A program made the translations under genes and the position numbers. From Haliea sp. E1-2-M8 (lineage in GTDB: Bacteria; Pseudomonadota; Gammaproteobacteria; Pseudomonadales; Halieaceae): a DNA stretch of 64,000 nucleotides. Location: positions 71,416 through 135,415 of the forward strand of contig NZ_JAUTDR010000010.1 in NCBI RefSeq assembly GCF_030649675.1, in the 5' to 3' direction. The notes under the pieces were generated by a model. The model saw only the letters and a program-made list of their open reading frames with translations. It ran no database searches and was not told the origin of the DNA. Position 1 is the stretch's first letter. Each line of letters begins with the position of its first letter. This document shows positions 1 to 64,000 of this stretch, one piece after another.

Positions 1-190
1 TTTCCCGCAAGTGGTTCCGCTTGAGTGATTATCGTCTGCTGAAGTGAGGGATGGCCTCTCTCTGGTGGTTCTGCAAGATTATTTGCGAGAGCATGGGCGG
101 CAATCAGTAGATCATTTGGCCCAAACAGTGTTCACTGGCGTGACAGCGTTATCCCGGCAAGTTACAGACGGATCGAGGAGACCGGATCAG

Positions 191-1084
191 ATGAGCCGAA
201 GTGCCCTGTTGCAACAGATCATCGATGCCGTGCCGATGGATTTCGCCGACCCGGCGGCAGACTACCGCACTGTGCGCGCCACTATGGCGCCGTTTCACAG
301 CCAGCCGGTAAGTGCAGATGTGTTGCTGGAGGAACGCGAGTACGGTGGCGTCCGCTGTGGCGTCTACCGGCTACCCGGCCAGGAGAGGGCGCCCCTGGCC
401 CTGCACTGCCACGGGGGTGCTTTCGTGTCTTGCCCGCTGGATCACTACCATTTCTACGGCGAGATCATCGCGCGCCACGCTGGCTGCCAGGTGGTCATGC
501 CGGATTACCGCCTGGCACCGGAACATCCCTGGCCCGCAGCTCACGACGATTGCTTCAGCGCCTATAGCGGCCTGCTCGATAGCGGTGTGGATCCGCGGCG
601 GCTGGTCGTTATGGGCGAGTCCTGTGGTGGCAGTCTGGGGCTGGGTCTGCTGCTTCGGGCCCGCGATGCGGGCCTGCCCATGCCGGCGGCCTTCGTCTCG
701 GTCACAGGCTGGTTCGACCTGGCGGTTGCGGGGCCTCATGCCTCGGAGCGGGACCCGTTCCTCACCGCAGACTGGGTCCGCAACCGGGGGCGTGATTACC
801 TCGCCGGGAAATTGCCACTGGATGATCCTCGCGTCTCGCCCGCGTCTGCTGCCCTGGCGGGGCTGGCTCCGCTATACCTGCAGGTGGCCCAGCACGACAC
901 CATGCGCCAGGGCGCCCTGAAGCTTGCGAGTCGGGCGGTGCGAGCCGGGGTAGAGGTGAGTATGGAGTCCTGGCCCGGCATGATCCATGGCTGGCATGGC
1001 TTGGTGAACAGCGGCGTAGAGGAAGCGGTCGTGGCTTGGGCCCGCATCCGCGACTACATCGCCTGGAAGACGACCTCCGGCTAG
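191..1084 (+). CDS. alpha/beta hydrolase, HSL-type esterase
   Basis: A 297-residue alpha/beta hydrolase of the hormone-sensitive-lipase/acetyl-esterase type. The oxyanion motif HGGA is at residues 74-77 and the nucleophile Ser144 lies in GESCG. Asp236 (in QHDTMR) and His266 (in MIHGWHG) complete the expected triad. Such enzymes hydrolyse short-chain carboxylic esters in the cytoplasm; no signal peptide is seen and the substrate cannot be told. The frame is open from a GTG at 44. I chose ATG 191 because GAGGAG lies 10 bases before it and the resulting length suits the family. Confidence 0.85.
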   Translation: MSRSALLQQIIDAVPMDFADPAADYRTVRATMAPFHSQPVSADVLLEEREYGGVRCGVYRLPGQERAPLALHCHGGAFVSCPLDHYHFYGEIIARHAGCQVVMPDYRLAPEHPWPAAHDDCFSAYSGLLDSGVDPRRLVVMGESCGGSLGLGLLLRARDAGLPMPAAFVSVTGWFDLAVAGPHASERDPFLTADWVRNRGRDYLAGKLPLDDPRVSPASAALAGLAPLYLQVAQHDTMRQGALKLASRAVRAGVEVSMESWPGMIHGWHGLVNSGVEEAVVAWARIRDYIAWKTTSG

Positions 1085-1281
1085 CAGGAAATGAACCCTG
1101 CCCGGGCGGTAAAGGTTCGGTCAGTGGGCTTGCGAACAGACGGCCTGGCGGTCAAGCGCCGATCATGTAGGCATACGCTTGCTTTGTCTGACCGGGTTGG
1201 CATTTGCCACAAAACGGTTCGCCTCAAGTACGTCGTAGCGCAATTCCAATTTAAATCCAAAAAGTGCAGGGCAGGATTTCT
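1085..1281. other. intergenic region, no gene seen
   Basis: About 200 bases between the esterase and the outer-membrane barrel gene. Short reading frames here have no recognisable product. An AT-rich patch near 1240-1262 directly before the barrel gene could contain its promoter, but no clear -35/-10 pair was found. Confidence 0.4.
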
Positions 1282-1845
1282 ATGATCAAAGTCAACGCAG
1301 CGGCAATCACTATCTGTCTTCTCGGTGCACTGCCGATGGCAGCCTCGGCGCAATCCTCAGGCGCACAGTCATCAGAATTCGGCTCCCGTGAGGGCGAACG
1401 GGAGCTCTCCATCTCAGGAACCGGTAATAGCGACCGCAATTTGGACAGCGGCAGCTTTGGCGTGACTGGCGATCTCGGCTGGTACCTGACAGATCAGGTT
1501 GTTGCCGGTATCAGGCAAAGCGTCAATTACGCGAGTATTGAGGGCGAAAGCATCAAGGATGATTTCTGGAATGGCTCAAGCCGTGCTTACGTCAACTATC
1601 ATTTTCTTGCCGATCGCGCGCGACCGTTTGTCGGCGGCAGCCTCGGCGGCATCTACGGTGACGGTATCAATGACAGCAGCTTTGCCGGACTGGAAGCGGG
1701 CCTCAAGTACTACGTGCTTCCGAAGACTTATTTCCTCGGCCGCGTTGACTACCAGTTCCTGTTCAGCAGTACCAGTGATGCTTCCGATGCGTTTCAGGAC
1801 AGTGGAATCTGGGCCTATACAGTGGGCCTGGGTTACAACTTTTGA
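1282..1845 (+). CDS. outer-membrane beta-barrel protein, small
   Basis: A 187-residue exported protein. The first 21 or so residues form a signal peptide with an ASA-Q cleavage site. The mature part has alternating strands rich in Gly, Tyr and Phe (GDLGWYLTDQVVAGI, YVNYHF, GLKYYVLPKTYFLG) and ends in YNF, the C-terminal aromatic signal for BAM insertion. This fits an eight-stranded barrel of the OmpA/OmpW beta-barrel superfamily. ATG 1282 is preferred over GTG 1264 because only it gives a clean signal peptide, and an AGGA lies just before it. The transported solute or role cannot be inferred. Confidence 0.75.
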   Translation: MIKVNAAAITICLLGALPMAASAQSSGAQSSEFGSREGERELSISGTGNSDRNLDSGSFGVTGDLGWYLTDQVVAGIRQSVNYASIEGESIKDDFWNGSSRAYVNYHFLADRARPFVGGSLGGIYGDGINDSSFAGLEAGLKYYVLPKTYFLGRVDYQFLFSSTSDASDAFQDSGIWAYTVGLGYNF

Positions 1846-1928
1846 ACCGCACCGTCAGTACTGAAACATGCGGGGATATCGCGGCCTGACCCGGGACTCA
1901 AATCCAAATCATCAACGAGGCAAACTTT

Positions 1929-2372
1929 ATGACTACAGTAATGGATTCAAAGCAGATCATCTCTGACCTGGGAGACCTGATTGAGCTCGACTATGACGCC
2001 ATCGCCGCGTATCAGGCCGCCATCGAGCGACTGGATACTGCTGCCTATAGGGAGAAACTCACCGAATTTCTGGGTGATCACGAAAGGCATGTCAAGGAGC
2101 TGGGCGAAGCCGTGCGCAAGGAAGGAGGCAGCCCACCCACTAAAGGCGATGCCATGAAGATTCTGACCAAAGGCAAGGTGGTGCTTGCGGATCTCCTGGG
2201 CGATGCAGCCATACTCAAGGCGATGCGGGCCAATGAAGAAGTCACCAACAAGAAATACGAGACAGCGGTGGAAAAGGGCTATGCCGAGCACATCCAGGCA
2301 CTATTGCGCAAGGGCCTCGCCGATGAGCGCCGGCACAAGGGCTGGATAGAAACGACCGTTGAGAAGCTCTGA
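1929..2372 (+). CDS. DUF2383 / PA2169-family four-helix-bundle protein
   Basis: A 147-residue, almost wholly helical protein matching the ferritin-like DUF2383 (PA2169) family. Acidic and His residues sit at helix positions typical of the fold ([39 protein letters not shown]). The family is common in stress-gene clusters but has no established reaction. ATG 1929 follows AACGAGGCAAACTTT, a plausible ribosome site. Its stop is followed within a few bases by the atpA-like remnant, so the deletion that created that remnant may end just past this gene. Confidence 0.8.
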
Positions 2373-2376
2373 GAGG

Positions 2377-3277
2377 GCGATCGGCTTTTGCTTCACGCGC
2401 CAGGGCCGCGATACCCTGGTGGTCTACGACGACCTCAGCACTCATGCCCGCGCCTATCGCGAGCTGTCGTTGCTGCTGCGTCGTCCGCCGGGGCGGGAGG
2501 CGTATCCCGGGGATATTTTCTACCTCCACGCGCGCCTGCTTGAACGGGCAACGTGTCTTGCGCCCGAGCGGGGCGGCGGCAGCATGACGGCGCTGCCCAT
2601 TGTCGAGACTCAGCAAGGGGAGATCGCAGCCTATATCCCCACCAATCTGATCTCCATCACCGATGGCCAGCTCTACCTGGACGGCAGCCTGTTCGCCGGT
2701 GGCTTTCGCCCTGTGATCGACGTGGCCAAATCCGTGTCCCGCATCGGCGGGCGGGCACGCGACTGGCGCAGCGTTTGGAAGACGATGAGCGGGTTGTCGA
2801 CGAGGTGGCCGGCCCAGCGGTGGCGGAAGACGTGGAGGCCTGTGTCGATGCCCTGGTGGCGGCAATCCTCAAATTGACTGATCGCCGGGGTTCCCTGGCG
2901 TTGCTTGCGCTATATTACAGCGACAAGCGGGACGGGATCCATATCCATTCGGTATTTCCCCCTTTTCAGGAGCGTATGAGTACTGCTTCCCATGGCTATC
3001 CACCCGCAGTCAACCTGCCGCCGGGGCAATTCTTTGCCGAACTGGTGGAGGAGTACCTGTTCGCGGCGCTCCACGGCCTTTGTTACCTGTCCCTCATCGC
3101 AGAGAATCAACTGCGTATGAACCATCTCGATGGGGCCATTCGCCGGCTGGACGAGCGCAGCGAACAGGTGGATTCCCGGGAGCGCATCCTGCGCCAGGAG
3201 GAATCACAGAGGAGATCGAAGTGATCCTGTTGAGCGCCGAAGCCTCGGCATCGTCCCACTGGCAACCCGGTAGCTGA
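2377..3277 (+). pseudogene. atpA-atpG: remnant of alternative F1 ATPase (N-ATPase) atpA-atpG
   Basis: Frame 1 from about 2377 to 2755 matches the middle of an F1 alpha subunit: Walker B strand LVVYDDLS, then [18 protein letters not shown], then [14 protein letters not shown] and SVSRIGG. The P-loop half and the C-terminus of alpha are missing. From about 2755 a different frame matches the C-terminal part of an N-ATPase gamma subunit (FAELVEEYLFAAL, AENQLRMNHLDGAIRR), and a single-base loss near 3199 shifts the gamma tail ITEEIEVILLSAEA into a third frame. Two deletions and a frameshift make this a decayed piece of an atpDCQRBFAG-type operon. No other ATPase subunit is in the window. Confidence 0.85.
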
Positions 3278-3320
3278 ACGAGGTCATGCAGATGCCCTGA
3301 ACCCTGCCTCTTCAATCGTC

Positions 3321-3326
3321 TACAAT
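3321..3326 (+). promoter_or_regulatory. candidate -10 box for hydrolase-kynU unit
   Basis: TACAAT lies 34 bases before the ATG at 3361. The -35 region is not well conserved, so this is a suggestion only. Confidence 0.35.
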
Positions 3327-3360
3327 GCGCCTCCTGTTTTCTCAGTTTGGCCGCGTGACT

Positions 3361-4221
3361 ATGTCGACCCAATTGCGTTCTGTAATCCTCATGGCTTGTC
3401 TGTTCAGCAGTCTGGGTATGGCGGCCGGAGTTGTAACCATGCCCGTTGCATTCAGTGATGTCGAGGCTCTCCCTGCGGCTTCGCCAGTAAAGGAGTACCG
3501 CTATGGCGACGCGCCCAGCCAGTTTGCGCGTCTCTGGCTGCCTGTCGCTGCCGAGTCAGGGCAAGATTTCCCGGTAGTCGTTTTGTTGCACGGCGGATGC
3601 TGGCTCCAGCAGTTTGGCGTTGCTCACATGTCACCCGTGGCAGCGGCGCTGACAGCTCAGGGCTTTGCAGTGTGGGCGCCTGAGTACCGGCGCGTTGGTG
3701 AGCAGGGCGGTGGTTGGCCGGGCACCGCGGAAGACGTGTATGCGGCCATTTCCGCCCTGCAGACGGTGTCAGGCGTGGATCTGCAGCGGGTGCTGCTCGC
3801 TGGCCACTCCGCCGGAGGGCAGTTGGCGCTGTGGGCAGCGTCGCAGGCACAGGCGTTTGCGGCCGACGGCATCATGCTAAAAGGTGTCGCTGGACTGGCC
3901 GCGATTACTGATCTTGAAGCCTATGCCAGGGGCAGTAACAGTTGCGAGACAGTGACTCCGCAGTTCATGGGGGGCACGCCGGAAGAGGTGCCGGAATTTT
4001 ACGCGGCGGCGTCACCAGCCAGGCTGGGGCTACAGCTACCGACAATCCTCCTGCACGGCAGCGCTGACCCGCTGGTGGCGCCATCCCATGCGAGCGCCGT
4101 AGCGGGTGCCGAGGTTATCAATATTGACGGTGCCGGGCACTTCGACCTCATCCATCCAGGCACTGAGGCTTTCGAGGCCGTGCTTTCCGTTCTTCTCAAA
4201 CTGCTGGAGGCGACGCCATGA
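3361..4221 (+). CDS. exported alpha/beta hydrolase, kynurenine-formamidase-like
   Basis: A 286-residue alpha/beta hydrolase. It has HGGCW at residues 77-81, like the HGGxW motif of animal-type kynurenine formamidases. The nucleophile Ser150 is in GHSAG, Asp236 in GSADP and His260 in GAGHFD. It overlaps kynU by four bases (ATGA), which suggests translational coupling and supports N-formylkynurenine hydrolysis as its job. The first 25 or so residues look like a signal peptide, odd for an enzyme feeding cytoplasmic kynureninase. It could instead be a general esterase. ATG 3361 is chosen over TTG- or GTG-type starts further up because it opens the hydrophobic leader. Confidence 0.75.
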   Translation: MSTQLRSVILMACLFSSLGMAAGVVTMPVAFSDVEALPAASPVKEYRYGDAPSQFARLWLPVAAESGQDFPVVVLLHGGCWLQQFGVAHMSPVAAALTAQGFAVWAPEYRRVGEQGGGWPGTAEDVYAAISALQTVSGVDLQRVLLAGHSAGGQLALWAASQAQAFAADGIMLKGVAGLAAITDLEAYARGSNSCETVTPQFMGGTPEEVPEFYAAASPARLGLQLPTILLHGSADPLVAPSHASAVAGAEVINIDGAGHFDLIHPGTEAFEAVLSVLLKLLEATP

Positions 4222-5453
4222 CATTGCCCGATATCGAGGCACTGGACGCCGCTGATCCGCTGTCGGACCTGCGTCACCGGTTCTCCCTGCCCGCAGGTAA
4301 AATCTACCTCGATGGCAATTCCCTGGGTGCACTGCCGAAAGCGGCAATGGCCCGAGTGGAGGAGGTTGTCCGCAAGGAGTGGGGCCACGACCTGATCAGC
4401 AGTTGGAACAGCAACGACTGGATCAATCTCCCGGTTACCGTGGGCGAAAAAATCGCAGGGCTGGTGGGCGCCGCTCCGGGCCAGGTGATCAGCTGCGATA
4501 CTGTTTCGATCAATCTGTTCAAGCTCATTGTCACCGCCCTGCAGTTGCAGGAAGGGCGCAGGGTAATTCTGACCCAGGAAGACAATTTCCCCACCGACCT
4601 GTACATGACGGAAGGCGTCGGCGGGTTGTTGGGTCAGCAGCGCTGCACTACGCGCACGGTGCCGGCCGACCAGCTGCTGGCAGCGATGGATACGGATGTT
4701 GCCCTGCTGCTGTTGACGCAGGTGAATTTTCGGGATGGGCGCCTGCACGATATTGCGGCGATCACCCGGGCTGCTCACGCCAAGGGTATTTTGGTGTTGT
4801 GGGACCTGGCTCACAGTGCCGGTGTAGTACCCCTTGAGCTGGACCGCTGGCAGGTGGATATGGCCGTGGGTTGTGGCTACAAATTTCTTAACGGTGGGCC
4901 CGGTGCACCGGGCTTTCTGTATCTCGCGGAAAAGCATCAGAATCAGGTCAACCAGCCACTGTCCGGTTGGCTGGGGCACGCGGAACCGTTTGCCTTTGAA
5001 CCCGGATACCGGCCGGCCCGGGGCGTAGTGCGCTATCTCGGCGGAACCCCCGGGATTCTCGGTTTGGCGGCTCTGGATGCGTCGCTCGACGTGTTCGCCG
5101 GGCTTGACATGAATCAGATTCGCGCCAAATCCTCGGCCATGACGGCTGTGTTCATTGATGGGGTGCGCAGCAATCCGATTTGCGCCGACTGCCAGGTGCT
5201 TACGCCGCTTGCTGCGGAGCGGCGGGGCAGTCAGGTGTCCCTTGCGCACCCACAGGCGTACGGGGTGGCGCAGGCGCTTATTGAAGCAGGCGTGGTAGTG
5301 GACTTTCGTGCTCCGGATATCGTCCGGTTTGGTTTTTCACCGTTGTATAACAGCTACCGGGACGTGGCGGCTGCACTGCAGCAGTTACTGCGGATTCTTG
5401 CAGAGGCTGAGTATTTGCAGGCACGTTTTGCTACTCGAGCGAGAGTGACCTGA
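4218..5453 (+). CDS. kynU: kynureninase
   Basis: A 411-residue fold-type I PLP enzyme that cleaves kynurenine (or 3-hydroxykynurenine) to anthranilate and alanine in tryptophan breakdown. The PLP lysine is K222 in CGYKFLNGGPGAPGF. The N-terminal IYLDGNSLG and the cofactor-site WDLAHSAG motif are intact, and the length is normal. It is coupled to the upstream formamidase-like hydrolase. No tryptophan dioxygenase gene is in the window. Confidence 0.95.
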   Translation: MTLPDIEALDAADPLSDLRHRFSLPAGKIYLDGNSLGALPKAAMARVEEVVRKEWGHDLISSWNSNDWINLPVTVGEKIAGLVGAAPGQVISCDTVSINLFKLIVTALQLQEGRRVILTQEDNFPTDLYMTEGVGGLLGQQRCTTRTVPADQLLAAMDTDVALLLLTQVNFRDGRLHDIAAITRAAHAKGILVLWDLAHSAGVVPLELDRWQVDMAVGCGYKFLNGGPGAPGFLYLAEKHQNQVNQPLSGWLGHAEPFAFEPGYRPARGVVRYLGGTPGILGLAALDASLDVFAGLDMNQIRAKSSAMTAVFIDGVRSNPICADCQVLTPLAAERRGSQVSLAHPQAYGVAQALIEAGVVVDFRAPDIVRFGFSPLYNSYRDVAAALQQLLRILAEAEYLQARFATRARVT

Positions 5454-5488
5454 GCTATCGATTCGGAGCGAACCTCCCGGCCCACAAA

Positions 5489-5504
5489 TGTGCGCAGCCG
5501 CACA
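5489..5504. promoter_or_regulatory. Crp/Fnr-type operator candidate, exact copy
   Basis: Exact palindrome TGTGC-GCAGCC-GCACA, flanked by AA on the left and GAC on the right. The 5-6-5 geometry is that of Crp-family operators. It lies 73 bases before the start of the lmo0937-type gene. See the matching sites at 26000, 27484, 39120 and 48834. Confidence 0.6.
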
Positions 5505-5577
5505 GACGGCAATCGGTGGCTCGTCCATGCTTTTTAGCAATATTGGAATCGGTCATCACAGCGAAGGAATATCCATC

Positions 5578-5727
5578 ATGCTATTTACAATTGCCGTTAT
5601 CCTTGTCGTGCTTTGGGCCTTGGGCTTGGTCTCCGGAACTACCGTAGGCGGTTTCGTTCATATTCTGCTGGTGCTCGCTGTGATTATGGTTGTGTTTCAG
5701 TTGATTAGCGGGCGTCGAGGCCCGTAA
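5578..5727 (+). CDS. lmo0937/DUF5670-family small membrane protein
   Basis: A 49-residue protein with two hydrophobic helices (residues 1-17 and 23-42) separated by a short SGTTVGGF turn and ending in a basic GRRGP tail. This is the pattern of the lmo0937 family of small stress-associated membrane proteins, which have no known reaction. The start at 5578 follows AAGGA with good spacing. A Crp-type palindrome lies 73 bases upstream. Confidence 0.8.
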   Translation: MLFTIAVILVVLWALGLVSGTTVGGFVHILLVLAVIMVVFQLISGRRGP

Positions 5728-5918
5728 GTCCGCTCACGGATTATAGATCAGAGGGCCATGGGCGGAGCGGCACGGCGTATCCTTTGCGCTGCGTATTCCT
5801 TACATGTCACTAGCCTGCCTGTCTATTCGCACTACGGAAAGCCTCGTAGCGATCGCCCCCTGCGGATACCTTCACGCCTCAATATTCCGCAGGCCGAGAT
5901 ACCACTAGCTTGATGGTG

Positions 5919-5924
5919 TAGAAT
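5919..5924 (+). promoter_or_regulatory. candidate -10 box before glucan synthase gene
   Basis: TAGAAT lies 27 bases before the TTG at 5952. No convincing -35 box is seen 16-18 bases upstream, so support is weak. The rest of the 5728-5951 gap shows no gene. Confidence 0.25.
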
Positions 5925-5951
5925 CGTGTCAGACGGCGCGCCTGTTACTTA

Positions 5952-8900
5952 TTGATCGGCCGGCCAGCGTTTGGCAGTGCCCAGCGCGTCCTCCTCAAGG
6001 AGCGTGTCATAGTCATCAAATCGTTCAGAAATTCGGCGCGTACACGAAATGGGCTGAGCCATCATCGGGATACCGAGCTGCTGCGCGCGGAGCTGTTCAG
6101 CATTGAGCAACTGAAGCGTCACGCGGTCACCTTGGCGGGCCAGCATCAAATCGATCCGCGCCCGGGGGCGGACAGGTTGCTGCCGCGGTTGGCGGACAAT
6201 ACGCGCGTTCTGCTGGCGGCCTACGACGTTGTCACGGCTGCAGCAACGCCGGGACAGCGGCTGGTGCCGACCGAAGCCTGGCTGCTCGACAACTTCTATC
6301 TCGTTGAGCAGCAGATCGGCCTGGCACGTCGACATCTTCCGCGCGGGTACAGCCGGCAGTTGCCACGGCTGGCCGATGGCCATTCGGCCGGTTTTCCCCG
6401 TATTTACGACCTGGCGCTGGAATTGATCTCCCATATGGACGGCCGCGTCGACAGCGACAACGTCACCCAATTCATCGCCGCTTACCAGACCGTGGAACCC
6501 TTGAAGCTGGGCGAGTTGTGGGCCTTCCCCATTATGCTGCAGCTCGCGCTGCTGGAAAATCTGCGCCGCGTCGCGGTGCGCATCGCCCAACGACGCGAGG
6601 AACGCGATGCAGCCATTACGTGGGCGGATCGCATGCATGCCGCGGCCGAAAGTGACCCAAAGCAGTTGATCCAGTTACTGGCCGAGTTTGCTCATGCCGA
6701 TGTACCGTTAACCGCGCCATTTGTAGAGGAGTTTTACGACCGCCTGCAGGCGCAGGGCCCGGCCATGGCCTTCGTCCAGACCTGGGTTGAACAGAATCTG
6801 CTGGAACAGGGTGTGACCGCAACGAAGCTGTCGGAGGCGGCCGGACGCACGGCGGCGGCCAACCAGATTTCTATCGCCAACAGCATCGGCAGCCTGCGAT
6901 TCATCGGCTCCATGGACTGGAAACATTATGTCGAGTCGCTCAGTCTCGTAGAAAAGATTTTGCGCGAGGACCCCTCGGACGTATACGCACGGCAGGACTT
7001 CGCTACCCGCGACCGCTACCGGCATGTTGTCGAGGATGTGGCGCGGGGCAGTACCTGTGGTGAGCTGGCGGTGGCACGTGAAGCCGTTGTTCTCGCGCAA
7101 GCGGCTGCCGTACAGCAGGGCGTGCACGACCGCAGCGCTCATGTCGGCTACCACCTGGTCGACCGGGGGCTACCAGGGCTGGAGCGCGCGGTGGGTTGCC
7201 GCGTGGCCTTGCTGCGTCGTGTGCAACGGGTGTGTCGGCGGATCCGCCTGCCCCTGTATCTGGGCCCGATCCTGCTCCTGACCCTGCTCACGACGGTGGG
7301 CCTGGTTGATGCCTTTGCCGGGTCCGCAGCGGATGACTGGCGCTATTGGTTTTTCGCTGCCAGCAGCATGATTGGCGTCTCGGCGCTGGCGGTCGCGCTG
7401 GTAAACCTGGCTGTCACGCTGTTCGTGCCACCGCGAGTCTTGCCACGATTGGATTTTTCACAGGGTATTCCCGATGCTCACCGCAGCATGGTGATCGTTC
7501 CCACCTTGCTGAGCAGTCGGCAGGAGATCGATCATCTGCTGGAGGCTCTGGAGATTCGTTATCTCGGCAACCGGGATCCAAATCTCTACTTTGCCCTGTT
7601 GACGGACTTTCGCGACGCACCCGAGCAAACCTTGCCGGGGGATGCGGACCTGCTCGCTCATGCGCGCGCGGCAGTCGAGGCACTCAACAAGACCTACTGC
7701 GACGACCGCCCCTGCATATTCTATCTTTTCCACCGGCCGCGGCTGTGGAATCCGTTCGAGCGCGTGTGGATGGGCTACGAGCGCAAACGGGGCAAGCTCG
7801 AGCAGTTCAATGCCCGGCTCCGGGGCGAGGCGCCCGAGGCCTTCTCGGACATCGTCGGCGATCAATCCATTCTGGGTTCCATCCAGTACGTCATCACCCT
7901 GGATACGGATACCCAGTTGCCGCGCGACGCGGCACGCGCGCTGATCGGCAACCTGGCGCATCCACTCAACCGGCCGGTGTACGACGACGCCAAGGGTCGT
8001 ATCGTCGAAGGCTACGCCATCCTGCAACCGCGCGCCTCAATCAGCCTGACCAGTGCCGGTCATTCACGCTTCACCCGACTGTTTGCCGGTGACGCGGGCC
8101 TCGACCCCTACACGCGCGAGGTGTCGGATGTTTATCAGGATGTGTTCGGGGAAGGCTCGTTCATCGGCAAGGGCATCTACGACGTCGATGCGTTTCGCCA
8201 GGCTGTCGATGGGCGATTCCCGGAGAATCTCATCCTCAGTCACGACCTGCTGGAGAGCGGTTATGCGCGCTCGGCGCTGGTGACCGACGTCGACCTCATC
8301 GAGGAGCATCCGGCCAGTATCGCCATCGAGGCCAGCCGGCGCCACCGCTGGATACGCGGCGACTGGCAACTTGCCGGCTGGCTGCTGCCCCGGGTGCCGG
8401 GGCCACCCGGTGTGAACGGTGCCAGATCCAGGCGGCAGGCGAATCCACTGTCGGCCCTGTCACTGTGGAAGATTTTCGACAATCTGCGGCGCAGTCTGGT
8501 GCCGCCGGCGCTGCTTGCCCTGCTGGTGGGGGGGTGGTTTGCAGGCCCGGGGCCGGTCTGGGAGTGGACCCTGCTGGTTCTCGCAGTGGTGTTTCTGCCC
8601 ACCCTGTTGGCTAGCCTGATCGAGCTGATTCGCAAGCCTGCAGAGCGCGCCTGGCTGCTGCACCTGAGCCTGACTGCAAGGTCTGCGGGCCGTCCGCTCG
8701 CGCTCGCCTTCCTTGCCCTGGTCTTCCTGCCTTATGACACGCGGATTAGCCTGGGGGCAATCTTGCGCTCGGGCGCGCGCATGCCGTTCACGCGACGCGG
8801 TCTGTTGCTGTGGCAACTGCCCGGCTACAGGCACCTCAACGCGCGCCTTTCACTGATCGATTTTCTTCGTGAAATGTGGGTCGGGCCGGTGCTCGCGATG

Positions 8901-11900
8901 GCGCTGAGCCTAACCCTGGTCATGGCAGACAGCCCACCCGTGGCCTGGCTCGTTGCTGTCCCCCTGTTGTTGTTTTGGCTGGTGTCGCCCGTGGTAGGCT
9001 GGTGGATCAGCCGGCCGCTGGCCATCCCCACCCCAGATTTGAGCAGCAAGCAACAACTTTTCCTGCGGACAGCAGCACGCCGCACCTGGCGCTACTTCGT
9101 GGACTTCGTCGGCCCGGATGACAACTTTCTGCCGCCCGACAACTTCCAGACCTATCCGGCACCGGCCATTGCGTCGCGCACTTCGCCCACCAACATCGGC
9201 ATGTCGCTGCTGGCTGACCTGACTGCGGTAGATTTCGGTTATCTCACCGTCGGCGAATGTCTGCAACGCATTGGCAACACACTCGGCTCGATGGAAAAGC
9301 TGGAACGCTATCGCGGCCATTTGTTCAACTGGTACGACACCCGGACGCTGGAACCGCTGCTCCCGCAATATGTGTCGTCGGTAGACAGCGGCAATCTGGC
9401 GGGTAGCCTGCTTACCCTGCAGGCGGGTTTGGACGAGCTGAAAAACCAGCCGGTGCTCGCGATCAGCGCACTGCAAGGCCTGCAGGACACCCTTCAGGTG
9501 TTGGCCGAGCAGCTTCCCACATCACAGTCCCCCAATCTCGCAAAAAACATCCACCTGCTGCAAGACACTCTGCGTGCCCTTATGCTGCAAGGTCCGCCGC
9601 ATAGCCTGCCTGCTGCCGTGGGTGCACTGGACCAGATTCAGAGTACCTGCGGAGCTTTGGTTGCCGGGTTGCCGCTGGATGTCGATATCGATGGCGAAAT
9701 GGTTTACTGGGCGCGGGCATTCGATCAGCAGTTCCGAGCGCTTCGCGATGAACTTGCATTGCTGGTGCCTGAGTCGTGGCAAGGGAGTACCCTCCCGACC
9801 CGGGTGGAGCTGGCCAGTAAAAATGTCACGGCCGCGCAGGCACAGCTCGACCTCATCGATGATCTGATGAATCGTTGCCGCGTTCTGGCGGAGATGGATT
9901 TCGAATTTCTCTTCGATGTCGGGAGCAGCCTTCTGACCATCGGCTACGACGTCAGTGAACGGCGCCGTGATCCTGCCTGCTACGACCTCCTTGCTTCAGA
10001 AGCGCGCCTGGCCAGTTTTCTGCTTATCGCGCAGGGCCAGGTGCCACAGAAGCACTGGTTCGCGCTCGGTCGTCTGCTGACCAGTCACGGCGGTGACGTC
10101 AGCCTGATTTCCTGGAGCGGCTCGATGTTCGAATACCTGATGCCGCAACTGGTGATGCCGAGCTTCGCAAACACGCTGCTGGATGAGACCTGCAAGGCGG
10201 CAGTATCTCGCCAGATCGAATACGGCCGGCAACGCGGGGTCCCCTGGGGGATTTCCGAATCCTGCTACAATGCCACCGACATGCATCAGGTTTACCAGTA
10301 CCGGGCGTTTGGCGTGCCCGGCCTCGGCTTCAAGCGCGGGCTGGGCGATGACCTGGTGATCGCCCCTTACGCCAGCGCGCTGGCGCTGACGGTGATGCCG
10401 CGGCATGCCTGCCGCAATCTGCAGGTATTGGCTGACCAGGGGTTCCTCGGCGCCTACGGTTTCTACGAAGCCATTGACTACACGCCTACGCGCGTGCCCC
10501 GGGGCAAGCAGCACGCCGTTGTGCGGACCTTCATGGCGCACCATCAGGGTATGAGCCTCCTTGCATTTGCGCATGTATTGTTCGACCGGCCGATGCAGCG
10601 TCGCTTCATGTCCGACCCGCTTGCGCGGGCGACCGAATTATTGCTGCAGGAGAGGGTGCCGAAGAAAGGTGACACTCTGTTTCCGCATGCGGCCGAAGTC
10701 ACCGCTGCCGCCCACCCACCCAGTGCAGAGGTCGGCGCGATCATGCGCATTTTTACCGACCCCAATACGCGACTCCCCGAAGTCCACCTCTTGTCCAATG
10801 GCGGCTACCACGTCATGGCGACCCACGCCGGCGGCAGTTACAGCCGCTGGCGCGATCTCGCGGTGACCCGCTGGCGCGAAGACGCCACCTCCGACGACTG
10901 GGGCACCTATATTTACCTGCGTGATCGCGACAGCGGGCAATACTGGTCGACTGGCTACCAGCCGACCCTGCGTGCGGCAGAATACTACGAAGCGATTTTC
11001 GTCCAGGCCCGGGCAGAATATCGGCGCCGCGACCACGCGATCGAAGCGCACACCGAGATCAGCGTGTCCCCGGAAGACGACGTTGAGATCCGTCGCGTCA
11101 AACTCACGAATCAGTCGCCGCGCACACGTAAAATTGAAGTGACGAGCTATGCAGAGGTGGTGCTGGCGCCACTGAACGCCGACCTGGCACATCGCTCGTT
11201 CAGCAATCTGTTCGTTCAGACTGAAATCCTGCCGGAACAGAAGGCAATTCTCTGCACCCGGCGCCCCCGTACGCCAGGCGAACAGGTGCCCTGGATGTTT
11301 CACTTGCTGTCCGCCCCGGGCGCGGTGTCCGACGAGCCGTCCTATGAGACCGACCGCGCCCGCTTCATAGGGCGTGGTCGTACGACGGCCAATCCGCTAA
11401 AGCTGGACCGGGGAGGCGATCCGTCGACCCTGTCGAACTCGCAGGGTTCGGTGCTCGACCCAATCGTGGCGATCCGGAGCACCCTGACCTTGTCCCCCGA
11501 TGAATCGGCGAACGTGCAGATCATTTCCGGGGTTGCGGACACGCGTGAAGGCGCGCTGGCACTGGTCGAGAAATACTGCGACCGCCATTTCGTCGAGCGC
11601 GCATTCGAGATGGCCTGGTTCAATAGTCAGGAGGTGCTGCGTCACCTGAATGCGACCGAAGCCGATGCCCAGATCTTTGGCCGTCTCGCCAACTCTGTCA
11701 TTTACGGCAACGCCATGCGTCGTGCGGCGCCCGACATCATCGCCCGCAACCAGTTGGGGCAGTCCGGATTGTGGCGCTTTGCGATCTCGGGCGATCTGCC
11801 CATCGTCCTGCTCCACATCGGCGACATCCAGCGCATCGGTCTGGTCAAGCAGGGACTGCAGGCCCACGCCTATTGGCGGATGAAAGGTCTGGCTGCCGAC

Positions 11901-14612
11901 CTGGTGATCGTCAACGAGGATTTCTCCGGCTATCGGGCGGAGCTGCAGGACCTGATCATGGGGCTGATCAATGCGGGACCGGAAGCGCATGTAATCGACA
12001 GGCCGGGGGGGGTCTTCGTGCGGCGGGCCGAAGAGCTTTCCGAAGACGAACGCGTATTGTTGCAGACAGTTGCCCGCATCGTCTTCAGCGACACCGCCGA
12101 AACCCTGATCGAACAGGTGGATCGTCGCGTGTCGCCAGAGCGTGCATCGGACCTGCTGGAGCCTTCGCTGCAGGCGAGTGGTGAATCGGTTTATCCGCTG
12201 GTGCCGCGCGAGCGCATATTTTGCAATGGTCTGGGCGGCTTCACGCCCGATGGCCACGAATACGTCGTCACCCTCGAACCCGGACAGACTACGCCGGCGC
12301 CCTGGGCCAACGTAATCGCCAGCCCGCACATCGGCACAGTTGTCAGCGAGAGCGGCAGCGCCTACACCTGGGTGGAAAACGCGCACGAGTTCCGCCTCAC
12401 CCCCTGGCACAACGACCCGGTCTCCGACAGCAGCGGTGAAGCGCTCTACATCCGCGACGAAGCAACCGGCAGATTCTGGTCGCCGACGCCGCTGCCAGCG
12501 CAGGGCCGCTCCGGGTATGTTTGCCGGCACGGCTTCGGCTATAGTGCGTTCGAGCATCTGGAGGCCGACATCGCCTCAGAACTTTACACCTATGTGGCCA
12601 TGGATGCGCCGGTCAAGTTCCTGGTGGTCAAGCTGCGCAACCAATCGCAGCGTACACGCAGCCTGTCGCTAACCGGGTACTGGGAGCTGGTGCTCGGCGA
12701 GTGGCGGCACTCCAACCTCATGCATATTGTCACCGAAATCGATCCGAACACTGGCGCGCTGTTCGCCCACAATGCCTATGGTCGCGAGTGCGGCGACCGG
12801 GTGGTATTCGCGCAGGCCAGTGAGCGCGAGCGGTCGGTGAGCGGCAATCGCACGGAGTTCATCGGCCGCAACGGCTCGCTCGCCAGCCCTGCGGCGATGC
12901 GCAGGAAGCGTCTATCGGGCAGGACAGGCGCAGGCCTCGATCCGTGCGCCGCGATACAGACCCGGGTGGAACTCGACGCGGGCCAGGAGCAAGAGATCGT
13001 ATTTGTCTTCGGGGCGGCGGCCAACCCCGACGAAGCGCGGCGGTTCATCCAACAGTTCGGCGGACGAGCGGGCGCGAGGCGGGCCCTGGAAGCGGTGTGG
13101 GAATACTGGAACCACACCCTGGGCGCGGTGAACGTGGACACGCCGGATCCTGCGCTCAACGTGCTGGCCAATGGCTGGCTGGTCTATCAAACCCTGTCCT
13201 GCCGATTGTGGGGACGCAGCGGCTATTACCAGTCCGGCGGCGCCTACGGCTTCCGCGACCAACTGCAGGACACCATGGCGCTAATCCACGCGACACCGTG
13301 GCTCGCCCGCGAGCAGTTGCTGCGGCACGCCAGTCGACAGTTCATCAAGGGCGACGTGCAGCATTGGTGGCACCCACCCAACGGACAGGGCGTACGCACC
13401 CATTTCTCCGATGACTATCTGTGGCTGCCTTATGCCACCTGCCGGTACGTACGGGCCACCGGCGATACCGGGGTGCTCGACGAGCCCATCCATTTCCTTG
13501 AAGGACGCGAGTTGTGTGCGGAGGAGGAAGCCTATTACGACCAGCCGCAGCGCTCGTCGGAAGTGGCCAGCCTGTACGAGCACTGCCTGCGTGCCCTCAA
13601 GTACGGCCTGCGCTTCGGCCCCCATCAGTTGCCGCTGATGGGCTGCGGCGACTGGAATGACGGCATGAATCTCGTCGGCAAGGACGGCCGTGGCGAGAGC
13701 GTGTGGCTGGCCTGGTTCCTGGTCGAGAACCTCGATCTGTTTGCCGGCCTGGCGCGCGACCGCAATGATCAGGAATTTGCCGAGCTGTGCAGCGCTCACT
13801 CGGCACAGCTGCGCAGCAACATCGAGGCTCAGGCCTGGGATGGCGGCTGGTATCGGCGCGCCTGGTTCGACGATGGCACTCCCTTGGGTTCGACCAGTAA
13901 CGACGAATGCCAGATCGATTCGATCAGTCAGAGCTGGGCGGTCATCTCCAAAGGCGGCGATCCACTGCGCGCGCGGCAGGCGATGCTGGCGGTGGACCAG
14001 CGCCTGGTGCGACGCGAAAAGCAGATCATCCAGTTGCTGGACCCGCCTTTTGACAAATCAGACCTGGAGCCAGGCTACATCAAGGGCTACATCCCGGGCG
14101 TGCGCGAGAACGGCGGCCAGTATACCCATGCCGCGATCTGGGCCACGATGGCATTTGCCATGATGGACGACAGGGAGCGCGCCTGGGAGCTCTACGCCAT
14201 GCTGAATCCCGTCAATCACGGCAGCACGCCTGAGACCATCGAACGCTACAAGGTTGAGCCCTATGTCATGAGCGCAGACATCTATGGTGTGGCGCCCCAC
14301 ATCGGCCGCGGCGGCTGGACCTGGTATACCGGGGCAGCGGGCTGGATGTACCGGCTGACCCTGGAAACCCTGTTGGGTGTGCAACTGGAAGTGGACCATC
14401 TGCGCATTGCGCCCTGTGTCCCGGACAACTGGGAAGCCTACAAAATCCACTACCGTTTTGGTGAGACGGTCTACCACATTACCATCAGGCCTACCGGCGG
14501 CCCGTCAAGGCAGGTGACCCGCGTGGCGGTGGACGGTACCGAGGCTCCCGATACTCTCATTCCGCTGGTCGATGACCGCCGGGAGCACTTTGTCGAGGTG
14601 GACCTGGGCTAG
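5952..14612 (+). CDS. ndvB: cyclic beta-1,2-glucan synthase (NdvB/Cgs family)
   Basis: A 2,886-residue inner-membrane enzyme that builds cyclic beta-1,2-glucan from UDP-glucose for the periplasm. An N-terminal region is followed by membrane helices near 435-510. A GT84/GT2-like transferase core spans about 510-820 with LDTDTQ near 650 and RHRWIRGDWQ near 800. More helices lie at 845-1020. The C-terminal 1,300 residues hold two carbohydrate-binding-type segments (near 1610 and 2095) and a GH94 phosphorylase-like domain with GDWNDGMN near 2565, which in this family controls ring size. The length fits rhizobial homologues. No ATG or GTG exists near the N-terminus, so the TTG at 5952 is a tentative start. 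An AAGGAG at 5997 has no usable start codon after it. Confidence 0.93.
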   Translation: MIGRPAFGSAQRVLLKERVIVIKSFRNSARTRNGLSHHRDTELLRAELFSIEQLKRHAVTLAGQHQIDPRPGADRLLPRLADNTRVLLAAYDVVTAAATPGQRLVPTEAWLLDNFYLVEQQIGLARRHLPRGYSRQLPRLADGHSAGFPRIYDLALELISHMDGRVDSDNVTQFIAAYQTVEPLKLGELWAFPIMLQLALLENLRRVAVRIAQRREERDAAITWADRMHAAAESDPKQLIQLLAEFAHADVPLTAPFVEEFYDRLQAQGPAMAFVQTWVEQNLLEQGVTATKLSEAAGRTAAANQISIANSIGSLRFIGSMDWKHYVESLSLVEKILREDPSDVYARQDFATRDRYRHVVEDVARGSTCGELAVAREAVVLAQAAAVQQGVHDRSAHVGYHLVDRGLPGLERAVGCRVALLRRVQRVCRRIRLPLYLGPILLLTLLTTVGLVDAFAGSAADDWRYWFFAASSMIGVSALAVALVNLAVTLFVPPRVLPRLDFSQGIPDAHRSMVIVPTLLSSRQEIDHLLEALEIRYLGNRDPNLYFALLTDFRDAPEQTLPGDADLLAHARAAVEALNKTYCDDRPCIFYLFHRPRLWNPFERVWMGYERKRGKLEQFNARLRGEAPEAFSDIVGDQSILGSIQYVITLDTDTQLPRDAARALIGNLAHPLNRPVYDDAKGRIVEGYAILQPRASISLTSAGHSRFTRLFAGDAGLDPYTREVSDVYQDVFGEGSFIGKGIYDVDAFRQAVDGRFPENLILSHDLLESGYARSALVTDVDLIEEHPASIAIEASRRHRWIRGDWQLAGWLLPRVPGPPGVNGARSRRQANPLSALSLWKIFDNLRRSLVPPALLALLVGGWFAGPGPVWEWTLLVLAVVFLPTLLASLIELIRKPAERAWLLHLSLTARSAGRPLALAFLALVFLPYDTRISLGAILRSGARMPFTRRGLLLWQLPGYRHLNARLSLIDFLREMWVGPVLAMALSLTLVMADSPPVAWLVAVPLLLFWLVSPVVGWWISRPLAIPTPDLSSKQQLFLRTAARRTWRYFVDFVGPDDNFLPPDNFQTYPAPAIASRTSPTNIGMSLLADLTAVDFGYLTVGECLQRIGNTLGSMEKLERYRGHLFNWYDTRTLEPLLPQYVSSVDSGNLAGSLLTLQAGLDELKNQPVLAISALQGLQDTLQVLAEQLPTSQSPNLAKNIHLLQDTLRALMLQGPPHSLPAAVGALDQIQSTCGALVAGLPLDVDIDGEMVYWARAFDQQFRALRDELALLVPESWQGSTLPTRVELASKNVTAAQAQLDLIDDLMNRCRVLAEMDFEFLFDVGSSLLTIGYDVSERRRDPACYDLLASEARLASFLLIAQGQVPQKHWFALGRLLTSHGGDVSLISWSGSMFEYLMPQLVMPSFANTLLDETCKAAVSRQIEYGRQRGVPWGISESCYNATDMHQVYQYRAFGVPGLGFKRGLGDDLVIAPYASALALTVMPRHACRNLQVLADQGFLGAYGFYEAIDYTPTRVPRGKQHAVVRTFMAHHQGMSLLAFAHVLFDRPMQRRFMSDPLARATELLLQERVPKKGDTLFPHAAEVTAAAHPPSAEVGAIMRIFTDPNTRLPEVHLLSNGGYHVMATHAGGSYSRWRDLAVTRWREDATSDDWGTYIYLRDRDSGQYWSTGYQPTLRAAEYYEAIFVQARAEYRRRDHAIEAHTEISVSPEDDVEIRRVKLTNQSPRTRKIEVTSYAEVVLAPLNADLAHRSFSNLFVQTEILPEQKAILCTRRPRTPGEQVPWMFHLLSAPGAVSDEPSYETDRARFIGRGRTTANPLKLDRGGDPSTLSNSQGSVLDPIVAIRSTLTLSPDESANVQIISGVADTREGALALVEKYCDRHFVERAFEMAWFNSQEVLRHLNATEADAQIFGRLANSVIYGNAMRRAAPDIIARNQLGQSGLWRFAISGDLPIVLLHIGDIQRIGLVKQGLQAHAYWRMKGLAADLVIVNEDFSGYRAELQDLIMGLINAGPEAHVIDRPGGVFVRRAEELSEDERVLLQTVARIVFSDTAETLIEQVDRRVSPERASDLLEPSLQASGESVYPLVPRERIFCNGLGGFTPDGHEYVVTLEPGQTTPAPWANVIASPHIGTVVSESGSAYTWVENAHEFRLTPWHNDPVSDSSGEALYIRDEATGRFWSPTPLPAQGRSGYVCRHGFGYSAFEHLEADIASELYTYVAMDAPVKFLVVKLRNQSQRTRSLSLTGYWELVLGEWRHSNLMHIVTEIDPNTGALFAHNAYGRECGDRVVFAQASERERSVSGNRTEFIGRNGSLASPAAMRRKRLSGRTGAGLDPCAAIQTRVELDAGQEQEIVFVFGAAANPDEARRFIQQFGGRAGARRALEAVWEYWNHTLGAVNVDTPDPALNVLANGWLVYQTLSCRLWGRSGYYQSGGAYGFRDQLQDTMALIHATPWLAREQLLRHASRQFIKGDVQHWWHPPNGQGVRTHFSDDYLWLPYATCRYVRATGDTGVLDEPIHFLEGRELCAEEEAYYDQPQRSSEVASLYEHCLRALKYGLRFGPHQLPLMGCGDWNDGMNLVGKDGRGESVWLAWFLVENLDLFAGLARDRNDQEFAELCSAHSAQLRSNIEAQAWDGGWYRRAWFDDGTPLGSTSNDECQIDSISQSWAVISKGGDPLRARQAMLAVDQRLVRREKQIIQLLDPPFDKSDLEPGYIKGYIPGVRENGGQYTHAAIWATMAFAMMDDRERAWELYAMLNPVNHGSTPETIERYKVEPYVMSADIYGVAPHIGRGGWTWYTGAAGWMYRLTLETLLGVQLEVDHLRIAPCVPDNWEAYKIHYRFGETVYHITIRPTGGPSRQVTRVAVDGTEAPDTLIPLVDDRREHFVEVDLG

Positions 14613-14682
14613 GTGTATTCCGATACCGATACGGCTACCGGGCTGGGCAGGATTGTTACCAGTGGAGCGAGCTTCAGCGTGG

Positions 14683-15861
14683 TCAGAGCCCGTCCTCCCG
14701 GGTGCTCAGCGAGTGTTTCAGGCTGGACTTGATTTCGCTCCAGATCGCCACGAAAAACGCCGTGAGCGGAACCGCCAGTACCATTCCAATGATGCCACCC
14801 AGGGCTGTACCCCAGAAGAACAGGGAAATAACCACGAGTGCGGGATGCAGGCCGGAGCGGTTGGCCATGATCTTGGGTGTTAGCAGCCAGCTCTCCGCAA
14901 GCTGCACCGCCGCGAACACCAGCCCGGTCAGGGCCAGTAGTTCAATGCCCCCCTCCGGCTGCAGATACGCCATGGGCAGAACCACCATTATGCCGATCAG
15001 GCTGCCCAGAAAGGGGACGATATTCAACAGTCCGAGGATCAGGCCGAGCAGCACGCCGAACTGCAGGCCGACCGCCGTAAAGCCTATGGCATACAGGGCA
15101 CCCATGGACACGGCAATGATCAGTTGGCCCTGAAAGAAGGCAGTGACGTACTCTACGAACAACTCCATAAAGTACAGGATTTTCTGCCGGGCGGGCTTGT
15201 GGAATATGGATAGCAGTTCAGATAACTGGCCGCGGATCAGGTCGCCGGAGAGCAGCATAAAGAACAGGAACAGGGGCACAAAACTGATGGCCGCCAACAG
15301 CCCGAAGTAGGACACGATGGTCCCGCCCGTCTCAGCCAGAGCTGGTTTGGGCACCTCCTCCCCGCTGCTCTTCATGCTGCTGGAAATATAGGAGTGTACT
15401 TCGGGGAAGTAAAACGAGAAATGCTCCTCCCATCTTGCGAGTGACTCTGGCAAAACAGTCATCAACTCTACGAGTTGGCTGACCAGGGTGGGCACAAGCA
15501 GGACCAGCAAACCACCTACACCTCCGATGACAAACACCAGGACAAGACTGGTTGCCAGCAAACGTGGGAAGTGGAATCGTCTTTCCAGAAACTCCACTAC
15601 AGGGTGGAGCACCAGCGCCAGAACACCGGCGATGGCGAGGGAGAGGAGAAGGTTGTAGAAAACTGTCAGTACCCAGCCGAATGCCCACACCATGATTGCG
15701 ACCAGAGCGGTCAGGGCCACCACGCAGAACACTACTGCGGTATAGCGAAACAGGCGAAGCTGGAGTGCGTTGAAGAAACGTCGTTCCGGGAGTAGGGGCG
15801 GCGGGTGTTGACCGCCACCCTTTGCCCCTTCGATAAGGGATTCCCGAATGTCGTGAGACAT
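14683..15861 (-). CDS. AI-2E family transporter (PerM-like permease)
   Basis: A 392-residue membrane protein of the AI-2E/PerM family. There are helix pairs near the N-terminus (LFRYTAVVFCVVALTALVAIMVW, LLLSLAIAGVLALVLHPVVEFLERRF) and a long extramembrane segment. The conserved C-terminal core follows, with GLILGLLNIVPFLGSLIGI and a second helix pair. Members export autoinducer-2 or act as Na+/H+ antiporters, and the substrate here is unknown. ATG 15861 is chosen because it starts two bases after the preceding PRC-barrel stop codon and gives MSHDIRESL; the frame is open further up. Confidence 0.85.
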   Translation of the reverse strand: MSHDIRESLIEGAKGGGQHPPPLLPERRFFNALQLRLFRYTAVVFCVVALTALVAIMVWAFGWVLTVFYNLLLSLAIAGVLALVLHPVVEFLERRFHFPRLLATSLVLVFVIGGVGGLLVLLVPTLVSQLVELMTVLPESLARWEEHFSFYFPEVHSYISSSMKSSGEEVPKPALAETGGTIVSYFGLLAAISFVPLFLFFMLLSGDLIRGQLSELLSIFHKPARQKILYFMELFVEYVTAFFQGQLIIAVSMGALYAIGFTAVGLQFGVLLGLILGLLNIVPFLGSLIGIMVVLPMAYLQPEGGIELLALTGLVFAAVQLAESWLLTPKIMANRSGLHPALVVISLFFWGTALGGIIGMVLAVPLTAFFVAIWSEIKSSLKHSLSTREDGL

Positions 15862-15863
15862 TC

Positions 15864-16259
15864 CTAGCTTTTGGCGTAGTAGGACTCGACGGACGAGTTC
15901 CAGGTGGGGTCTGCCATGTCCGGCCATTTATCCTTGTCGAAGCCGGGTGCGTTCTTCAGCCGTTCGACATCTACGTCAAGCAGAAACCGTTTGTTTTCCC
16001 TGTCGTGCTTCAGGGCTTTCCAGGGAACTGCAAACAGACGATCACCCATGCCCAGAAAACCGCCGGACGCCAGGACGGCGTAGCGAATTTCACCCTCCGA
16101 TATATCTATCATGAGGTCCTGTATATTGCCGAGCTTTTCATCCTGCATGTTACAGACGTCATCGCCGGCGATAGTGTCAGCACTGAGCAACGTGACCGCG
16201 GGGTTCATATCATTGGTGGTACTGGTTCTGTTGCTCGATGGTGTCAGTGTAGAAGTCAT
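15864..16259 (-). CDS. PRC-barrel domain protein
   Basis: A 131-residue soluble protein. A Ser/Thr-rich leader of about 20 residues precedes one PRC-barrel domain (IAGDDVCNMQDEKLGNIQDLMID, then ASGGFLGMGDRLFAVPWKAL). The C-terminal stretch DPTWNSSVESYYAKS is typical of the stress-type PRC proteins. It overlaps the CsbD gene by four bases and is followed at once by the AI-2E-type permease, so the three genes probably form one operon. No enzymatic role is known. Confidence 0.85.
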   Translation of the reverse strand: MTSTLTPSSNRTSTTNDMNPAVTLLSADTIAGDDVCNMQDEKLGNIQDLMIDISEGEIRYAVLASGGFLGMGDRLFAVPWKALKHDRENKRFLLDVDVERLKNAPGFDKDKWPDMADPTWNSSVESYYAKS

Positions 16260-16456
16260 TTATGGTCCCTTGTGGTTGATTTTGCGGCATTCTTGACATC
16301 ACTCTTGATGTCACCGTACTTGGATTCCGCTTTACCCCCATGTTTTTCAGCTTTACCCTTGAGCTCGGTACTTTTATCACCGGTGATTTTTCCGGCAGTC
16401 TCTTTGACTTTGCCCTTGGCCTCGTTCACGCGGCCTTTGACTTGATTCTCGTTCAT
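16256..16456 (-). CDS. CsbD family general-stress protein
   Basis: A 66-residue, highly charged and Lys/Glu-rich protein beginning MNENQVKGRVNEAKGKVKE, the signature of the CsbD family. These proteins are induced by stress, and their mechanism is unknown. ATG 16456 has GGAG nine bases upstream. It is the first gene of the CsbD, PRC-barrel, AI-2E-permease unit, with ATGA overlap to the second gene. Confidence 0.88.
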   Translation of the reverse strand: MNENQVKGRVNEAKGKVKETAGKITGDKSTELKGKAEKHGGKAESKYGDIKSDVKNAAKSTTRDHK

Positions 16457-16586
16457 GAGCTGATCTCCAGGTGGTGGTTGCGTGTGGGATGTGTCCCTTT
16501 TCTGCATAGGCGTAGTTGCAGGGCGACGTCGGTAATATGACTGACGCACTGGAGCTGGTCGGTGCGTTGTCGAACGTACCCGAAGT

Positions 16587-17426
16587 TTAGTTCATTCGAG
16601 TTACCGCAGCTCCATCGATGTGCTGGATCTCGTCTGTGTGGACCCTGAAGTACTGCAGGGTGTTGGGTCCGAAAGCTGTGCTAATTGCGACGTCAGCGGC
16701 ATCCCGGCCACGGGCGATAAGAATTCGCCCAATGCGCGGGGTATTGTTACGGGGGTCAAAAGTGTACCAAAGGCCGCCGAGGTACACTTCAATCCAGGCG
16801 GCAAAATCCATTTCCTCGTAGGGTGGAGGGAGGCCCATATCGCCCAGGTAACCGGTGCAATACCGTGCCGGAATGTTCATGCAGCGACACAGGGTGATAG
16901 CGAGATGTGCATAGTCGCGGCATACCCCTTTTTTCTCCTGAAAAACCTCCCACGCAGTTCTGGTGCTTCGGGCGTGCTGGTAGCCAAACTCGATATGATC
17001 GTGCGCAAAATCACATATTGCCTGTACCCGGGACCAGCCCGTGACAGACTCATTGAAGAGCTTCCAGGCAGTATCCACCAATGGATCCATCTCACAATAC
17101 CGGCTGCCGAGCAGGTATTGCAGTGCTTCATCTGGAAGCTCTTCAATGCTGGTCTGCCTCGCTTCCGGATTAGTCACATCTGGCGAGCCGGGGTCACTGA
17201 TAATGGCATCGGTGGATAGCCGCAGGATGCCTTCGGGAGCAACGATGCGTGAACACCGGTTGCCGAAACTGTCGACGTAAATGCGAATGGGGACCGGCGG
17301 CGCTGCAAGCAATGTGTCAGGAACAATCAGGTCCTGGGATCTGGTGGGGTGCACATTCAGCATCAGGATCATTGGAGTGGGTTGGGGGCACTCGAATGCC
17401 AGTTCATAGCCAATGCGTATTTTCAT
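16587..17426 (-). CDS. transglutaminase-like family protein
   Basis: A 279-residue protein with an N-terminal beta-sandwich (MKIRIGYELAFECPQPTPM onward) and a transglutaminase-like papain-fold core. The catalytic Cys is in KKGVCRDYAHL. The stretch DFAAWIEVYLGGLWYTFDPR aligns with the His/Asp part of the core, but the usual His position reads Ala. Family members with a similar substitution exist, so this may not mean inactivity. Proteins of this type are usual partners of Anbu, which is encoded just upstream. ATG 17426 is chosen because it begins the conserved domain. Confidence 0.8.
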   Translation of the reverse strand: MKIRIGYELAFECPQPTPMILMLNVHPTRSQDLIVPDTLLAAPPVPIRIYVDSFGNRCSRIVAPEGILRLSTDAIISDPGSPDVTNPEARQTSIEELPDEALQYLLGSRYCEMDPLVDTAWKLFNESVTGWSRVQAICDFAHDHIEFGYQHARSTRTAWEVFQEKKGVCRDYAHLAITLCRCMNIPARYCTGYLGDMGLPPPYEEMDFAAWIEVYLGGLWYTFDPRNNTPRIGRILIARGRDAADVAISTAFGPNTLQYFRVHTDEIQHIDGAAVTRMN

Positions 17427-17469
17427 AATACTGGACCTGCGAGGTTTTGATGTTGTGAAGACTGGAAAG

Positions 17470-18207
17470 TCATGGGCAGTCGGCACTGAGAGCTCTACGC
17501 AACGAGCAAATGACCGATCTGCGCAACGCTGCCCATTGTCGTTCGGGGAGCAGAAGATTTTTCTGGTTGAGTTCCAGCTCGATTCCCAGGTACACACCAG
17601 GCAGGAACTGCTTTCTCAGCGATGTGGTTAAGCCATCATTGCGGCCTTCATAGGGAAAGTTGCGGCGTACAACAAGGCCGGGACTTAACGCCTTGAGAGA
17701 TTTTTTCCAGCTCGCGCACAACGCAACCTCACCTTTCCGTTTCGGATCATAGAGTAGGCCGATGTCAGTTTCGCGCACCTCGCCATCCAGGTTGTTAACG
17801 AAGCTATGGCAGGAGATGTGAACTACCTTTGTTCTCTGCGAAACACCCTCTGCGACAAGTCGCTCTAGCTCGCTTCGGTAGGGTATATAGTAGCGTTCGA
17901 CTATTTGTTGCCTGGTTGCGGCTGGAAGCGCGCGAATCGCTTCCATATGCAGGTTCCGATGTCCAACCGAGCGATTCAGGTCAACCAGCAGACGGCTTGT
18001 CGTAGAAGTCAGTAGTGGCGCGCCGAAGCTTCTGGCAAGAGTCTTTGCCATGACCAGAGCTCCCTGGTCGAAACCGCGATGGCTTTGCAGCAATTCGTGA
18101 CTGTCATGGAATAAATGACGGTACGGAGCAGGAACCCGGTTGCCGCCATGCTCGCAGGTGATGACCAGCGCCGTTGTTGAGAAGGTTTGGCAACTGAATA
18201 CATTCAT
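17470..18207 (-). CDS. N-formylglutamate amidohydrolase family protein
   Basis: A 245-residue hydrolase of the FGase family, zinc-dependent amidohydrolases that remove formyl or acyl groups from amino acids. Recognisable motifs are CEHGGNRVP near the N-terminus, HRGFDQGA, and SRLLVDLNRS. The later HISCHSF segment may provide a metal ligand. The gene lies between the Anbu and transglutaminase-like genes on the same strand with short gaps, so it is likely part of that operon. The true substrate is unknown. Confidence 0.85.
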   Translation of the reverse strand: MNVFSCQTFSTTALVITCEHGGNRVPAPYRHLFHDSHELLQSHRGFDQGALVMAKTLARSFGAPLLTSTTSRLLVDLNRSVGHRNLHMEAIRALPAATRQQIVERYYIPYRSELERLVAEGVSQRTKVVHISCHSFVNNLDGEVRETDIGLLYDPKRKGEVALCASWKKSLKALSPGLVVRRNFPYEGRNDGLTTSLRKQFLPGVYLGIELELNQKNLLLPERQWAALRRSVICSLRRALSADCP

Positions 18208-18234
18208 GGAGTGACCTCGCGATTCAAGACAGCG

Positions 18235-18960
18235 CTACCACTCAAGATCGGTCAACCTGCTGAAGACCTCGCGGGTGCCTGCGCTCCACTCTTCCCCCAG
18301 ACTGGTGAAATAGGCATCGCCGGGATCAAAACGCCGGCGCATGGTTACTTCGAGACTGTCCAGCTTGTAGCAGATCAGGTCGATGGGCATGCCGACTGAC
18401 AGATTGCTGCGCATGGTGGACTCAAAGGACACGAGGACGCATTTTGCCGCGTCGTTCAGGGAAGTTGAACGCGTTATCACCCAGTCGATTATAGGTTTTC
18501 CGTACTTGGTTTCTCCTGTCTGGAAAAAGGGTGTCTCGTCTGCTGCCTCAATAAAATTGCCTTCGGCATAAAGGCGGAAGAGACGTGGTGGTTCACCCCT
18601 GATCTGGCCGCCGAGGATAAACGATGCGTAAAAGCCGCCATTGTTATGGCCCAAGTGCTGCCCGTCACGGCTATCGACCAGGCGCATGGCATCCGAGACC
18701 AGCATCACCGCGTCAAACATGGTTTCGGCGTTCCACAGACTTGGGCAGTCAGGACGCTCCCCATTTTGTCTGAGAATGCTGATGACTGCCTGGGTAGCGC
18801 CCAGATTACCCGAGCTGAGCATGACAATCACCCGGTCTGCCGCTCGCTCGAAAAGGCTCAGTTTGCAGAAGCTGGCGAAGTTATCGACGCCCGCATGGGT
18901 ACGGGAATCCGACGCGAAAACCAGGCCGCTTTCCAGCATTACTCCGACGCAATAGGTCAT
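18235..18960 (-). CDS. Anbu, proteasome-type beta-subunit homologue
   Basis: A 241-residue Ntn-hydrolase of the Anbu (ancestral beta subunit) type. After the initiator Met the protein starts with Thr2, the expected catalytic nucleophile, in TYCVGVMLESGLVFASDSR. GVDNFASFCKL follows. Anbu assembles into open ring or helical particles, and its peptidase activity is unresolved. Known Anbu operons carry alpha-E, ATP-grasp and transglutaminase-like genes; only the last is present here, together with an N-formylglutamate amidohydrolase. Confidence 0.88.
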   Translation of the reverse strand: MTYCVGVMLESGLVFASDSRTHAGVDNFASFCKLSLFERAADRVIVMLSSGNLGATQAVISILRQNGERPDCPSLWNAETMFDAVMLVSDAMRLVDSRDGQHLGHNNGGFYASFILGGQIRGEPPRLFRLYAEGNFIEAADETPFFQTGETKYGKPIIDWVITRSTSLNDAAKCVLVSFESTMRSNLSVGMPIDLICYKLDSLEVTMRRRFDPGDAYFTSLGEEWSAGTREVFSRLTDLEW

Positions 18961-19301
18961 TGCTTCCGCCGCGACGACCTGTCTGGCAGGGAATTGTTGG
19001 TCGAGTGGCGCCGAAGAGGCACGTTGTAAGTCACGGTATGAGGTCCTTTTTCAGCATGATTGAAATCGGCTGATAGCGGCGCAGGGGTTTTCGAATCTGG
19101 TGAGGGCACAGTATGGTTTTTGCCGGTAAAATGATCTGTACGTTAAGACACAGAGGTCTGCAGAGGATTGATGAGTCGTGCTGCAGTGCAAGCGCTCACC
19201 TGGCCGTGTGAGCGCCAGCGAACGGAGTCGGCCCCTGGTGGCGGCTAACGTTGGCGAATCGGCCGGTTGCCCTGGGGGTTCCAAAATGAAGCAAACACAG
19301 C
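18961..19301. other. divergent intergenic region with 8-bp inverted repeat
   Basis: This is the gap between the Anbu and antiporter genes, which are transcribed apart. It contains GCGCTCAC at 19192-19199 and its perfect complement GTGAGCGC at 19208-19215 with an 8-base loop, about 90 bases before the antiporter start. It could be an operator or a leader hairpin. No gene was recognised. Confidence 0.45.
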
Positions 19302-20627
19302 ATGTCTAACTGGCTCTGGTTCCTGCTGGTAGGTGGTCTGATGCTTGCGCGGGGATTGACAGCAACCCCGCTGCAGCGGTCGCCCATCACCCCCGCGATG
19401 TTCTACCTGGGTCTTGGGCTGCTGCTAGGGCCCACAGTGCTGAATCTGTTCCACTTCAACCCCCTGCAGCAATCCGCTTTGCTGGAAGTTCTTACCGAGA
19501 TCGTCGTTCTGATATCTTTGTTCGCTGCGGGCGTCAAAGTGCCAGCTCCTATCGACTACTCTCGCTGGCGTGCCCCGGTTATGCTTGCGTCGGTGTCCAT
19601 GGCAATCAGTGTCGGTTTGGTGGCGGCGTTCGCATTTTACGTTCTCGGAATGCCGCTTGGTGTCGGCGTTCTGCTGGGCGCGATCCTCGCACCTACCGAC
19701 CCGGTACTGGCCACCGACGTTCAGACTCGCCACCCAGGTGACCGGGAGCCTCTGCGCTTTACTCTGACCACGGAAGCAGGCATGAATGACGGCAGTGCTT
19801 TTCCGTTCGTGATGTTGGGCCTGGGTATGCTGGGTTTGCACGATCTTGGCGAAAATGGGTTGCGTTGGGTTTTGCTCGATGTTGTCTGGGCTACGGTGGC
19901 AGGAATCGTAATCGGGCTGGTAGCGGGAAGCGCTTTAGCCCATTTGGCGCATAAAGTCCGTGGCGCGTCGCCAAGTCATCGCCTGCTGGACAATTTTCTT
20001 GGTCTTGGCCTGATAGCTCTGGTCTACGGCCTGAGCCTTCTGGTGTATGCCTGGGGGTTCCTGGCGGTATTTTTCGCTGCAGTCAGCCTGAGTCAGACGG
20101 AATACAGGCTTTCTTTGCGTGAGAATAGCCTGGGCGAATCACAGCCGAGTGCGATCGACACAGACAGGGAAAAACCACGCCTGGATCAAAGCGTTCCCCC
20201 ATCAGTAAGTGGCGGTTCCCTTATCTTCAAGGAACAATTGGAACTACTCTCCGAAATGATGCTCGTGCTCCTCATCGGCGGTACGCTGTTTCTCGATTCC
20301 TGGAGCTGGCCTGCGGTGTCGTTGGCGCTATTTCTTTTTTTGGTGGTGCGCCCGGCCAGCGTAGTCCTCGGTCTCCTGGGAACGCAAACATCATGGCCTT
20401 TACGCGGTATGGTGGGGTGGTTTGGCGTGCGCGGTATTGGTTCGCTTTACTATCTGATGTATGCCATCCAGCACGGTCTCTCTGAACCTGTCGCACTGGA
20501 ACTGGTTAGCCTGGTATTGATCGTGGTGACGCTATCGATTGTCGTTCACGGAATCAGCGTCAAACCGTTGATGGCGCGTTTTCAGCGCCATCGTACAAGT
20601 AAAAAACGCAACGGCAGGGATACGTGA
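19302..20627 (+). CDS. CPA1-type cation:proton antiporter
   Basis: A 441-residue inner-membrane protein with about 11-12 hydrophobic helices. It carries the ion-site motif APTDPVLATDVQ and TTEAGMNDGSAFPF, both characteristic of NhaP/CPA1 Na+(K+)/H+ exchangers. A polar loop of about 45 residues (SLGESQPSAIDTDREKPR) splits the membrane core before the last helices. It probably works in pH and salt homeostasis. ATG 19302 directly opens the first helix. Confidence 0.88.
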   Translation: MSNWLWFLLVGGLMLARGLTATPLQRSPITPAMFYLGLGLLLGPTVLNLFHFNPLQQSALLEVLTEIVVLISLFAAGVKVPAPIDYSRWRAPVMLASVSMAISVGLVAAFAFYVLGMPLGVGVLLGAILAPTDPVLATDVQTRHPGDREPLRFTLTTEAGMNDGSAFPFVMLGLGMLGLHDLGENGLRWVLLDVVWATVAGIVIGLVAGSALAHLAHKVRGASPSHRLLDNFLGLGLIALVYGLSLLVYAWGFLAVFFAAVSLSQTEYRLSLRENSLGESQPSAIDTDREKPRLDQSVPPSVSGGSLIFKEQLELLSEMMLVLLIGGTLFLDSWSWPAVSLALFLFLVVRPASVVLGLLGTQTSWPLRGMVGWFGVRGIGSLYYLMYAIQHGLSEPVALELVSLVLIVVTLSIVVHGISVKPLMARFQRHRTSKKRNGRDT

Positions 20628-20655
20628 GGCGTCCGCCCTGGCCGTCGGGTGTAGC

Positions 20656-22005
20656 CTATGCCTGAGATCTTATTCTGTTATCAGCAGTGTCTTCGAAAAA
20701 AACCCAGTCAGAATCCGACTCCTTGGCTTTGTACATCGCCTTGTCCGCGGCTACCAAGAGAGCGGCAGGTGAGGACGCGTCCCTGGGGTAGAATGAAATG
20801 CCGATGCTGACTGAAATCTGTAGGGACCGCTGTTCAATCTGGAACGGCATCGTAAGCATATCTATAATAGTTCGTGCCACAACCTCAACATCCTTGGCCT
20901 GCTTGGCGCCGGTGAGCATCACCGTGAACTCATCACCGCCCAAGCGGGCAACCGTGTCTTCATCCCGGACACAATCGGTTAGACGCTCAGCCACGTCAGC
21001 CAGTAAACGGTCACCCGCCTCATGGCCGAGGGAATCGTTGACTTCCTTGAAGCCATCAAGATCCAGAAAGAACAGGCAAACGGACTGGCCGCTGCGCTTC
21101 GCATGTTTGAGCTCCTGTTCCAGGCGGTCGAGAAATAAACGTCGATTGGGCAGACCAGTCAGGAGATCATGGTGGGCAGTGTGCCATATTCTTTCCTCGG
21201 CGAGAGCTCGCTCGGTAACATCACGGATGATACACACCGCCGCTTCAGTCTCACGATTCTCGTCCAGAACGGGCGCGAGCAGATACTCAAACCTTTCGCC
21301 GTGGCCAGAAGCAAACTTGTGGACCAGGCTGCCCCTGTAGGTGCATTGCTCAGACAGCACCTGCTCCAGATTATGCTGAATGCCCGGGGCAAAGGAAAAC
21401 CCCAGGTCGACCAGAGACTTGCCAATTATCTTCGATGACTCAAGCGCAAATAGATCGGCAGTGGCCTTGTTTGCGTAAGTGAACGTCCCCTCAAGATCCA
21501 GTACAAAAATCGGATCAGGCGAAGCGACCAGCACTGAACCGAATAACCGTGTTTCCATCTCCTTTACGGCGGCATACTGTTCCAGCGATTCCGCGACCGC
21601 CTGGTCTATGGCTTCATGAAATCGAGTCAGGTCTTCAAGCTGTTCTCCTGCAGCTGTTGGGCAGGTAGTCGTCCAGTGCTGAATTACACTGGCGCGCAGA
21701 GCCCGGAACTCGGAAACAGTCTCAATGACGCTGAAGCCGCTGCTCTGTCTGTCACCACCGTGTATTTCCGCCGATGACTCTTCCCCATGCTTGGGCCTGC
21801 AGCCTCTTGATTTATCGGCCTGCTCTGACTCAGTCTGGTTAGAATCGAGATCATCTGCGATCTCCAGTAGCATGTCCCTGGCGTGGTCGCGCAGACCCGT
21901 CTTGTCCATATGTCGGGCATGGAAGATGGTTTTGGCAAACTCTTCCCAGTCCCTCAAGATTGGTTCGATCTCGGTGCGTATAAATTCGGCTAAGCGGATA
22001 CTCAT
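20656..22005 (-). CDS. diguanylate cyclase, RsbRD-PAS-GGDEF
   Basis: A 449-residue signalling protein. The N-terminal helical region (EFIRTEIEPILRDWEEFAKTIF) looks like the RsbRD N-terminal stress-sensor domain. A PAS domain follows (LFGSVLVASPDPIFVLDLEGTF) and then a GGDEF domain with an intact active site in RLGGDEF. The inhibitory RxxD motif (RDED) sits five residues before it. It should make cyclic di-GMP under product feedback. No EAL domain is present. ATG 22005 is chosen because it begins the conserved N-terminal helix. Confidence 0.9.
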   Translation of the reverse strand: MSIRLAEFIRTEIEPILRDWEEFAKTIFHARHMDKTGLRDHARDMLLEIADDLDSNQTESEQADKSRGCRPKHGEESSAEIHGGDRQSSGFSVIETVSEFRALRASVIQHWTTTCPTAAGEQLEDLTRFHEAIDQAVAESLEQYAAVKEMETRLFGSVLVASPDPIFVLDLEGTFTYANKATADLFALESSKIIGKSLVDLGFSFAPGIQHNLEQVLSEQCTYRGSLVHKFASGHGERFEYLLAPVLDENRETEAAVCIIRDVTERALAEERIWHTAHHDLLTGLPNRRLFLDRLEQELKHAKRSGQSVCLFFLDLDGFKEVNDSLGHEAGDRLLADVAERLTDCVRDEDTVARLGGDEFTVMLTGAKQAKDVEVVARTIIDMLTMPFQIEQRSLQISVSIGISFYPRDASSPAALLVAADKAMYKAKESDSDWVFFEDTADNRIRSQA

Positions 22006-22388
22006 TTCGGCTCTTGCTCGTTGTTGTCCGTGAGACCTTGGCTGAGTGCCCATTCCATTCCAGGTATGAGGTCCAATTAGCCCAGGAATCGCTGGTTACA
22101 GATTTGCAGGGACTTCGAGGCAGCCGCAGAGTAAGTAGGGTGCAGGATGGCTGTAATGCAGTCAGTGCGCTGTCACACTTAGCGCACACCAGATCTCTGC
22201 TTCTCCCCCACTTAAACGTGACTTCATCAGGCCGACTGTCTGTCAACGCACAGAAAGCCCTTGTCAGCAGCGCAATAATCATCGTCACAGTGCGTAAGAC
22301 TGAGCGTGGATTACTGCGACCAGGTCGATGTTCCCGCCGTTACGCTGACAATTGTTGGTTCAATCCCCCATCTCCACGGAGCAGCACC
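22006..22388. other. divergent intergenic region between GGDEF and katE genes
   Basis: No gene was recognised. It contains an inverted repeat, GTGCGCT at 22165-22171 and AGCGCAC at 22181-22187, with a 9-base loop. The spacing differs from the Crp-type sites elsewhere in the window, so it may be an unrelated operator or hairpin controlling the catalase gene. Confidence 0.4.
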
Positions 22389-24779
22389 ATGACTACGAAA
22401 AAAAAACCTGCTGGACCATCGCCTGTCAAAAAGAAGGGCGGTAAGTCCGTTGCCGGAGGAAGTGCTGAAGCGGGTGTGCTCAGAAGCAACGATGTTGTCG
22501 CCGAGCAAGCCACCGCATCTGAGGACTTCGTGGCCGCCACGGCGCATAATCCCATAAAGGAACTCGAGTACGGTCACGCCAACGCTCTGACCCCGCCGGC
22601 AGGAGTCCCCATAGAGCCGGGCTCCGATGTATTGACTGCGAGTACGACGACTGAGATTGGTGGCACCGGCAAGACCGGGGGCGCAGCGCCTGGCGGGGAA
22701 AATGCAACCATCACCTCGCTCGAAAGAGTCAGAGTCGATGCCAGCGATCGTCCGTTGACCACCAATCAGGGCGTTCCCATTAGTGACAATCAAAATACCT
22801 TGAGTGTAGGGTTGCGCGGGCCGTCTCTGCTCGAAGATTTCGTGCTGAGAGAAAAGCTTACGCATTTCGATCACGAACGAATTCCTGAGCGAGTGGTCCA
22901 CGCGCGAGGTTCTGGCGCGCACGGTTACTTCGAAGCCTATGACGCGCTGACCGAATATACGAAAGCGGCGCCGTTCGGGGAGAAAGGCAAGATCACGCCC
23001 GTTTTTGCGCGCTTTTCCACGGTCGCCGGAGAACGCGGATCCAAGGACACCGCCCGTGACGCGCGTGGCTTCGCCGTGAAATTCTATACCGACGAGGGCA
23101 TCTGGGACCTGGTCGGAAACAACATACCGGTCTTCTTCATCCAGGATGCGATGAAATTTCCCGACCTGGTCCACGCAGTAAAACCCGAGCCGCATCACGG
23201 CATGCCCCAGGCCGCGTCCGCGCATGACACGTTCTGGGACTTTGTCTCCTTGATGCCGGAGTCCACGCACATGCTGATGTGGGTGATGTCTGATCGGGGG
23301 ATACCGCGCAGCTACCGCATGATGCAAGGGTTTGGCGTGCATACGTTTCGCCTGGTTAACGAGCAGGGGCATTCTGTGTTCTGCAAGTTCCACTGGAAGC
23401 CTCTCCAGGGAACCCATTCACTTCTCTGGGATGAAGCCGTCAAGATATCGGGCGCGAATCCTGATTTTCATCGGGCTGATCTCTGGGAAGCTATCGAGTC
23501 CGGTGAATTTCCGGAATGGGAGTTGGGCCTGCAGATATTCACTGAAGAACAAGCTGACGGCTTCAGCTTCGATGTTCTCGACTCGACCAAGATCGTGCCA
23601 GAGGAGCTCGTACCGCTTACCCCCGTGGGGCGTATGGTCCTCAATCGAAACCCCGATAACTTCTTCGCCGAGACCGAGCAGGTTGCGTTCTGCACCGCGC
23701 ACGTGGTCCCAGGCATTGATTTCAGCAACGATCCGCTACTGGCCGGTAGAATCCATTCCTACATAGATACGCAGATCACTCGGCTCGGTGGGCCGAATTT
23801 CCACGAAATCCCGATCAACACGCCGCTTGCTACGGTACAGAACAACCAGCGTGATGGCATGCACCGGCAAGCACTGCATCGGGGCCGTGTGGCGTACGAA
23901 CCGAATTCATTGGCTGGTGGCTGCCCGTTTCAGGCGGGCACCAGCGGATTTGTATCCTTCCCTGAGGCCATCGCCGGAGACAAGGTCCGGGGCAAACCGG
24001 AGAAGTTCGCGGAGCACTATGCGCAGGCTACATTGTTCTACAACAGTCAGACGGCGGTCGAGAAAGCCCATATTGCGGATGCATTCCGCTTCGAGCTGAG
24101 CAAGGTCGGGGTTACCGCGATACGTGAACGCATGCTATCTTCGCTGGTCAACGTTTCACCGGATCTGGCCGCAGAGGTCGCGGCCGGTCTGGGCATGGAG
24201 GTGCCCGCCGCGATGCCGAAAGCGATCACCGATCCTGAATCTCCAGAGGTCACCGATTCCCCGGCATTATCGCTGATGGCGCTGCCGGGTGAACGCGGCA
24301 TCCGCACACGGCAGATTGCTGTTTTGGTAGAGGACGGCGTGCAGCATGAATCGCTCGTCACTCTTTTTGAAGCCTTGAGTGAGGCGGGTGCCGCCGTTCA
24401 TTTCGTAGGGCCGCGGGTGGGGATGTTCGTCTGTGACTCCGGCGAGAAGGTTGAAGCCAACAAGTCGATGGAGAATTCGCCGTCGGTCCTGTTCGATGCG
24501 CTGGTGGTTCCCGATGGCAGCAAAGCGGTGAAGGCGCTGGCTGGCAATGGCCATACGATGGATTTCGTCAAGGATCAGCTTCGGCACTGCAAAACGATTC
24601 TTGCACTGGGGGCCGGTCGGGAGCTGCTGGAAATGGCCGACATCGAGCCAGCCATGGGTGACGACATGGGGATCTTGCGCGGGGACGGCGCCTCTGTAGC
24701 CGAGATCACGCCAAAATTTATAAAGTCCCTCACGGCCCACCGTCACTGGGCCCGGTGTGAGAAGCCACCAGGCAAGTAG
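22389..24779 (+). CDS. katE: catalase HPII-type, large subunit (KatE)
   Basis: A 796-residue clade-2 catalase that breaks down hydrogen peroxide in the cytoplasm. A Lys-rich, low-complexity N-terminal extension of about 110 residues precedes the barrel. The catalytic His is near 171 in [11 protein letters not shown]. The segment [20 protein letters not shown] and the heme-ligand Tyr region SYIDTQ near 458 are intact. The last 150 residues form the DJ-1/amidotransferase-like flavodoxin domain of the large catalases ([11 protein letters not shown] onward). ATG 22389 has GGAG eight bases upstream and starts MTTKKK. Confidence 0.95.
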
Positions 24780-24844
24780 CGCGGCTCACGCGCCGCTGTC
24801 GGCCGCCCGCGTAGCCCACAATGACACACACAGGAGTACAGCCC

Positions 24845-25003
24845 TTGGATCCGTTACGCATCATTATCGCGATTTTTTTGCCGCCGCTTGGCGTCTTCCT
24901 GCAGGAAGGTATCGGCAAGCATTTCTGGATTAACATACTGCTCACCCTGCTGGGCTATGTTCCAGGCATCATTCACGCCGTGTGGATCATCGTCAAGCGA
25001 TGA
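24845..25003 (+). CDS. YqaE/Pmp3 family membrane protein
   Basis: A 52-residue protein with two hydrophobic helices, LRIIIAIFLPPLGVFLQEG and INILLTLLGYVPGIIHAVWII, and a basic VKR end. This is the complete Pmp3/YqaE pattern, a stress-induced plasma-membrane proteolipid family. A TTG at 24845 preceded by AGGAG at good distance gives the standard family length. An in-frame ATG at 24821 would add eight residues. Confidence 0.88.
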   Translation: MDPLRIIIAIFLPPLGVFLQEGIGKHFWINILLTLLGYVPGIIHAVWIIVKR

Positions 25004-25106
25004 ACGCTGTTTCTGGCGTCGTATCCGGAGACAGCGTCTGCCATGGCGAAGAGCCAGCTAAAGCGCCATAGACAGGCTTTCACCGGCCAGTGGATTGATC
25101 GACCAG

Positions 25107-25646
25107 ATGCTTTTTAGTGGATGGGACAGCCTGCTTCGGACCTTGATTGTCGGCGTGTTGGCCTACGTTACGCTTGTGGTATTCCTTCGCATCTCGGGTA
25201 AGCGGACGCTATCGAAAATGAACGCTTTCGACCTGATCGTGACTATCGCCCTTGGCTCAACCCTGGCGACCGTGCTGTTGTCCAGGGATGTGGCGCTGGC
25301 AGAAGGAGCGTTGGCGTTTGCTTTGTTGATCTGTCTGCAGTTTGTCGTCAGTTGGTCCAGCGTCCGAGCGCGCTGGGTTCGTCGCCTGGCGACGGGGGAG
25401 CCGCTGATGCTGCTTTACTCTGGGGAGTTTCTGCCAGAAGCCCTGCGCAAAGCGCGGGTAACAGAAGATGAAGTAAGGGCCGCGGTGCGCTCGGCAGGAA
25501 TTGATTCACTGACCAAGGTGCACGCCGTTGTTTTGGAAACTGACGGTTCGTTCAGCGTGGTACGTCCAGGCGAGGATGGGAATGCTTCCAGCCTTGCCGG
25601 AGTCGTCGGCCCGCAGCTTGCCCGCGAGCCGACGTCCGGCCTCTGA
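25107..25646 (+). CDS. DUF421 / YetF-type membrane protein
   Basis: A 179-residue protein with three N-terminal membrane helices and a cytoplasmic DUF421 domain. Conserved landmarks are LRISGKRTLSKMNAFDLIVTIALGS and the C-terminal ARVTEDEVRAAVRSAGI and VLETDGSFSVV. The family is linked to spore and stress functions in Firmicutes and has no known activity here. ATG 25107 fits the usual N-terminus; a TTG at 25095 is the alternative. Confidence 0.85.
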   Translation: MLFSGWDSLLRTLIVGVLAYVTLVVFLRISGKRTLSKMNAFDLIVTIALGSTLATVLLSRDVALAEGALAFALLICLQFVVSWSSVRARWVRRLATGEPLMLLYSGEFLPEALRKARVTEDEVRAAVRSAGIDSLTKVHAVVLETDGSFSVVRPGEDGNASSLAGVVGPQLAREPTSGL

Positions 25647-25658
25647 GCTCCCTTTGTC

Positions 25659-25925
25659 TCAGTGTGAGGAACCGCGACGGAAAAGACTGAGGATGGCGAG
25701 CAGGATCACCGCGCCGATCAGGGACACGACAAAACTCATGATGCTGATACCGTCGTTGATGGAACCCGCGCCGAGCAGTGGTCCTATCAGCCATCCGCCG
25801 ATCAATGCACCGACGATGCCAACCACGATGTTGAGAATGATACCCTGTTGGCCGTTTGTACCCATGATCATGCTTGCGATCCAGCCAACCAGGCCACCCA
25901 TGACAAGCCATATAATGATGCTCAT
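25659..25925 (-). CDS. GlsB/YeaQ/YmgE family stress membrane protein
   Basis: An 88-residue, very hydrophobic protein with three Gly-rich helices (MSIIIWLVMGGLVGWIASMI, IVVGIVGALIGGWLIGPLLG, SFVVSLIGAVILLAIL). This matches the transglycosylase-associated GlsB family of stress-induced membrane proteins. A strong AGGAGAAAGGA lies before ATG 25925. A near copy of the Crp-type palindrome sits 74 bases upstream. Confidence 0.9.
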   Translation of the reverse strand: MSIIIWLVMGGLVGWIASMIMGTNGQQGIILNIVVGIVGALIGGWLIGPLLGAGSINDGISIMSFVVSLIGAVILLAILSLFRRGSSH

Positions 25926-25999
25926 GATTCCTTTCTCCTGATAGTTTTGACACACGGGGCGCCGGTCATTAGAGGTTACAGTTGTAGTCCCGCGGTTAC

Positions 26000-26015
26000 C
26001 GTGCGGTATCGCACT
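26000..26015. promoter_or_regulatory. Crp/Fnr-type operator candidate, near copy
   Basis: CGTGC-GGTATC-GCACT keeps the inner GTGC-N6-GCAC palindrome of the exact sites and differs at the outermost base of each half. It lies 74 bases before the GlsB-type gene, the same distance as at the lmo0937-type gene. Confidence 0.45.
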
Positions 26016-26065
26016 TTGTAAGCAGTGGGGTCTGGGAAGGTACCGGCGGTGCGCCAATGGCAGAT

Positions 26066-27130
26066 TCATTCCTCGCTTTGCTGCCGACCATCTTCGATCA
26101 TTTCATCTACCTGAGCGCCTTCCGTTCGGCTCGCGTCCGGTTCGACCTGATCCGCTTCTGCCCCGGGCTCCAGGCTCAGCTCAATGAAGATGGGGAAATG
26201 ATCTGATCCCCAGGCCGGTCCTGTCTCCATACGGACGAGCTTGAAATGGTCGGAGTGGAAGACGTGATCCAGCGGCCAGCGCATGAACAGGCTCTTGGCA
26301 TTGTAAGTGTTGAACATCCCCCGCCCGATCCGCGGGTCGAGCAGACCGCTGGCTTTCTGAAACAGGCTCGTAGTGTAAGACCACGCTACATCGTTGAAGT
26401 CCCCTGTAACAATCGTTGGGGTATCTTGTTTTTCGGCCTCCCGGCCAACTATCAGCAGCTCTGCATCGCGTCCCGTCGTGTCGGTCGCATACCTTGGGTT
26501 AGGGGGGGCGGGGTGGACAAAATGCAGGAAAACCCTGTCCTTTGACGGCAACACTACCTGCATGTGCATCGAAGGGATACTGTCCTCGAGAATGAACCGG
26601 ATAGTGGGGTCGACCATCTCCAGCCGACTATGCACGAGCATGCCGTAAGTGTTGTCCCGTGGGTTCTTGAGCGTGTGCGGATATTCCTGTTCCAATGTCC
26701 TGAGCGACTCCTCCCACCAGTCGTCTGCCTCCACGGTCAGGATTATGTCCGGATCATACGCGCGTACAATTTCGAGAAATGCGTCTGACTTCCGGTTTTC
26801 CATCAGCACGTTTGCAACCAGCAGGCTGAGGTTGGCATCGTCAGAGGGCGACTCGGCCTGCAGCACCTGCTCGGGCATCAATACTGTGTAGGGGAACATT
26901 TTCATTGCCTGATAGCCCACGGCAAGCACCAATAAGCCGAGCACGATGGATTCGTAAACGTGTTTCTTGTCCCAGAACCGAAGATAGACGGCAAGGACGA
27001 CGACGCCAGCGATGGTAATCTGGCCTCGTGGAAAATCGAAAATGCGAATCCACCAGTGATCGAGACGCACTAGCGGTAGGGCCGTCGCCAGTATTAGAAG
27101 CAGGGCAAGGCCGACCAGGACGGGTTTCAT
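26066..27130 (-). CDS. endonuclease/exonuclease/phosphatase family protein
   Basis: A 354-residue membrane-anchored protein. Three hydrophobic helices occupy about residues 1-85. An EEP-fold domain follows with LLVANVLMENR, ILTVEADDWW, TIVTGDFNDVAWS, WPLDHVF and GSDHFPI, the metal and catalytic motifs of the family. The domain probably faces the periplasm. Substrates in this family range from nucleic acids to phosphoesters, so the reaction cannot be assigned. A Glu/Asp-rich tail ends the protein. Confidence 0.88.
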   Translation of the reverse strand: MKPVLVGLALLLILATALPLVRLDHWWIRIFDFPRGQITIAGVVVLAVYLRFWDKKHVYESIVLGLLVLAVGYQAMKMFPYTVLMPEQVLQAESPSDDANLSLLVANVLMENRKSDAFLEIVRAYDPDIILTVEADDWWEESLRTLEQEYPHTLKNPRDNTYGMLVHSRLEMVDPTIRFILEDSIPSMHMQVVLPSKDRVFLHFVHPAPPNPRYATDTTGRDAELLIVGREAEKQDTPTIVTGDFNDVAWSYTTSLFQKASGLLDPRIGRGMFNTYNAKSLFMRWPLDHVFHSDHFKLVRMETGPAWGSDHFPIFIELSLEPGAEADQVEPDASRTEGAQVDEMIEDGRQQSEE

Positions 27131-27167
27131 GATTTATGAAACGTCTGGTCGACCTCAGTCGGCAGGA

Positions 27168-27183
27168 GAAACGTATTCGTTTC
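27168..27183. promoter_or_regulatory. perfect inverted repeat before EEP-family gene
   Basis: GAAACG and CGTTTC are separated by TATT, 37 bases before the start at 27130. It could be an operator. No regulator can be named. Confidence 0.35.
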
Positions 27184-27248
27184 GACTACGCGCGCAGCTG
27201 AACGGGATAGTCGTCGCCTCCTACTCGTGCACGGGGAGATGCAGCGGG

Positions 27249-27413
27249 TCAGTTGCCGTCCGTGGCATCTTCGATGGCATCGCCCGCGTCCTCGATACTA
27301 TCGTCAAATTCCTCACCAGCCTCTTCCATAGGACCTTGATCCTCGCAAGCGGAGAGCGAAATCATCAGTGTACTTGCCAGTAAAGCTGCTGCAATGGTTC
27401 TACCTAGTTTCAT
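27249..27413 (-). CDS. small acidic lipoprotein
   Basis: A 54-residue lipoprotein. The leader MKLGRTIAAALLASTLMIS ends in the lipobox LSAC, and the mature chain is only about 34 residues, rich in Glu and Asp (EEAGEEFDDSIEDAGDAIED). This resembles small stress-associated lipoproteins of unknown role. It is divergent from the ferritin-like gene, and a near copy of the Crp-type palindrome lies 70 bases upstream. Confidence 0.75.
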   Translation of the reverse strand: MKLGRTIAAALLASTLMISLSACEDQGPMEEAGEEFDDSIEDAGDAIEDATDGN

Positions 27414-27451
27414 GAGTTCTGCGCTCCTTGGTTGGGCTGTAAGCAAATCCG

Positions 27452-27511
27452 GTCTGATCATGACAGTGTGTACGGGCGTGATCTGTGCGCTGGCGTACAC
27501 ACGGATCAGAC
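27452..27511. repeat. nested inverted repeat in divergent promoter region
   Basis: Two pairs of perfect 8-base arms are nested. GTCTGATC at 27452 pairs with GATCAGAC at 27504, and TGTGTACG at 27467 pairs with CGTACACA at 27494. It sits between the lipoprotein and ferritin-like genes and overlaps the Crp-type near-site. Confidence 0.6.
27484..27499. promoter_or_regulatory. Crp/Fnr-type operator candidate, near copy
   Basis: TGTGC-GCTGGC-GTACA differs from the exact palindrome at one base. It lies 70 bases before the small lipoprotein start and 186 before the ferritin-like gene. Confidence 0.4.
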
Positions 27512-27685
27512 ATCGGCTGTGCCGCGCCCCAAGAGTGCAACAATATGTGGGTAACTGCACGGACTCCGCGGCGCCGCGCTGCCTATGATTTGAGGGTACT
27601 CCGCCAGGAAACTGGTTTGGTGAACGGAACCCAATAACGCAGCCTGCCAGTGGGCGTGCTGTCTACGAGTGGTCAGGAGGATTCA

Positions 27686-28306
27686 GTGGAAAAGAAATCG
27701 TATATCAAGAAGCAATTACATGAGTTGTTGTATCAGGCACTCGAAACAGAGCGTGGGGGCCTGAAGATCTATGAAACCGCGCTGTCCTGTGCCCTGAACA
27801 AAGACTTGAAAACTGAATGGCAAGAATACCTGGAGCAGACGCGCACTCACGAGCAAGTCCTGTTGAAGGTCTTTGACAAACTGGGGATGGATCCGGATAC
27901 CGTGACCGCTGGACGGGAGGTGGTGGCGCACATCGGCGACTCCCTGGTCACTGCGATGGAAATGGCGAAGGCGGAAGGCGATGCCTCGGCGGCTCAACTT
28001 GTAGCGTGCGAGTGCGTGGTTCTGGCTGAAACCAAGGATCACCAGAACTGGGAGCTGATCGGACATGTGGCAGAGCACGGCAAGGGAGAGGGAACCGGCG
28101 CGCTCAAGGCAGCGTTCGAAGAGGTGGAGGAAGAGGAGGACCATCACCTCTACCACACCAAGGGGTTCACCCGCGAATTGTGGATAGAATCACTTGGCTT
28201 GCCGGCAGTTTTGCCGCCACCCGAAGAAGTAAAGAAAGTTGAAACAGCTATCGGCGCCGCGCGGGCAGAGAATCAGCGCGACGATATGCTGAACTCGAAA
28301 CACTGA
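27686..28306 (+). CDS. ferritin-like domain protein
   Basis: A 206-residue helical protein of the ferritin-like superfamily. Glu and His residues lie in helices such as ALETERGGLKIYETAL, TRTHEQVLLKVFD, CECVVLAETKDHQNWELIGH and EEEEDHHLYHTKGFTRELW, consistent with a metal-binding bundle. Its function (iron storage, peroxide defence or other) is unknown. GTG 27686 has AGGAGGA five bases upstream and is clearly better than the earlier in-frame GTG. Confidence 0.75.
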   Translation: MEKKSYIKKQLHELLYQALETERGGLKIYETALSCALNKDLKTEWQEYLEQTRTHEQVLLKVFDKLGMDPDTVTAGREVVAHIGDSLVTAMEMAKAEGDASAAQLVACECVVLAETKDHQNWELIGHVAEHGKGEGTGALKAAFEEVEEEEDHHLYHTKGFTRELWIESLGLPAVLPPPEEVKKVETAIGAARAENQRDDMLNSKH

Positions 28307-28355
28307 CAGATCCTGCAAGCAGTTTGCGACAGGGTCTGCACGACCCAGACATGAA

Positions 28356-28383
28356 AACGGCAGGGGCTTGCGCCACTGCCGTT
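28356..28383. terminator. possible hairpin terminator between convergent genes
   Basis: AACGGCAG at 28356 and CTGCCGTT at 28376 form an 8-bp stem with a 12-base loop, between the ferritin-like and PRC-barrel genes that converge here. No run of T follows, so termination would be weak. Confidence 0.4.
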
Positions 28384-28418
28384 CACTTATGCCACTAGTT
28401 TGTGGTTAGTGTTGCAGA

Positions 28419-28976
28419 TCACTCCTCCATTTCAAACTCTGGCGCAGAGCGCAGATCTTCACGAGTCATGTCAATTGTCAGCACCTGCTCATCATCCTTG
28501 CTCGTTTTGGTTACGCGATCCCAGCTAATAGCCACGTTCTTCTCGCCCATGCCCAGGAATCCGCCGACACCGACTACAATTGCCACAATCTGGCCATTCT
28601 CGTCAACAATCAGGTCTTCCACCGGGCCCACATCCTTGTCAATAGCGGTGCTGACTTCCGCACCGATCAGAGCGCTGGCCCGCATACCATTGGCTGGAAT
28701 AGATGCCATATGGTCTCGGTTTTGCATGTGAGACTTGTCGCCCATTTTCCGCTGGTCCGCCGCTTCCTGCGAATCAGATTTTCCCATGCGCTGAGAGTTG
28801 AGGTCACCTTGTGTAGACCTGGTAGTGGATTGCATGGTGCCCTGGTCACGCTGAGTGCTTTGCTCGTTTCTGTCAATTTCCTGGCCAGCAGCTTGTTGAG
28901 CCAGCACAGAACCTGCACCGAATGTGATAACCGGTGTGACCAGTGCGCAAAAGGCAAATGAGTGTAGCTTGTTCAT
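28419..28976 (-). CDS. exported PRC-barrel domain protein
   Basis: A 185-residue protein with a signal peptide (cleavage after VLA, before QQAAG). A polar, Gln/Ser/Asp-rich linker of about 65 residues precedes one PRC-barrel domain (LIGAEVSTAIDKDVGPVEDLIVD, then GGFLGMGEKNVAISWD). It resembles the cytoplasmic PRC protein at 15864 but is exported and so acts in the periplasm. No reaction is known. Confidence 0.85.
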   Translation of the reverse strand: MNKLHSFAFCALVTPVITFGAGSVLAQQAAGQEIDRNEQSTQRDQGTMQSTTRSTQGDLNSQRMGKSDSQEAADQRKMGDKSHMQNRDHMASIPANGMRASALIGAEVSTAIDKDVGPVEDLIVDENGQIVAIVVGVGGFLGMGEKNVAISWDRVTKTSKDDEQVLTIDMTREDLRSAPEFEMEE

Positions 28977-29248
28977 ATGAATCTCCTCGAAATCATGCGT
29001 TTTAGCGGGACAGAGAGTCCTGGTTGCACGCTGCATTCCAACTTTTGGTTCCCAACAACATTGCTGGGAATCGTACTGAATTACCAAACATGTTCTGGCA
29101 CTCAGGATGAGGTTGTAAGGTACGCTGCGGAACTTGCACAGTCGGTTCGGTGGCGCACCAAGACGCGAGCAGGGAAATGACCCGCTCAGGAAAATCGGCG
29201 ATTAATGTGCTACGGTGACAGCTGCGTTGTGCAGACGGAGGACTATCC

Positions 29249-29458
29249 ATGAGTCATATTTACAAAGTTATCGACATCGTCGGATCATCACCCAGTTCGA
29301 TAGAGGATGCGATCGACCAGGCCATTGCACGCACCTCGGACACTGTTAAAAACGTCGAGTGGTTTCAGGTGGACCAGGTGCGGGGCCATGTCGAAAACGG
29401 CAAGGTGGGCCATTATCAGGTGGCAATCAAACTTGGCTTCAGGCTGGACGAGAAGTAG
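29249..29458 (+). CDS. dodecin family flavin-binding protein
   Basis: A 69-residue protein matching dodecin along its full length, from YKVIDIVGSSPSSIEDAI to WFQVDQVRGHVENGKVGHYQVAIKLGF. Dodecins form hollow dodecamers that store FMN/FAD or lumichrome. The conserved Trp of the flavin site is present. A GGAGGA lies eight bases before the ATG. Confidence 0.93.
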   Translation: MSHIYKVIDIVGSSPSSIEDAIDQAIARTSDTVKNVEWFQVDQVRGHVENGKVGHYQVAIKLGFRLDEK

Positions 29459-29504
29459 CCGCAGCCGGGCGCACATTACGAAGGGCGGTCAAGCCGCCGC
29501 TCCG

Positions 29505-29873
29505 TCAATTCAGCTTCAGTTCAGGAAATTCCTGTCGGAACTTCTGCTCGGCGTCTTCCACCAGCTGTTCGCCCTCGCTCACTTCATTGCGACCGCGCGC
29601 TACCTGTGCGCGGGCTTTTTCCATCTCCCGTTCCGCTTCTCGCATGCGTCGCTCGCCTTCATCGACCCTGCGGGTGCCGGTAGCAATGAGCGCACCGCCT
29701 TGTTCCCACTGTTGAGCCAGTGAGCTCTTCAGGTCCGCCTCTCGCTGTATGTCGGCCGCGTGACCGCGCATGCGATCAGCAACGGTCGGCTCGGCTGGCT
29801 TGCTGGCGCAACCGGTGACGATTACTGCACCAATGGCTATTGGTAGCAACGGAACTGTTTTGAGCAGTTTCAT
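29505..29873 (-). CDS. coiled-coil lipoprotein
   Basis: A 122-residue lipoprotein with lipobox VTGC at residues 19-22. The mature part is mostly an Arg/Glu-rich helix (MRGHAADIQREADL, RRVDEGERRMREAEREMEKARAQVARG) likely to form a coiled coil. It resembles a periplasmic spacer-type lipoprotein. The partner is unknown. Confidence 0.75.
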   Translation of the reverse strand: MKLLKTVPLLPIAIGAVIVTGCASKPAEPTVADRMRGHAADIQREADLKSSLAQQWEQGGALIATGTRRVDEGERRMREAEREMEKARAQVARGRNEVSEGEQLVEDAEQKFRQEFPELKLN

Positions 29874-30064
29874 GGAAACCCCCTGTCAGGTGAATTACAT
29901 GGAGGGCTCATGATAACGTGTCATTGCCGGAGAAAAAAAGTTGGCAGACTAACTTCGGCTCCGGGAGCAGTGCGTGGAACCACGTCCCTGTACCCCCGTT
30001 AGCCCCATCGACAAGCGATTCCGGTGTGTGAGGTGGGGCGGGGAGAATTCCTGCCTTGCTTGCC

Positions 30065-30271
30065 TCAGGATTTGCCGGACATCAGCAGACCAACTCCGGC
30101 CGCGACAGAAGCGCCGCCAAGAATCAGGTACCAGGTGGTTGCGTCAGTGAAGCGGCCGGTCACTGCCTCCGTCAGCTGGTCACCCAGACTTTGGGATGAT
30201 TGGTAAGCGAAAAACAGCAGGATCACGCCCACCACAAGTAGTACAAGAGACAGAACACGATTATTCGGCAT
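30065..30271 (-). CDS. DUF3185 family membrane protein
   Basis: A 68-residue protein with two membrane helices (RVLSLVLLVVGVILLFFAY and WYLILGGASVAAGVGLLMSG) joined by a polar SSQSLGDQLTEAVTGRFT loop, the DUF3185 pattern. Function unknown. ATG 30271 follows AGGAAGAG. A 7-bp inverted repeat (GTGGGAT at 30286, ATCCCAC at 30304) lies just upstream. Confidence 0.8.
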   Translation of the reverse strand: MPNNRVLSLVLLVVGVILLFFAYQSSQSLGDQLTEAVTGRFTDATTWYLILGGASVAAGVGLLMSGKS

Positions 30272-30457
30272 TGTTTTCTCTTCCTGTGGGATGAGGGAGC
30301 AGTATCCCACTATTTAGTCATATGCAGTAGTAGGACTCGCGGTAGCAATGGCAATGCCGTTGATCTTCACCCGCATGACATGGCGTATCATGGATAATGC
30401 TCGCAACGACCATACCGCGATTGGGGGCGCCGTCCCGGATCGCGAAAAGGAGGAAAG

Positions 30458-31552
30458 GTGACTGCAGCAACTCAGGATTTCATCGTCAACCGTACCGATC
30501 TCACCCAGGCCCGATGGGTGAGGGGGCCTGCGCCGACCGAGGTCGCGCTCGACCAGGGCCAGGTGCTCGTGGAGATAGAAAAGTTCGCCTTTACCGCCAA
30601 TAACATTACCTATGCGGTAGCTGGCGACATGCTGAACTACTGGGCGTTTTTCCCCGCCGAGGCTGGCTGGGGCCGGATTCCGGTCTGGGGCTATGCGACA
30701 GTCGTGCGTTCGCGCTGTGACGAGATTGCGGAGGGAGGAAGGCTCTACGGCTATTTCCCGATGTCGTCTCATCTGGTTATGCAGCCTGAGTCGGTGACAC
30801 CCGGTTCTTTCCTTGACCTTTACCAACAGCGGCGCGAGTTGCACCCGGTCTACAATACCTACAGTCGGCTGCAATCGGGCAGTGCAGCACCGTCGGTCCT
30901 GGACGATTTGCGGCCACTTCTGAGCCCCCTCTACACCACTTCATTCCTGATCGACGACTGGCTTGCCGACAATGACTTTTTTGGCGCAACCCAGGCCCTG
31001 TTGCTGAGTGCCTCGTCAAAGACCGGGTTCGGGCTGGCTTTTGCTCTGTCCCAGAGGCGATCACAGGGGCCCGCGGTACTCGGCCTTACCTCACCGGGCA
31101 ATATCGCGTTTGTTGAGAGCCTCGGCTGCTATGACTCGGTCCTCGCCTATGACAGCATTGCCACGCTGGATGCCAGCCGGTCGACCCTGGTGGTCGACTT
31201 CGCGGGCGATGGCGATGTGCTGGCGTCCGTGCACCGGCATTTTGGCGACGGGCTGGTCGAGAGCACCCAGGTCGGCCTGTCGCACTGGGATGCGCCCCGG
31301 CCGCCAGCGGATCTGCCCGGCGCCAAGCCGCACCTGTTCTTTGCTCCGGACCAGGCGCGCAAGCGCATGCAGGAATGGGGCAGGGAGGGCTTCGATACCA
31401 GACTCGGCGAAAGTTGGCGCGCCTTCGCTGCCAGGGCGGCGGACTGGATATCGATCGAACACGGCACGGGGCCTGATGCGATTTCGAAGGTCTATTCGGA
31501 AACGCTGGCTGGGCACATCAATCCGGCTGTCGGCAATATGCTTTCTCCCTGA
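30458..31552 (+). CDS. DUF2855 family protein
   Basis: A 364-residue cytoplasmic protein of the DUF2855 family, which resembles the medium-chain reductase fold (VLVEIEKFAFTANNITYAV and WGRIPVWGYATVV in the N-terminal half; a nucleotide-fold-like ALLLSASSKTGFGLAF near the middle). No activity has been assigned to the family. The start GTG 30458 lies directly after AAAGGAGGAAAG. Confidence 0.82.
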   Translation: MTAATQDFIVNRTDLTQARWVRGPAPTEVALDQGQVLVEIEKFAFTANNITYAVAGDMLNYWAFFPAEAGWGRIPVWGYATVVRSRCDEIAEGGRLYGYFPMSSHLVMQPESVTPGSFLDLYQQRRELHPVYNTYSRLQSGSAAPSVLDDLRPLLSPLYTTSFLIDDWLADNDFFGATQALLLSASSKTGFGLAFALSQRRSQGPAVLGLTSPGNIAFVESLGCYDSVLAYDSIATLDASRSTLVVDFAGDGDVLASVHRHFGDGLVESTQVGLSHWDAPRPPADLPGAKPHLFFAPDQARKRMQEWGREGFDTRLGESWRAFAARAADWISIEHGTGPDAISKVYSETLAGHINPAVGNMLSP

Positions 31553-31608
31553 TCAGGGTGGGGAGCTCCTTCGGCAGGCCGCCGGGTGCGGAGCGATATC
31601 ATCCCCGG

Positions 31609-31614
31609 TACAAT
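31609..31614 (+). promoter_or_regulatory. candidate -10 box for kinase-fusion gene
   Basis: TACAAT lies 57 bases before ATG 31672. The -35 region is poor. Listed because it recurs before several genes in the window. Confidence 0.3.
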
Positions 31615-31671
31615 GCGCAGTTCGTTACGCAAGCCTGTCTCCGAATACCCTCCTGCAACAAGAGAGAATCT

Positions 31672-32715
31672 ATGACCGAAGCCACACAACTCCCCATCAA
31701 TTCACTATTTATCGAAGTAACCGGGTCTGGCCTGCCCGAAGTTGACGGCCTGTATGTCCCTTCAGAAGCCCCTCCCGCGAAGTCGGAATCCGGCACCGTG
31801 TCCAGTCAGGGCTACTGGAATGGTAAAATGGCCTGGGATCGCGCTGACGGGAAGGCGGCCAGAAGCCCCGCGCTCTCCTATTCCAACAGCTACAAATCCT
31901 GGCGTATCTCCCGGCTCGATGGTCATCTTGCCTACGAAATCACCTGCGACGACGAACTGCCGCCAACCGACCGGGAGTGGAATGTCTACAAGATGGGTCT
32001 CGCGCCCGCTCCCCGGGTGGTGATCCACTACGTCTATCCGAGAGAACCCTGCCCGCAACCCAACGTGGTCTATGTGCTCGGTGGACCGGGTGCCGGCAAG
32101 GGCACCATGTGTGAGCTGGCGGAAATTCAACTGGGCTGGACGCACCTGTCCACCGGCAATCTGCTGCGTGCGGAACAGGAGGCCGGTGGTCCGACCACTG
32201 AAATTATCAAGAAATACATCGCCGCCGGTAAACTGGTTCCCAATGAAATCGTGGTACGTTTGCTGAAAGATGCGATGGAAACGACCACCCGCACCACCGG
32301 AAAGCGGAACTTCCTGATCGATGGCTTTCCCCGTTCGCTGTCCAACCTGGAGGCGTGGTACGAGGTTTTCGGCCGCGAAACGGAGCTTCCCACCATGCTC
32401 TACTTTGAGTGCCCGTTCGAGGTTCTCGAACAGCGGATTCTGGGTCGAGCGCGATACTCTGGCCGGGCGGATGACAACGTCGAGGCCATGAAGCTGAGGT
32501 TTGACACATTCAAGGAAGAAACTCTACCCACCGTCGACCTGTTCAGAAGCAAGGGCAAGTGTGTTGAACTCGACACCAGCCAGGATCGCGAAACGGTCTA
32601 TTCTCTGCTCCGCGACCAATTGGCCCCGCATACGGATGCCGAGCTGATGGCGCAGCCCCTGAGCGAGCAAGCGGAAATTCTGCTCGGCCTGCGGCCTTAT
32701 CCGAACAGCGCGTGA
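31672..32715 (+). CDS. UMP-CMP/adenylate-kinase-like protein with extra N-terminal domain
   Basis: A 347-residue protein. Residues from about 128 form a complete nucleoside-monophosphate kinase of the eukaryotic UMP-CMP/AK1 type: P-loop GGPGAGKGT with K143, THLSTGNLLRAE, NFLIDGFPRS, and the short-lid RILGRARYSGRADDN. It would transfer phosphate from ATP to a nucleoside monophosphate. Residues 1-127 form a separate domain (SGLPEVDGLYVPS, YWNGKMAWDR, SWRISRLDGHLAYEI) that I do not recognise. Its repeated Trp/Tyr-rich strands suggest a beta-sheet module. Ordinary bacterial Adk is about 215 residues. Confidence 0.8.
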   Translation: MTEATQLPINSLFIEVTGSGLPEVDGLYVPSEAPPAKSESGTVSSQGYWNGKMAWDRADGKAARSPALSYSNSYKSWRISRLDGHLAYEITCDDELPPTDREWNVYKMGLAPAPRVVIHYVYPREPCPQPNVVYVLGGPGAGKGTMCELAEIQLGWTHLSTGNLLRAEQEAGGPTTEIIKKYIAAGKLVPNEIVVRLLKDAMETTTRTTGKRNFLIDGFPRSLSNLEAWYEVFGRETELPTMLYFECPFEVLEQRILGRARYSGRADDNVEAMKLRFDTFKEETLPTVDLFRSKGKCVELDTSQDRETVYSLLRDQLAPHTDAELMAQPLSEQAEILLGLRPYPNSA

Positions 32716-33145
32716 GACGCTTTAACTAATTATCCCTGTGCCCGCACCAGGGGAGGCAGATAGTGCAATTTGCCCACTGCGCCGGTAGAATCGCTGCTTT
32801 TTTGAGCAGACTCCCGGATATTCTCCATGAAGCTTCTGAAAGAACTGGTCCACCCCGAGCTCGCCACTCGGGAGGGCCGAACGACCTCATGCACATGACA
32901 TCGCACTTTTTTGTCTGTGATGTTGCGCCCCAACTGTCGGCCGTGCGGATGGAAAGCTATGAGATCGCCAACGGCATGAGGCCGATCTGGATTTCGGTCA
33001 TGGAGGCGATGCACCACAACTGTCAGGTAATGTCACGACAGGAGAAATCCATGGGTCAATCGATTCAGCGCGAGACTTTCATGCTCGAGCAAATCGCCCT
33101 TGAGCTTGTGGCAGAGGCTGCTTAAAGCGTATTCAGGGACCACGG
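32716..33145. other. intergenic or decayed region with a doubtful small frame
   Basis: About 430 bases between the kinase-fusion gene and the broken helicase. A CCCTG/CAGGG short inverted repeat lies near 32741-32759, and CTGCT/AGCAG flank a T tract near 32800. The only long frame is given separately with low confidence. The next gene downstream is degraded, so this may also be decaying sequence. Confidence 0.35.
32763..33125 (+). CDS. hypothetical protein, doubtful
   Basis: An open frame of 120 codons from a GTG. Its last 50 residues (IWISVMEAMHHNCQVMSRQEKSMGQSIQRETFMLEQIALELV) look like a plausible amphipathic helix, while the first 40 are unlike a normal protein start. A shorter product from ATG 32889 is possible. 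I recognise no family. It could be a small helical protein or a decayed fragment. Confidence 0.3.
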   Translation: MQFAHCAGRIAAFLSRLPDILHEASERTGPPRARHSGGPNDLMHMTSHFFVCDVAPQLSAVRMESYEIANGMRPIWISVMEAMHHNCQVMSRQEKSMGQSIQRETFMLEQIALELVAEAA

Positions 33146-34694
33146 ATGACGACTATTGAGATAGAGGAAAAAAGCCGGTTAAAGGACTGCAAGGTGAGCA
33201 TCCGCGACGCCCTTGCAAGCATCGATATTCGCCTGCGTGAATACGCGCAGGAAATTCAGACCCGCAAGGAATACATGTGGGATGCACGGCGCGATATGGA
33301 TCATATCGAGAAAATAGCGGTGCGCCAGACTATTGAGCAGACCCTCGATTCCGCTGAAGTCCTCAAGGAGCAGCGGGATAAACTAGTAAAGCTGACGCAG
33401 TCTCCCTACTTTGGACGTTTCGATTTCATCAAGCCTGGTGAGACCAAAGGCGAGCCGGTCTATGTCGGAGTCCACCATTCCCTGGACGAAGCCAGGCGTG
33501 CCACATTGGTCTATGGTCGATGATGTGCTGCAGGACGAGCTCAGCCGCGCCAGTAGCGACGATGGCATGAAGAATAATATTGTCGCAACCATCCAGCGAG
33601 ACCAGAATGCGATCATCCGCAACGACGACGCCCACACCCTGATTATCCAGGGCGTTGCCGGTTCTGGGAAGACCTCCATAGCGCTGCACCGTATTGCCTA
33701 CCTGCTGTACCGGTTCAAGGACACCCTGAGTTCCGACGATATTCTGATCATCTCACCCAACCGGGTATTCGCGGACTATATCGGCAACGTGCTGCCGGAA
33801 CTCGGCGAAGAGCAGGTGGCGGAGATTGGGATGGAGACTCTGGCCACTGAGTTGCTGGATCACCAGTACCGGTTTCAGAGCTTCTTTGAGCAGACTACGA
33901 GCTTGTTGGAAAGCGGTGATGAAACGCTCAGGGCGCGTATCACCGCCAAGGCCTCCCCAGGATTTCTGCATACCATTGATCGCTATGTGGATCATCTGGA
34001 GAAAAAGTCTTTTCAGGCTGTGCAGTGGAACACGGGTCGCAAGATTGTTCCCGACTGGTTCTTCGCCGAAGCCTGGCAGAAGCATCCGGGTGTCGACCTG
34101 ATCGAGCGTATCGCCAGGGTCGTCAAGGCTACCGAAAGCCAGATTGGATTTCACTACAACTATGATCTGCGCACTGAACTCACCAAAAGTTTTCGCTCAA
34201 CCTGGGAAATCATGCAGCTTGCGCTGGCCATCGCCCCCAATCCGGAGCTGGAGGCCATGGAGCGTCATGGCGAGAACCCTCGGCTTCTCCGCTGCGCTGG
34301 CACCAGGGGTATGGTAATACGGTTGCGCGAGGAGATTGATGCCTTCGATGAGTCCGCTCACCACAGCCTCGCTATAATCGTCAAAACCCAGAAGCAGGCC
34401 AACCGGCTGCACAAGTCGCTTGTTGATGCCACGTTGGGTGTGCGTCTCCTCGCGGCCGAGAGCACTGGATTCTCCTCCGGTGTGATCATTTGCTCTGCAC
34501 ATATGGCCAAGGGCCTGGAACTCGACCGCGTGATTATCGCCGACGTCAGCGCCAGCAACTTTCACACCGAGATGGATCGTCACCTGCTCTACGTAGCCTG
34601 CACCCGCGCCATGCATAGACTCGTCTTATTCTTCACCGGCGACCCCAGTCCTTTTATTCAACCGCAATTACCGGGCGGTACTGAGCCATGCTAA
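33146..34694 (+). pseudogene. broken HelD/HelR-type UvrD-like helicase
   Basis: The first 125 codons match the N-terminal coiled coil of HelD-type RNA-polymerase-recycling helicases and end SPYFGRFDFIKPG...LVYGR, then stop at 33523. Homology resumes at about 33515 in another frame with VDDVLQDELSRAS and runs to 34694. The P-loop GVAGSGKTSIALHR, FRSTWEIMQLAL, AHMAKGLELDRVII and LLYVACTRAMHRL are kept. Two segments are missing: the WRAP region at the frame junction, and an in-frame piece before FRSTWEIM that should carry the Walker B motif (DEMQD type). The product could not hydrolyse ATP normally. Confidence 0.85.
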
Positions 34695-35335
34695 TGCACG
34701 ATAACGCAATGTCGGCCCCATCCATGATGGAGGGGATCTCGGTATTGCATGAAATTCGTCTCGACCATGTATTGCGCCGCGTTCGCGCCAGCGGGGCACG
34801 CCGCGTTCTCGACCTCGGCTGTGGTTCGGGGCTGTTGTTACACCGTCTGGCAGTGGAAACACAGTTTGACAGTGTCGTGGGCCTGGAGACCTGTCCCCGC
34901 GCCCTGACCAAGGCTCGGCAATTGTTGGCGGATCACCCGCAGGGGCCGTTTCCTCACCTGAGGCTAATCAATGGCTCCTACACTGAACCGCAGCCGGCAC
35001 TTCGCGATTACGATGTCGCCGTAATGGTGGAAACTATCGAGCACGTCAAGCCGAACTTGCTGTCGGCTGTGGAGCAAAGTGTGTTTGGGCAGATGCGGCC
35101 ACGGGTGGTTTACCTGACTACGCCCAACCGGGAATATAATCCGCTGTTCGGTTTGCATCCCGGCGAATTTCGCGAGGCCGATCACAAATTCGAGTGGGAT
35201 AGAGCAAGGTTTGGGCAGTGGGCACACGGGGTGGCCCGGCGCAACGGCTACCGGGTGGTATTGGGCGGCATAGGCGACCAAGACCCGGAGCTTGGCCCGC
35301 CAACCCAAACTGCTTACTTTTCAATTGTTGACTGA
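34688..35335 (+). CDS. Hen1-type small-RNA 3'-terminal 2'-O-methyltransferase domain protein
   Basis: A 215-residue class I SAM methyltransferase. Motif I is VLDLGCGSGLLL (residues 40-51). The Hen1 metal site is visible as ETIEH (E115, E118, H119) plus H166 in READHKFEW. LTTPNREYN and GPPTQTAYFSIVD complete the Hen1 signature. Hen1 adds a 2'-O-methyl group to RNA 3' ends. Bacterial Hen1 usually has an extra N-terminal domain and a neighbouring Pnkp; both are absent here, as in the single-domain eukaryotic-like forms. The gene overlaps the helicase remnant by seven bases. In-frame ATGs at 34709 and 34724 could also be starts. Confidence 0.82.
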   Translation: MLMHDNAMSAPSMMEGISVLHEIRLDHVLRRVRASGARRVLDLGCGSGLLLHRLAVETQFDSVVGLETCPRALTKARQLLADHPQGPFPHLRLINGSYTEPQPALRDYDVAVMVETIEHVKPNLLSAVEQSVFGQMRPRVVYLTTPNREYNPLFGLHPGEFREADHKFEWDRARFGQWAHGVARRNGYRVVLGGIGDQDPELGPPTQTAYFSIVD

Positions 35336-35352
35336 GTGCAACAGGAGCTGCA

Positions 35353-36981
35353 ATGAAATTTTTCCCCGCATCCCGTCATCTCGGCTTTCTGGTTGCCGCC
35401 CTCGCGGCGGGCCTTGGTCTGTTGGCTGCGACCCAACATCCCGCCTGGTCCCTGCTGGCGGTACTTGGCGGGGTTCTCTGCGGGGTGGGGCTGTACGACC
35501 TGCTGCAAACCCGGCGCGCGGTGTTGCGCAACTACCCGGTGGTTGGTCATTTTCGCTATTTGTTCGAGGGGATCCGGCCGGAGATTCGGCAGTACTTCAT
35601 TGAATCAGACAGCGACGAGCTGCCTTTCTCCCGGCGCCAGCGCGCCATTGTCTACCAGCGTGCCAAATCCGATCTGGACAAGCGCCCGTTCGGGACGCTG
35701 GAAAACGTTTATCGCAGCGACTACGAGTGGATCAATCACTCACTGCAACCGGTTTATATTCCCGACCACAACTTCCGTGTCATCGTCGGCGAAGATACGG
35801 CCCAGCCCTATAGCGCCAGCGTGTTCAATATTTCCGCGATGAGCTTTGGCGCCATGTCCGCCAATGCTATCCGTGCACTGAATGCCGGTGCTCGTCAGGG
35901 CGGTTTCTACCACGATACGGGTGAGGGCGGCATTTCACCCTATCACCGCGAACACGGTGGTGATCTGGTGTGGGAGGTCGGTACCGGCTATTTCGGCTGT
36001 CGCGATGCAAAAGGGCGCTTCAGTGAGGAGCGCTTCGCGGAAAATGCCCGCGAACCCCAGGTGAAGATGATTGAGCTGAAGCTGTCCCAGGGAGCGAAGC
36101 CGGGGCAGGGGGGGTTGCTGCCTGGGGCCAAGGTGACCGGGGAAATTGCCAGTACCCGGGGTATTCCAGAGGGCGAGGACTGCCATTCACCGGCGGTCCA
36201 CTCAGCGTTTTCCACTCCCATTGAGCTATTGCAGTTTGTGGCGCGGCTGCGCGAGCTGTCCGGCGGCAAGCCCACGGGGTTCAAGCTGGCTGTAGGCCAT
36301 CCCTGGGAGTGGTTTGCCATTGCCCGGGCCATGCAGGAAACCGGTATAGTGCCGGATTTTATCGTCGTCGATGGTGGCGAAGGGGGAACCGGTGCGGCGC
36401 CCCTTGAGTTTGCCGACCACGTTGGCGTGCCCATGCGCGAAGGCCTGATGCTGGTCCACAACACCCTGGTGGGCCTTGAACTGCGTGATCGTGTCCGGGT
36501 CGCGGCAGCCGGCAAGATTATCAGCGCCTTCGATCTCGCTCATACTCTGTCGATTGGGGCCGATTGGTGCAATGCCGCGCGCGGGTTCATGTTTGCGCTC
36601 GGCTGTATTCAGTCGCGAAATTGCCACAACGGGCGCTGTCCCACCGGCGTGGCGACCCAGGATCAGGGTCGCCAGCGTGGGCTGGTACCGGAAGACAAGG
36701 CTACCCGGGTCTGCAATTTTCAGCAAAACACACTCAAGGCACTGCGCGACCTGCTGATGGCGGCGGGGGTCGAGCATCCGGCGCTGCTGGGCCCGGAGCA
36801 CGTGATCCGCCGCGTCTCGCAAACCCAGGTGCGTTCCCTGGGGCAGCTTTACCCATCGCTGCAGCCCGGCCAGTTGTTGCAACCCGCCGGCGGCGATGGT
36901 TATGGGCATATGGTATTCGACCTGTTCTGGGAACATGCGCGCGCCGACAGCTTTGCGGCGCCAGCGCGGGTTCGGAGCTAG
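35353..36981 (+). CDS. FMN-binding glutamate-synthase family protein
   Basis: A 542-residue protein with one or two N-terminal hydrophobic segments (residues 8-50) and a GltB-type FMN/Fe-S domain. Landmarks are FNISAMSFGAMSANAIRALN, GEGGISPYHREHG, FIVVDGGEGGTGAAP and the Fe-S cysteines in CIQSRNCHNGRCPTG. It lacks the glutaminase half of glutamate synthase, so it is probably a membrane-bound oxidoreductase of unknown substrate. Its stop abuts the stop of the convergent GGDEF gene with no gap. Confidence 0.9.
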   Translation: MKFFPASRHLGFLVAALAAGLGLLAATQHPAWSLLAVLGGVLCGVGLYDLLQTRRAVLRNYPVVGHFRYLFEGIRPEIRQYFIESDSDELPFSRRQRAIVYQRAKSDLDKRPFGTLENVYRSDYEWINHSLQPVYIPDHNFRVIVGEDTAQPYSASVFNISAMSFGAMSANAIRALNAGARQGGFYHDTGEGGISPYHREHGGDLVWEVGTGYFGCRDAKGRFSEERFAENAREPQVKMIELKLSQGAKPGQGGLLPGAKVTGEIASTRGIPEGEDCHSPAVHSAFSTPIELLQFVARLRELSGGKPTGFKLAVGHPWEWFAIARAMQETGIVPDFIVVDGGEGGTGAAPLEFADHVGVPMREGLMLVHNTLVGLELRDRVRVAAAGKIISAFDLAHTLSIGADWCNAARGFMFALGCIQSRNCHNGRCPTGVATQDQGRQRGLVPEDKATRVCNFQQNTLKALRDLLMAAGVEHPALLGPEHVIRRVSQTQVRSLGQLYPSLQPGQLLQPAGGDGYGHMVFDLFWEHARADSFAAPARVRS

Positions 36982-38196
36982 CTAGCCTGACGCAGCGCTT
37001 GCCATTTCCCGCTTGTCGTCAAAGTACTGATAGCCGTTGCGACCTTTTTCCTTGGCGCTGTACATGGCGTTATCTGCGTTCTGCATTAACGTGTCAGCAT
37101 CAAGCCCGTTGTCCGGGTACACACTGATGCCGATACTCAGGCTGACCTGGACCTCATGGCCATCGATAATGCGGGGCAGGGCAAACTTGGCCAACAGCTT
37201 TTCGGCGACATGGGCCGAATCCCGCATCTCTTCAATTTCCGTCAACAGGATAACGAACTCGTCACCACCGTGGCGGCTGACCGTATCCGTCGTGCGCACG
37301 CAGGACAGGATGTCCTCCGCCACCTCCCGCAACAACTGATCGCCGATCGCGTGGCCATAGGCATCATTGATTTGCTTGAAATAATCGAGATCCAGAAACA
37401 GCAGCGCAAGTTGCTTGCCGTGCCGATTTGCCATGCCCATGGCCTGGGTGAGTCGCTCCATGAGCAGTACGCGATTGGGCAGGCAGGTAAGGGAATCGTG
37501 TTGGGCGAGATGGCTCATCTTTTTCATCACCGAGATGGATTGGCGCGCGTCGTGGAATACGATGACTGCACCGGCCAGCTTTCCCTTGCGATTGCGGATT
37601 GGCGCCGCTGAATCCTCGATCTCCAGGTCAGTGCCGTCGCGCCGGATCAGTACGCTGCCCAGGGCCAGTTCCACGATTTGGTTCTGACTGATCGCCCGCT
37701 GGGAGGGGCTGATCCTGGGTTCTCGGCTGGTGCCATCGACAATGCAAAAGACTTCCTCGACCGGACGTCCCACCGCCAGTTGGCTCGACCAGCCGGTCAG
37801 CGTCTCTGCCACCTTGTTGAGATAGATGATTGTGCCTTTGGGATCGACGACAAGTACCGCGTCGCCGATGGCGTCGAGGGTGATTTGCGCCATGTCTTCG
37901 AAGGAGACATCACCTAAAGCGTCTGTGGCAGGCTCGCGATCACGCGTCGCGTGCGGCTGCTCCGGGCCTGGACCCATGCCCAGGACTCCCTCCCAAGTGC
38001 AGTTGATGTCTTTCTTGTGGCTGCACTGGTAGTGCCTGACTGGCAGGACCAGGCTCAGGAGCCTGTCCAGTGACTGACATCGAATTCGAACCACGGGTCC
38101 CCCGCACCAAGGGCATGCCGGCTGCGTTCTGGACGGGCGAGCGCAGACAACGGGCCAAGTTGTCAGGGGTCTGGATGTGTTCGCAGCTCTGTGCAT
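36982..38196 (-). CDS. diguanylate cyclase, zinc-ribbon-PAS-GGDEF
   Basis: A 404-residue protein. Near the N-terminus two Cys pairs (CPWCGG, then YQCSHKKDINCTWEG) look like a small zinc ribbon. A PAS domain follows (TLDAIGDAVLVVDPKGTIIYLNK) and then a GGDEF domain with an intact RHGGDEF site. The inhibitory RxxD motif (RTTD) is at the usual distance. It should synthesise cyclic di-GMP in response to a signal read by PAS. The zinc ribbon argues for the full frame from ATG 38196; a start after the ribbon is possible. Confidence 0.85.
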   Translation of the reverse strand: MHRAANTSRPLTTWPVVCARPSRTQPACPWCGGPVVRIRCQSLDRLLSLVLPVRHYQCSHKKDINCTWEGVLGMGPGPEQPHATRDREPATDALGDVSFEDMAQITLDAIGDAVLVVDPKGTIIYLNKVAETLTGWSSQLAVGRPVEEVFCIVDGTSREPRISPSQRAISQNQIVELALGSVLIRRDGTDLEIEDSAAPIRNRKGKLAGAVIVFHDARQSISVMKKMSHLAQHDSLTCLPNRVLLMERLTQAMGMANRHGKQLALLFLDLDYFKQINDAYGHAIGDQLLREVAEDILSCVRTTDTVSRHGGDEFVILLTEIEEMRDSAHVAEKLLAKFALPRIIDGHEVQVSLSIGISVYPDNGLDADTLMQNADNAMYSAKEKGRNGYQYFDDKREMASAASG

Positions 38197-38260
38197 TCTG
38201 GTGATGCTAAAGACGCAACACTATCCAGTCTGTGCGGAAGCCCACGCAGGGCCTGCGGAG

Positions 38261-38995
38261 TCAACGGGTCTTGGGCTTGTAGGCCAACAATCGGTCTGAC
38301 TCCCTTTTTACCACCTCATAACATTCACAGGCGAGCTCCGTAAGCTGAACCCGGTCCAGAACCTTTATCCGCCCACGCTTGTACTCGATGATCCCGAGCT
38401 TTTGCAGTTTGCCCGCTGCCTCCGTAACCCCCTCCCGGCGTACGCCGAGCATGTTCGCAATCAGTTCCTGCGTCATGACGAGTTCGGGGCCGCTCAGGCG
38501 GTCCAGGGACAGCAACAACCAGCGGCACAGTTGCTGGTCGATGGTGTGGTGACGATTACATACCGCGGTCTGGGCCATCTGGGTAATCAGGGACTGGGTA
38601 TAGCGCAGCATGACAAAAAGCAGTTCACCGTGGCGGTTGAACTCGTCCTTGAGCCGCTGTCCCATCAGGCGGTAGGCGTAGCCGGCGCTCTGCACAACCC
38701 CACGACTGGGGGTGCTTTCGCCCCCCATGAACAGGGAAACACCCACAATCCCCTCGTTGCCAACCACCGAGATTTCCGCCGACTGGCCGCTTTCCATGAC
38801 GTAGAGCAGAGAGACGATGCTGTCGACGGGGAAATAAACGTACCGCAGGGTATCCCCGGATTCATACAGCGCCTGGCCAAGGGTCAGCGGCACCAGTTCC
38901 AGGAAGGGGAAGATGCGCTCCTGCACCTCTGCGGACAAACAGTCCAGAAGGTGATTTTGCTTGGGATTCTGGTTCGCATTGGTGGCCGGAATCAT
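38261..38995 (-). CDS. Crp/Fnr family transcriptional regulator
   Basis: A 244-residue regulator. Residues 20-130 form a cyclic-nucleotide-binding-type barrel (VYFPVDSIVSLLYVMESG, VGNEGIVGVSLFMGG) that lacks the canonical cAMP-pocket residues. A winged helix-turn-helix follows (MTQELIANMLGVRREGVTEAAGKLQKLG). The Arg and Glu that read TGTG half-sites in Crp are kept (RRE). It is divergent from the sugar-transferase gene, and an exact TGTGC-N6-GCACA palindrome lies between them. It resembles the second regulator at 47922. Confidence 0.9.
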   Translation of the reverse strand: MIPATNANQNPKQNHLLDCLSAEVQERIFPFLELVPLTLGQALYESGDTLRYVYFPVDSIVSLLYVMESGQSAEISVVGNEGIVGVSLFMGGESTPSRGVVQSAGYAYRLMGQRLKDEFNRHGELLFVMLRYTQSLITQMAQTAVCNRHHTIDQQLCRWLLLSLDRLSGPELVMTQELIANMLGVRREGVTEAAGKLQKLGIIEYKRGRIKVLDRVQLTELACECYEVVKRESDRLLAYKPKTR

Positions 38996-39119
38996 ACAAA
39001 GCTCTCCCAGCTGGGCAAAGTTGCAGTCATGGAACTCAAGCTCGCCCTAGTTTAACGAGTCCCCAGTGTAAACCTGAAGGTGAGTATATGTCATGTTATA
39101 CCAATGCGATCGCTCGCTA

Positions 39120-39135
39120 TGTGCGATTTCGCACA
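39120..39135. promoter_or_regulatory. Crp/Fnr-type operator candidate, exact copy
   Basis: Exact TGTGC-GATTTC-GCACA, extended by one pair to an arm of six (A/T). It lies 124 bases before the Crp/Fnr gene and 127 before the likely sugar-transferase start, so it could control both. Confidence 0.6.
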
Positions 39136-39262
39136 TACGTTGCGGACTGCAGGTCACTGCAGCAAGCAGTCTTCGCGATAATGTGCCTCACCGTACATAC
39201 ATCAAATTTGCAGAGTCTTAGTATCTCGCCTCCGTTGCTCATGGTGCATGGAGCTTTTCGCA

Positions 39263-40684
39263 ATGATCGCTGGAAACCTGGTTGGATTACGGCATTTAAA
39301 TCATCGAGTTCATGTCACATATTCCTGGTTAGTTGTAGTTGATGCCGTACTTTTTTTCGCCGCCTGCTATCTGGCGACGTGGCTATATTATATGCCGCGG
39401 CAGGTATCGTTGTCCGAACACCTCTCGATACTTCCGTATCAGGCACTGGTTTTCACAGGCGTGACTGTACTTGCGATGCTCTCCATGGGGCTCTACCAAC
39501 CGCGCCTGCGGGAAGGTGCCAACGGCATATTTCTGCGCACAGTTGGCGCTTTCATGCTGATGGTCAGTGGGATGATGGCGATCATTTATCTGGTGCCAGC
39601 TCTGCAACTCGCTCCTGCTGTGTTGCTCTACGCCGCTGCGCTGGCTTTTGTATCAAGCTTGCTGACCCGCGAACTGTTCAGCAACACCGTGAAGCAGGAA
39701 CAGTTCAACCGCCGGGTGCTGGTCATTGGCACCGGGCGGATGGCCAACAACATAGCGCGCAAGATGCGTCGTACCAGCGACCGCCATGGGTTTCGCATCT
39801 GTGGCTATTTACGTGTGCCGGGAGAAACCACCGCAGTTGAATCGGTCAACATCCTTACCATGAAGCAGTGCCTGTTCGATTATGTGCGGCAACAGAATAT
39901 TCATCAGGTCGTGGTGGCGTTAGACAATCAACACGACAGTATTCCCGCTGAGGAGCTACTCCGCTGCCGGATGGGTGGGGTGTCGGTGCTTGGTATTCTC
40001 GACTTTTTTGAGCAGGAAGCCGGTAAGGTGCTGGTGGAAGATGCACCTCCCGAGTGGTTCATCTTCGCCCGGGGCTTCAAACGCCAGCTCGCAGGCAGAG
40101 CAGCAAAAAGGCTGTTTGATCTCTGTGGAGCGCTGTTCCTGTTACTTCTCACCTGGCCTGTGATGTTGCTCACTGTCCTGGCGATCAAGATAGAAGACGG
40201 GATCCGCGCTCCGGTGATTTTTCGACAGCAGCGTGTGGGACTGAACGGCGTCGTGTTCAGCGTAATGAAGTTTCGCAGCATGACGGTTGACGCAGAAAGC
40301 GACGGCAAGGCGCGCTGGGCGGCAGCAAACGATGCCAGAGTGACGCGGGTCGGGAAACTGATCCGCAAACTGCGTATTGATGAGTTGCCGCAGATCTTCA
40401 ATGTGCTGGCAGGAAATATGGCCCTGGTCGGTCCGCGCCCAGAACGCCCCGAATTTGTCTGCGAGCTGTGCAGGGAAATTCCTTACTTCGACAATCGTCA
40501 CAGTGTAAAACCGGGCATCACCGGCTGGGCGCAGCTGAACTATCCCTATGGCGCGTCAGTGGCCGATGCCAGGCACAAGCTGGAATATGATTTGTACTAT
40601 GTGAAGAACCAGAGCCTGTATCTGGATTTTATGGTCTTGCTGCAGACTGTTGAAGTGGTGTTGTTTGGCAAGGGAGCGCACTAG
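39263..40684 (+). CDS. XrtA/PEP-CTERM-type sugar transferase (TIGR03013)
   Basis: A 473-residue membrane glycosyltransferase that starts exopolysaccharide synthesis by moving a sugar phosphate onto undecaprenyl phosphate. Four or five N-terminal helices and a nucleotide-fold domain (RRVLVIGTGRMANNIARKM) precede the bacterial sugar-transferase domain. That domain shows KRLFDLCGALFLLLL, KFRSMTVDAE, LRIDELPQIFNVLAGNMALVGPRPERPEF and KPGITGWAQLNY. No other exosortase or EPS gene is in the window. ATG 39263 is preferred because GGAG lies nine bases before it; ATG 39248 has no good ribosome site. Confidence 0.9.
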   Translation: MIAGNLVGLRHLNHRVHVTYSWLVVVDAVLFFAACYLATWLYYMPRQVSLSEHLSILPYQALVFTGVTVLAMLSMGLYQPRLREGANGIFLRTVGAFMLMVSGMMAIIYLVPALQLAPAVLLYAAALAFVSSLLTRELFSNTVKQEQFNRRVLVIGTGRMANNIARKMRRTSDRHGFRICGYLRVPGETTAVESVNILTMKQCLFDYVRQQNIHQVVVALDNQHDSIPAEELLRCRMGGVSVLGILDFFEQEAGKVLVEDAPPEWFIFARGFKRQLAGRAAKRLFDLCGALFLLLLTWPVMLLTVLAIKIEDGIRAPVIFRQQRVGLNGVVFSVMKFRSMTVDAESDGKARWAAANDARVTRVGKLIRKLRIDELPQIFNVLAGNMALVGPRPERPEFVCELCREIPYFDNRHSVKPGITGWAQLNYPYGASVADARHKLEYDLYYVKNQSLYLDFMVLLQTVEVVLFGKGAH

Positions 40685-40703
40685 GAAGCAGGGCTTCTCA
40701 GCA

Positions 40704-43310
40704 TCAGGAGTCGATATCCCGGCGCAGGTCCTGCTCCAGTTTTTTGGTCGCGGTGATATCCAGCAGGGTTATGACTACCCCGTCAATTACGTTATCGAGC
40801 CTGCGGTAAGGCATGATCCGCACCGTAAACCAGCGACCATCCGTGGCGAGAATCTGCTTCTCGGAAAATGCCAGGGTACGCAGGGTATCCAGCGCATCAC
40901 TGTGCAGATCAGGGTACTGGAGGTTGCTGGTGAGGTCGCTGAGCGGTCGCCCCAGGTCGCTCTCCCGAACATTGATAATTTTTGTCGCCCGGTCAGTGTA
41001 GCGTCTTACGTTCAGGTCCTGATCCAGAAACAGGATTGCGATTTCTATGCTGTTGAGCAGGTTCCGCATGTCGCTCTGGGCCAGCGCGAGATCGTCCAGC
41101 TTGGACTGCATCTCGGCGTTGATGGTTTGCAGCTCCTCATTCATCGACTGCATTTCTTCCTTGGAGGTGGTGAGCTCCTCGTTGGTTGACTGGAGTTCCT
41201 CGTTGGTTGACTGCAGTTCCTCGTTTGCTGACTGCAGTTTTTCACTGGTCGCGCGCCCCTCTTCCCGTAGACTCAGTATTTCATCGCGGCATTGTTGCAG
41301 CTCGGATTCGTGCGAGCTTGCCAGCGGTTCTTTTCGCCTTTCCCGGCGGTCTCCCTCAGCTGTCTGGGCGACATCATGAAATACAATCATCACTGCATCA
41401 CGCGGGTTATTCGGCAGGGCCAGGGCCTGTATGGTCACATCGACATACTGCACGCCTCCGCCCGGTAACTCTACCTGTAGACCGTGCAGGGTTTGCGTTT
41501 CGCTCTCCTTGGCCAACTTCCTCAGGGCGGCATTGATCGGTGTCCGCAGGCCTTCACGCAGCATTGCGTGAAGGTTCCAGTTGGTTTTGCCCGTTGGAGG
41601 CTCCAGGTACTTCCCGGTGCGGCCACTGATATAGAGAATATCACCGTCGTGATTGATGACGACGGCGGCGGGCGCATAAACCTGCAGCAGGACCTGGTCG
41701 GTGGTCGCCTGCAGGTTATCGCTCGGGGGAGGAGTGGTCGGCAAGGGTTGCTCCCTGACTGTTTTGAACAGTGGTGGAAAAGAATTCAGCAGAAAATTGG
41801 ACCGTCTTCTGGAGACATCGTCCTGGCGTCGGTACAGGCGCAGTTTCGATTCTGTGGTTGTGAACAGCCGGGTGTCCTGGCCTACCGTCTCGGCAGTGCC
41901 CAGCAGCAGCACCCCGCCCCGGCGCAGGCTGTAGTGAAAAATCGGTATAACACGGTGCTGCAGATTGGAATCGAAGTAAATGAGCAGATTGCGGCAGCAA
42001 ATCAGGTCCAGCCTGGTGAAGGGCGGGTCCATTATCACATCATGCTGGGCAAACAGAACCATGTCGCGAATGTCGCTGTTGATCTGGTAATGGTCAGTGT
42101 GGTCGGTGAAAAAATGCGCCAGTCGCTCCGCTGACACCTCGGCCTGGATCGCGTAGGAGTACCGCCCCCGACGGGCAGTGTCGATGGCGTCCCGGCTCAG
42201 GTCGGTGGCAAAGATCTGCAGGGAGTAATCCCGAAAAATTCCGTGCTGGCGGGTCACCTCCTTGAAGGCGATCGCCAGCGAATAGGCCTCTTCACCAGTT
42301 GAGCAGCCGACTACCCAGGCCCGCAGTCTTCGTTGCTCGCTGCGCTCGGCCAGCATCTCCGGCAGGGTGACCGCAGCCAGGTGCTCCCATACCGCTTGGT
42401 CGCGGAAAAAGCTGGTCACCCCGATCAGCAGCTCCTTGAACAGCAGCTCTATCTCCTGTGGATTGGTCTTGAGATATGCAACGTATTGTTCCGGCGTGGC
42501 GATGGCATGGATGGCCATACGGCGCTCCATGCGCCGGTTCAGGGTGCTGCGCTTGTACGCCGAAAAATCGTGTCGGGTTTTCTGCAATAGCAGACTGAAT
42601 ACGGCTTGCAGCGGTTCATTCTCAACTTCCTGTTCCTGTTCCTGTTCCTGTTCCTGCTCCTGCTCCTGCTCCTGCTCCTCGGCGGGATAATGCGGGGCCT
42701 GAACCTGGGCGATGTAAGCCAGAATACGTGCCGGCAATTCCTCCGGCGGTGCCACGATGTCACCGCATTCCGCGGCGATAGCGCTTTTGGGCATCGAGTC
42801 GAATTGTGCGGTGTCCGGGCTCTGCACCACGGTTAAACCGCCTACCGCCCGGACTGCCTGCAGGCCCAGCGTACCATCGGAGCCCATCCCGGAAAGGACC
42901 ACGGCGATGGCGCGTTCACCCAGCGCGGCCGCCAGGGAAGAGAACAGGACATTGATGGGCAGCTGCATGCCCCGGGGTTGCGCAGGCTTATCCAGTTGCA
43001 GAGTGCCGTTGCTGACGCTGAGTTCGGTATTGGGCGCGATCACATAGACGCAGTCGGGCTCGATGCGCGCATTCTGCCGCGCCTCGCGCACCGGCATGGA
43101 GGTAGCCCGCTGCAGGAGCTCGGATAGCAGGGTTTGGTGTGTTGGATCGAGGTGTTGCACGACGATATAAGCCAGCCCGCTTCGCGTCGGGGTATTGCCG
43201 AGAAACGCCTCCAGCGGCGCCAGCCCACCGGCAGATGCACCAAGGCCTACGATACGGGTCGTCTGGGATGGGCGCGCTGGGGGTGAGACGTTGGGGGTCA
43301 GGGCAGCCAT
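40704..43310 (-). CDS. CheB-CheR-PAS fusion chemotaxis-type protein
   Basis: An 868-residue protein. A CheB methylesterase domain (GASAGGLAPLEAFL, VVQHLDPTH, GMGSDGTLG) occupies about 20-205. A linker with eight Gln-Glu repeats follows. Then comes a CheR methyltransferase (GVTSFFRD, VVGCSTGEEAYSLAIAF), a long coiled coil near 640-745 built of SxNEELQSxxE-type repeats, and a C-terminal PAS domain (NLLNSIEIAILFLDQDLNV). No kinase domain is present. It probably modifies a receptor methylation site and senses a signal. It lies 22 bases after a PAS-protein gene on the same strand. Confidence 0.92.
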   Translation of the reverse strand: MAALTPNVSPPARPSQTTRIVGLGASAGGLAPLEAFLGNTPTRSGLAYIVVQHLDPTHQTLLSELLQRATSMPVREARQNARIEPDCVYVIAPNTELSVSNGTLQLDKPAQPRGMQLPINVLFSSLAAALGERAIAVVLSGMGSDGTLGLQAVRAVGGLTVVQSPDTAQFDSMPKSAIAAECGDIVAPPEELPARILAYIAQVQAPHYPAEEQEQEQEQEQEQEQEQEVENEPLQAVFSLLLQKTRHDFSAYKRSTLNRRMERRMAIHAIATPEQYVAYLKTNPQEIELLFKELLIGVTSFFRDQAVWEHLAAVTLPEMLAERSEQRRLRAWVVGCSTGEEAYSLAIAFKEVTRQHGIFRDYSLQIFATDLSRDAIDTARRGRYSYAIQAEVSAERLAHFFTDHTDHYQINSDIRDMVLFAQHDVIMDPPFTRLDLICCRNLLIYFDSNLQHRVIPIFHYSLRRGGVLLLGTAETVGQDTRLFTTTESKLRLYRRQDDVSRRRSNFLLNSFPPLFKTVREQPLPTTPPPSDNLQATTDQVLLQVYAPAAVVINHDGDILYISGRTGKYLEPPTGKTNWNLHAMLREGLRTPINAALRKLAKESETQTLHGLQVELPGGGVQYVDVTIQALALPNNPRDAVMIVFHDVAQTAEGDRRERRKEPLASSHESELQQCRDEILSLREEGRATSEKLQSANEELQSTNEELQSTNEELTTSKEEMQSMNEELQTINAEMQSKLDDLALAQSDMRNLLNSIEIAILFLDQDLNVRRYTDRATKIINVRESDLGRPLSDLTSNLQYPDLHSDALDTLRTLAFSEKQILATDGRWFTVRIMPYRRLDNVIDGVVITLLDITATKKLEQDLRRDIDS
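42627..42674. repeat. hexanucleotide tandem repeat inside CheB-CheR gene
   Basis: Eight six-base units, five TTCCTG then three CTCCTG, encode the Gln-Glu run in the linker between CheB and CheR domains on the minus strand. Unit gain or loss keeps the frame and changes linker length only. Confidence 0.9.
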
Positions 43311-43332
43311 GGCCTGGAGCCACTAATCGGGG

Positions 43333-43935
43333 TTACCCGACAGCCGTGTCCTCGCTGCAGGTCACCAGAGTACATTCGCTTCCCGGCAAGATGGACGCCA
43401 CGAACTGCAAGGTCGCGGCTCCACTTGCGGCGGGTTTCGCCTGCACCGTGCAGGAAGCTCTGACCCCGCTCTGCACTACTTGCTGCAGGAATTCCTGGAG
43501 TTGTGGGCGGAATTCCGCAGTCAGGAGAGTATCGATTCGATGTCCGCCGAGATCTTCCCGTGGAAGCCCAAAGAGCTCCGCGGCGGCAAGATTACCTTCC
43601 ACGATGGTGCCCTCGTGATCGAGGAGAAAGTAGCCCGCGGGAGCGTAGTCAAAGAGAGCCCGATAGCGACTGAGATCTTCCATCAGCACACGCTCGTTGG
43701 CGGCAATTTCCTCATGCTGCACGTCCAGTTCAACCTGGTGGACCTGCAGTTCGTGCAGCAGCTTGAGCGCATCCTGCGCAGTATCCGGATTACTGGACAA
43801 GCGGTGCAGCATGCACAGGGCGTCAACACCCATAGCCCAGTTTTGAGTGCTGGGCGGTGTGCCGGCCTTCAACTGTGCTTCTGCCTTGCGGCGCAATTGC
43901 GCAAAGACAGCGGGTTCATCACTGGATGTCGACAT
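43333..43935 (-). CDS. PAS domain protein
   Basis: A 200-residue protein. A helical N-terminal part (LKLLHELQVHQVELDVQHEEIAANE) is followed by a PAS domain (RYRALFDYAPAGYFLLDHEGTIVEGN...AELFG) and a second-half sheet (VQAKPAASGAATLQFVASILPG). It has no output domain. It sits just upstream of the CheB-CheR-PAS gene, and in this family the pair often acts together, so it probably feeds a signal to that protein. Confidence 0.85.
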   Translation of the reverse strand: MSTSSDEPAVFAQLRRKAEAQLKAGTPPSTQNWAMGVDALCMLHRLSSNPDTAQDALKLLHELQVHQVELDVQHEEIAANERVLMEDLSRYRALFDYAPAGYFLLDHEGTIVEGNLAAAELFGLPREDLGGHRIDTLLTAEFRPQLQEFLQQVVQSGVRASCTVQAKPAASGAATLQFVASILPGSECTLVTCSEDTAVG

Positions 43936-44014
43936 ATACTCTGCAACCTTGCTTTCAGAAGCCGAGCGGTAGTGTAGCCCATCGCGCCCTTTAATAGAAT
44001 GGGATTATCCGTTG

Positions 44015-45643
44015 CTAACCCGTGCGTTTTTCGAATTCAAGCTCCGGATAGCCCTGGTTGGCAGACTCGTCCATCCTGTCGTAGTAGTTGTTGGCCCCGC
44101 CGAAGTAAATCAGCACGCGCGGCGCTTTATCTTCGAGGTTGGCACCCATCATCCAGGAGTTCACCTTGTCACCCTCGGCCATCAGCGTCTGGTTGTGAAT
44201 CTCCGCGGTGTGTGCCGTCCACTCATCCTCCGCTTCTTGGCGCGGGCTAACCACATCGTAACCTTCGCTTTCCATTTTCTTGATGCAGTTTGTGATCCAG
44301 ATCACATTCTGCTCAATGGATGTCGGCAGGTTGGCGAAGGGCGCTTGTGGCCCGGTGACAATGAACATGTTGGGGAAATCCGCGACGCAAACACCCATGA
44401 TCGACTTCGATTGCTGCTGCCACTTCTCCCGCAGGGTCTGGCCGCTGACTCCGCGAATGGGAAAGGCTTCCAGCGCCCCGGTGTAGGCCTTGAAACCGGT
44501 AGCGAGCACAATGATGTCGAACTCGTAGTGGTTTTCCGTGGTGCGCACGCCGGTCTCGGTGATTTCGACAATGGGCTCGCGGTCCTTGATATCGATCAGG
44601 TGGACGTTGTCGCGGCTGTAGGCTTCCAGATAGCCATGGTCCAGAGGGGGGCGCTTGGCGAACAGCGGGTAATCCTCGAGCTTGGGGACCAGGATCTCTG
44701 CGATGGCGGGGTCCTCGATCCGCTCCTTCATCTTGTCGATGATGAACTGCGAGGCCATCTTGTTCGCCTCGGGGTCAGATAGCAGGTCTTCAAAAGTCTC
44801 GAACACCCAGCGGAAGCTGCCGGTCCATTTCTCCTCGAAGATGCGCTGCCTTTCCTCTGGTGACGTCTCGACGGCCTTGCGACCCTCGGCAGTGTCGAAG
44901 GCCATGCCAAAAATGTGATTGCGGCACTTGGTGACGATCTCGTCGTAGTTCTCCTTGATCTCCTTTTCCCACTCCGGCGTCATCGGCTGCTGCATCGCAG
45001 GCAGGATGAAGTTCGGTGTGCGGTGGAAGACCGTCACGCTCTTGGCAGTCTTGGCCATCACCGGCAGCATCTGTACGGTGGTGGCGCCCGCACCGATAAT
45101 GCCAACGCGCTTGCCGGCGTAGTCGAGGTCTTCCTGGGGCCAGCGCGAGGAATGGAACAGGGGGCCCTTGAACGTATCCATGCCCTTGATCTTCGGAATC
45201 ACCGGCTCCGAGATCATGCCCATCCCACTGATGAAATATTTGCAGGTGAAGGTGTCGCCCGCGGCCGTGGTGATCAGCCAGTGAGCGCTGTCCTGCTGGT
45301 AATCGGCGCTGACAATTTCCGTGTTCAACTGGATGTGCGGCCACATATCGCACTTGTCGGCGACGAAATGAAAGTAGTTGTGGGTCTCTTTCCAGTCGGG
45401 GTAGCGCCGGGTCCAGGACCACTCCTGCAGGAGCTCCCTGGAGAAGGTCAGACAGTAGTAGTAACTTTCGCTGTCCGTCATTGCTCCCGGGTAGCGGTTC
45501 CAGGTCCAGGTGCCACCGATGTCGGCTGCCTTGTCGAACACGCGGATGGACAATCCCGCCTCGCGGAGGTAGTGAATGAGGGCGAGGCCGGCAAAGCCGG
45601 CGCCAATCGCGATGGCATCGTAATCAGTGTGCTGGGTTGTCAT
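44015..45643 (-). CDS. flavin-containing Baeyer-Villiger-type monooxygenase
   Basis: A 542-residue FAD/NADPH enzyme. The FAD site is GAGFAGLALIHYLREAG near the N-terminus, and the NADPH site is GIIGAGATTVQMLP. The Baeyer-Villiger fingerprint FxGxxxHxxxW is met by FKGPLFHSSRW. GFKAYTGALEAFP and WITNCIKKM follow in the usual order. It would insert oxygen next to a ketone carbonyl, turning it into an ester or lactone. No pathway neighbours are seen. ATG 45643 is chosen because it begins the conserved N-terminus; the frame is open 88 codons further up. Confidence 0.9.
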   Translation of the reverse strand: MTTQHTDYDAIAIGAGFAGLALIHYLREAGLSIRVFDKAADIGGTWTWNRYPGAMTDSESYYYCLTFSRELLQEWSWTRRYPDWKETHNYFHFVADKCDMWPHIQLNTEIVSADYQQDSAHWLITTAAGDTFTCKYFISGMGMISEPVIPKIKGMDTFKGPLFHSSRWPQEDLDYAGKRVGIIGAGATTVQMLPVMAKTAKSVTVFHRTPNFILPAMQQPMTPEWEKEIKENYDEIVTKCRNHIFGMAFDTAEGRKAVETSPEERQRIFEEKWTGSFRWVFETFEDLLSDPEANKMASQFIIDKMKERIEDPAIAEILVPKLEDYPLFAKRPPLDHGYLEAYSRDNVHLIDIKDREPIVEITETGVRTTENHYEFDIIVLATGFKAYTGALEAFPIRGVSGQTLREKWQQQSKSIMGVCVADFPNMFIVTGPQAPFANLPTSIEQNVIWITNCIKKMESEGYDVVSPRQEAEDEWTAHTAEIHNQTLMAEGDKVNSWMMGANLEDKAPRVLIYFGGANNYYDRMDESANQGYPELEFEKRTG

Positions 45644-46018
45644 GCTGGTATTCCTCGTCTTATATATGATGGCGCCGGCCAAATATCGCTGATCCGGGCA
45701 GCCAACAGCAACCCGGATGGGCACGATATTATACTTGCTAGGCGCAAACAAGCAAAATATTCGGGCTTGAGGGGCCCGGCTGGAAGGGCGCGCATCCACT
45801 GTTGTCGAGGGCGTAGTGGGCATCCCGGTTGCCTGCGAGCATGCGCTGTCGCCGCAGGAATCTCTGTTGGTAAACGAACACAGGGTTTGAATTACGGACA
45901 CCTGCAAGGTGTGCCAGCGTACCGACGTCCACCGCGTTAACTTTCATTATGTCTTGGGTGCAGTACGCCACGGTGGTCGCTGAGAGCCACCACGTCATTG
46001 AAATCCGGGAGAGAGCTC
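45644..46018. other. divergent intergenic region
   Basis: This is the gap between the monooxygenase and DUF3309 genes. A minus-strand TATAAT at 45728-45733 with TTTGCT 17 bases upstream could be the monooxygenase promoter. No gene and no exact Crp-type palindrome were seen. Confidence 0.35.
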
Positions 46019-46177
46019 ATGAGTGTAGGAACAATTCTGCTGATCGTACTGATATTGCTGTTGATAGGGGTGATTCCCAGTTGGCCCCACAGCCGCCAAT
46101 GGGGCTACGGTCCGAGTGGCGCTATTGGGGTGATCGTACTGGTATTGGTTGTATTGCTGTTGATGGGAAAAATCTGA
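46019..46177 (+). CDS. DUF3309 family small membrane protein
   Basis: A 52-residue protein with two strongly hydrophobic helices (GTILLIVLILLLIGVIP and GAIGVIVLVLVVLLLMG) joined by SWPHSRQWGYGPS, the full DUF3309 pattern. Function unknown. GGGAGAGAG lies before the ATG, and the stop codon overlaps the start of the next gene (ATGA arrangement), so the two are coupled. Confidence 0.85.
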   Translation: MSVGTILLIVLILLLIGVIPSWPHSRQWGYGPSGAIGVIVLVLVVLLLMGKI

Positions 46178-46557
46178 TGAATTACGGAGACGATATGACG
46201 AACTACGGAGAAGACATGATGAATTACGGTGACAGTGCGAGGAACAACGATCCATCCATGGGTTCCGCCAGAAAGCAGTTCGCCGAGGATTTCAAGGCGG
46301 TAGTGGCCGATGCCGAGGCGCTGATAGCGGCGACCGCAAACCAGGGCGACGAAAAGCTGGTTGAGATCCGGGCCCGGGCGGAAGAATCCGTCAAGGCAGC
46401 CAAGGCAACGATCGCGGAAATGCAGTCTGCGATGGTGATGAGGTCGAAGGAGGCAGCGGACGCGGTTGATGTCTATGTCCACGAAAGCCCCTGGCAGTCC
46501 ATAGGTATCGCCGCCGGCGCAGGGGTTATCGTTGGCCTTATGCTGAGTCACCGTTGA
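46177..46557 (+). CDS. YqjD/ElaB family (DUF883) membrane-anchored protein
   Basis: A 126-residue protein. A helical middle (RKQFAEDFKAVVADAEALIAATA, IRARAEESVKAAKATIAEM) leads to a C-terminal membrane anchor (SIGIAAGAGVIVGLMLSHR). This is the DUF883/YqjD family, inner-membrane proteins linked to ribosomes in stationary phase. The first 20 residues consist of three NYG(D/E)-type heptad copies (MNYGDDM, TNYGEDM, MNYGDSA), unusual for the family. It is followed by yqjE- and yqjK-like genes. Confidence 0.85.
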   Translation: MNYGDDMTNYGEDMMNYGDSARNNDPSMGSARKQFAEDFKAVVADAEALIAATANQGDEKLVEIRARAEESVKAAKATIAEMQSAMVMRSKEAADAVDVYVHESPWQSIGIAAGAGVIVGLMLSHR

Positions 46558-46561
46558 ACCC

Positions 46562-46954
46562 ATGGCGGAAGATGTAACGCCGCAGAAAAGGGGCTTGATG
46601 GCTTCGGTGTTTGCGCTGACAGACACTCTGCTGGTTATAGCCCACACCCGCCTTGAGCTGCTTGCCAATGAGCTTGAAGGCGAGAGGGCCGCCTTGCTGT
46701 CATGGCTGGTCCTGACCCAGGTGATGCTGTTTTGCCTGGGGGTCGGAGTGGTGCTGGCATCGATTCTGCTCGTGCTGGCACTGGGCGAGGCCTATCGCCT
46801 GCCAGCGCTGGCGGTGTTGACCGTTGTTTTCATCGGCACGGGGGTTGTCGCCGGCTGGTATGCCTATCGGAGCATCAAAAACAAACCGAAGTTGTTTGCG
46901 GCCAGTTTGGCGGAACTGCAAAGCGACCGTAGCCGGCCAGAGACACCGCTGTGA
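46562..46954 (+). CDS. YqjE-type (phage holin family, DUF1469) membrane protein
   Basis: A 130-residue protein with an amphipathic N-terminal helix and two membrane helices (LVLTQVMLFCLGVGVVLASILLVLAL and LAVLTVVFIGTGVVAGWYAY). It matches the YqjE/DUF1469 family, which is named 'holin family' from sequence likeness only. There is no phage gene nearby. It lies in the yqjD-yqjE-yqjK-like operon and overlaps the next gene by four bases. Confidence 0.85.
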   Translation: MAEDVTPQKRGLMASVFALTDTLLVIAHTRLELLANELEGERAALLSWLVLTQVMLFCLGVGVVLASILLVLALGEAYRLPALAVLTVVFIGTGVVAGWYAYRSIKNKPKLFAASLAELQSDRSRPETPL

Positions 46955-47316
46955 GTGCGAAGCGTGAAAGTATTGCAGCGCGGCGACGGATGCTGATCGG
47001 CGAAATAGCCCGGCAGCGTCAGTCCCTGGGGCAGGAGGTGGCCTCGTGGGCTGCGCCTCTGGCGGTGGTTGACCAGGGCCTGAACGTGTTGCGCTATGTC
47101 AAGCGCCACCCAATAATGGCGACTGTAGCGGTTTCGCTGCTGCTCAAGTTGCGCCGTGGTGGGCGAACTACCACATGGCTTAGCCGCGGTCTGATCGCCT
47201 GGCGGTTGATCGACAGGTTTAATGGCCTGGGGAGAGGCGATGGGGGGCGCGCAGCCCATCGACGCGGTGATGAGGCAAAAGAACCCGGGTTGCTGCGCCA
47301 GCAGCCCGTGGCCTGA
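46951..47316 (+). CDS. YqjK-like protein
   Basis: A 121-residue basic protein with RRRMLIGEIARQRQSLGQEV at the N-terminus and a hydrophobic centre (HPIMATVAVSLLLKLRR). Its place after yqjD- and yqjE-like genes and the charge pattern suggest YqjK. The GTG start overlaps the preceding stop, which indicates coupling. The C-terminal GRGDGGRAAHRRGDEAKEPG is low complexity. Function unknown. Confidence 0.65.
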   Translation: MSAKRESIAARRRMLIGEIARQRQSLGQEVASWAAPLAVVDQGLNVLRYVKRHPIMATVAVSLLLKLRRGGRTTTWLSRGLIAWRLIDRFNGLGRGDGGRAAHRRGDEAKEPGLLRQQPVA

Positions 47317-47322
47317 ATTGCT

Positions 47323-47787
47323 TTACCTTTGCTGGTCGGCCCGCATCAGGGCCGCATCGCGGTCAGCGGTCAGCCGCGCTTTTTCGGCGGCAAACTGTGC
47401 ATCCGCCTCGCTCTTGCAGGCCTTCTTTTCGAGATCCTCCAGGGCATCGCACTTCTCGGTTTCGATATCGTAGCGGCCTTCAGCTTCGGCCTTCGCGATC
47501 TCGAATTCAGCCCGCACTTTTTCGCTCATTGCCCCGGACTCGGCTGCAGCGAGATCCTCACGGCTGTCCTTGCTGCTGCTACTGTAGCTGTCCCTCGCCG
47601 AAGCCATATCCCTCTCCGAATCCTCATGGTTTTCCCGCGCATCCTCCTTGGCTTCCCGGACCTCCTCAAACGCATCCGAACGGGCCTCCGCCACATCTCC
47701 GGCCGTACTCGACGCGTCTTGATCACACCCTGTAATGGCGAGGCCGAGGCTTGCCGCAGCGAGCAGGGATAATAGCTGCTGATTCAT
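47323..47787 (-). CDS. coiled-coil lipoprotein
   Basis: A 154-residue lipoprotein with lipobox ITGC after a 19-residue leader. The mature part is highly charged, rich in Ala, Glu, Asp and Arg (VAEARSDAFEEVREAKEDAREN onward), and probably a long coiled coil. Two Cys residues lie near the C-terminal part (EKCDALEDLEKKACKSE). Function unknown. A degenerate Crp-type half-match lies at 47873-47888, too weak to list as a site. Confidence 0.75.
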   Translation of the reverse strand: MNQQLLSLLAAASLGLAITGCDQDASSTAGDVAEARSDAFEEVREAKEDARENHEDSERDMASARDSYSSSSKDSREDLAAAESGAMSEKVRAEFEIAKAEAEGRYDIETEKCDALEDLEKKACKSEADAQFAAEKARLTADRDAALMRADQQR

Positions 47788-47921
47788 TGCACGTACTCCT
47801 GAGCGAATGGGAATAACTTGCCGAGGCTTGCACCCGGAATCACCGATGGTGGACCGCGGGCAATCCTGCGTCTGTATGGTGTCGCACTGAGTGTTTCGCT
47901 GGCCGGTGGTATGCCCTCGGG

Positions 47922-48641
47922 TCAAGGTAGCAGGCGTGCATATCCGTCCATTACCATGCCATAGCAGTCGCAGGACTCGGCTTCCAGGGCCTTGCGGTCA
48001 AGGATCGAAATGTGGCCTCGGGTGTAGTGAATGATGTTTGCCCGCTGCAGGTGACCCGCAGCGATAGTGACACCGCCTCGCTGCACGCCCAGCATGTCGG
48101 CGAGAACCTGGTGGGTCAGATGAAAGTGGTCGCTGTGGGCCCGGTCGTGGACTGTCAGCAGCGCGCGTGCCAGCCGCGCAGCAACATCGTGGAAGCGAAA
48201 ACAGGTAGCGGTTTGGGTCAGTTGCAGAATCATTACATACAGGTAGTGCTTGAGGTAGCGCGCCGCGACGGGGCTATGCTTCAGAATCTCCAGTAGCTCC
48301 CGGGGTGGCATTTGCAGCGCCGTTCCTGAGGCCTGTACCACGCTGCGCTCGGGTGCCACATCGACCCCGAGCAGAACGGTCACGCCGAGCATTCCTTCGT
48401 TACCTATCTGCTCGGTTTCAATGGACTGATGACCGTTCAGCACTTTCACCATGCTGATCACCCCGGACATTGGAAAGTACACATGCTGGAACGGCGTTTC
48501 CGATTCACACAATACATGGCCCACCTGCAACTCGACCTGCTCGCAATGGGCCATGAAATGGGCGTGTTCCAGTGGTGGCAATTTCTCGATCAGCCGGTTG
48601 GCAATGGGCGCCGTTGTTGGCAGCGGGCTTGAAGTTTGCAT
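47922..48641 (-). CDS. Crp/Fnr family transcriptional regulator
   Basis: A 239-residue regulator built like the one at 38261. The barrel has VLCESETPFQHVYFPMSGVISMV and IGNEGMLGVTVLLGVD. The helix-turn-helix is THQVLADMLGVQRGGVTIAAGHLQRAN. The two proteins share the G-V-T-x-A-A-G pattern in the recognition helix, so they may bind related sites. This one keeps the Arg but has Gly where the other has the Glu. An exact TGTGC-N6-GCACA palindrome lies 192 bases upstream. Confidence 0.9.
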   Translation of the reverse strand: MQTSSPLPTTAPIANRLIEKLPPLEHAHFMAHCEQVELQVGHVLCESETPFQHVYFPMSGVISMVKVLNGHQSIETEQIGNEGMLGVTVLLGVDVAPERSVVQASGTALQMPPRELLEILKHSPVAARYLKHYLYVMILQLTQTATCFRFHDVAARLARALLTVHDRAHSDHFHLTHQVLADMLGVQRGGVTIAAGHLQRANIIHYTRGHISILDRKALEAESCDCYGMVMDGYARLLP

Positions 48642-49008
48642 TATCACCTCGTGCGTCCTGAACTCGAGTCGGGATGGCCTGGTGCGTCGTGGAGGGTGTG
48701 CATAACCCGGCGCAACCCAAGTATCGTTCGACTGAGCGCGAGTATCTGTTCGTTTACACACAAATGCCTGCTTCATTCACGCGATTCTCCCAGCGGCCTG
48801 CGAGCGGACAGCGGCGTCGCAACGACCGGCCAATGTGCTCGAGCGCACAGACGCGTGCGCACCTCGGGGGTCATGCTGGATGAGGTCGACTGCGAGAGGG
48901 GCTCGGTACATTGGTGCCGGGCAGTGGCGTTTATGTCCTTCGAATTGTCGCCCAGGTCAGAAATTCATCGGCCACCCGGTAGTGGTGGCGACAACGAGGC
49001 AGGACAAC
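48642..49008. other. divergent intergenic region holding a Crp-type site
   Basis: This is the gap between the Crp/Fnr gene and the DUF4398 lipoprotein gene. Beyond the palindrome at 48834 no gene or other structure was recognised. Short frames here have no family likeness. Confidence 0.45.
48834..48849. promoter_or_regulatory. Crp/Fnr-type operator candidate, exact copy
   Basis: Exact TGTGC-TCGAGC-GCACA with flanks CAA and GAC, nearly the same flanks as the site at 5489. It lies between a Crp/Fnr gene and the DUF4398 lipoprotein gene, so it may serve autoregulation or the outward gene. Confidence 0.6.
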
Positions 49009-49428
49009 ATGAGCAAGAAGCTAACATTCGGATTGTACAACTTTAAGGTACCCAGGTTCGTCTCCTTGCGGTTTGCAGCCGTCCTCGCAGGGGTGCTCGT
49101 TCTCGCAGCCTGCGCTTCCGCACCGCAGGCTCCCAACCGGTCCCTGCAGGCCGCTGAGCAGGCGATTGCCACAGCTGAGCAGGCGCGGGTCGCGGATTAT
49201 GCCTCCCTGGAATTGAGTCAGGCTCGCGAGAAGCTCGCCGCTGCCCGCCGCGCGGTGCACCAGGAGGAGATGATTGTGGCGGAACGGTTGGCGGACGAGG
49301 CGCTGGTAGAAGCCCAGCTGGCCACCGCCAAGGCCAGCGAAATCAAGGCCAAAAAGATCAATGACGATATGCAGGAAAGCACCAGGACTCTGATCCTTGA
49401 AATGCGCCGCGACACAGGAATTCGCTAA
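49009..49428 (+). CDS. DUF4398 domain lipoprotein
   Basis: A 139-residue lipoprotein with an unusually long basic leader before the lipobox LAAC near residue 35. The mature part is a DUF4398 helical domain (LQAAEQAIATAEQARVADYASLELSQAREKLAAARRA). Such proteins sit in the periplasm facing peptidoglycan. Its stop overlaps the start of the OmpA-type gene by one base, so the two are probably coupled and act together. Confidence 0.82.
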   Translation: MSKKLTFGLYNFKVPRFVSLRFAAVLAGVLVLAACASAPQAPNRSLQAAEQAIATAEQARVADYASLELSQAREKLAAARRAVHQEEMIVAERLADEALVEAQLATAKASEIKAKKINDDMQESTRTLILEMRRDTGIR

Positions 49429-50336
49429 TGAACATTCTCAAGCAACATCTGAAACTGCCGCTGGCCGTGGCCCTGGCTTCCCTGGTGCTGGCAGGCTGTA
49501 CCTCAGTATCTGCACCGGAAGGCTCCGCTGAAGTGCGCAGCAAACTGACCCGGCTCCAGGCCAACCAGGAACTGGCCAGTCGCGCGCCGGTGTCGATCAA
49601 GGAGGCCGAACAGGCAGTGCGTGCCGCGGAAGTGCCTGAGGAAGACGAAGACCTCGCCGAGCACCGGGTGTTCATGGCGGACAGGAAGGTCGATATTGCT
49701 GCCGCCCAGGCCCACGCCCGTCTCTACGAGGACCAGCGTGTGGAGCTGAGCAAGGCAAGTGAACAGGCGCGCCTGGACGCTCGCACCCGGGAAGCGGACA
49801 GGGCACGCATGGACGCCGGTGTCGCCCGCAGTGACGCCGAACAAGCCCGGGCGGAAGCCCGCCGTGCCCGGGATGAAGCCGCTCTCGCCAATCTGGAAGC
49901 CGGCGTTGCCCGCGAGGACGCCGAAGCCGCGCGCCTGAAGCAGGCGGAACTCAATCGTCAGCTTGAGGAACTCAACGCGAAGGAAACTGCGCGCGGCATT
50001 GTTATCACGCTGGGCGATGTACTGTTCGCCACGGGTCGGGCCGAGCTCACCGGCAGTGCGCCAGAAGGCTTGCGCAAGCTCGCCGCCTTCCTTGGTGAGT
50101 ATCCGGATCGCAGTATTGCCATTGAAGGGCACACCGATAGCGTCGGCACCGACGAGTTCAATATGGGCCTGTCCCAGCGCCGCGCGGATGCTGTGCAGAC
50201 CTTTCTCGTCAACCAGGGTGTCGCCGCCAGTCGCATGCGCGCGGTGGGCAAGGGTGAAGGTTCGCCCATCGCGAGCAATGACACAAACACCGGCCGCCAG
50301 CAGAATCGCCGGGTTGAGGTGATTATCGAGAAATAG
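49428..50336 (+). CDS. DUF4398-OmpA family lipoprotein
   Basis: A 302-residue lipoprotein with lipobox LAGC at residues 21-24. A DUF4398-type helical region and a long Arg/Glu/Ala coiled coil (residues 90-190) follow. The C-terminal OmpA-like domain has LFATGRAELTG, IEGHTDSVGTDEFNMGLSQRRADAV and NRRVEVIIE, which bind peptidoglycan diaminopimelate. It probably tethers the outer membrane to the wall. It forms one unit with the preceding lipoprotein, and a strong terminator follows. Confidence 0.9.
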   Translation: MNILKQHLKLPLAVALASLVLAGCTSVSAPEGSAEVRSKLTRLQANQELASRAPVSIKEAEQAVRAAEVPEEDEDLAEHRVFMADRKVDIAAAQAHARLYEDQRVELSKASEQARLDARTREADRARMDAGVARSDAEQARAEARRARDEAALANLEAGVAREDAEAARLKQAELNRQLEELNAKETARGIVITLGDVLFATGRAELTGSAPEGLRKLAAFLGEYPDRSIAIEGHTDSVGTDEFNMGLSQRRADAVQTFLVNQGVAASRMRAVGKGEGSPIASNDTNTGRQQNRRVEVIIEK

Positions 50337-50365
50337 CAGCAAGCATTACCGAGGCACTTTTTGAG

Positions 50366-50410
50366 GCCTGGCCAGCGGACCGGAAAGACGGTCCATTGGC
50401 CAGGCTTTTT
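50366..50410 (+). terminator. rho-independent terminator after OmpA-type gene
   Basis: A 9-bp outer stem (GCCTGGCCA with TGGCCAGGC) and an inner GGACCG/GACGGTCC pairing are followed directly by TTTTT. This ends the DUF4398-OmpA operon. Confidence 0.85.
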
Positions 50411-50470
50411 ATTGTCTGGCAGCGAAGGGTCGGGTACCGTCACGGCTGCATTGGACCTGAGGCCCGATCC

Positions 50471-50929
50471 TTGAACATACTCTCCCACAGCGACTGGATG
50501 CAGCGCGCGTTGACCCTGGCAGACCGTGCGGCCGCCGAGGGCGAAGTGCCGGTGGGCGCAGTGGTGGTGCGCGCTGGCGAGCTCTTGGGTGAGGGTTGGA
50601 ACTCCGTTATCGGCAGCCAGGACCCCACCGCCCATGCGGAGATTGCTGCACTGCGGGATGCCGCCCGCCGGGAGGGCAACTATCGCCTGCCCGGCGCGAC
50701 CCTGTATGTCACCCTGGAGCCCTGCAGCATGTGTGCCGGTGCGCTGGTACACGCCCGCATTGAACTGCTGGTGTTTGCGGCCCGTGAGCCCAGGGCGGGG
50801 GTGGTGTGCAGCCAGTGCGCCCTGCTGGAGTCGCCCTGGTACAACCACCGGGTGCAGTGGCTGGAGGGGGTGTTGGCAGATGAATCCAGCGCCCGGCTGC
50901 AGAGGTTTTTCCGGGCCCGCCGCTTATAG
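50471..50929 (+). CDS. tadA: tRNA adenosine(34) deaminase
   Basis: A 152-residue zinc deaminase that converts A34 of tRNA-Arg(ACG) to inosine. Zinc and catalytic residues are in HAEIAAL and PCSMCAGAL, and VPVGAVVV and the C-terminal helix are normal. The family N-terminus needs a few residues before WMQRALTLADRA, so TTG 50471 is preferred; ATG 50498 would clip it. The 3' end overlaps the end of mltF by six bases. Confidence 0.92.
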   Translation: MNILSHSDWMQRALTLADRAAAEGEVPVGAVVVRAGELLGEGWNSVIGSQDPTAHAEIAALRDAARREGNYRLPGATLYVTLEPCSMCAGALVHARIELLVFAAREPRAGVVCSQCALLESPWYNHRVQWLEGVLADESSARLQRFFRARRL

Positions 50930-52351
50930 CGCGAGGAAGCGCTTCTCCCGCAGGGGCAGCGGCAGGAAGTCGTCCGGATGCAGGGGCCGTTCCGGCTGGA
51001 TGGCGGGCATGTCCTGCCACTGCAGGATGCTGTAGTAGTGGCGGATATTCTGCACAAAGTGCATGGCCTCGCCGCCGCGGGCATAGCCATAGCGGGTGGT
51101 TCGATAGTGCTCGCGTTTCTGCAGCAGCGGCAGGTGTGTCATCACATCGCTCCACAGGTGCGGGTCGCCACCCATCCGTTCAGTCAGCACCCGGGCATCT
51201 TCCAGGTGCGCCAGGCCGATATTGTAGGCAGCGAGCGCCATCCAGGTGCGGTCGGGTTCGTAGATATCTCGTGGCAGTCGCCGCCGCATGTCCTTGAAGT
51301 AGCGGGCACCGCCGCGCAGGCTCTGCACCGGGTCGAGACGATCCTCGACCCCCATCTCTTGCGCCGTCGGGTTGGTCAGCATCATCATGCCGCGGACTCC
51401 GGTCGGTGACGTTGCCTCCGGTTCCCAGTGGGACTCCTGGTAGGAGATTGCTGCCAGCAGGTGCCAGTCGAGTTGGTATTCGTCGGCGACCTGACGGATC
51501 AGTTCGCGGTAAGCAGGCAATTTGCCGCGAATATTGCGGGCGAAGGTATGCGAGCCGATGCGGGACAGCACCGTGGTATGGCCGAAGTGCTGTTCCCGCA
51601 GCTGCTCCAGGCTGCCGTCGCCCTGCAGCCGGGCGAAGAACTGGTTGACGCGCTGTTGCAGGCTGCGGTACTCGGGGCCCGGCGGCAGGTACCAGACCAT
51701 CTCCTGCTCCGGGCCCAGGTCGAAGGCGACCTCCAGCATCGGGTACAGGCTCTGTTGCATGCGAAATTCATTGGAGTCGATTACCGCCAGCTCCGCGCTG
51801 CCGTTGTCTACCAGCTCGAGTAGCTCCATGGTGTCGGCGCCTTCGACGACCTCCCAGCGCAGTTCCGGCCAGTCCTCTTCCGCCATGACTTCAAGCGCCT
51901 GTTCGTGGCTGCTCCCGGCCAGTACCACCAGCCTCAGGTCGCCGAGGTCATCGAGACCGTCCGGGCGGCGGTTCCCGGTCCGGTAGATAACCCGGGGTAT
52001 CATGCTGGCATAGCCGATGGAATGGCTGAAGCGCTGGCTGCGGTCGTCGGTGAGGCTGAGGCCCGCTGCCGCCAGGTCGACTTCCTCCCGCTGCAGCCGG
52101 CGGAAAATGCCGTCCAGGGAGTACGCGGTCTGCATGCGCAGGTCGACGCCCAGGTCCTCCGCCAGCAACTGAGCCAGGTCGTGCTCAAAGCCCGCAGCGC
52201 CTTCCTTGTCGAGGTAGTAGGTGGTGGGACTGTTGCGACTGACCACGGCGATTTCGCCATCGGCCAGCACCTGTTGCAGCCGATCGGACGGGGAACAGGC
52301 GCTCAGGGTTGCCAGCACCAGCATGCTGACCAGGCATCGAATGGTAATCAT
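50924..52351 (-). CDS. mltF: membrane-bound lytic murein transglycosylase F
   Basis: A 475-residue outer-membrane lipoprotein that cleaves peptidoglycan glycan strands. The leader ends in lipobox LSAC. Residues 30-260 form a solute-binding-protein-type regulatory domain (AVVSRNSPTTYYL, AAGLSLTDDRSQRF). The C-terminal lysozyme-like domain has the catalytic Glu in SYQESHW, then GVRGMMMLT and AAYNIGLAHLEDA. The domain order and length are those of MltF. It is encoded convergently with tadA. Confidence 0.93.
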   Translation of the reverse strand: MITIRCLVSMLVLATLSACSPSDRLQQVLADGEIAVVSRNSPTTYYLDKEGAAGFEHDLAQLLAEDLGVDLRMQTAYSLDGIFRRLQREEVDLAAAGLSLTDDRSQRFSHSIGYASMIPRVIYRTGNRRPDGLDDLGDLRLVVLAGSSHEQALEVMAEEDWPELRWEVVEGADTMELLELVDNGSAELAVIDSNEFRMQQSLYPMLEVAFDLGPEQEMVWYLPPGPEYRSLQQRVNQFFARLQGDGSLEQLREQHFGHTTVLSRIGSHTFARNIRGKLPAYRELIRQVADEYQLDWHLLAAISYQESHWEPEATSPTGVRGMMMLTNPTAQEMGVEDRLDPVQSLRGGARYFKDMRRRLPRDIYEPDRTWMALAAYNIGLAHLEDARVLTERMGGDPHLWSDVMTHLPLLQKREHYRTTRYGYARGGEAMHFVQNIRHYYSILQWQDMPAIQPERPLHPDDFLPLPLREKRFLAL

Positions 52352-52518
52352 GAATTCATTCTAGCGCAGTCCGGAGCGCACAGCCCGGTAAGCTCTACAA
52401 CAAGTGGACAATAGGGAGCGACAGCGTCGGTTGTACTCCTCTATCACTCATTCAGGGTATTTGCCCCCGACGAACTGCGGTTAGGCTATTCTACTTGCAA
52501 ATAACAGGAGTACTGCCC

Positions 52519-53706
52519 ATGACCTTGCCCGTGACGCCGCTTACCCACCGTCCTCCCCTGCGCGCCCAGGATATCTATGACCGGGTGCTGGCGCTGGGCG
52601 ACCTGTTCCGTCGCAACGCCTCCGAGGCGCGCAAGATCCGCAAGGTGCCCCAGGACAATATCGACGCCCTGCAGGAGGCCGGGTTTTTCCTGGCCCTGCA
52701 ACCGCGGCGCTGGGGCGGGCACGAGGTGGACCCCCAGGACTTCTTTCGCATGCACCTGGCCATTGCCGAGAACTGCATGTCCACGGCCTGGGCGTCGGGG
52801 ATTATTGCCGTACACGCCTTCCAGCTTGCTTTGATGGACGAACGTGCGCAGCAGGATGTCTGGGGCGAGGACATTCATACCCGGATCTCGTCCTCTTATG
52901 CGCCGCTGGGCAAGGTGACCGAAGTGGAGGGCGGCTTCCGCCTGGGTGGACGCTGGGGCTGGAGCTCGGGCTCCGACCATTGCACCTGGGTGTTCCTCGG
53001 CGCCATCTGCCCCGACGGCGGCTTCCGCAGCTTCCTGGTCCCGCGCGGCGATTACGAGATCGTCGACACCTGGCATGCCATGGGCCTGCAGGGCACCGGC
53101 TCCAACGATATCGTGGTCAACGATGCCTTTGTCCCCGACTATCGTACCCACAAGGCCGAGGACGGCTTCCTGGGCACCAACCCCGGCGTCACCGCGGACA
53201 GCGCGCCGCTGTACCGCCTGCCCTGGGCGCAGCTGTTCGTGCGGGTGGTGTCTACCCCGGCGATCGGCGCCGCGCGGGAAGCCCTGGACCTCTACCGCCA
53301 ACTGGTGGTGGGCAAGGCCAGCGGCGATGCGACCAAGCTCGCCGGTGATACCGCACCTCAGGAACGCATAGCCGCCGCCATCACCAGCATCGATGAGATG
53401 GAGGCAATCCTGTTTCGCAATTTCGACCGCATGATGGCCCAGGTCACCTCAGGTGAGGAAGTGCCGGTCCTGGAGCGGATCAAGTATCGCTACCAGGCCT
53501 CACTGGTGATCGAGCGCTGCATGGCGGTGGTCGACAGCCTGTTTTCCTCCGCCGGCGGTGGCTCGGTATTCCTGGGCAGCGAGATCCAGCAGCGGTTCCT
53601 GGATATTCACACGGGCCGGGCCCACGTGGCCAACAACCCCACGGCATTCGCCCGTAACCTGGGCTCGGTGCTGCTGGGCAACGAGAGCAAGGACTTCTTC
53701 GTCTAG
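52519..53706 (+). CDS. HsaA-like flavin-dependent monooxygenase (acyl-CoA dehydrogenase fold)
   Basis: A 395-residue protein of the acyl-CoA-dehydrogenase fold, closest in pattern to HsaA-type 3-hydroxy-secosteroid or phenol hydroxylases that use reduced flavin from a partner reductase. Landmarks are [58 protein letters not shown] and the C-terminal [16 protein letters not shown]. No steroid-pathway genes or reductase are nearby, so the substrate is open. ATG 52519 has AGGAG eight or nine bases upstream. Confidence 0.82.
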
Positions 53707-53732
53707 CAGCCTGTCGGTCCGACAGGCTGCTA
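53704..53732. terminator. 29-base perfect palindrome overlapping the HsaA-like stop codon
   Basis: Two perfect 14-base arms around a single T start at the stop codon TAG and form a very strong hairpin. No T run follows, so it may act as an attenuator, an mRNA 3'-end stabiliser or a protein site rather than a classical terminator. Confidence 0.6.
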
Positions 53733-53744
53733 GCTCCACCAGGG

Positions 53745-53773
53745 TTACCGCCGGCGGCGCTATCCCGTACAAT
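53745..53773 (+). promoter_or_regulatory. candidate purL promoter
   Basis: TTACCG and TACAAT with a 17-base spacer, 40 bases before ATG 53814. The -10 is good and the -35 moderate. Confidence 0.5.
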
Positions 53774-53813
53774 GGCGGGCTTTCAGAAGACCTCTCCTGG
53801 AGCTCGCCCCAGC

Positions 53814-56800
53814 ATGCTGATTTTGCGCGGTGCCCCGGCGCTGTCCCCGTTCCGGCGGGACAAGCTGGCACACAAACTGTCCGCTATTGATCCCAAGATC
53901 CGGCTTCTGCACTGTGAATTCGTGCACTTCGCCCAGATCGACGAAGCCCTCGGCGAAGAGCGCCAGGGCCTACTGCGGCAGTTGCTGCATTACGGCCCTG
54001 CCGCCGGGAGCGAGCAGTCCGCTGTGGATACGGGCAGCGCCGAACTGCTGCTGGTGGTGCCGCGCCCGGGCACCATCTCCCCCTGGTCCAGCAAGGCCAC
54101 CGATATCGCCCACAACTGCGGATTGCGGGAAGTGCGTCGCCTGGAGCGGGGCACGGCCTGGTACCTGGAGTTGCCTCAGGGCTTGACGGAAGCGGCGCGC
54201 GGGCAGGTGACCGCGGCCCTGCACGACCGCATGACCGAGGCCGTGCTGCCCTCCCTGGATGCCGCGAGTGCACTGTTCCGGGTTCAGGAACCGGCGCCTA
54301 TGGCCACGGTGGATATCCTCGGCGGTGGCCGCGATGCGCTGGTAGCGGCGGATGCCAACCTCGGCCTGGCCCTGGCCGAGGACGAGGTCGACTACCTGGT
54401 GCAGGCGTTTAACGGCCTCGGGCGCAACCCCAGCGACGTCGAGCTGATGATGTTCGCCCAGGCCAATTCCGAGCACTGCCGGCACAAGATCTTCAACGCC
54501 AGCTGGACCATCGATGGCGTGGCCCAGGACAAGTCCCTGTTCGGCATGATCCGCAATACCCACGAGTGCGGCGGTGAGAATGTCCTCTCCGCCTATTCTG
54601 ACAACGCAGCCGTTGTCGCCGGCCACCACGCCGGCCGCTTCTTCCCCGACCCGGAGACCGCGGAGTACGACTTTTCCCAGGAACCCATCCACCTGCTGAT
54701 GAAGGTGGAGACCCACAACCACCCCACAGCCATTGCGCCATTTCCGGGCGCCGGCACCGGCGCCGGCGGCGAAATACGCGACGAGGGCGCAGTCGGGCGC
54801 GGCTCCAAGCCCAAAGTCGGCCTCAGCGGGTTCTCTGTGTCCAATTTGCAGATCCCGGGCTATGTCCAGCCCTGGGAGTCGGACTACGGCAAACCTGCGC
54901 GCATCGTGTCGGCGCTGGAGATCATGCTCGAGGGGCCGATCGGCGGCGCCGCCTTCAACAACGAGTTTGGGCGCCCGAACCTGTGTGGCTACTTCCGCAG
55001 TTTTGAACTGGATGCGCCGGGCGCGGATGGCGTTGAGCGCCGCGGCTACCACAAGCCGATCATGATCGCCGGCGGTTACGGCAATATCCGCGAGGAACAT
55101 GTGGAGAAGGGTGAGTTCGCTCCCGGCGCCAAGCTGATTGTCCTGGGCGGCCCCGCGATGTTGATAGGCCTCGGCGGCGGCGCCGCCTCCTCCATGGCCA
55201 GCGGTGCCAGCGCCGAGGATCTGGACTTCGCCTCGGTGCAGCGCCAGAACCCGGAAATGGAGCGCCGCTGCCAGGAGGTCATCGACCGCTGCTGGCAGCT
55301 GGGTGAACGCAACCCCATTGCCTTTATTCACGACGTCGGTGCCGGCGGTCTCTCCAACGCGCTGCCGGAGCTGGTCAAGGACGGCGGCCGCGGCGGCCGT
55401 TTCGCCCTGCGCAACGTCCCCAACGACGAGCCCGGCATGGCGCCGCTGGCGATCTGGTGCAACGAGTCCCAGGAGCGCTATGTACTGGCGGTGGAGCCGG
55501 AGCACCTTGCGGGCTTCGAAGCTATCTGCGCCCGTGAGCGCTGCCCCTTTGCGGTGGTGGGGGAGGCCACGGCGGAGCCGCACCTGACTCTGGCGGACAG
55601 CCATTTCGGCAACGCCCCGGTGGACCTGCCGATGTCCATCCTGTTCGGCAAGCCGCCGAAAATGCAGCGCGATGTGCGGCGAGTGCCGGTGAGCCTGCCG
55701 CCGCTGGCGCTGGAATTGCCGCTGGCCGAGGCGGTCGAGCGGGTGCTGCAGCTGCCGGCGGTGGCCAGCAAGCAGTTCCTGATCACGATCGGCGATCGTA
55801 CGGTAACCGGCATGGTCGCCCGGGACCAGATGGTGGGCCCCTGGCAGGTGCCGGTCGCTGATTGCGCGGTCACCACCGTGTCCTACGACAGCAATGCCGG
55901 TGAAGCCATGGCGATGGGCGAGCGCAGCCCGCTGGCACTGGTCAGCGGGCCCGCTTCCGGCCGCATGGCGGTGGCCGAGGCGATCACCAATATTTGCGCC
56001 GCACCCATTGCGGCCCTGCAGGACATCAAGCTGTCCGCCAACTGGATGTGCGCCGCCGGTCACGGCCGCGAGGACGAGGTGCTGTTCGACACCGTGCGCG
56101 CGGTGGGGATGGAGTTCTGCCCGGCCCTGGGGATCACTATTCCGGTGGGCAAGGATTCCATGTCCATGCGCACTACCTGGCGCGAACAGGGGGCACAGCG
56201 GGCGGTAACGGCGCCGGTGTCGCTGGTGGTCTCCGCCTTTGCCCCGGTGACGGATGTGCGGCTGGCAGTTACTCCGCAGCCGCAATTACAGGAGGGTGCC
56301 GAACTGTGGCTGCTGGATCTCGGCCGCGGTGCCGGGCGCCTTGGCGGCTCGGCCCTGGCGCAGGTTTGTGGCCAGGTGGGCGACAGCGTGCCCGACATTG
56401 AGCATCCGGAAGACCTGGTGGCGTTCTTCACCCTGCTGCAGGAACTGCTGCAGGCGGGTACGCTGCTGGCCTACCACGACCGTTCTGACGGTGGCCTGCT
56501 GGTAACCGCGCTGGAAATGGCCTTCGCCGGCCGCTGCGGCCTGCACCTGGACCTGCCCAACCTGGCAGCCAGTCCCCTGCAGCAACTGTTTGCGGAGGAA
56601 GCGGGCGCCGTGCTGCAGGTGGCCGCTGCAGACGTGCCGGCCCTGCGCAGCCGGGCGCAGGAGCTGGGGCTGGCGGCCTGTCTGCACCCACTCGGCCGTG
56701 CCGTGGCTGGTGACGAGGTGACCATCAGCGCCGCCGGCTCACCCCTGCTGCGGGACCGCCGCAGCCGCCTGCAGTCGCTGTGGGCACGTACCAGCTACGA

Positions 56801-57713
56801 GATCGCTGCGCTGCGGGACAATCCGGACTGCGCCGCCGAGGAATACCAGCGCGTGCAGGCTGCGGACCCCGGCCTCTCGGCCCGGCTCGGATTCGATCCG
56901 CAGGAGGATGTGGCCGCTCCCTATATCGCCACCGGCGCCCGGCCCCGGGTAGCCGTGTTGCGGGAGCAGGGCGTGAACGGTCATGTAGAAATGGCGGCGG
57001 CCTTCCACCGCGCGGGCTTTACCGCGGTGGATGTACACATGAGTGACCTGCATGCCGGTACCCGCACCCTGGCGGAGTTCAAGGGTCTGGTGGCCTGCGG
57101 CGGTTTTTCCTACGGGGATGTGTTGGGTGCCGGCGAGGGCTGGGCCAAGAGCATTCTCTTCAACCCGGCCCTGCGCGACCAGTTCAGCGCCTTCTTTGCC
57201 CGCGATGACAGTTTTACCCTGGGGGTGTGCAACGGTTGCCAGATGGTCTCCACCCTGCGCGAACTCATTCCGGGGGCGGAGCACTGGCCGCGCTTCGTGC
57301 GCAACCGTTCCGAGCAGTTCGAGGCCCGGCTGGCGCTGGTGCGGATCGAGCAGAGCCCGTCCATCCTGCTCGCGGACATGGCCGGTTCGCACCTGCCGAT
57401 CGCGGTTGCCCACGGCGAGGGGCGGGCGGAGTTTGCCGTTGCCGGGTCCCAGGCGGCCTGCGAGAGCAGCGGCAGCGTGGCCCTGCGCTACCTGGAGAAC
57501 GACCTGTCCGTGGCCGAGCGCTACCCTGCGAATCCGAACGGCTCGCCGGCTGGTATTGCCGGACTCAGCAGTCGGGACGGCCGCGCCACTATCATGATGC
57601 CGCACCCGGAGCGCGTGTACCGGACGGTGCAGCACTCCTGGGCCCCGGCGGAGTGGGGCGAGGACGGCCCCTGGCTGCGCCTGTTCCGCAACGCACGGCG
57701 CTGGGTGGGTTAG
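53814..57713 (+). CDS. purL: phosphoribosylformylglycinamidine synthase
   Basis: A 1,299-residue single-chain PurL that makes FGAM from FGAR, glutamine and ATP in purine synthesis. The N-terminal domain starts [16 protein letters not shown]. The two synthase halves contain [36 protein letters not shown] and [12 protein letters not shown]. The C-terminal glutaminase has its Cys in GVCNGCQM, then HGEGRAEF and [11 protein letters not shown] 53814 matches the E. coli-type start; an in-frame ATG at 53772 would add 14 residues within the putative promoter. Confidence 0.96.
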
Positions 57714-57729
57714 TGTCCTGTCACCCTAC

Positions 57730-57757
57730 TTGTGACCCCCCTCGTATTCCTTATAAT
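57730..57757 (+). promoter_or_regulatory. secD promoter
   Basis: TTGTGA and a perfect TATAAT with a 16-base spacer, 77 bases before secD and just after the purL stop. It gives secDF its own promoter. Confidence 0.65.
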
Positions 57758-57834
57758 GGCGGACTTTTCATTCCCGGCAGCGCCGTACCCGTAGGCGCGG
57801 CTGCCGAGGCCCGGTCTCCTGGCAGAGCAAAACT

Positions 57835-59715
57835 ATGCTGAACAAATATCCATTGTGGAAATATGTCCTGGTGCTGATGGTGTTGGCCACGGGCCTCCTG
57901 TACGCCTCACCCAATCTCTATGCACCGGATCCGGCGCTGCAGATTACCGGGGAGAGCAGTGCCCAGGTCATTGATCAGCAGACCCTGTCCCGGGCAACCG
58001 CCGCCCTGACGGAGGCCGGCATCGAGCACTTCGGTGAGCTCATCGACCCGAACGGGCGCAATGCCCTGGTGCGCCTGCAGAATGCCGACGAACAGCTGGT
58101 GGCCCAGGCCCGGGTGCAGCGCGCACTGGGCGACGGCTTCATCGTGGCGCTGAATCTGGCACCGACCACCCCGGACTGGCTCAGCAGTCTCGGTGGCCAG
58201 CCCATGAAGCTGGGTCTGGACCTGAGCGGCGGCGTGCATTTCAAGCTGGAAGTGGACATTGATGCGGCCATGGAGCGGCGCCAGGAATACTATGCCACCG
58301 CCATTCGCCGCGCCCTGCGCGAAGACCGTATCCGCGGTATCGTCGACGCCGATGCCGCGGGCCGCATCGTCGCCCGCCTGCGGACCGAGGCCGACCGCGA
58401 ACAGACCCGGGATCTGGTGGTGGAAAATCATCCGGAACTGACCCTGGAGCGCGGCGGCTCCGGCGACAACTGGACCCTGACCGCGGCCATGACCGAGCAG
58501 ATGCGCACGGAAATTGCCAACTATGCGGTGACCCAGAACCTGACCACCCTGCGCAACCGGGTCAACGAACTTGGGGTCTCCGAGCCGCTGGTCCAGCGCC
58601 AGGGCCAGAACCGCATTGTGGTGGAGCTGCCGGGTATTCAGGACACCGCGGAGGCCAAACGTATCCTCGGCACCGTGGCCAACCTGGAGTTCCGCCTGGT
58701 CGCCAACCTGGACGCGCCGGAATCCGAGAAGCAGCGGTTCGAGTATCGCAGCGAAGACCGCGCCGGCTCGTTCGAATGGCTGGAGCGGGAGATCATCATC
58801 ACCGGCGAGCGGGTCTCCAATGCCCAGGCCAGTTTCGACGAGAACGGTCGCCCCAATGTGCAGATCAGCCTCGATAGCGAGGGTGGCACCCTGATGTCGC
58901 GGGCCACCCGCGACAACGTCAAGCGCCGCATGGGGGTGCTGTTCATCGAGCGCAAGTACCGCACCCGCTACGAGATGCAGGAAGACGGCAGTGAAAAGGC
59001 GGTACAGATTCCCTACGACGAGCGCAAGCTGCTCACCGCACCGGTGATCCAGTCCGCCCTGGGTGCCCAGTTCCAGATCACCGGCCTCGACAGCCCGCTG
59101 GAAGCTACCGAGCTGGCCCTGATGCTGCGCGCCGGCGCCCTGGCGGCGCCCATCACTTTCGTCGAAGAGCGCACCGTGGGGCCGTCCCTGGGGGCCGAGA
59201 ATATCCGCCTCGGGGTGAAATCCGTGCAGTTCGGCCTCGCCCTGGTGGTGATCTTCATGATCCTGTACTACCGGGTCTTCGGGATTATCGCGGTGGTGGC
59301 GCTGAGTGCCAACCTGGTGCTGCTGGTGGCGTTCATGTCGCTGATCGGGGCGACTCTGACGCTGCCCGGCATCGCCGGCATCGTGCTCACGGTGGGCATG
59401 GCGGTGGATGCCAACGTACTGATTTTCTCCCGCATACGGGAGGAGTTGCGCGACGGCCGCTCACCGCAGATGGCGATCCACTCGGGCTATGACGCGGCCC
59501 TCTCCACCATTCTGGACGCCAACATCACCACCCTTATTGTGGCGGTTATCCTGTATGCCGTGGGCACCGGCCCGGTCAAGGGCTTCGCCGTCACCCTGTC
59601 GGTAGGCATCGTGACCTCCATGTTTACCGCCATAATCGGCACTCGCGCCCTGGTCAATCTGTTCTACGGCGGGCGCAAGGTGAGAACCCTGTCCATCGGG
59701 GGAGTGAAATCATGA
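57835..59715 (+). CDS. secD: protein translocase subunit SecD
   Basis: A 626-residue inner-membrane protein that with SecF uses proton motive force to pull exported proteins out of SecYEG. One N-terminal helix (WKYVLVLMVLATGLLYASPNLY) precedes a large periplasmic domain (KLGLDLSGGVHFKLEVD, NRVNELGVSEPLVQRQG). Five C-terminal helices follow, with LTVGMAVDANVLIFSRIREEL and FTAIIGTRALVNLFYG. It overlaps secF by four bases. The usual upstream yajC is not present. Confidence 0.96.
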   Translation: MLNKYPLWKYVLVLMVLATGLLYASPNLYAPDPALQITGESSAQVIDQQTLSRATAALTEAGIEHFGELIDPNGRNALVRLQNADEQLVAQARVQRALGDGFIVALNLAPTTPDWLSSLGGQPMKLGLDLSGGVHFKLEVDIDAAMERRQEYYATAIRRALREDRIRGIVDADAAGRIVARLRTEADREQTRDLVVENHPELTLERGGSGDNWTLTAAMTEQMRTEIANYAVTQNLTTLRNRVNELGVSEPLVQRQGQNRIVVELPGIQDTAEAKRILGTVANLEFRLVANLDAPESEKQRFEYRSEDRAGSFEWLEREIIITGERVSNAQASFDENGRPNVQISLDSEGGTLMSRATRDNVKRRMGVLFIERKYRTRYEMQEDGSEKAVQIPYDERKLLTAPVIQSALGAQFQITGLDSPLEATELALMLRAGALAAPITFVEERTVGPSLGAENIRLGVKSVQFGLALVVIFMILYYRVFGIIAVVALSANLVLLVAFMSLIGATLTLPGIAGIVLTVGMAVDANVLIFSRIREELRDGRSPQMAIHSGYDAALSTILDANITTLIVAVILYAVGTGPVKGFAVTLSVGIVTSMFTAIIGTRALVNLFYGGRKVRTLSIGGVKS

Positions 59716-60626
59716 AAATCATCAACTTCATGGGCCAGCGCAAGCTTGCGCTGGCCCTGTCCACGATTTTATTGGTCATTGCCATCGCTTCCCTGGCGAC
59801 CCGCCAGCTCAACTGGGGCCTGGACTTTACCGGTGGCACCCTGGTGGAAGTGAACTACAGCCAGTCCGCGAACCTGGGTGAAATTCGCGGCCTGCTCAAT
59901 TCGAGTGACTACGCGGGCGCGATTGTGGTGAGCTTCGGCAGCGACCGCGATGTCATGATCCGTCTGCCCCAGGGCCACGCCGACACCGAGGGCACGGCGC
60001 TGGTGCGCCTGCTGGAGGACAACTTCGACGGTGTCGTCGAGCTGCGCAGGATCGAATTCGTGGGGCCCCAGGTGGGCGAGGAACTGCGGGAGCAGGGCGG
60101 ACTGGCCATGCTGATGGCGCTGGGCATGGTGATGCTGTATATCGGCTTCCGCTTCCAGTTCAAATTCGCCGTCGGCGCTGTCGCCGCCCTGATTCACGAC
60201 GTCCTCATCACCCTGGGCTTTTTCTCCCTTATCGGCCTTGAGTTCGACCTCACCGTGCTCGCTGCCCTGCTGGCGGTGATCGGCTACTCCCTCAACGACA
60301 CCATCGTCGTCTCCGACCGCATCCGCGAGAACTTCCGCAAGCTGCGCAAGGCCGACTCGATCGAAGTCATCAACATCTCCCTCTCCGAAACCCTGGGCCG
60401 CACCATGGTCACCTCGCTGACCACGTTGCTGGTGCTGGTTTGCCTGGCTCTGTTCGGCGGCGAAATGATCAACGGCTTCGCCAACGCGCTGCTGGTGGGC
60501 GTCGTGGTCGGTACCTACTCATCCATCTATGTCGCTGCCAATGTCCTGGTGCTGATGGGCGTGAGCAAGGAAGACCTCATGCTGCCGGTCAAGGAAGGCG
60601 CCGAGCAAGAAGACCTGATGCCGTAA
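59712..60626 (+). CDS. secF: protein translocase subunit SecF
   Basis: A 304-residue partner of SecD with six helices. The first periplasmic part has LDFTGGTLVEVNY, and the core has GFFSLIGLEFDLTVLAALLAVIGYSLNDTIVVSDRIREN and GRTMVTSLTTLLVLV, all typical of SecF. It starts within the secD stop (ATGA), so translation is coupled. The short GGGG/CCCC pairing after the stop is too weak to call a terminator. Confidence 0.96.
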   Translation: MKIINFMGQRKLALALSTILLVIAIASLATRQLNWGLDFTGGTLVEVNYSQSANLGEIRGLLNSSDYAGAIVVSFGSDRDVMIRLPQGHADTEGTALVRLLEDNFDGVVELRRIEFVGPQVGEELREQGGLAMLMALGMVMLYIGFRFQFKFAVGAVAALIHDVLITLGFFSLIGLEFDLTVLAALLAVIGYSLNDTIVVSDRIRENFRKLRKADSIEVINISLSETLGRTMVTSLTTLLVLVCLALFGGEMINGFANALLVGVVVGTYSSIYVAANVLVLMGVSKEDLMLPVKEGAEQEDLMP

Positions 60627-60728
60627 CGGGGACCATCCCCCGCTCAATTACTTCCGGACGCAGGGCTTCAGTAGCAGGTGATGAAGGCCGGATTGACGGG
60701 AGCTACGTAGCGGGGCCGCGGTGCGGGT

Positions 60729-60836
60729 CCGGCCACTGCCAGTCAGGACTCGCCGCAAGTACATCCATGTAGGCTCGTATCGCCTGGGCGGCCCCGCGCA
60801 TCCATGCGCTCAACGGTCCCGACTGGCAGCGGCCGG
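60729..60836 (+). repeat. structured intergenic repeat, copy 1
   Basis: Arms of 21 bases at 60729-60749 and 60816-60836 are complementary with two mismatches. The loop contains GCCGCAAG, then ACATCCATGTA and GCATCCATGC, small palindromes with a shared CATCCATG core. Copy 2 is the same family in the opposite orientation. Confidence 0.75.
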
Positions 60837-60951
60837 CCCCACGCCGCTTCTGGTGCCCGTACCTTCCGAGCATGTCATTCGCTGGTCTGCCCGCTTTGCT
60901 GTATGTGCCATATCGACGACGCGTGCAGACGTCCAGTTGGCTCCGAAGGTA

Positions 60952-61067
60952 GGTCTTCAGCGGCAGAGCAGGCAGAGCGGGACTGTGTGAGACATGGATG
61001 TCGAGCACAAGCCCCCATGGACGGGTTTACGGCGTGTCCCGATCTGCCTGCTCTGGTGCTGAAGACC
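60952..61067 (-). repeat. structured intergenic repeat, copy 2
   Basis: Arms of 32 bases at 60952-60983 and 61036-61067 are complementary with three mismatches, a very strong hairpin. Read on the minus strand, the loop runs GCCGTAAA, TCCATG, GGCTTGTG, ACATCCATGT, the same order as copy 1. The right arm ends 17 bases past the suhB stop, so it may also end or protect suhB mRNA. Confidence 0.78.
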
Positions 61068-61084
61068 GGATTCACGCGAAGAAT

Positions 61085-61882
61085 CTAGCTTCCCAGCAGC
61101 GGCTTGGTGACCTGCAGGACAGCCTTGAAGCACTTGGGATTGCCGCAGACGATATTGCCCGAGGTCATGTAGTTTTCCGAGGCATTGATGTCGGAGACCA
61201 TGCCGCCGGCCTCTTTCACCAGCAGCGCGCCCGCGGCCATGTCCCAGGGGGCGAGGCCGATTTCCCAGAACGCGTCGAGGCGCCCGGCGGCGACGTAGGC
61301 GAGGTCCAGGGAGGCGGCGCCGGCGCGGCGGATGCCGGCGACCTGGCCGGCGAGGATTTCAAGGGTCTTGCTGTAGGCGGGGAGGCGGTCGTCGCAGTGG
61401 TCCTTGAACGGGATGCCGGTGCCGAGCAGAGCGCCGTCGAGACTGGTTCGGCTGCTGACCCGGATGCGACGGCCGTTGAGCTGGGCGCCGCGACCGCGGG
61501 AGGCGGTGAATTCCTCGCGTCGCACCGGGTCGAGGACCACGCCGTGCTCCAGCTTGCCCTTGTACAGGCAGGCGATGGAAACGGCGTAGTGGGGGATGCC
61601 GCGGAGGAAGTTGGTGGTGCCGTCCAGGGGGTCGATGACCCAGCGGTAGTCGGCGTTTTCGTCGCCGCTGAGGCCGGTCTCCTCGCCCAGGATTGCGTGC
61701 TCGGGGAAGGCCTTGCGCAGGTGGTAGATGATCTCGCGCTCGGCATTGCGGTCGACGTCGGAGACGAAGTCGTTGACGTTCTTCTCCTGTACGTCGATGC
61801 GGTCGAGCTCATCGGAGGCGCGGACAATCTGCTCGCCGGCCTTGCGCGCGGCGCGCAGTGCGATGTTGACCATCGGTTCCAT
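61085..61882 (-). CDS. suhB: inositol-1-monophosphatase family protein
   Basis: A 265-residue Mg-dependent phosphatase that hydrolyses inositol monophosphate; E. coli SuhB also assists rRNA transcription antitermination. Motifs are FVSDVDRNAE, GEETG, WVIDPLDGTTNFLRGIP and the C-terminal WDMAAGALLVKEAGG. ATG 61882 gives the family length; an upstream in-frame ATG at 61945 would add 21 atypical residues and start within the promoter area. Confidence 0.94.
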   Translation of the reverse strand: MEPMVNIALRAARKAGEQIVRASDELDRIDVQEKNVNDFVSDVDRNAEREIIYHLRKAFPEHAILGEETGLSGDENADYRWVIDPLDGTTNFLRGIPHYAVSIACLYKGKLEHGVVLDPVRREEFTASRGRGAQLNGRRIRVSSRTSLDGALLGTGIPFKDHCDDRLPAYSKTLEILAGQVAGIRRAGAASLDLAYVAAGRLDAFWEIGLAPWDMAAGALLVKEAGGMVSDINASENYMTSGNIVCGNPKCFKAVLQVTKPLLGS

Positions 61883-61916
61883 AACGGTGTCCTGGGAAGG
61901 CGTTTTCGGGCGCGGG

Positions 61917-61964
61917 ATTATAACAGTAGATCTCGCCTTGATCATACCGGCAATCTGCTACACT
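61917..61964. promoter_or_regulatory. divergent suhB/trmJ promoter region
   Basis: A minus-strand TATAAT at 61917-61922 fits suhB. On the plus strand TTGATC at 61938 and TACACT at 61959 (15-base spacer) could serve trmJ. The two overlap. Confidence 0.45.
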
Positions 61965-62007
61965 TGCCGGCTTTTGCTGGAGGGCGCGGCGCGCGCAGGA
62001 ACCGGGG

Positions 62008-62817
62008 ATGAATCTCGACAATATCCGCATTGTACTGGTCAACACCTCCCATCCGGGCAATATCGGAGGCGTCGCCCGGGCGATGAAAAACATGGGCCTT
62101 TCGCGCCTGACGCTGGTCGCGCCGCGGCAATTCCCGGACGAGCAGGCCGACTGGCGCGCCGCCGGTGCGCTTGACCTGCTGCAGCAGGCGACAGTTTGCG
62201 CGACACTCGATGAGGCCATTGCCGACTGCCAGTATGTAGTGGGCACCAGCGCGCGCGAAAGGCGCATCCCCTGGCCGTTGCTGGATCCGCGCCGCTGCGC
62301 GGAGGAAATGGCGCGCCGCTCAGGCCGGGAGCAGGTCGCGGTGCTGTTCGGGCGCGAGGACCGTGGGCTGACCAACGACGAGCTGCAGCGCTGCAACCTG
62401 CACCTGCACATCCCCTCGGATCCGCACTACAGCTCCCTCAACCTGGCCATGGCGGTGCAGATTGTCTGCTATGAGCTGCGCATGCTGCAGCTGGGGGACA
62501 CTCTGCCGGCCGCGGCGGAGGATGAGTGGGATGCGCCCTTCAGCACCGCGGCGGGCATGGAGCGGTTCTACCAGCATCTGGAAGAAACCCTGGTGGGGAT
62601 CGGCTTTCTCGACCCCGCGGCCCCGCGCCAGCTGATGGCCCGGTTGCGGCGCCTGTACGGGCGCGTGCGGCTCGACGAAATGGAGCTCAACATCCTGCGC
62701 GGGATCCTCACCGAGACGCAGAAGTTCGCGCCAGCGAGCGATCGCGTCCCGGACAATCGCGTCCCGGACAATCGCGTCCCGGACGATGGCGTCCCCGACG
62801 ATGGCGTCCCCGACTAG
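62008..62817 (+). CDS. trmJ: tRNA (cytidine/uridine-2'-O-)-methyltransferase TrmJ
   Basis: A 269-residue SPOUT methyltransferase that modifies position 32 of tRNAs. Landmarks are IVLVNTSHPGNIGGVARAMKNMG, VLFGREDRGLTNDEL and HIPSDPHYSSLNLAMAVQIV. A helical C-terminal domain follows (FYQHLEETLVGIGFLDPAAPRQLMARLRRLY). The last 25 residues are five copies of a pentapeptide of RVPDN or GVPDD type, encoded by a 15-base tandem array. They lie outside the conserved enzyme and are probably dispensable. Confidence 0.94.
   Translation: MNLDNIRIVLVNTSHPGNIGGVARAMKNMGLSRLTLVAPRQFPDEQADWRAAGALDLLQQATVCATLDEAIADCQYVVGTSARERRIPWPLLDPRRCAEEMARRSGREQVAVLFGREDRGLTNDELQRCNLHLHIPSDPHYSSLNLAMAVQIVCYELRMLQLGDTLPAAAEDEWDAPFSTAAGMERFYQHLEETLVGIGFLDPAAPRQLMARLRRLYGRVRLDEMELNILRGILTETQKFAPASDRVPDNRVPDNRVPDDGVPDDGVPD
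62741..62815 (+). repeat. 15-base tandem repeat in trmJ 3' end
   Basis: Five units of 15 bases based on ATCGCGTCCCGGACA; the last two differ by a few bases. The unit length keeps the frame, so the repeat only lengthens the TrmJ tail. Confidence 0.9.
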
Positions 62818-62818
62818 C

Positions 62819-62874
62819 GCGCCCCGGGCTGGGCGCCCCGGGCTACGCGCCCCGGGCTACGCGCCCCGGGCTGG
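62819..62874. repeat. 14-base GC-rich tandem repeat after trmJ
   Basis: Four units of GCGCCCCGGGCT followed by GG or AC, plus a partial fifth. Each unit contains the palindrome CCCGGG. It begins two bases after the trmJ stop. Confidence 0.9.
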
Positions 62875-62886
62875 GCGCCCCCAACC

Positions 62887-62911
62887 ATAGTTGATCAATT
62901 TGGTTGGTTAT
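62887..62911 (+). promoter_or_regulatory. IscR type-1 binding site overlapping iscR promoter
   Basis: The 25-base stretch starts ATAGTTGA, has TTTGG in the middle and ends GGTTAT. This matches the IscR type-1 consensus as used in E. coli iscR autorepression. A -35-like TTGATC at 62891 and a -10-like CATACT at 62914 place it over the promoter. Confidence 0.75.
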
Positions 62912-62946
62912 TGCATACTGCCGCCTTTCCACCAACGGGTATTGCC

Positions 62947-63426
62947 ATGCGGCTGACCACCAAGGGACGCTATGCTGTTACCGCGATGCTGGACCTGGCG
63001 CTGCACGGCGGCGGGGGCCCGGTAAGTCTCGCGGAAATTTCCGGTCGGCAGGACATCTCCCTGTCCTACCTGGAGCAGCTGTTTGCGCGTCTGCGGCGGC
63101 GCCAGCTGGTGAGCAGCGTGCGCGGTCCGGGCGGTGGTTATCGGCTCGGGCGCAGCTGCGACGATATTTTTGTTGCCCAGATCATTGACGCGGTAGACGA
63201 GGCGGTGGACGCCACCGGCTGCGGCGGCAAGGCGGACTGCCAGCAGGGTGAAGTGTGTCTGACGCACCACCTGTGGCAGGATCTCAGCGACCAGATTCAC
63301 GGCTTCCTCAGCCAGATCAGCCTGGCCACCCTGGTGGAGCGGCGGGAAGTGCGTCACGTGTCGTCCCGCCAGGATGCCCGTTCGCGCATCAACCAGGATG
63401 GCCTGGTTGCCCTGCGGGAACTCTGA
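62947..63426 (+). CDS. iscR: Fe-S cluster regulator IscR
   Basis: A 159-residue Rrf2-family regulator that senses [2Fe-2S] status and represses the isc operon. The winged helix covers [19 protein letters not shown] through [15 protein letters not shown]. The cluster ligands are the three Cys of [13 protein letters not shown], with the downstream His in THH. ATG 62947 is the family start. It is followed by iscS and preceded by its own type-1 operator. Confidence 0.95.
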
Positions 63427-63454
63427 GCGTCCGGCCGCGGCCGGCCCCTGACCC

Positions 63455-64000
63455 ATGCAAAAGCCTGTTTATCTCGACTATCTCGCTTCCACCCCGGTTG
63501 ATCCGCGGGTCGCGGCCGCCATGGCGGAATGCCTGACCCTGGACGGTAATTTCGGCAACCCGGCGTCCCGTTCCCATATCTACGGTTGGCGGGCTGAAGA
63601 AGCGGTGGAGCAGGCGCGACGCGAACTGGCCGACCTGATCAACGCCGACCCGCGGGAAATTGTCTGGACTTCCGGGGCCACCGAGGCCGACAACCTGGCG
63701 CTCAAGGGTGCCGCCGGTTTCTACCGCGATCGCGGCTGTCACATTGTCACCTCGAAGATCGAGCACAAAGCGGTATTGGATACCTGTGCCTGGCTTGAGC
63801 GGCAGGGCTGGGAGGTCAGCTGGCTGGACCCGGACCGGGACGGCCTGGTCTCGGCCGCCAGCGTAGCCGCGGCGCTGCGGCCGGATACCCTGCTGGTGAG
63901 CGTGATGCACGTCAACAATGAGCTCGGCACCATCAACGACATCGCCGCCATCGGTGCGGTGGTTCGTGATGCCGGCGCCCTGTTCCACGTGGATGCGGCC
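63455..64000 (+). CDS. iscS: cysteine desulfurase IscS, 5' part only
   Basis: The first 182 codons of a PLP-dependent desulfurase that mobilises cysteine sulfur for Fe-S clusters. The N-terminus [38 protein letters not shown] and [10 protein letters not shown] are conserved. The window ends before the PLP lysine and the active-site Cys loop, so completeness cannot be judged. It starts 28 bases after iscR. Confidence 0.95.

Follow-up and report, generated by a model that had tools for sequence, protein, structure and literature searches.

A shared palindrome as candidate operator of a local stress regulon with a Crp/Fnr-family regulator in Haliea sp. E1-2-M8

A palindrome that recurs through a 64-kb stretch of the Haliea sp. 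E1-2-M8 genome (the window) very probably serves as operator for a stress regulon confined to this region, with the Crp/Fnr-family protein CrpA as its most likely binder and about fifteen class II promoters presumably activated. A 48-kb block of stress genes under this one common switch site appears to form a genuine local control system, since in many relatives both site and layout are found again next to a matching Crp-like regulator. The operator, its recurrence in relatives, its spacing from the -10 element, the genes it faces and the co-occurrence of the regulator with lmo0937-family genes were all computed.

Definition and distribution of the operator

An earlier note on this DNA had proposed the palindrome TGTGC-N6-GCACA as the mark of a candidate local regulon. 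Its three exact copies (5489, 39120 and 48834) and the near copies at 27484 (one mismatch) and 26000 (two mismatches) were found again, and the similar flanks at two sites (AATGTGC and GCACAGAC) and the gap of 70-74 bases to the lmo0937, GlsB and small lipoprotein genes were correct. The local regulon is supported, with a refined operator, but TGTGC proved to be only one form of a variable half-site. In the organism's own genome (4.84 Mb) the exact core occurs at 8 places, 3 of them inside the window, against 1 for the reversed control pattern. With up to one mismatch the counts are 115 and 58, an excess that may be due in part to composition, since the reversed pattern differs in its dinucleotides. 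With up to two mismatches the window contains 34 places, not more than the roughly 45 expected; the bare core therefore defines the motif poorly and was rejected for that purpose. The five other exact copies in the genome score below 8 bits when the refined matrix is applied and appear to be chance occurrences.

The best 80 of 588 relatives of CrpA were kept, and a matrix was trained on the DNA upstream of the relatives' crpA genes, leaving out the window. This gave the operator TM-TGTNCG-NTAN-CGNACA-KA, in whose half-site position 4 is variable and C5 and G6 are fixed. Upstream of 22 of these best 80 crpA genes the fixed pre-training form, TGTGCGNNNNCGCACA, agreed in at least 11 of its 12 positions, as it did in 0.9% of 1423 control stretches. 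The trained matrix reached at least 8 bits upstream of 54 of the 80, an in-sample figure, compared with 5.6% of 1429 controls. Among the other 26 loci, 8 carry the site not at crpA itself but before an 8-kb frame that precedes it (the frame was recognised by size in those 8 loci and its family by tblastn over all loci, giving 24 loci), and 18 of the 80 have neither a site of their own nor one before such a frame.

Sites above 16 bits number 185 in the best 80 loci, against 0-6 with ten permuted matrices. Above 12 bits the window has 15 sites, the 240 kb sampled from the own genome 1 and the 79 kb of flanks none; the earlier note had named an equal frequency in random intergenic DNA as a refutation, and the sites are dense in the island and nearly absent from the DNA sampled elsewhere. 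It had also named an equal frequency in coding DNA, yet 103 of 128 sites other than those at crpA promoters in the loci of the best 80 relatives are intergenic, where intergenic DNA makes up 17% by a rough gene caller based on longest open frames. Five of the 15 window sites (22237, 26000, 27484, 45865 and 47873) were first called coding and were re-judged by hand to lie before likely true starts.

The genome-wide enrichment sought in the earlier note was not obtained with the relaxed refined core: it is found at 35 places in the own genome against 29 for the reversed pattern, which makes the enrichment of the refined core a local one. With counts so mixed (8 against 1, 115 against 58, 35 against 29, and one matrix site in 240 kb of controls) a genome-wide regulon in this organism is unsupported. 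Neither match of the strict pattern in the own genome falls inside the window. Sites at C12:32050 (L196, 28.9 bits) and C17:43813 (L198, 15.1 bits), both with a -10 element, may be outlying members; that at C89:113598 (L199) scores 26.1 bits and is without a good -10.

Promoter layout and the genes faced

At 15 of the 18 window sites above 10 bits, a -10-like hexamer lies exactly 29 nt from the centre of the palindrome, compared with a mean of 1.4 at other offsets. The -10 elements, scored with a weight table, peak at offsets 28 and 29, with 63 matches against a mean of 3.6 per other offset (p 4e-38). This spacing is evidence independent of the matrix training. By sequence prediction it places the operator centre near -41.5, upstream of the -10 element, which is the class II layout of Crp and implies activation. 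A repressor would also fit a site standing in place of the -35 box, the protein blocking the -35 region until stress relieves the block. Repressor sites are usually scattered around the promoter, however, and a fixed centre near -41.5 at many promoters is the layout of a class II activator, so that repression appears improbable.

Table 1 Regulator genes, a target gene and putative operators in the window
Feature	Position	Strand	Bits	-10 element	Remarks
crpA	38261..38995	-			Crp/Fnr-family regulator, 244 aa, presumed island activator; Pfam HTH_Crp_2 + cNMP_binding
crpB	47922..48776	-			second Crp/Fnr regulator, ~37% identical to CrpA; Pfam
lmo0937-family gene	5578..5727	+			small membrane protein, 49 aa; NF033488
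Weak candidate operator	1123..1138	+	12.6	not at offset 29	upstream of 1264..1845 (OprF-like gene; Pfam score slightly under cut-off)
Operator	5489..5504	+	16.6	CATGCT, 5526-5531	lmo0937-family gene
Operator	16561..16576	-	16.9	CATATT	CsbD gene (16256..16456), then PRC-barrel gene (15864..16259)
Operator	19137..19152	-	19.7	CATACT	genes leftwards from 18960
Operator	19209..19224	+	16.4	TAACGT	Na+/H+ exchanger gene (19302..20627)
Weak candidate operator	22164..22179	-	11.8	poor	toward PAS-GGDEF gene (20656..22053)
Operator	22237..22252	+	13.9	AATAAT	catalase gene (frame to 24779)
Operator	26000..26015	-	13.6	TAACCT	GlsB-like gene (25659..25925)
Operator	27484..27499	-	24.3	CATGAT	gene 27249..27413 (lipoprotein-like, 54 aa, without Pfam match)
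Operator	29144..29159	-	11.4	TACCTT	PRC-barrel gene (28419..29087)
Operator	38231..38246	-	13.4	TAGCAT	PAS-GGDEF gene (36982..38196)
Operator	39120..39135	-	23.6	TAACAT, 39093-39098	crpA promoter; matrix, sites at crpA in relatives
Operator	39182..39197	+	17.1	TAGTAT	XrtA-type glycosyltransferase gene (39248..40684)
Operator	45865..45880	-	15.5	CATGCT	FMO-like oxidoreductase gene (44015..about 45650; start inferred)
Operator	45908..45923	+	13.2	CATTAT	DUF3309 gene (45998..46174)
Operator	47873..47888	-	15.8	CACCAT	gene 47323..47787 (no Pfam match; start inferred)
Probable operator	48747..48762	-	10.4	GATACT, offset 29	crpB
Operator	48834..48849	+	15.3	CATGCT, one base off (offset 30)	faces DUF4398 lipoprotein gene (49009..49428)

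The exact palindromes had been noted to lie beside both Crp/Fnr genes. That at 39120 is indeed in the crpA promoter, but that at 48834 has no -10 element in the crpB direction and faces the lipoprotein gene, the likely crpB site being 48747; judged by eye, crpB probably starts near 48647. The genes leftwards from 18960 encode proteasome-beta-like (TIGR03634, E 2e-4, below cut-off), N-formylglutamate amidohydrolase-like and transglutaminase-like proteins and, from gene order, are presumed to form one operon. The site at 22237 also has a weaker -10, TTAAGT, toward the GGDEF gene (22053, minus strand), and the start implied by the site at 38231 coincides with the annotated ATG of its PAS-GGDEF gene.

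Recurrence in relatives

Sites were counted at orthologues of the window genes within the loci of the best 80 of 588 CrpA relatives. All ten copies of the lmo0937 gene there have a site, as do 19 of 27 glucan synthase, 5 of 6 PRC and 7 of 10 DUF3309 genes; the baseline in the same loci is 123 of 867 called genes of at least 150 aa, targets included. Recurrence is weaker for DUF4398 (4/7), BON (9/16), CsbD (2/3) and catalase (1/2). Conservation before orthologous genes, on which the earlier note had staked its claim, holds for the first four families but was not seen for the Na+/H+ exchanger (0/3), and no site was found in these loci at the second PRC type (0/2), YqjK (0/1) or the holin-X/YqjE-like gene (0/1). 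GlsB and several other window genes have no copy in them. The CrpB query also catches crpA (118 copies in the 80 loci), and its site count was discarded. The gene clusters are single-linkage and partly chained, and the count per orthologue copy is the cleaner measure.

It could be argued that the palindromes are chance features spotted in a long window, given the two-mismatch count and the lack of genome-wide enrichment of the relaxed refined core. For the refined motif, the independent -10 spacing, the conservation in relatives and the density in the window speak against chance, which we regard as extremely improbable.

Among 143 genomes, a CrpA-type protein (E 1e-60 or better) is present in 16, lmo0937 in 11 and both in 10 (Fisher 1.2e-10); one of the 16 (G176, 218 bits) scores like CrpB. 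The strict pattern has 25 matches in the 16 CrpA-type genomes and 15 in the other 127, compared with 5 and 23 for the reversed control. The conserved sites at crpA and this co-occurrence now back the link to the regulators suggested in the earlier note, and point to CrpA as the probable binder. In the class sample, a site above 16 bits occurs at only 5 of 14 lmo0937 genes, the window's own included. The form TGTGCGNNNNCGCACA is not enriched in 38 relatives (10 against 11 reversed), most of which have no CrpA; it also has a set base at position 4, which is free in the matrix. Of these 10 occurrences, 4 are in G004 and G007, two genomes of the same genus with no CrpA match; two of the 4, L039 and L040, score 18.4 bits.

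Such palindromes in genomes with no CrpA match, and a TGTG half-site like the TGTGA of Crp, would fit ordinary cAMP-Crp sites read by the host's global Crp. The cAMP-Crp operator is TGTGA-N6-TCACA. The operator found here is instead TGTNCG-N4-CGNACA, presumably bound by CrpA, and its variable position 4 and fixed C5 and G6 are unlike Crp; the strict motif also follows the presence of CrpA-type proteins and clusters round crpA. Control by the global Crp is therefore very unlikely.

The regulators and the proposed mechanism

Both window regulators belong to the Crp/Fnr superfamily, as the earlier note had it, with PF00027 (cNMP_binding) and PF13545 (HTH_Crp_2) above cut-off in each. Its statement that both keep the Arg that reads TGTG in Crp was borne out by an alignment of 47 sequences, four B-type proteins included, in which R187 is invariant. 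The predicted CrpA model (pLDDT 89.7) has the superfamily fold of CRP, FNR, GlxR and NtcA; the nearest solved structures are M. tuberculosis CRP, FNR and GlxR, and the E. coli CAP-DNA complex 1zrf ranks 45th. With Crp at class II promoters CrpA shares the HTH_Crp_2 domain, the centre near -41.5 and the recognition-helix Arg.

CrpA differs from Crp in its presumed half-site (TGTNCG, not TGTGA), in the concentration of such sites in the island and in a C-terminal helix after the wing, which we take to be extra relative to Crp. Moreover, 77 of the best 80 of 588 CrpA proteins have Glu, Asp or Gln in the column that we take to be Crp Arg185. Cys146, Cys223 and Cys225 are invariant in all of these best 80 and are the sole invariant cysteines in the 47 aligned sequences. 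The N-terminal part of A1 has no invariant cysteine, unlike FNR, so the Fe-S cysteine cluster of FNR and FnrN is absent. The cAMP-Crp phosphate-binding cassette is G-E-L ... R-S/T-A; G79-N80-E81 and S97-R98 of CrpA sit near the approximate places of this cassette. The best NCBIfam name match is NtcA, with which CrpA shares the aligned recognition-helix Arg, but the TIGR03697 score is 26.2 bits against a cut-off of 244.95. The NtcA site is GTA-N8-TAC and, unlike for NtcA, no nitrogen-assimilation gene is among the named window targets. The operator also differs from the FnrN/FixK motif, given as TTGANCNNGATCAANG (PMC4999443).

A B-like gene is present in 32 of the best 80 crpA loci, in 29 of them at least 42% identical to CrpB, and in several the sites lie between the A and B genes. 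This proximity, and the R187 retained in B, would suit CrpB, or a heterodimer of CrpA and CrpB, as the principal reader of the operator, CrpA on its own serving as a modulator. Against this, 27 of the 54 crpA loci with their own site (of the best 80; some loci are short) have no CrpB-like gene in the retrieved locus, and the recognition helix hardly varies in CrpA (best 80 loci) but differs among the four B proteins examined. We consider a leading role for CrpB or the heterodimer unlikely. The own genome has four further CrpA-like genes, whose products could bind the same sites.

In the mechanism favoured here, a Crp/Fnr-family dimer, most likely CrpA, would bind the refined operator centred at -41.5 and contact RNA polymerase in the manner of Crp at class II promoters. 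It would activate some fifteen promoters located from about 5.4 to about 48.9 kb in the window, among them the crpA promoter and, probably, the promoter of the paralogous crpB, to give envelope, oxidative and general stress proteins. The trigger would be sensed without cAMP, perhaps through the three invariant cysteines. A wider proposal is put forward only tentatively, as possible but rather doubtful: that CrpA, often with CrpB, represents a widespread undescribed Crp/Fnr subfamily of stress-island master activators, with redox or metal sensing by Cys146/Cys223/Cys225 rather than nucleotide sensing, TGTNCG read via Glu at the Arg185 place, and uniform class II promoters. A literature search, in which the slash form Crp/Fnr was unsearchable and subscription journals were outside the scope, returned no account of this motif or regulon, which is weak evidence of novelty.

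To our knowledge, little is known of the control of lmo0937, CsbD, DUF3309, DUF4398, PRC-barrel and GlsB-type proteins, which are common small stress proteins. In species bearing CrpA they now gain a candidate regulator, operator and promoter layout, and the results draw attention to a Crp/Fnr subfamily whose half-site is altered and in which three cysteines are invariant.

From the bare palindrome to an operator

The earlier note had proposed that the Crp-type palindrome TGTGC-N6-GCACA marks a local regulon. The positions of its three exact and two near copies in the window were confirmed, as were their distances to the small genes. The exact form occurs at 8 places in the own genome (4.84 Mb), 3 of them inside the window, and the reversed pattern at 1. 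With up to one mismatch there are 115 places versus 58 for the reversed pattern, an excess that may in part be due to dinucleotide composition. Once two mismatches are allowed, 34 matches lie in the window versus about 45 expected; the bare core is therefore a weak definition of the site.

A scan of named genomes gave at least 588 relatives of the window regulator CrpA. The best 80, judging by title mostly from Gammaproteobacteria as GTDB broadly defines the class, were kept for locus analysis. (Two metagenome assemblies titled Klebsiella pneumoniae, L064 and L067, have the crpA locus; their titles look doubtful.) Ahead of any training, 22 of these best 80 crpA genes had the fixed form TGTGCGNNNNCGCACA upstream with 11-12 of its 12 positions matching (0.9% of 1423 control stretches), and 43 had it with at least 10 matching (4.6%). 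A matrix trained on the same upstream regions, with the window sequence excluded, has the consensus TM-TGTNCG-NTAN-CGNACA-KA, half-site position 4 being variable (G, A or T). Its best site exceeded 8 bits in 54 of the best 80 loci (in-sample) versus 5.6% of 1429 control stretches. In eight of the remaining 26 (L055, L056, L057, L060, L065, L066, L087 and L100), seven of them titled Pseudomonas, the site lies in front of an 8-kb frame of glucan-synthase size with crpA behind it; this frame is probably a GH94-type glucan synthase, as in the window. In 18 of the 80 no site was seen at crpA or before such a frame.

Sites above 16 bits number 185 in the 80 loci, and 0-6 with each of ten column-permuted matrices. 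The expected preference for intergenic DNA was borne out: 103 of the 128 sites away from crpA are intergenic, against a background of 17%. The strict form TGTNCGNTANCGNACA, searched in 33 of the 80 genomes as wholes, gave 50 occurrences in 24 of them (reversed control, 7).

Within the 64-kb window there are 15 matrix sites above 12 bits, versus 1 in twelve own-genome control stretches (240 kb in total), and none in 79 kb of same-contig flanks. Sites are dense in the window, but across the whole genome the relaxed refined core is not enriched (35 vs 29 reversed) and both strict-form matches of the own genome fall outside the window, so the operator signal is local. Far from the island, stretch L196 carries a 28.9-bit operator with a -10, near a frame that by eye resembles a nucleotide-sugar dehydrogenase; it is a possible outlying target.

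Promoter layout and predicted targets

The -10 hexamers were scored with a weight table and played no part in site finding. Over 398 site-directions in the best 80 of at least 588 loci, they are most frequent 28-29 nt away from the centre of the palindrome, with 63 matches at these two offsets against a mean of 3.6 per remaining offset (p = 4e-38). The centre therefore lies at -40.5 or -41.5, which, judged from sequence, is the class II Crp layout. Of the 18 window sites scoring more than 10 bits, 15 show a -10-like hexamer exactly at offset 29, facing one way or both; the remaining offsets average 1.4, with no more than 5 at any of them. The note had set exact sites beside both Crp/Fnr genes. 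The assignment fits crpA but is doubtful for crpB: the second exact site looks towards the DUF4398 lipoprotein, its -10 being shifted by one base, and crpB has a probable site of its own at 48747.

When the better -10 direction was read against the gene list (names from Pfam and NCBIfam), the predicted targets were lmo0937, CsbD/PRC, the genes from 18960 leftwards, the Na+/H+ exchanger, catalase, GlsB, a small lipoprotein-like gene, a PRC-barrel gene, a GGDEF gene, crpA, the XrtA-type glycosyltransferase, DUF3309, an FMO-like oxidoreductase, an unnamed gene at 47323 and crpB.

Features of the window and of the own genome (G000; C, place in G000; L, fetched stretch)
Feature	Coordinates	Remark
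crpA	38261..38995 (-)	exact site 39120
crpB	47922..48776 (-)	site 48747
GH94-type glucan synthase	5952..14612	behind lmo0937
Sites without hexamer at 29	1123, 22164, 48834	48834 faces DUF4398
Divergent pairs	19137/19209, 39120/39182, 45865/45908	each side has its own site
HelD-like start	33146..33523	overlaps next, other frame
Longer helicase-looking frame (by eye)	33411..34694	33146..34694 may be a broken gene or a sequence slip
Methyltransferase like C-terminal half of bacterial Hen1	34688..35335	below cut-off
Protein with match to part of glutamate synthase	35353..36981	after methyltransferase; below cut-off
CrpA-like gene	G000 C67:161537	L028
CrpA-like gene	G000 C67:176165	L037
CrpA-like gene	G000 C19:24654	L034
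CrpA-like gene	G000 C10:59613	L036; 0 matrix sites in 20 kb
Outlying operator	G000 C12:31051-33050	L196

Conservation and co-occurrence

A site above 12 bits within 300 nt upstream was sought in the loci of relatives (best 80 of at least 588). It precedes lmo0937 in 10/10, the glucan synthase in 19/27, DUF3309 in 7/10, PRC in 5/6, BON in 9/16, DUF4398 in 4/7, CsbD in 2/3, catalase in 1/2 and the XrtA-type glycosyltransferase in 1/1; the baseline for called genes of at least 150 aa, targets included, is 123/867. None was found before the second PRC type (0/2), the Na+/H+ exchanger (0/3), YqjK (0/1) or the holin-X/YqjE-like gene (0/1). Conservation before orthologues thus holds for lmo0937, the glucan synthase, DUF3309 and PRC but not for the exchanger or the second PRC type. 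The GlsB, proteasome-like, transglutaminase-like, DUF892, AI-2E transporter and kynureninase genes have no copies in these loci.

Among 143 genomes, one per family, CrpA-type genes (E 1e-60) occur in 16 and lmo0937 in 11, with 10 genomes carrying both (Fisher, 1.2e-10); one of the 16, G176, has a CrpB-like score. Five of 14 lmo0937 genes in this sample, the window's counted, have a site scoring over 16 bits; the lmo0937 gene of the CrpA-less genome has none, one strict match lying elsewhere in that genome. In the 16 CrpA-positive genomes the strict motif has 25 occurrences (in 11/16), versus 15 in the 127 others (15/127), the reversed control giving 5 and 23. Two results count against an exclusive link between CrpA and the motif: TGTGCGNNNNCGCACA is not enriched across the 38-genome sample (10 vs 11 reversed), and G004 and G007, of the host's genus and with no CrpA match, share an 18.4-bit palindrome at position 1501 (L040 and L039). 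Another regulator may read a similar site there.

The regulator

As the note had held, both window regulators are Crp/Fnr proteins, each with a Crp-type HTH and a cyclic-nucleotide-like domain. This places them in the superfamily, whereas the tests for FNR and NtcA came out negative, and the operator found here differs from that of Crp. Near where the phosphate-binding cassette of Crp (G-E-L ... R-S/T-A) would lie, CrpA has G79-N80-E81 and S97-R98, an equivocal likeness. Strong CrpA matches (>300 bits) occur in 5 of 38 genomes (the own genome and 37 relatives); the own genome contributes four such copies plus another at 271 bits. Operators also occur around the additional CrpA-like genes in C67 and C19, with 2, 3 and 3 per 20-kb region. 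CrpB-like genes adjoin crpA in G002, G010 and G029.

CrpA rather than CrpB is favoured as reader of the site, because 27 of the 54 loci with their own site have no CrpB-like gene in the fetched DNA and the CrpA recognition helix is almost invariant (G-V-R-R-E-G-V-T-E/D), both among the best 80 of at least 588. R187 of CrpA aligns with an Arg of NtcA and one of 3dv8. At what we take to be the position of Crp Arg185, Glu, Asp or Gln is found in 77 of the best 80, a swap that would fit a half-site that has lost its G at position 4 and gained C5-G6. Structure prediction (pLDDT 89.7) gives CrpA a fold of the Crp type in which the wing is followed by a helix. Three cysteines, C223, C225 and C146 (the last close to where the long helix ends), are kept in 80 of the best 80, and the signal might, at a guess, be a thiol or a metal.

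On the best reading, a CrpA dimer bound at -41.5 would activate the island promoters, that of crpA included. A search of openly available literature listed no publication on this motif or regulon. Within the known superfamily, what would be new is a Crp/Fnr subfamily that has a half-site of its own and, as predicted here, a class II regulon confined to the island.
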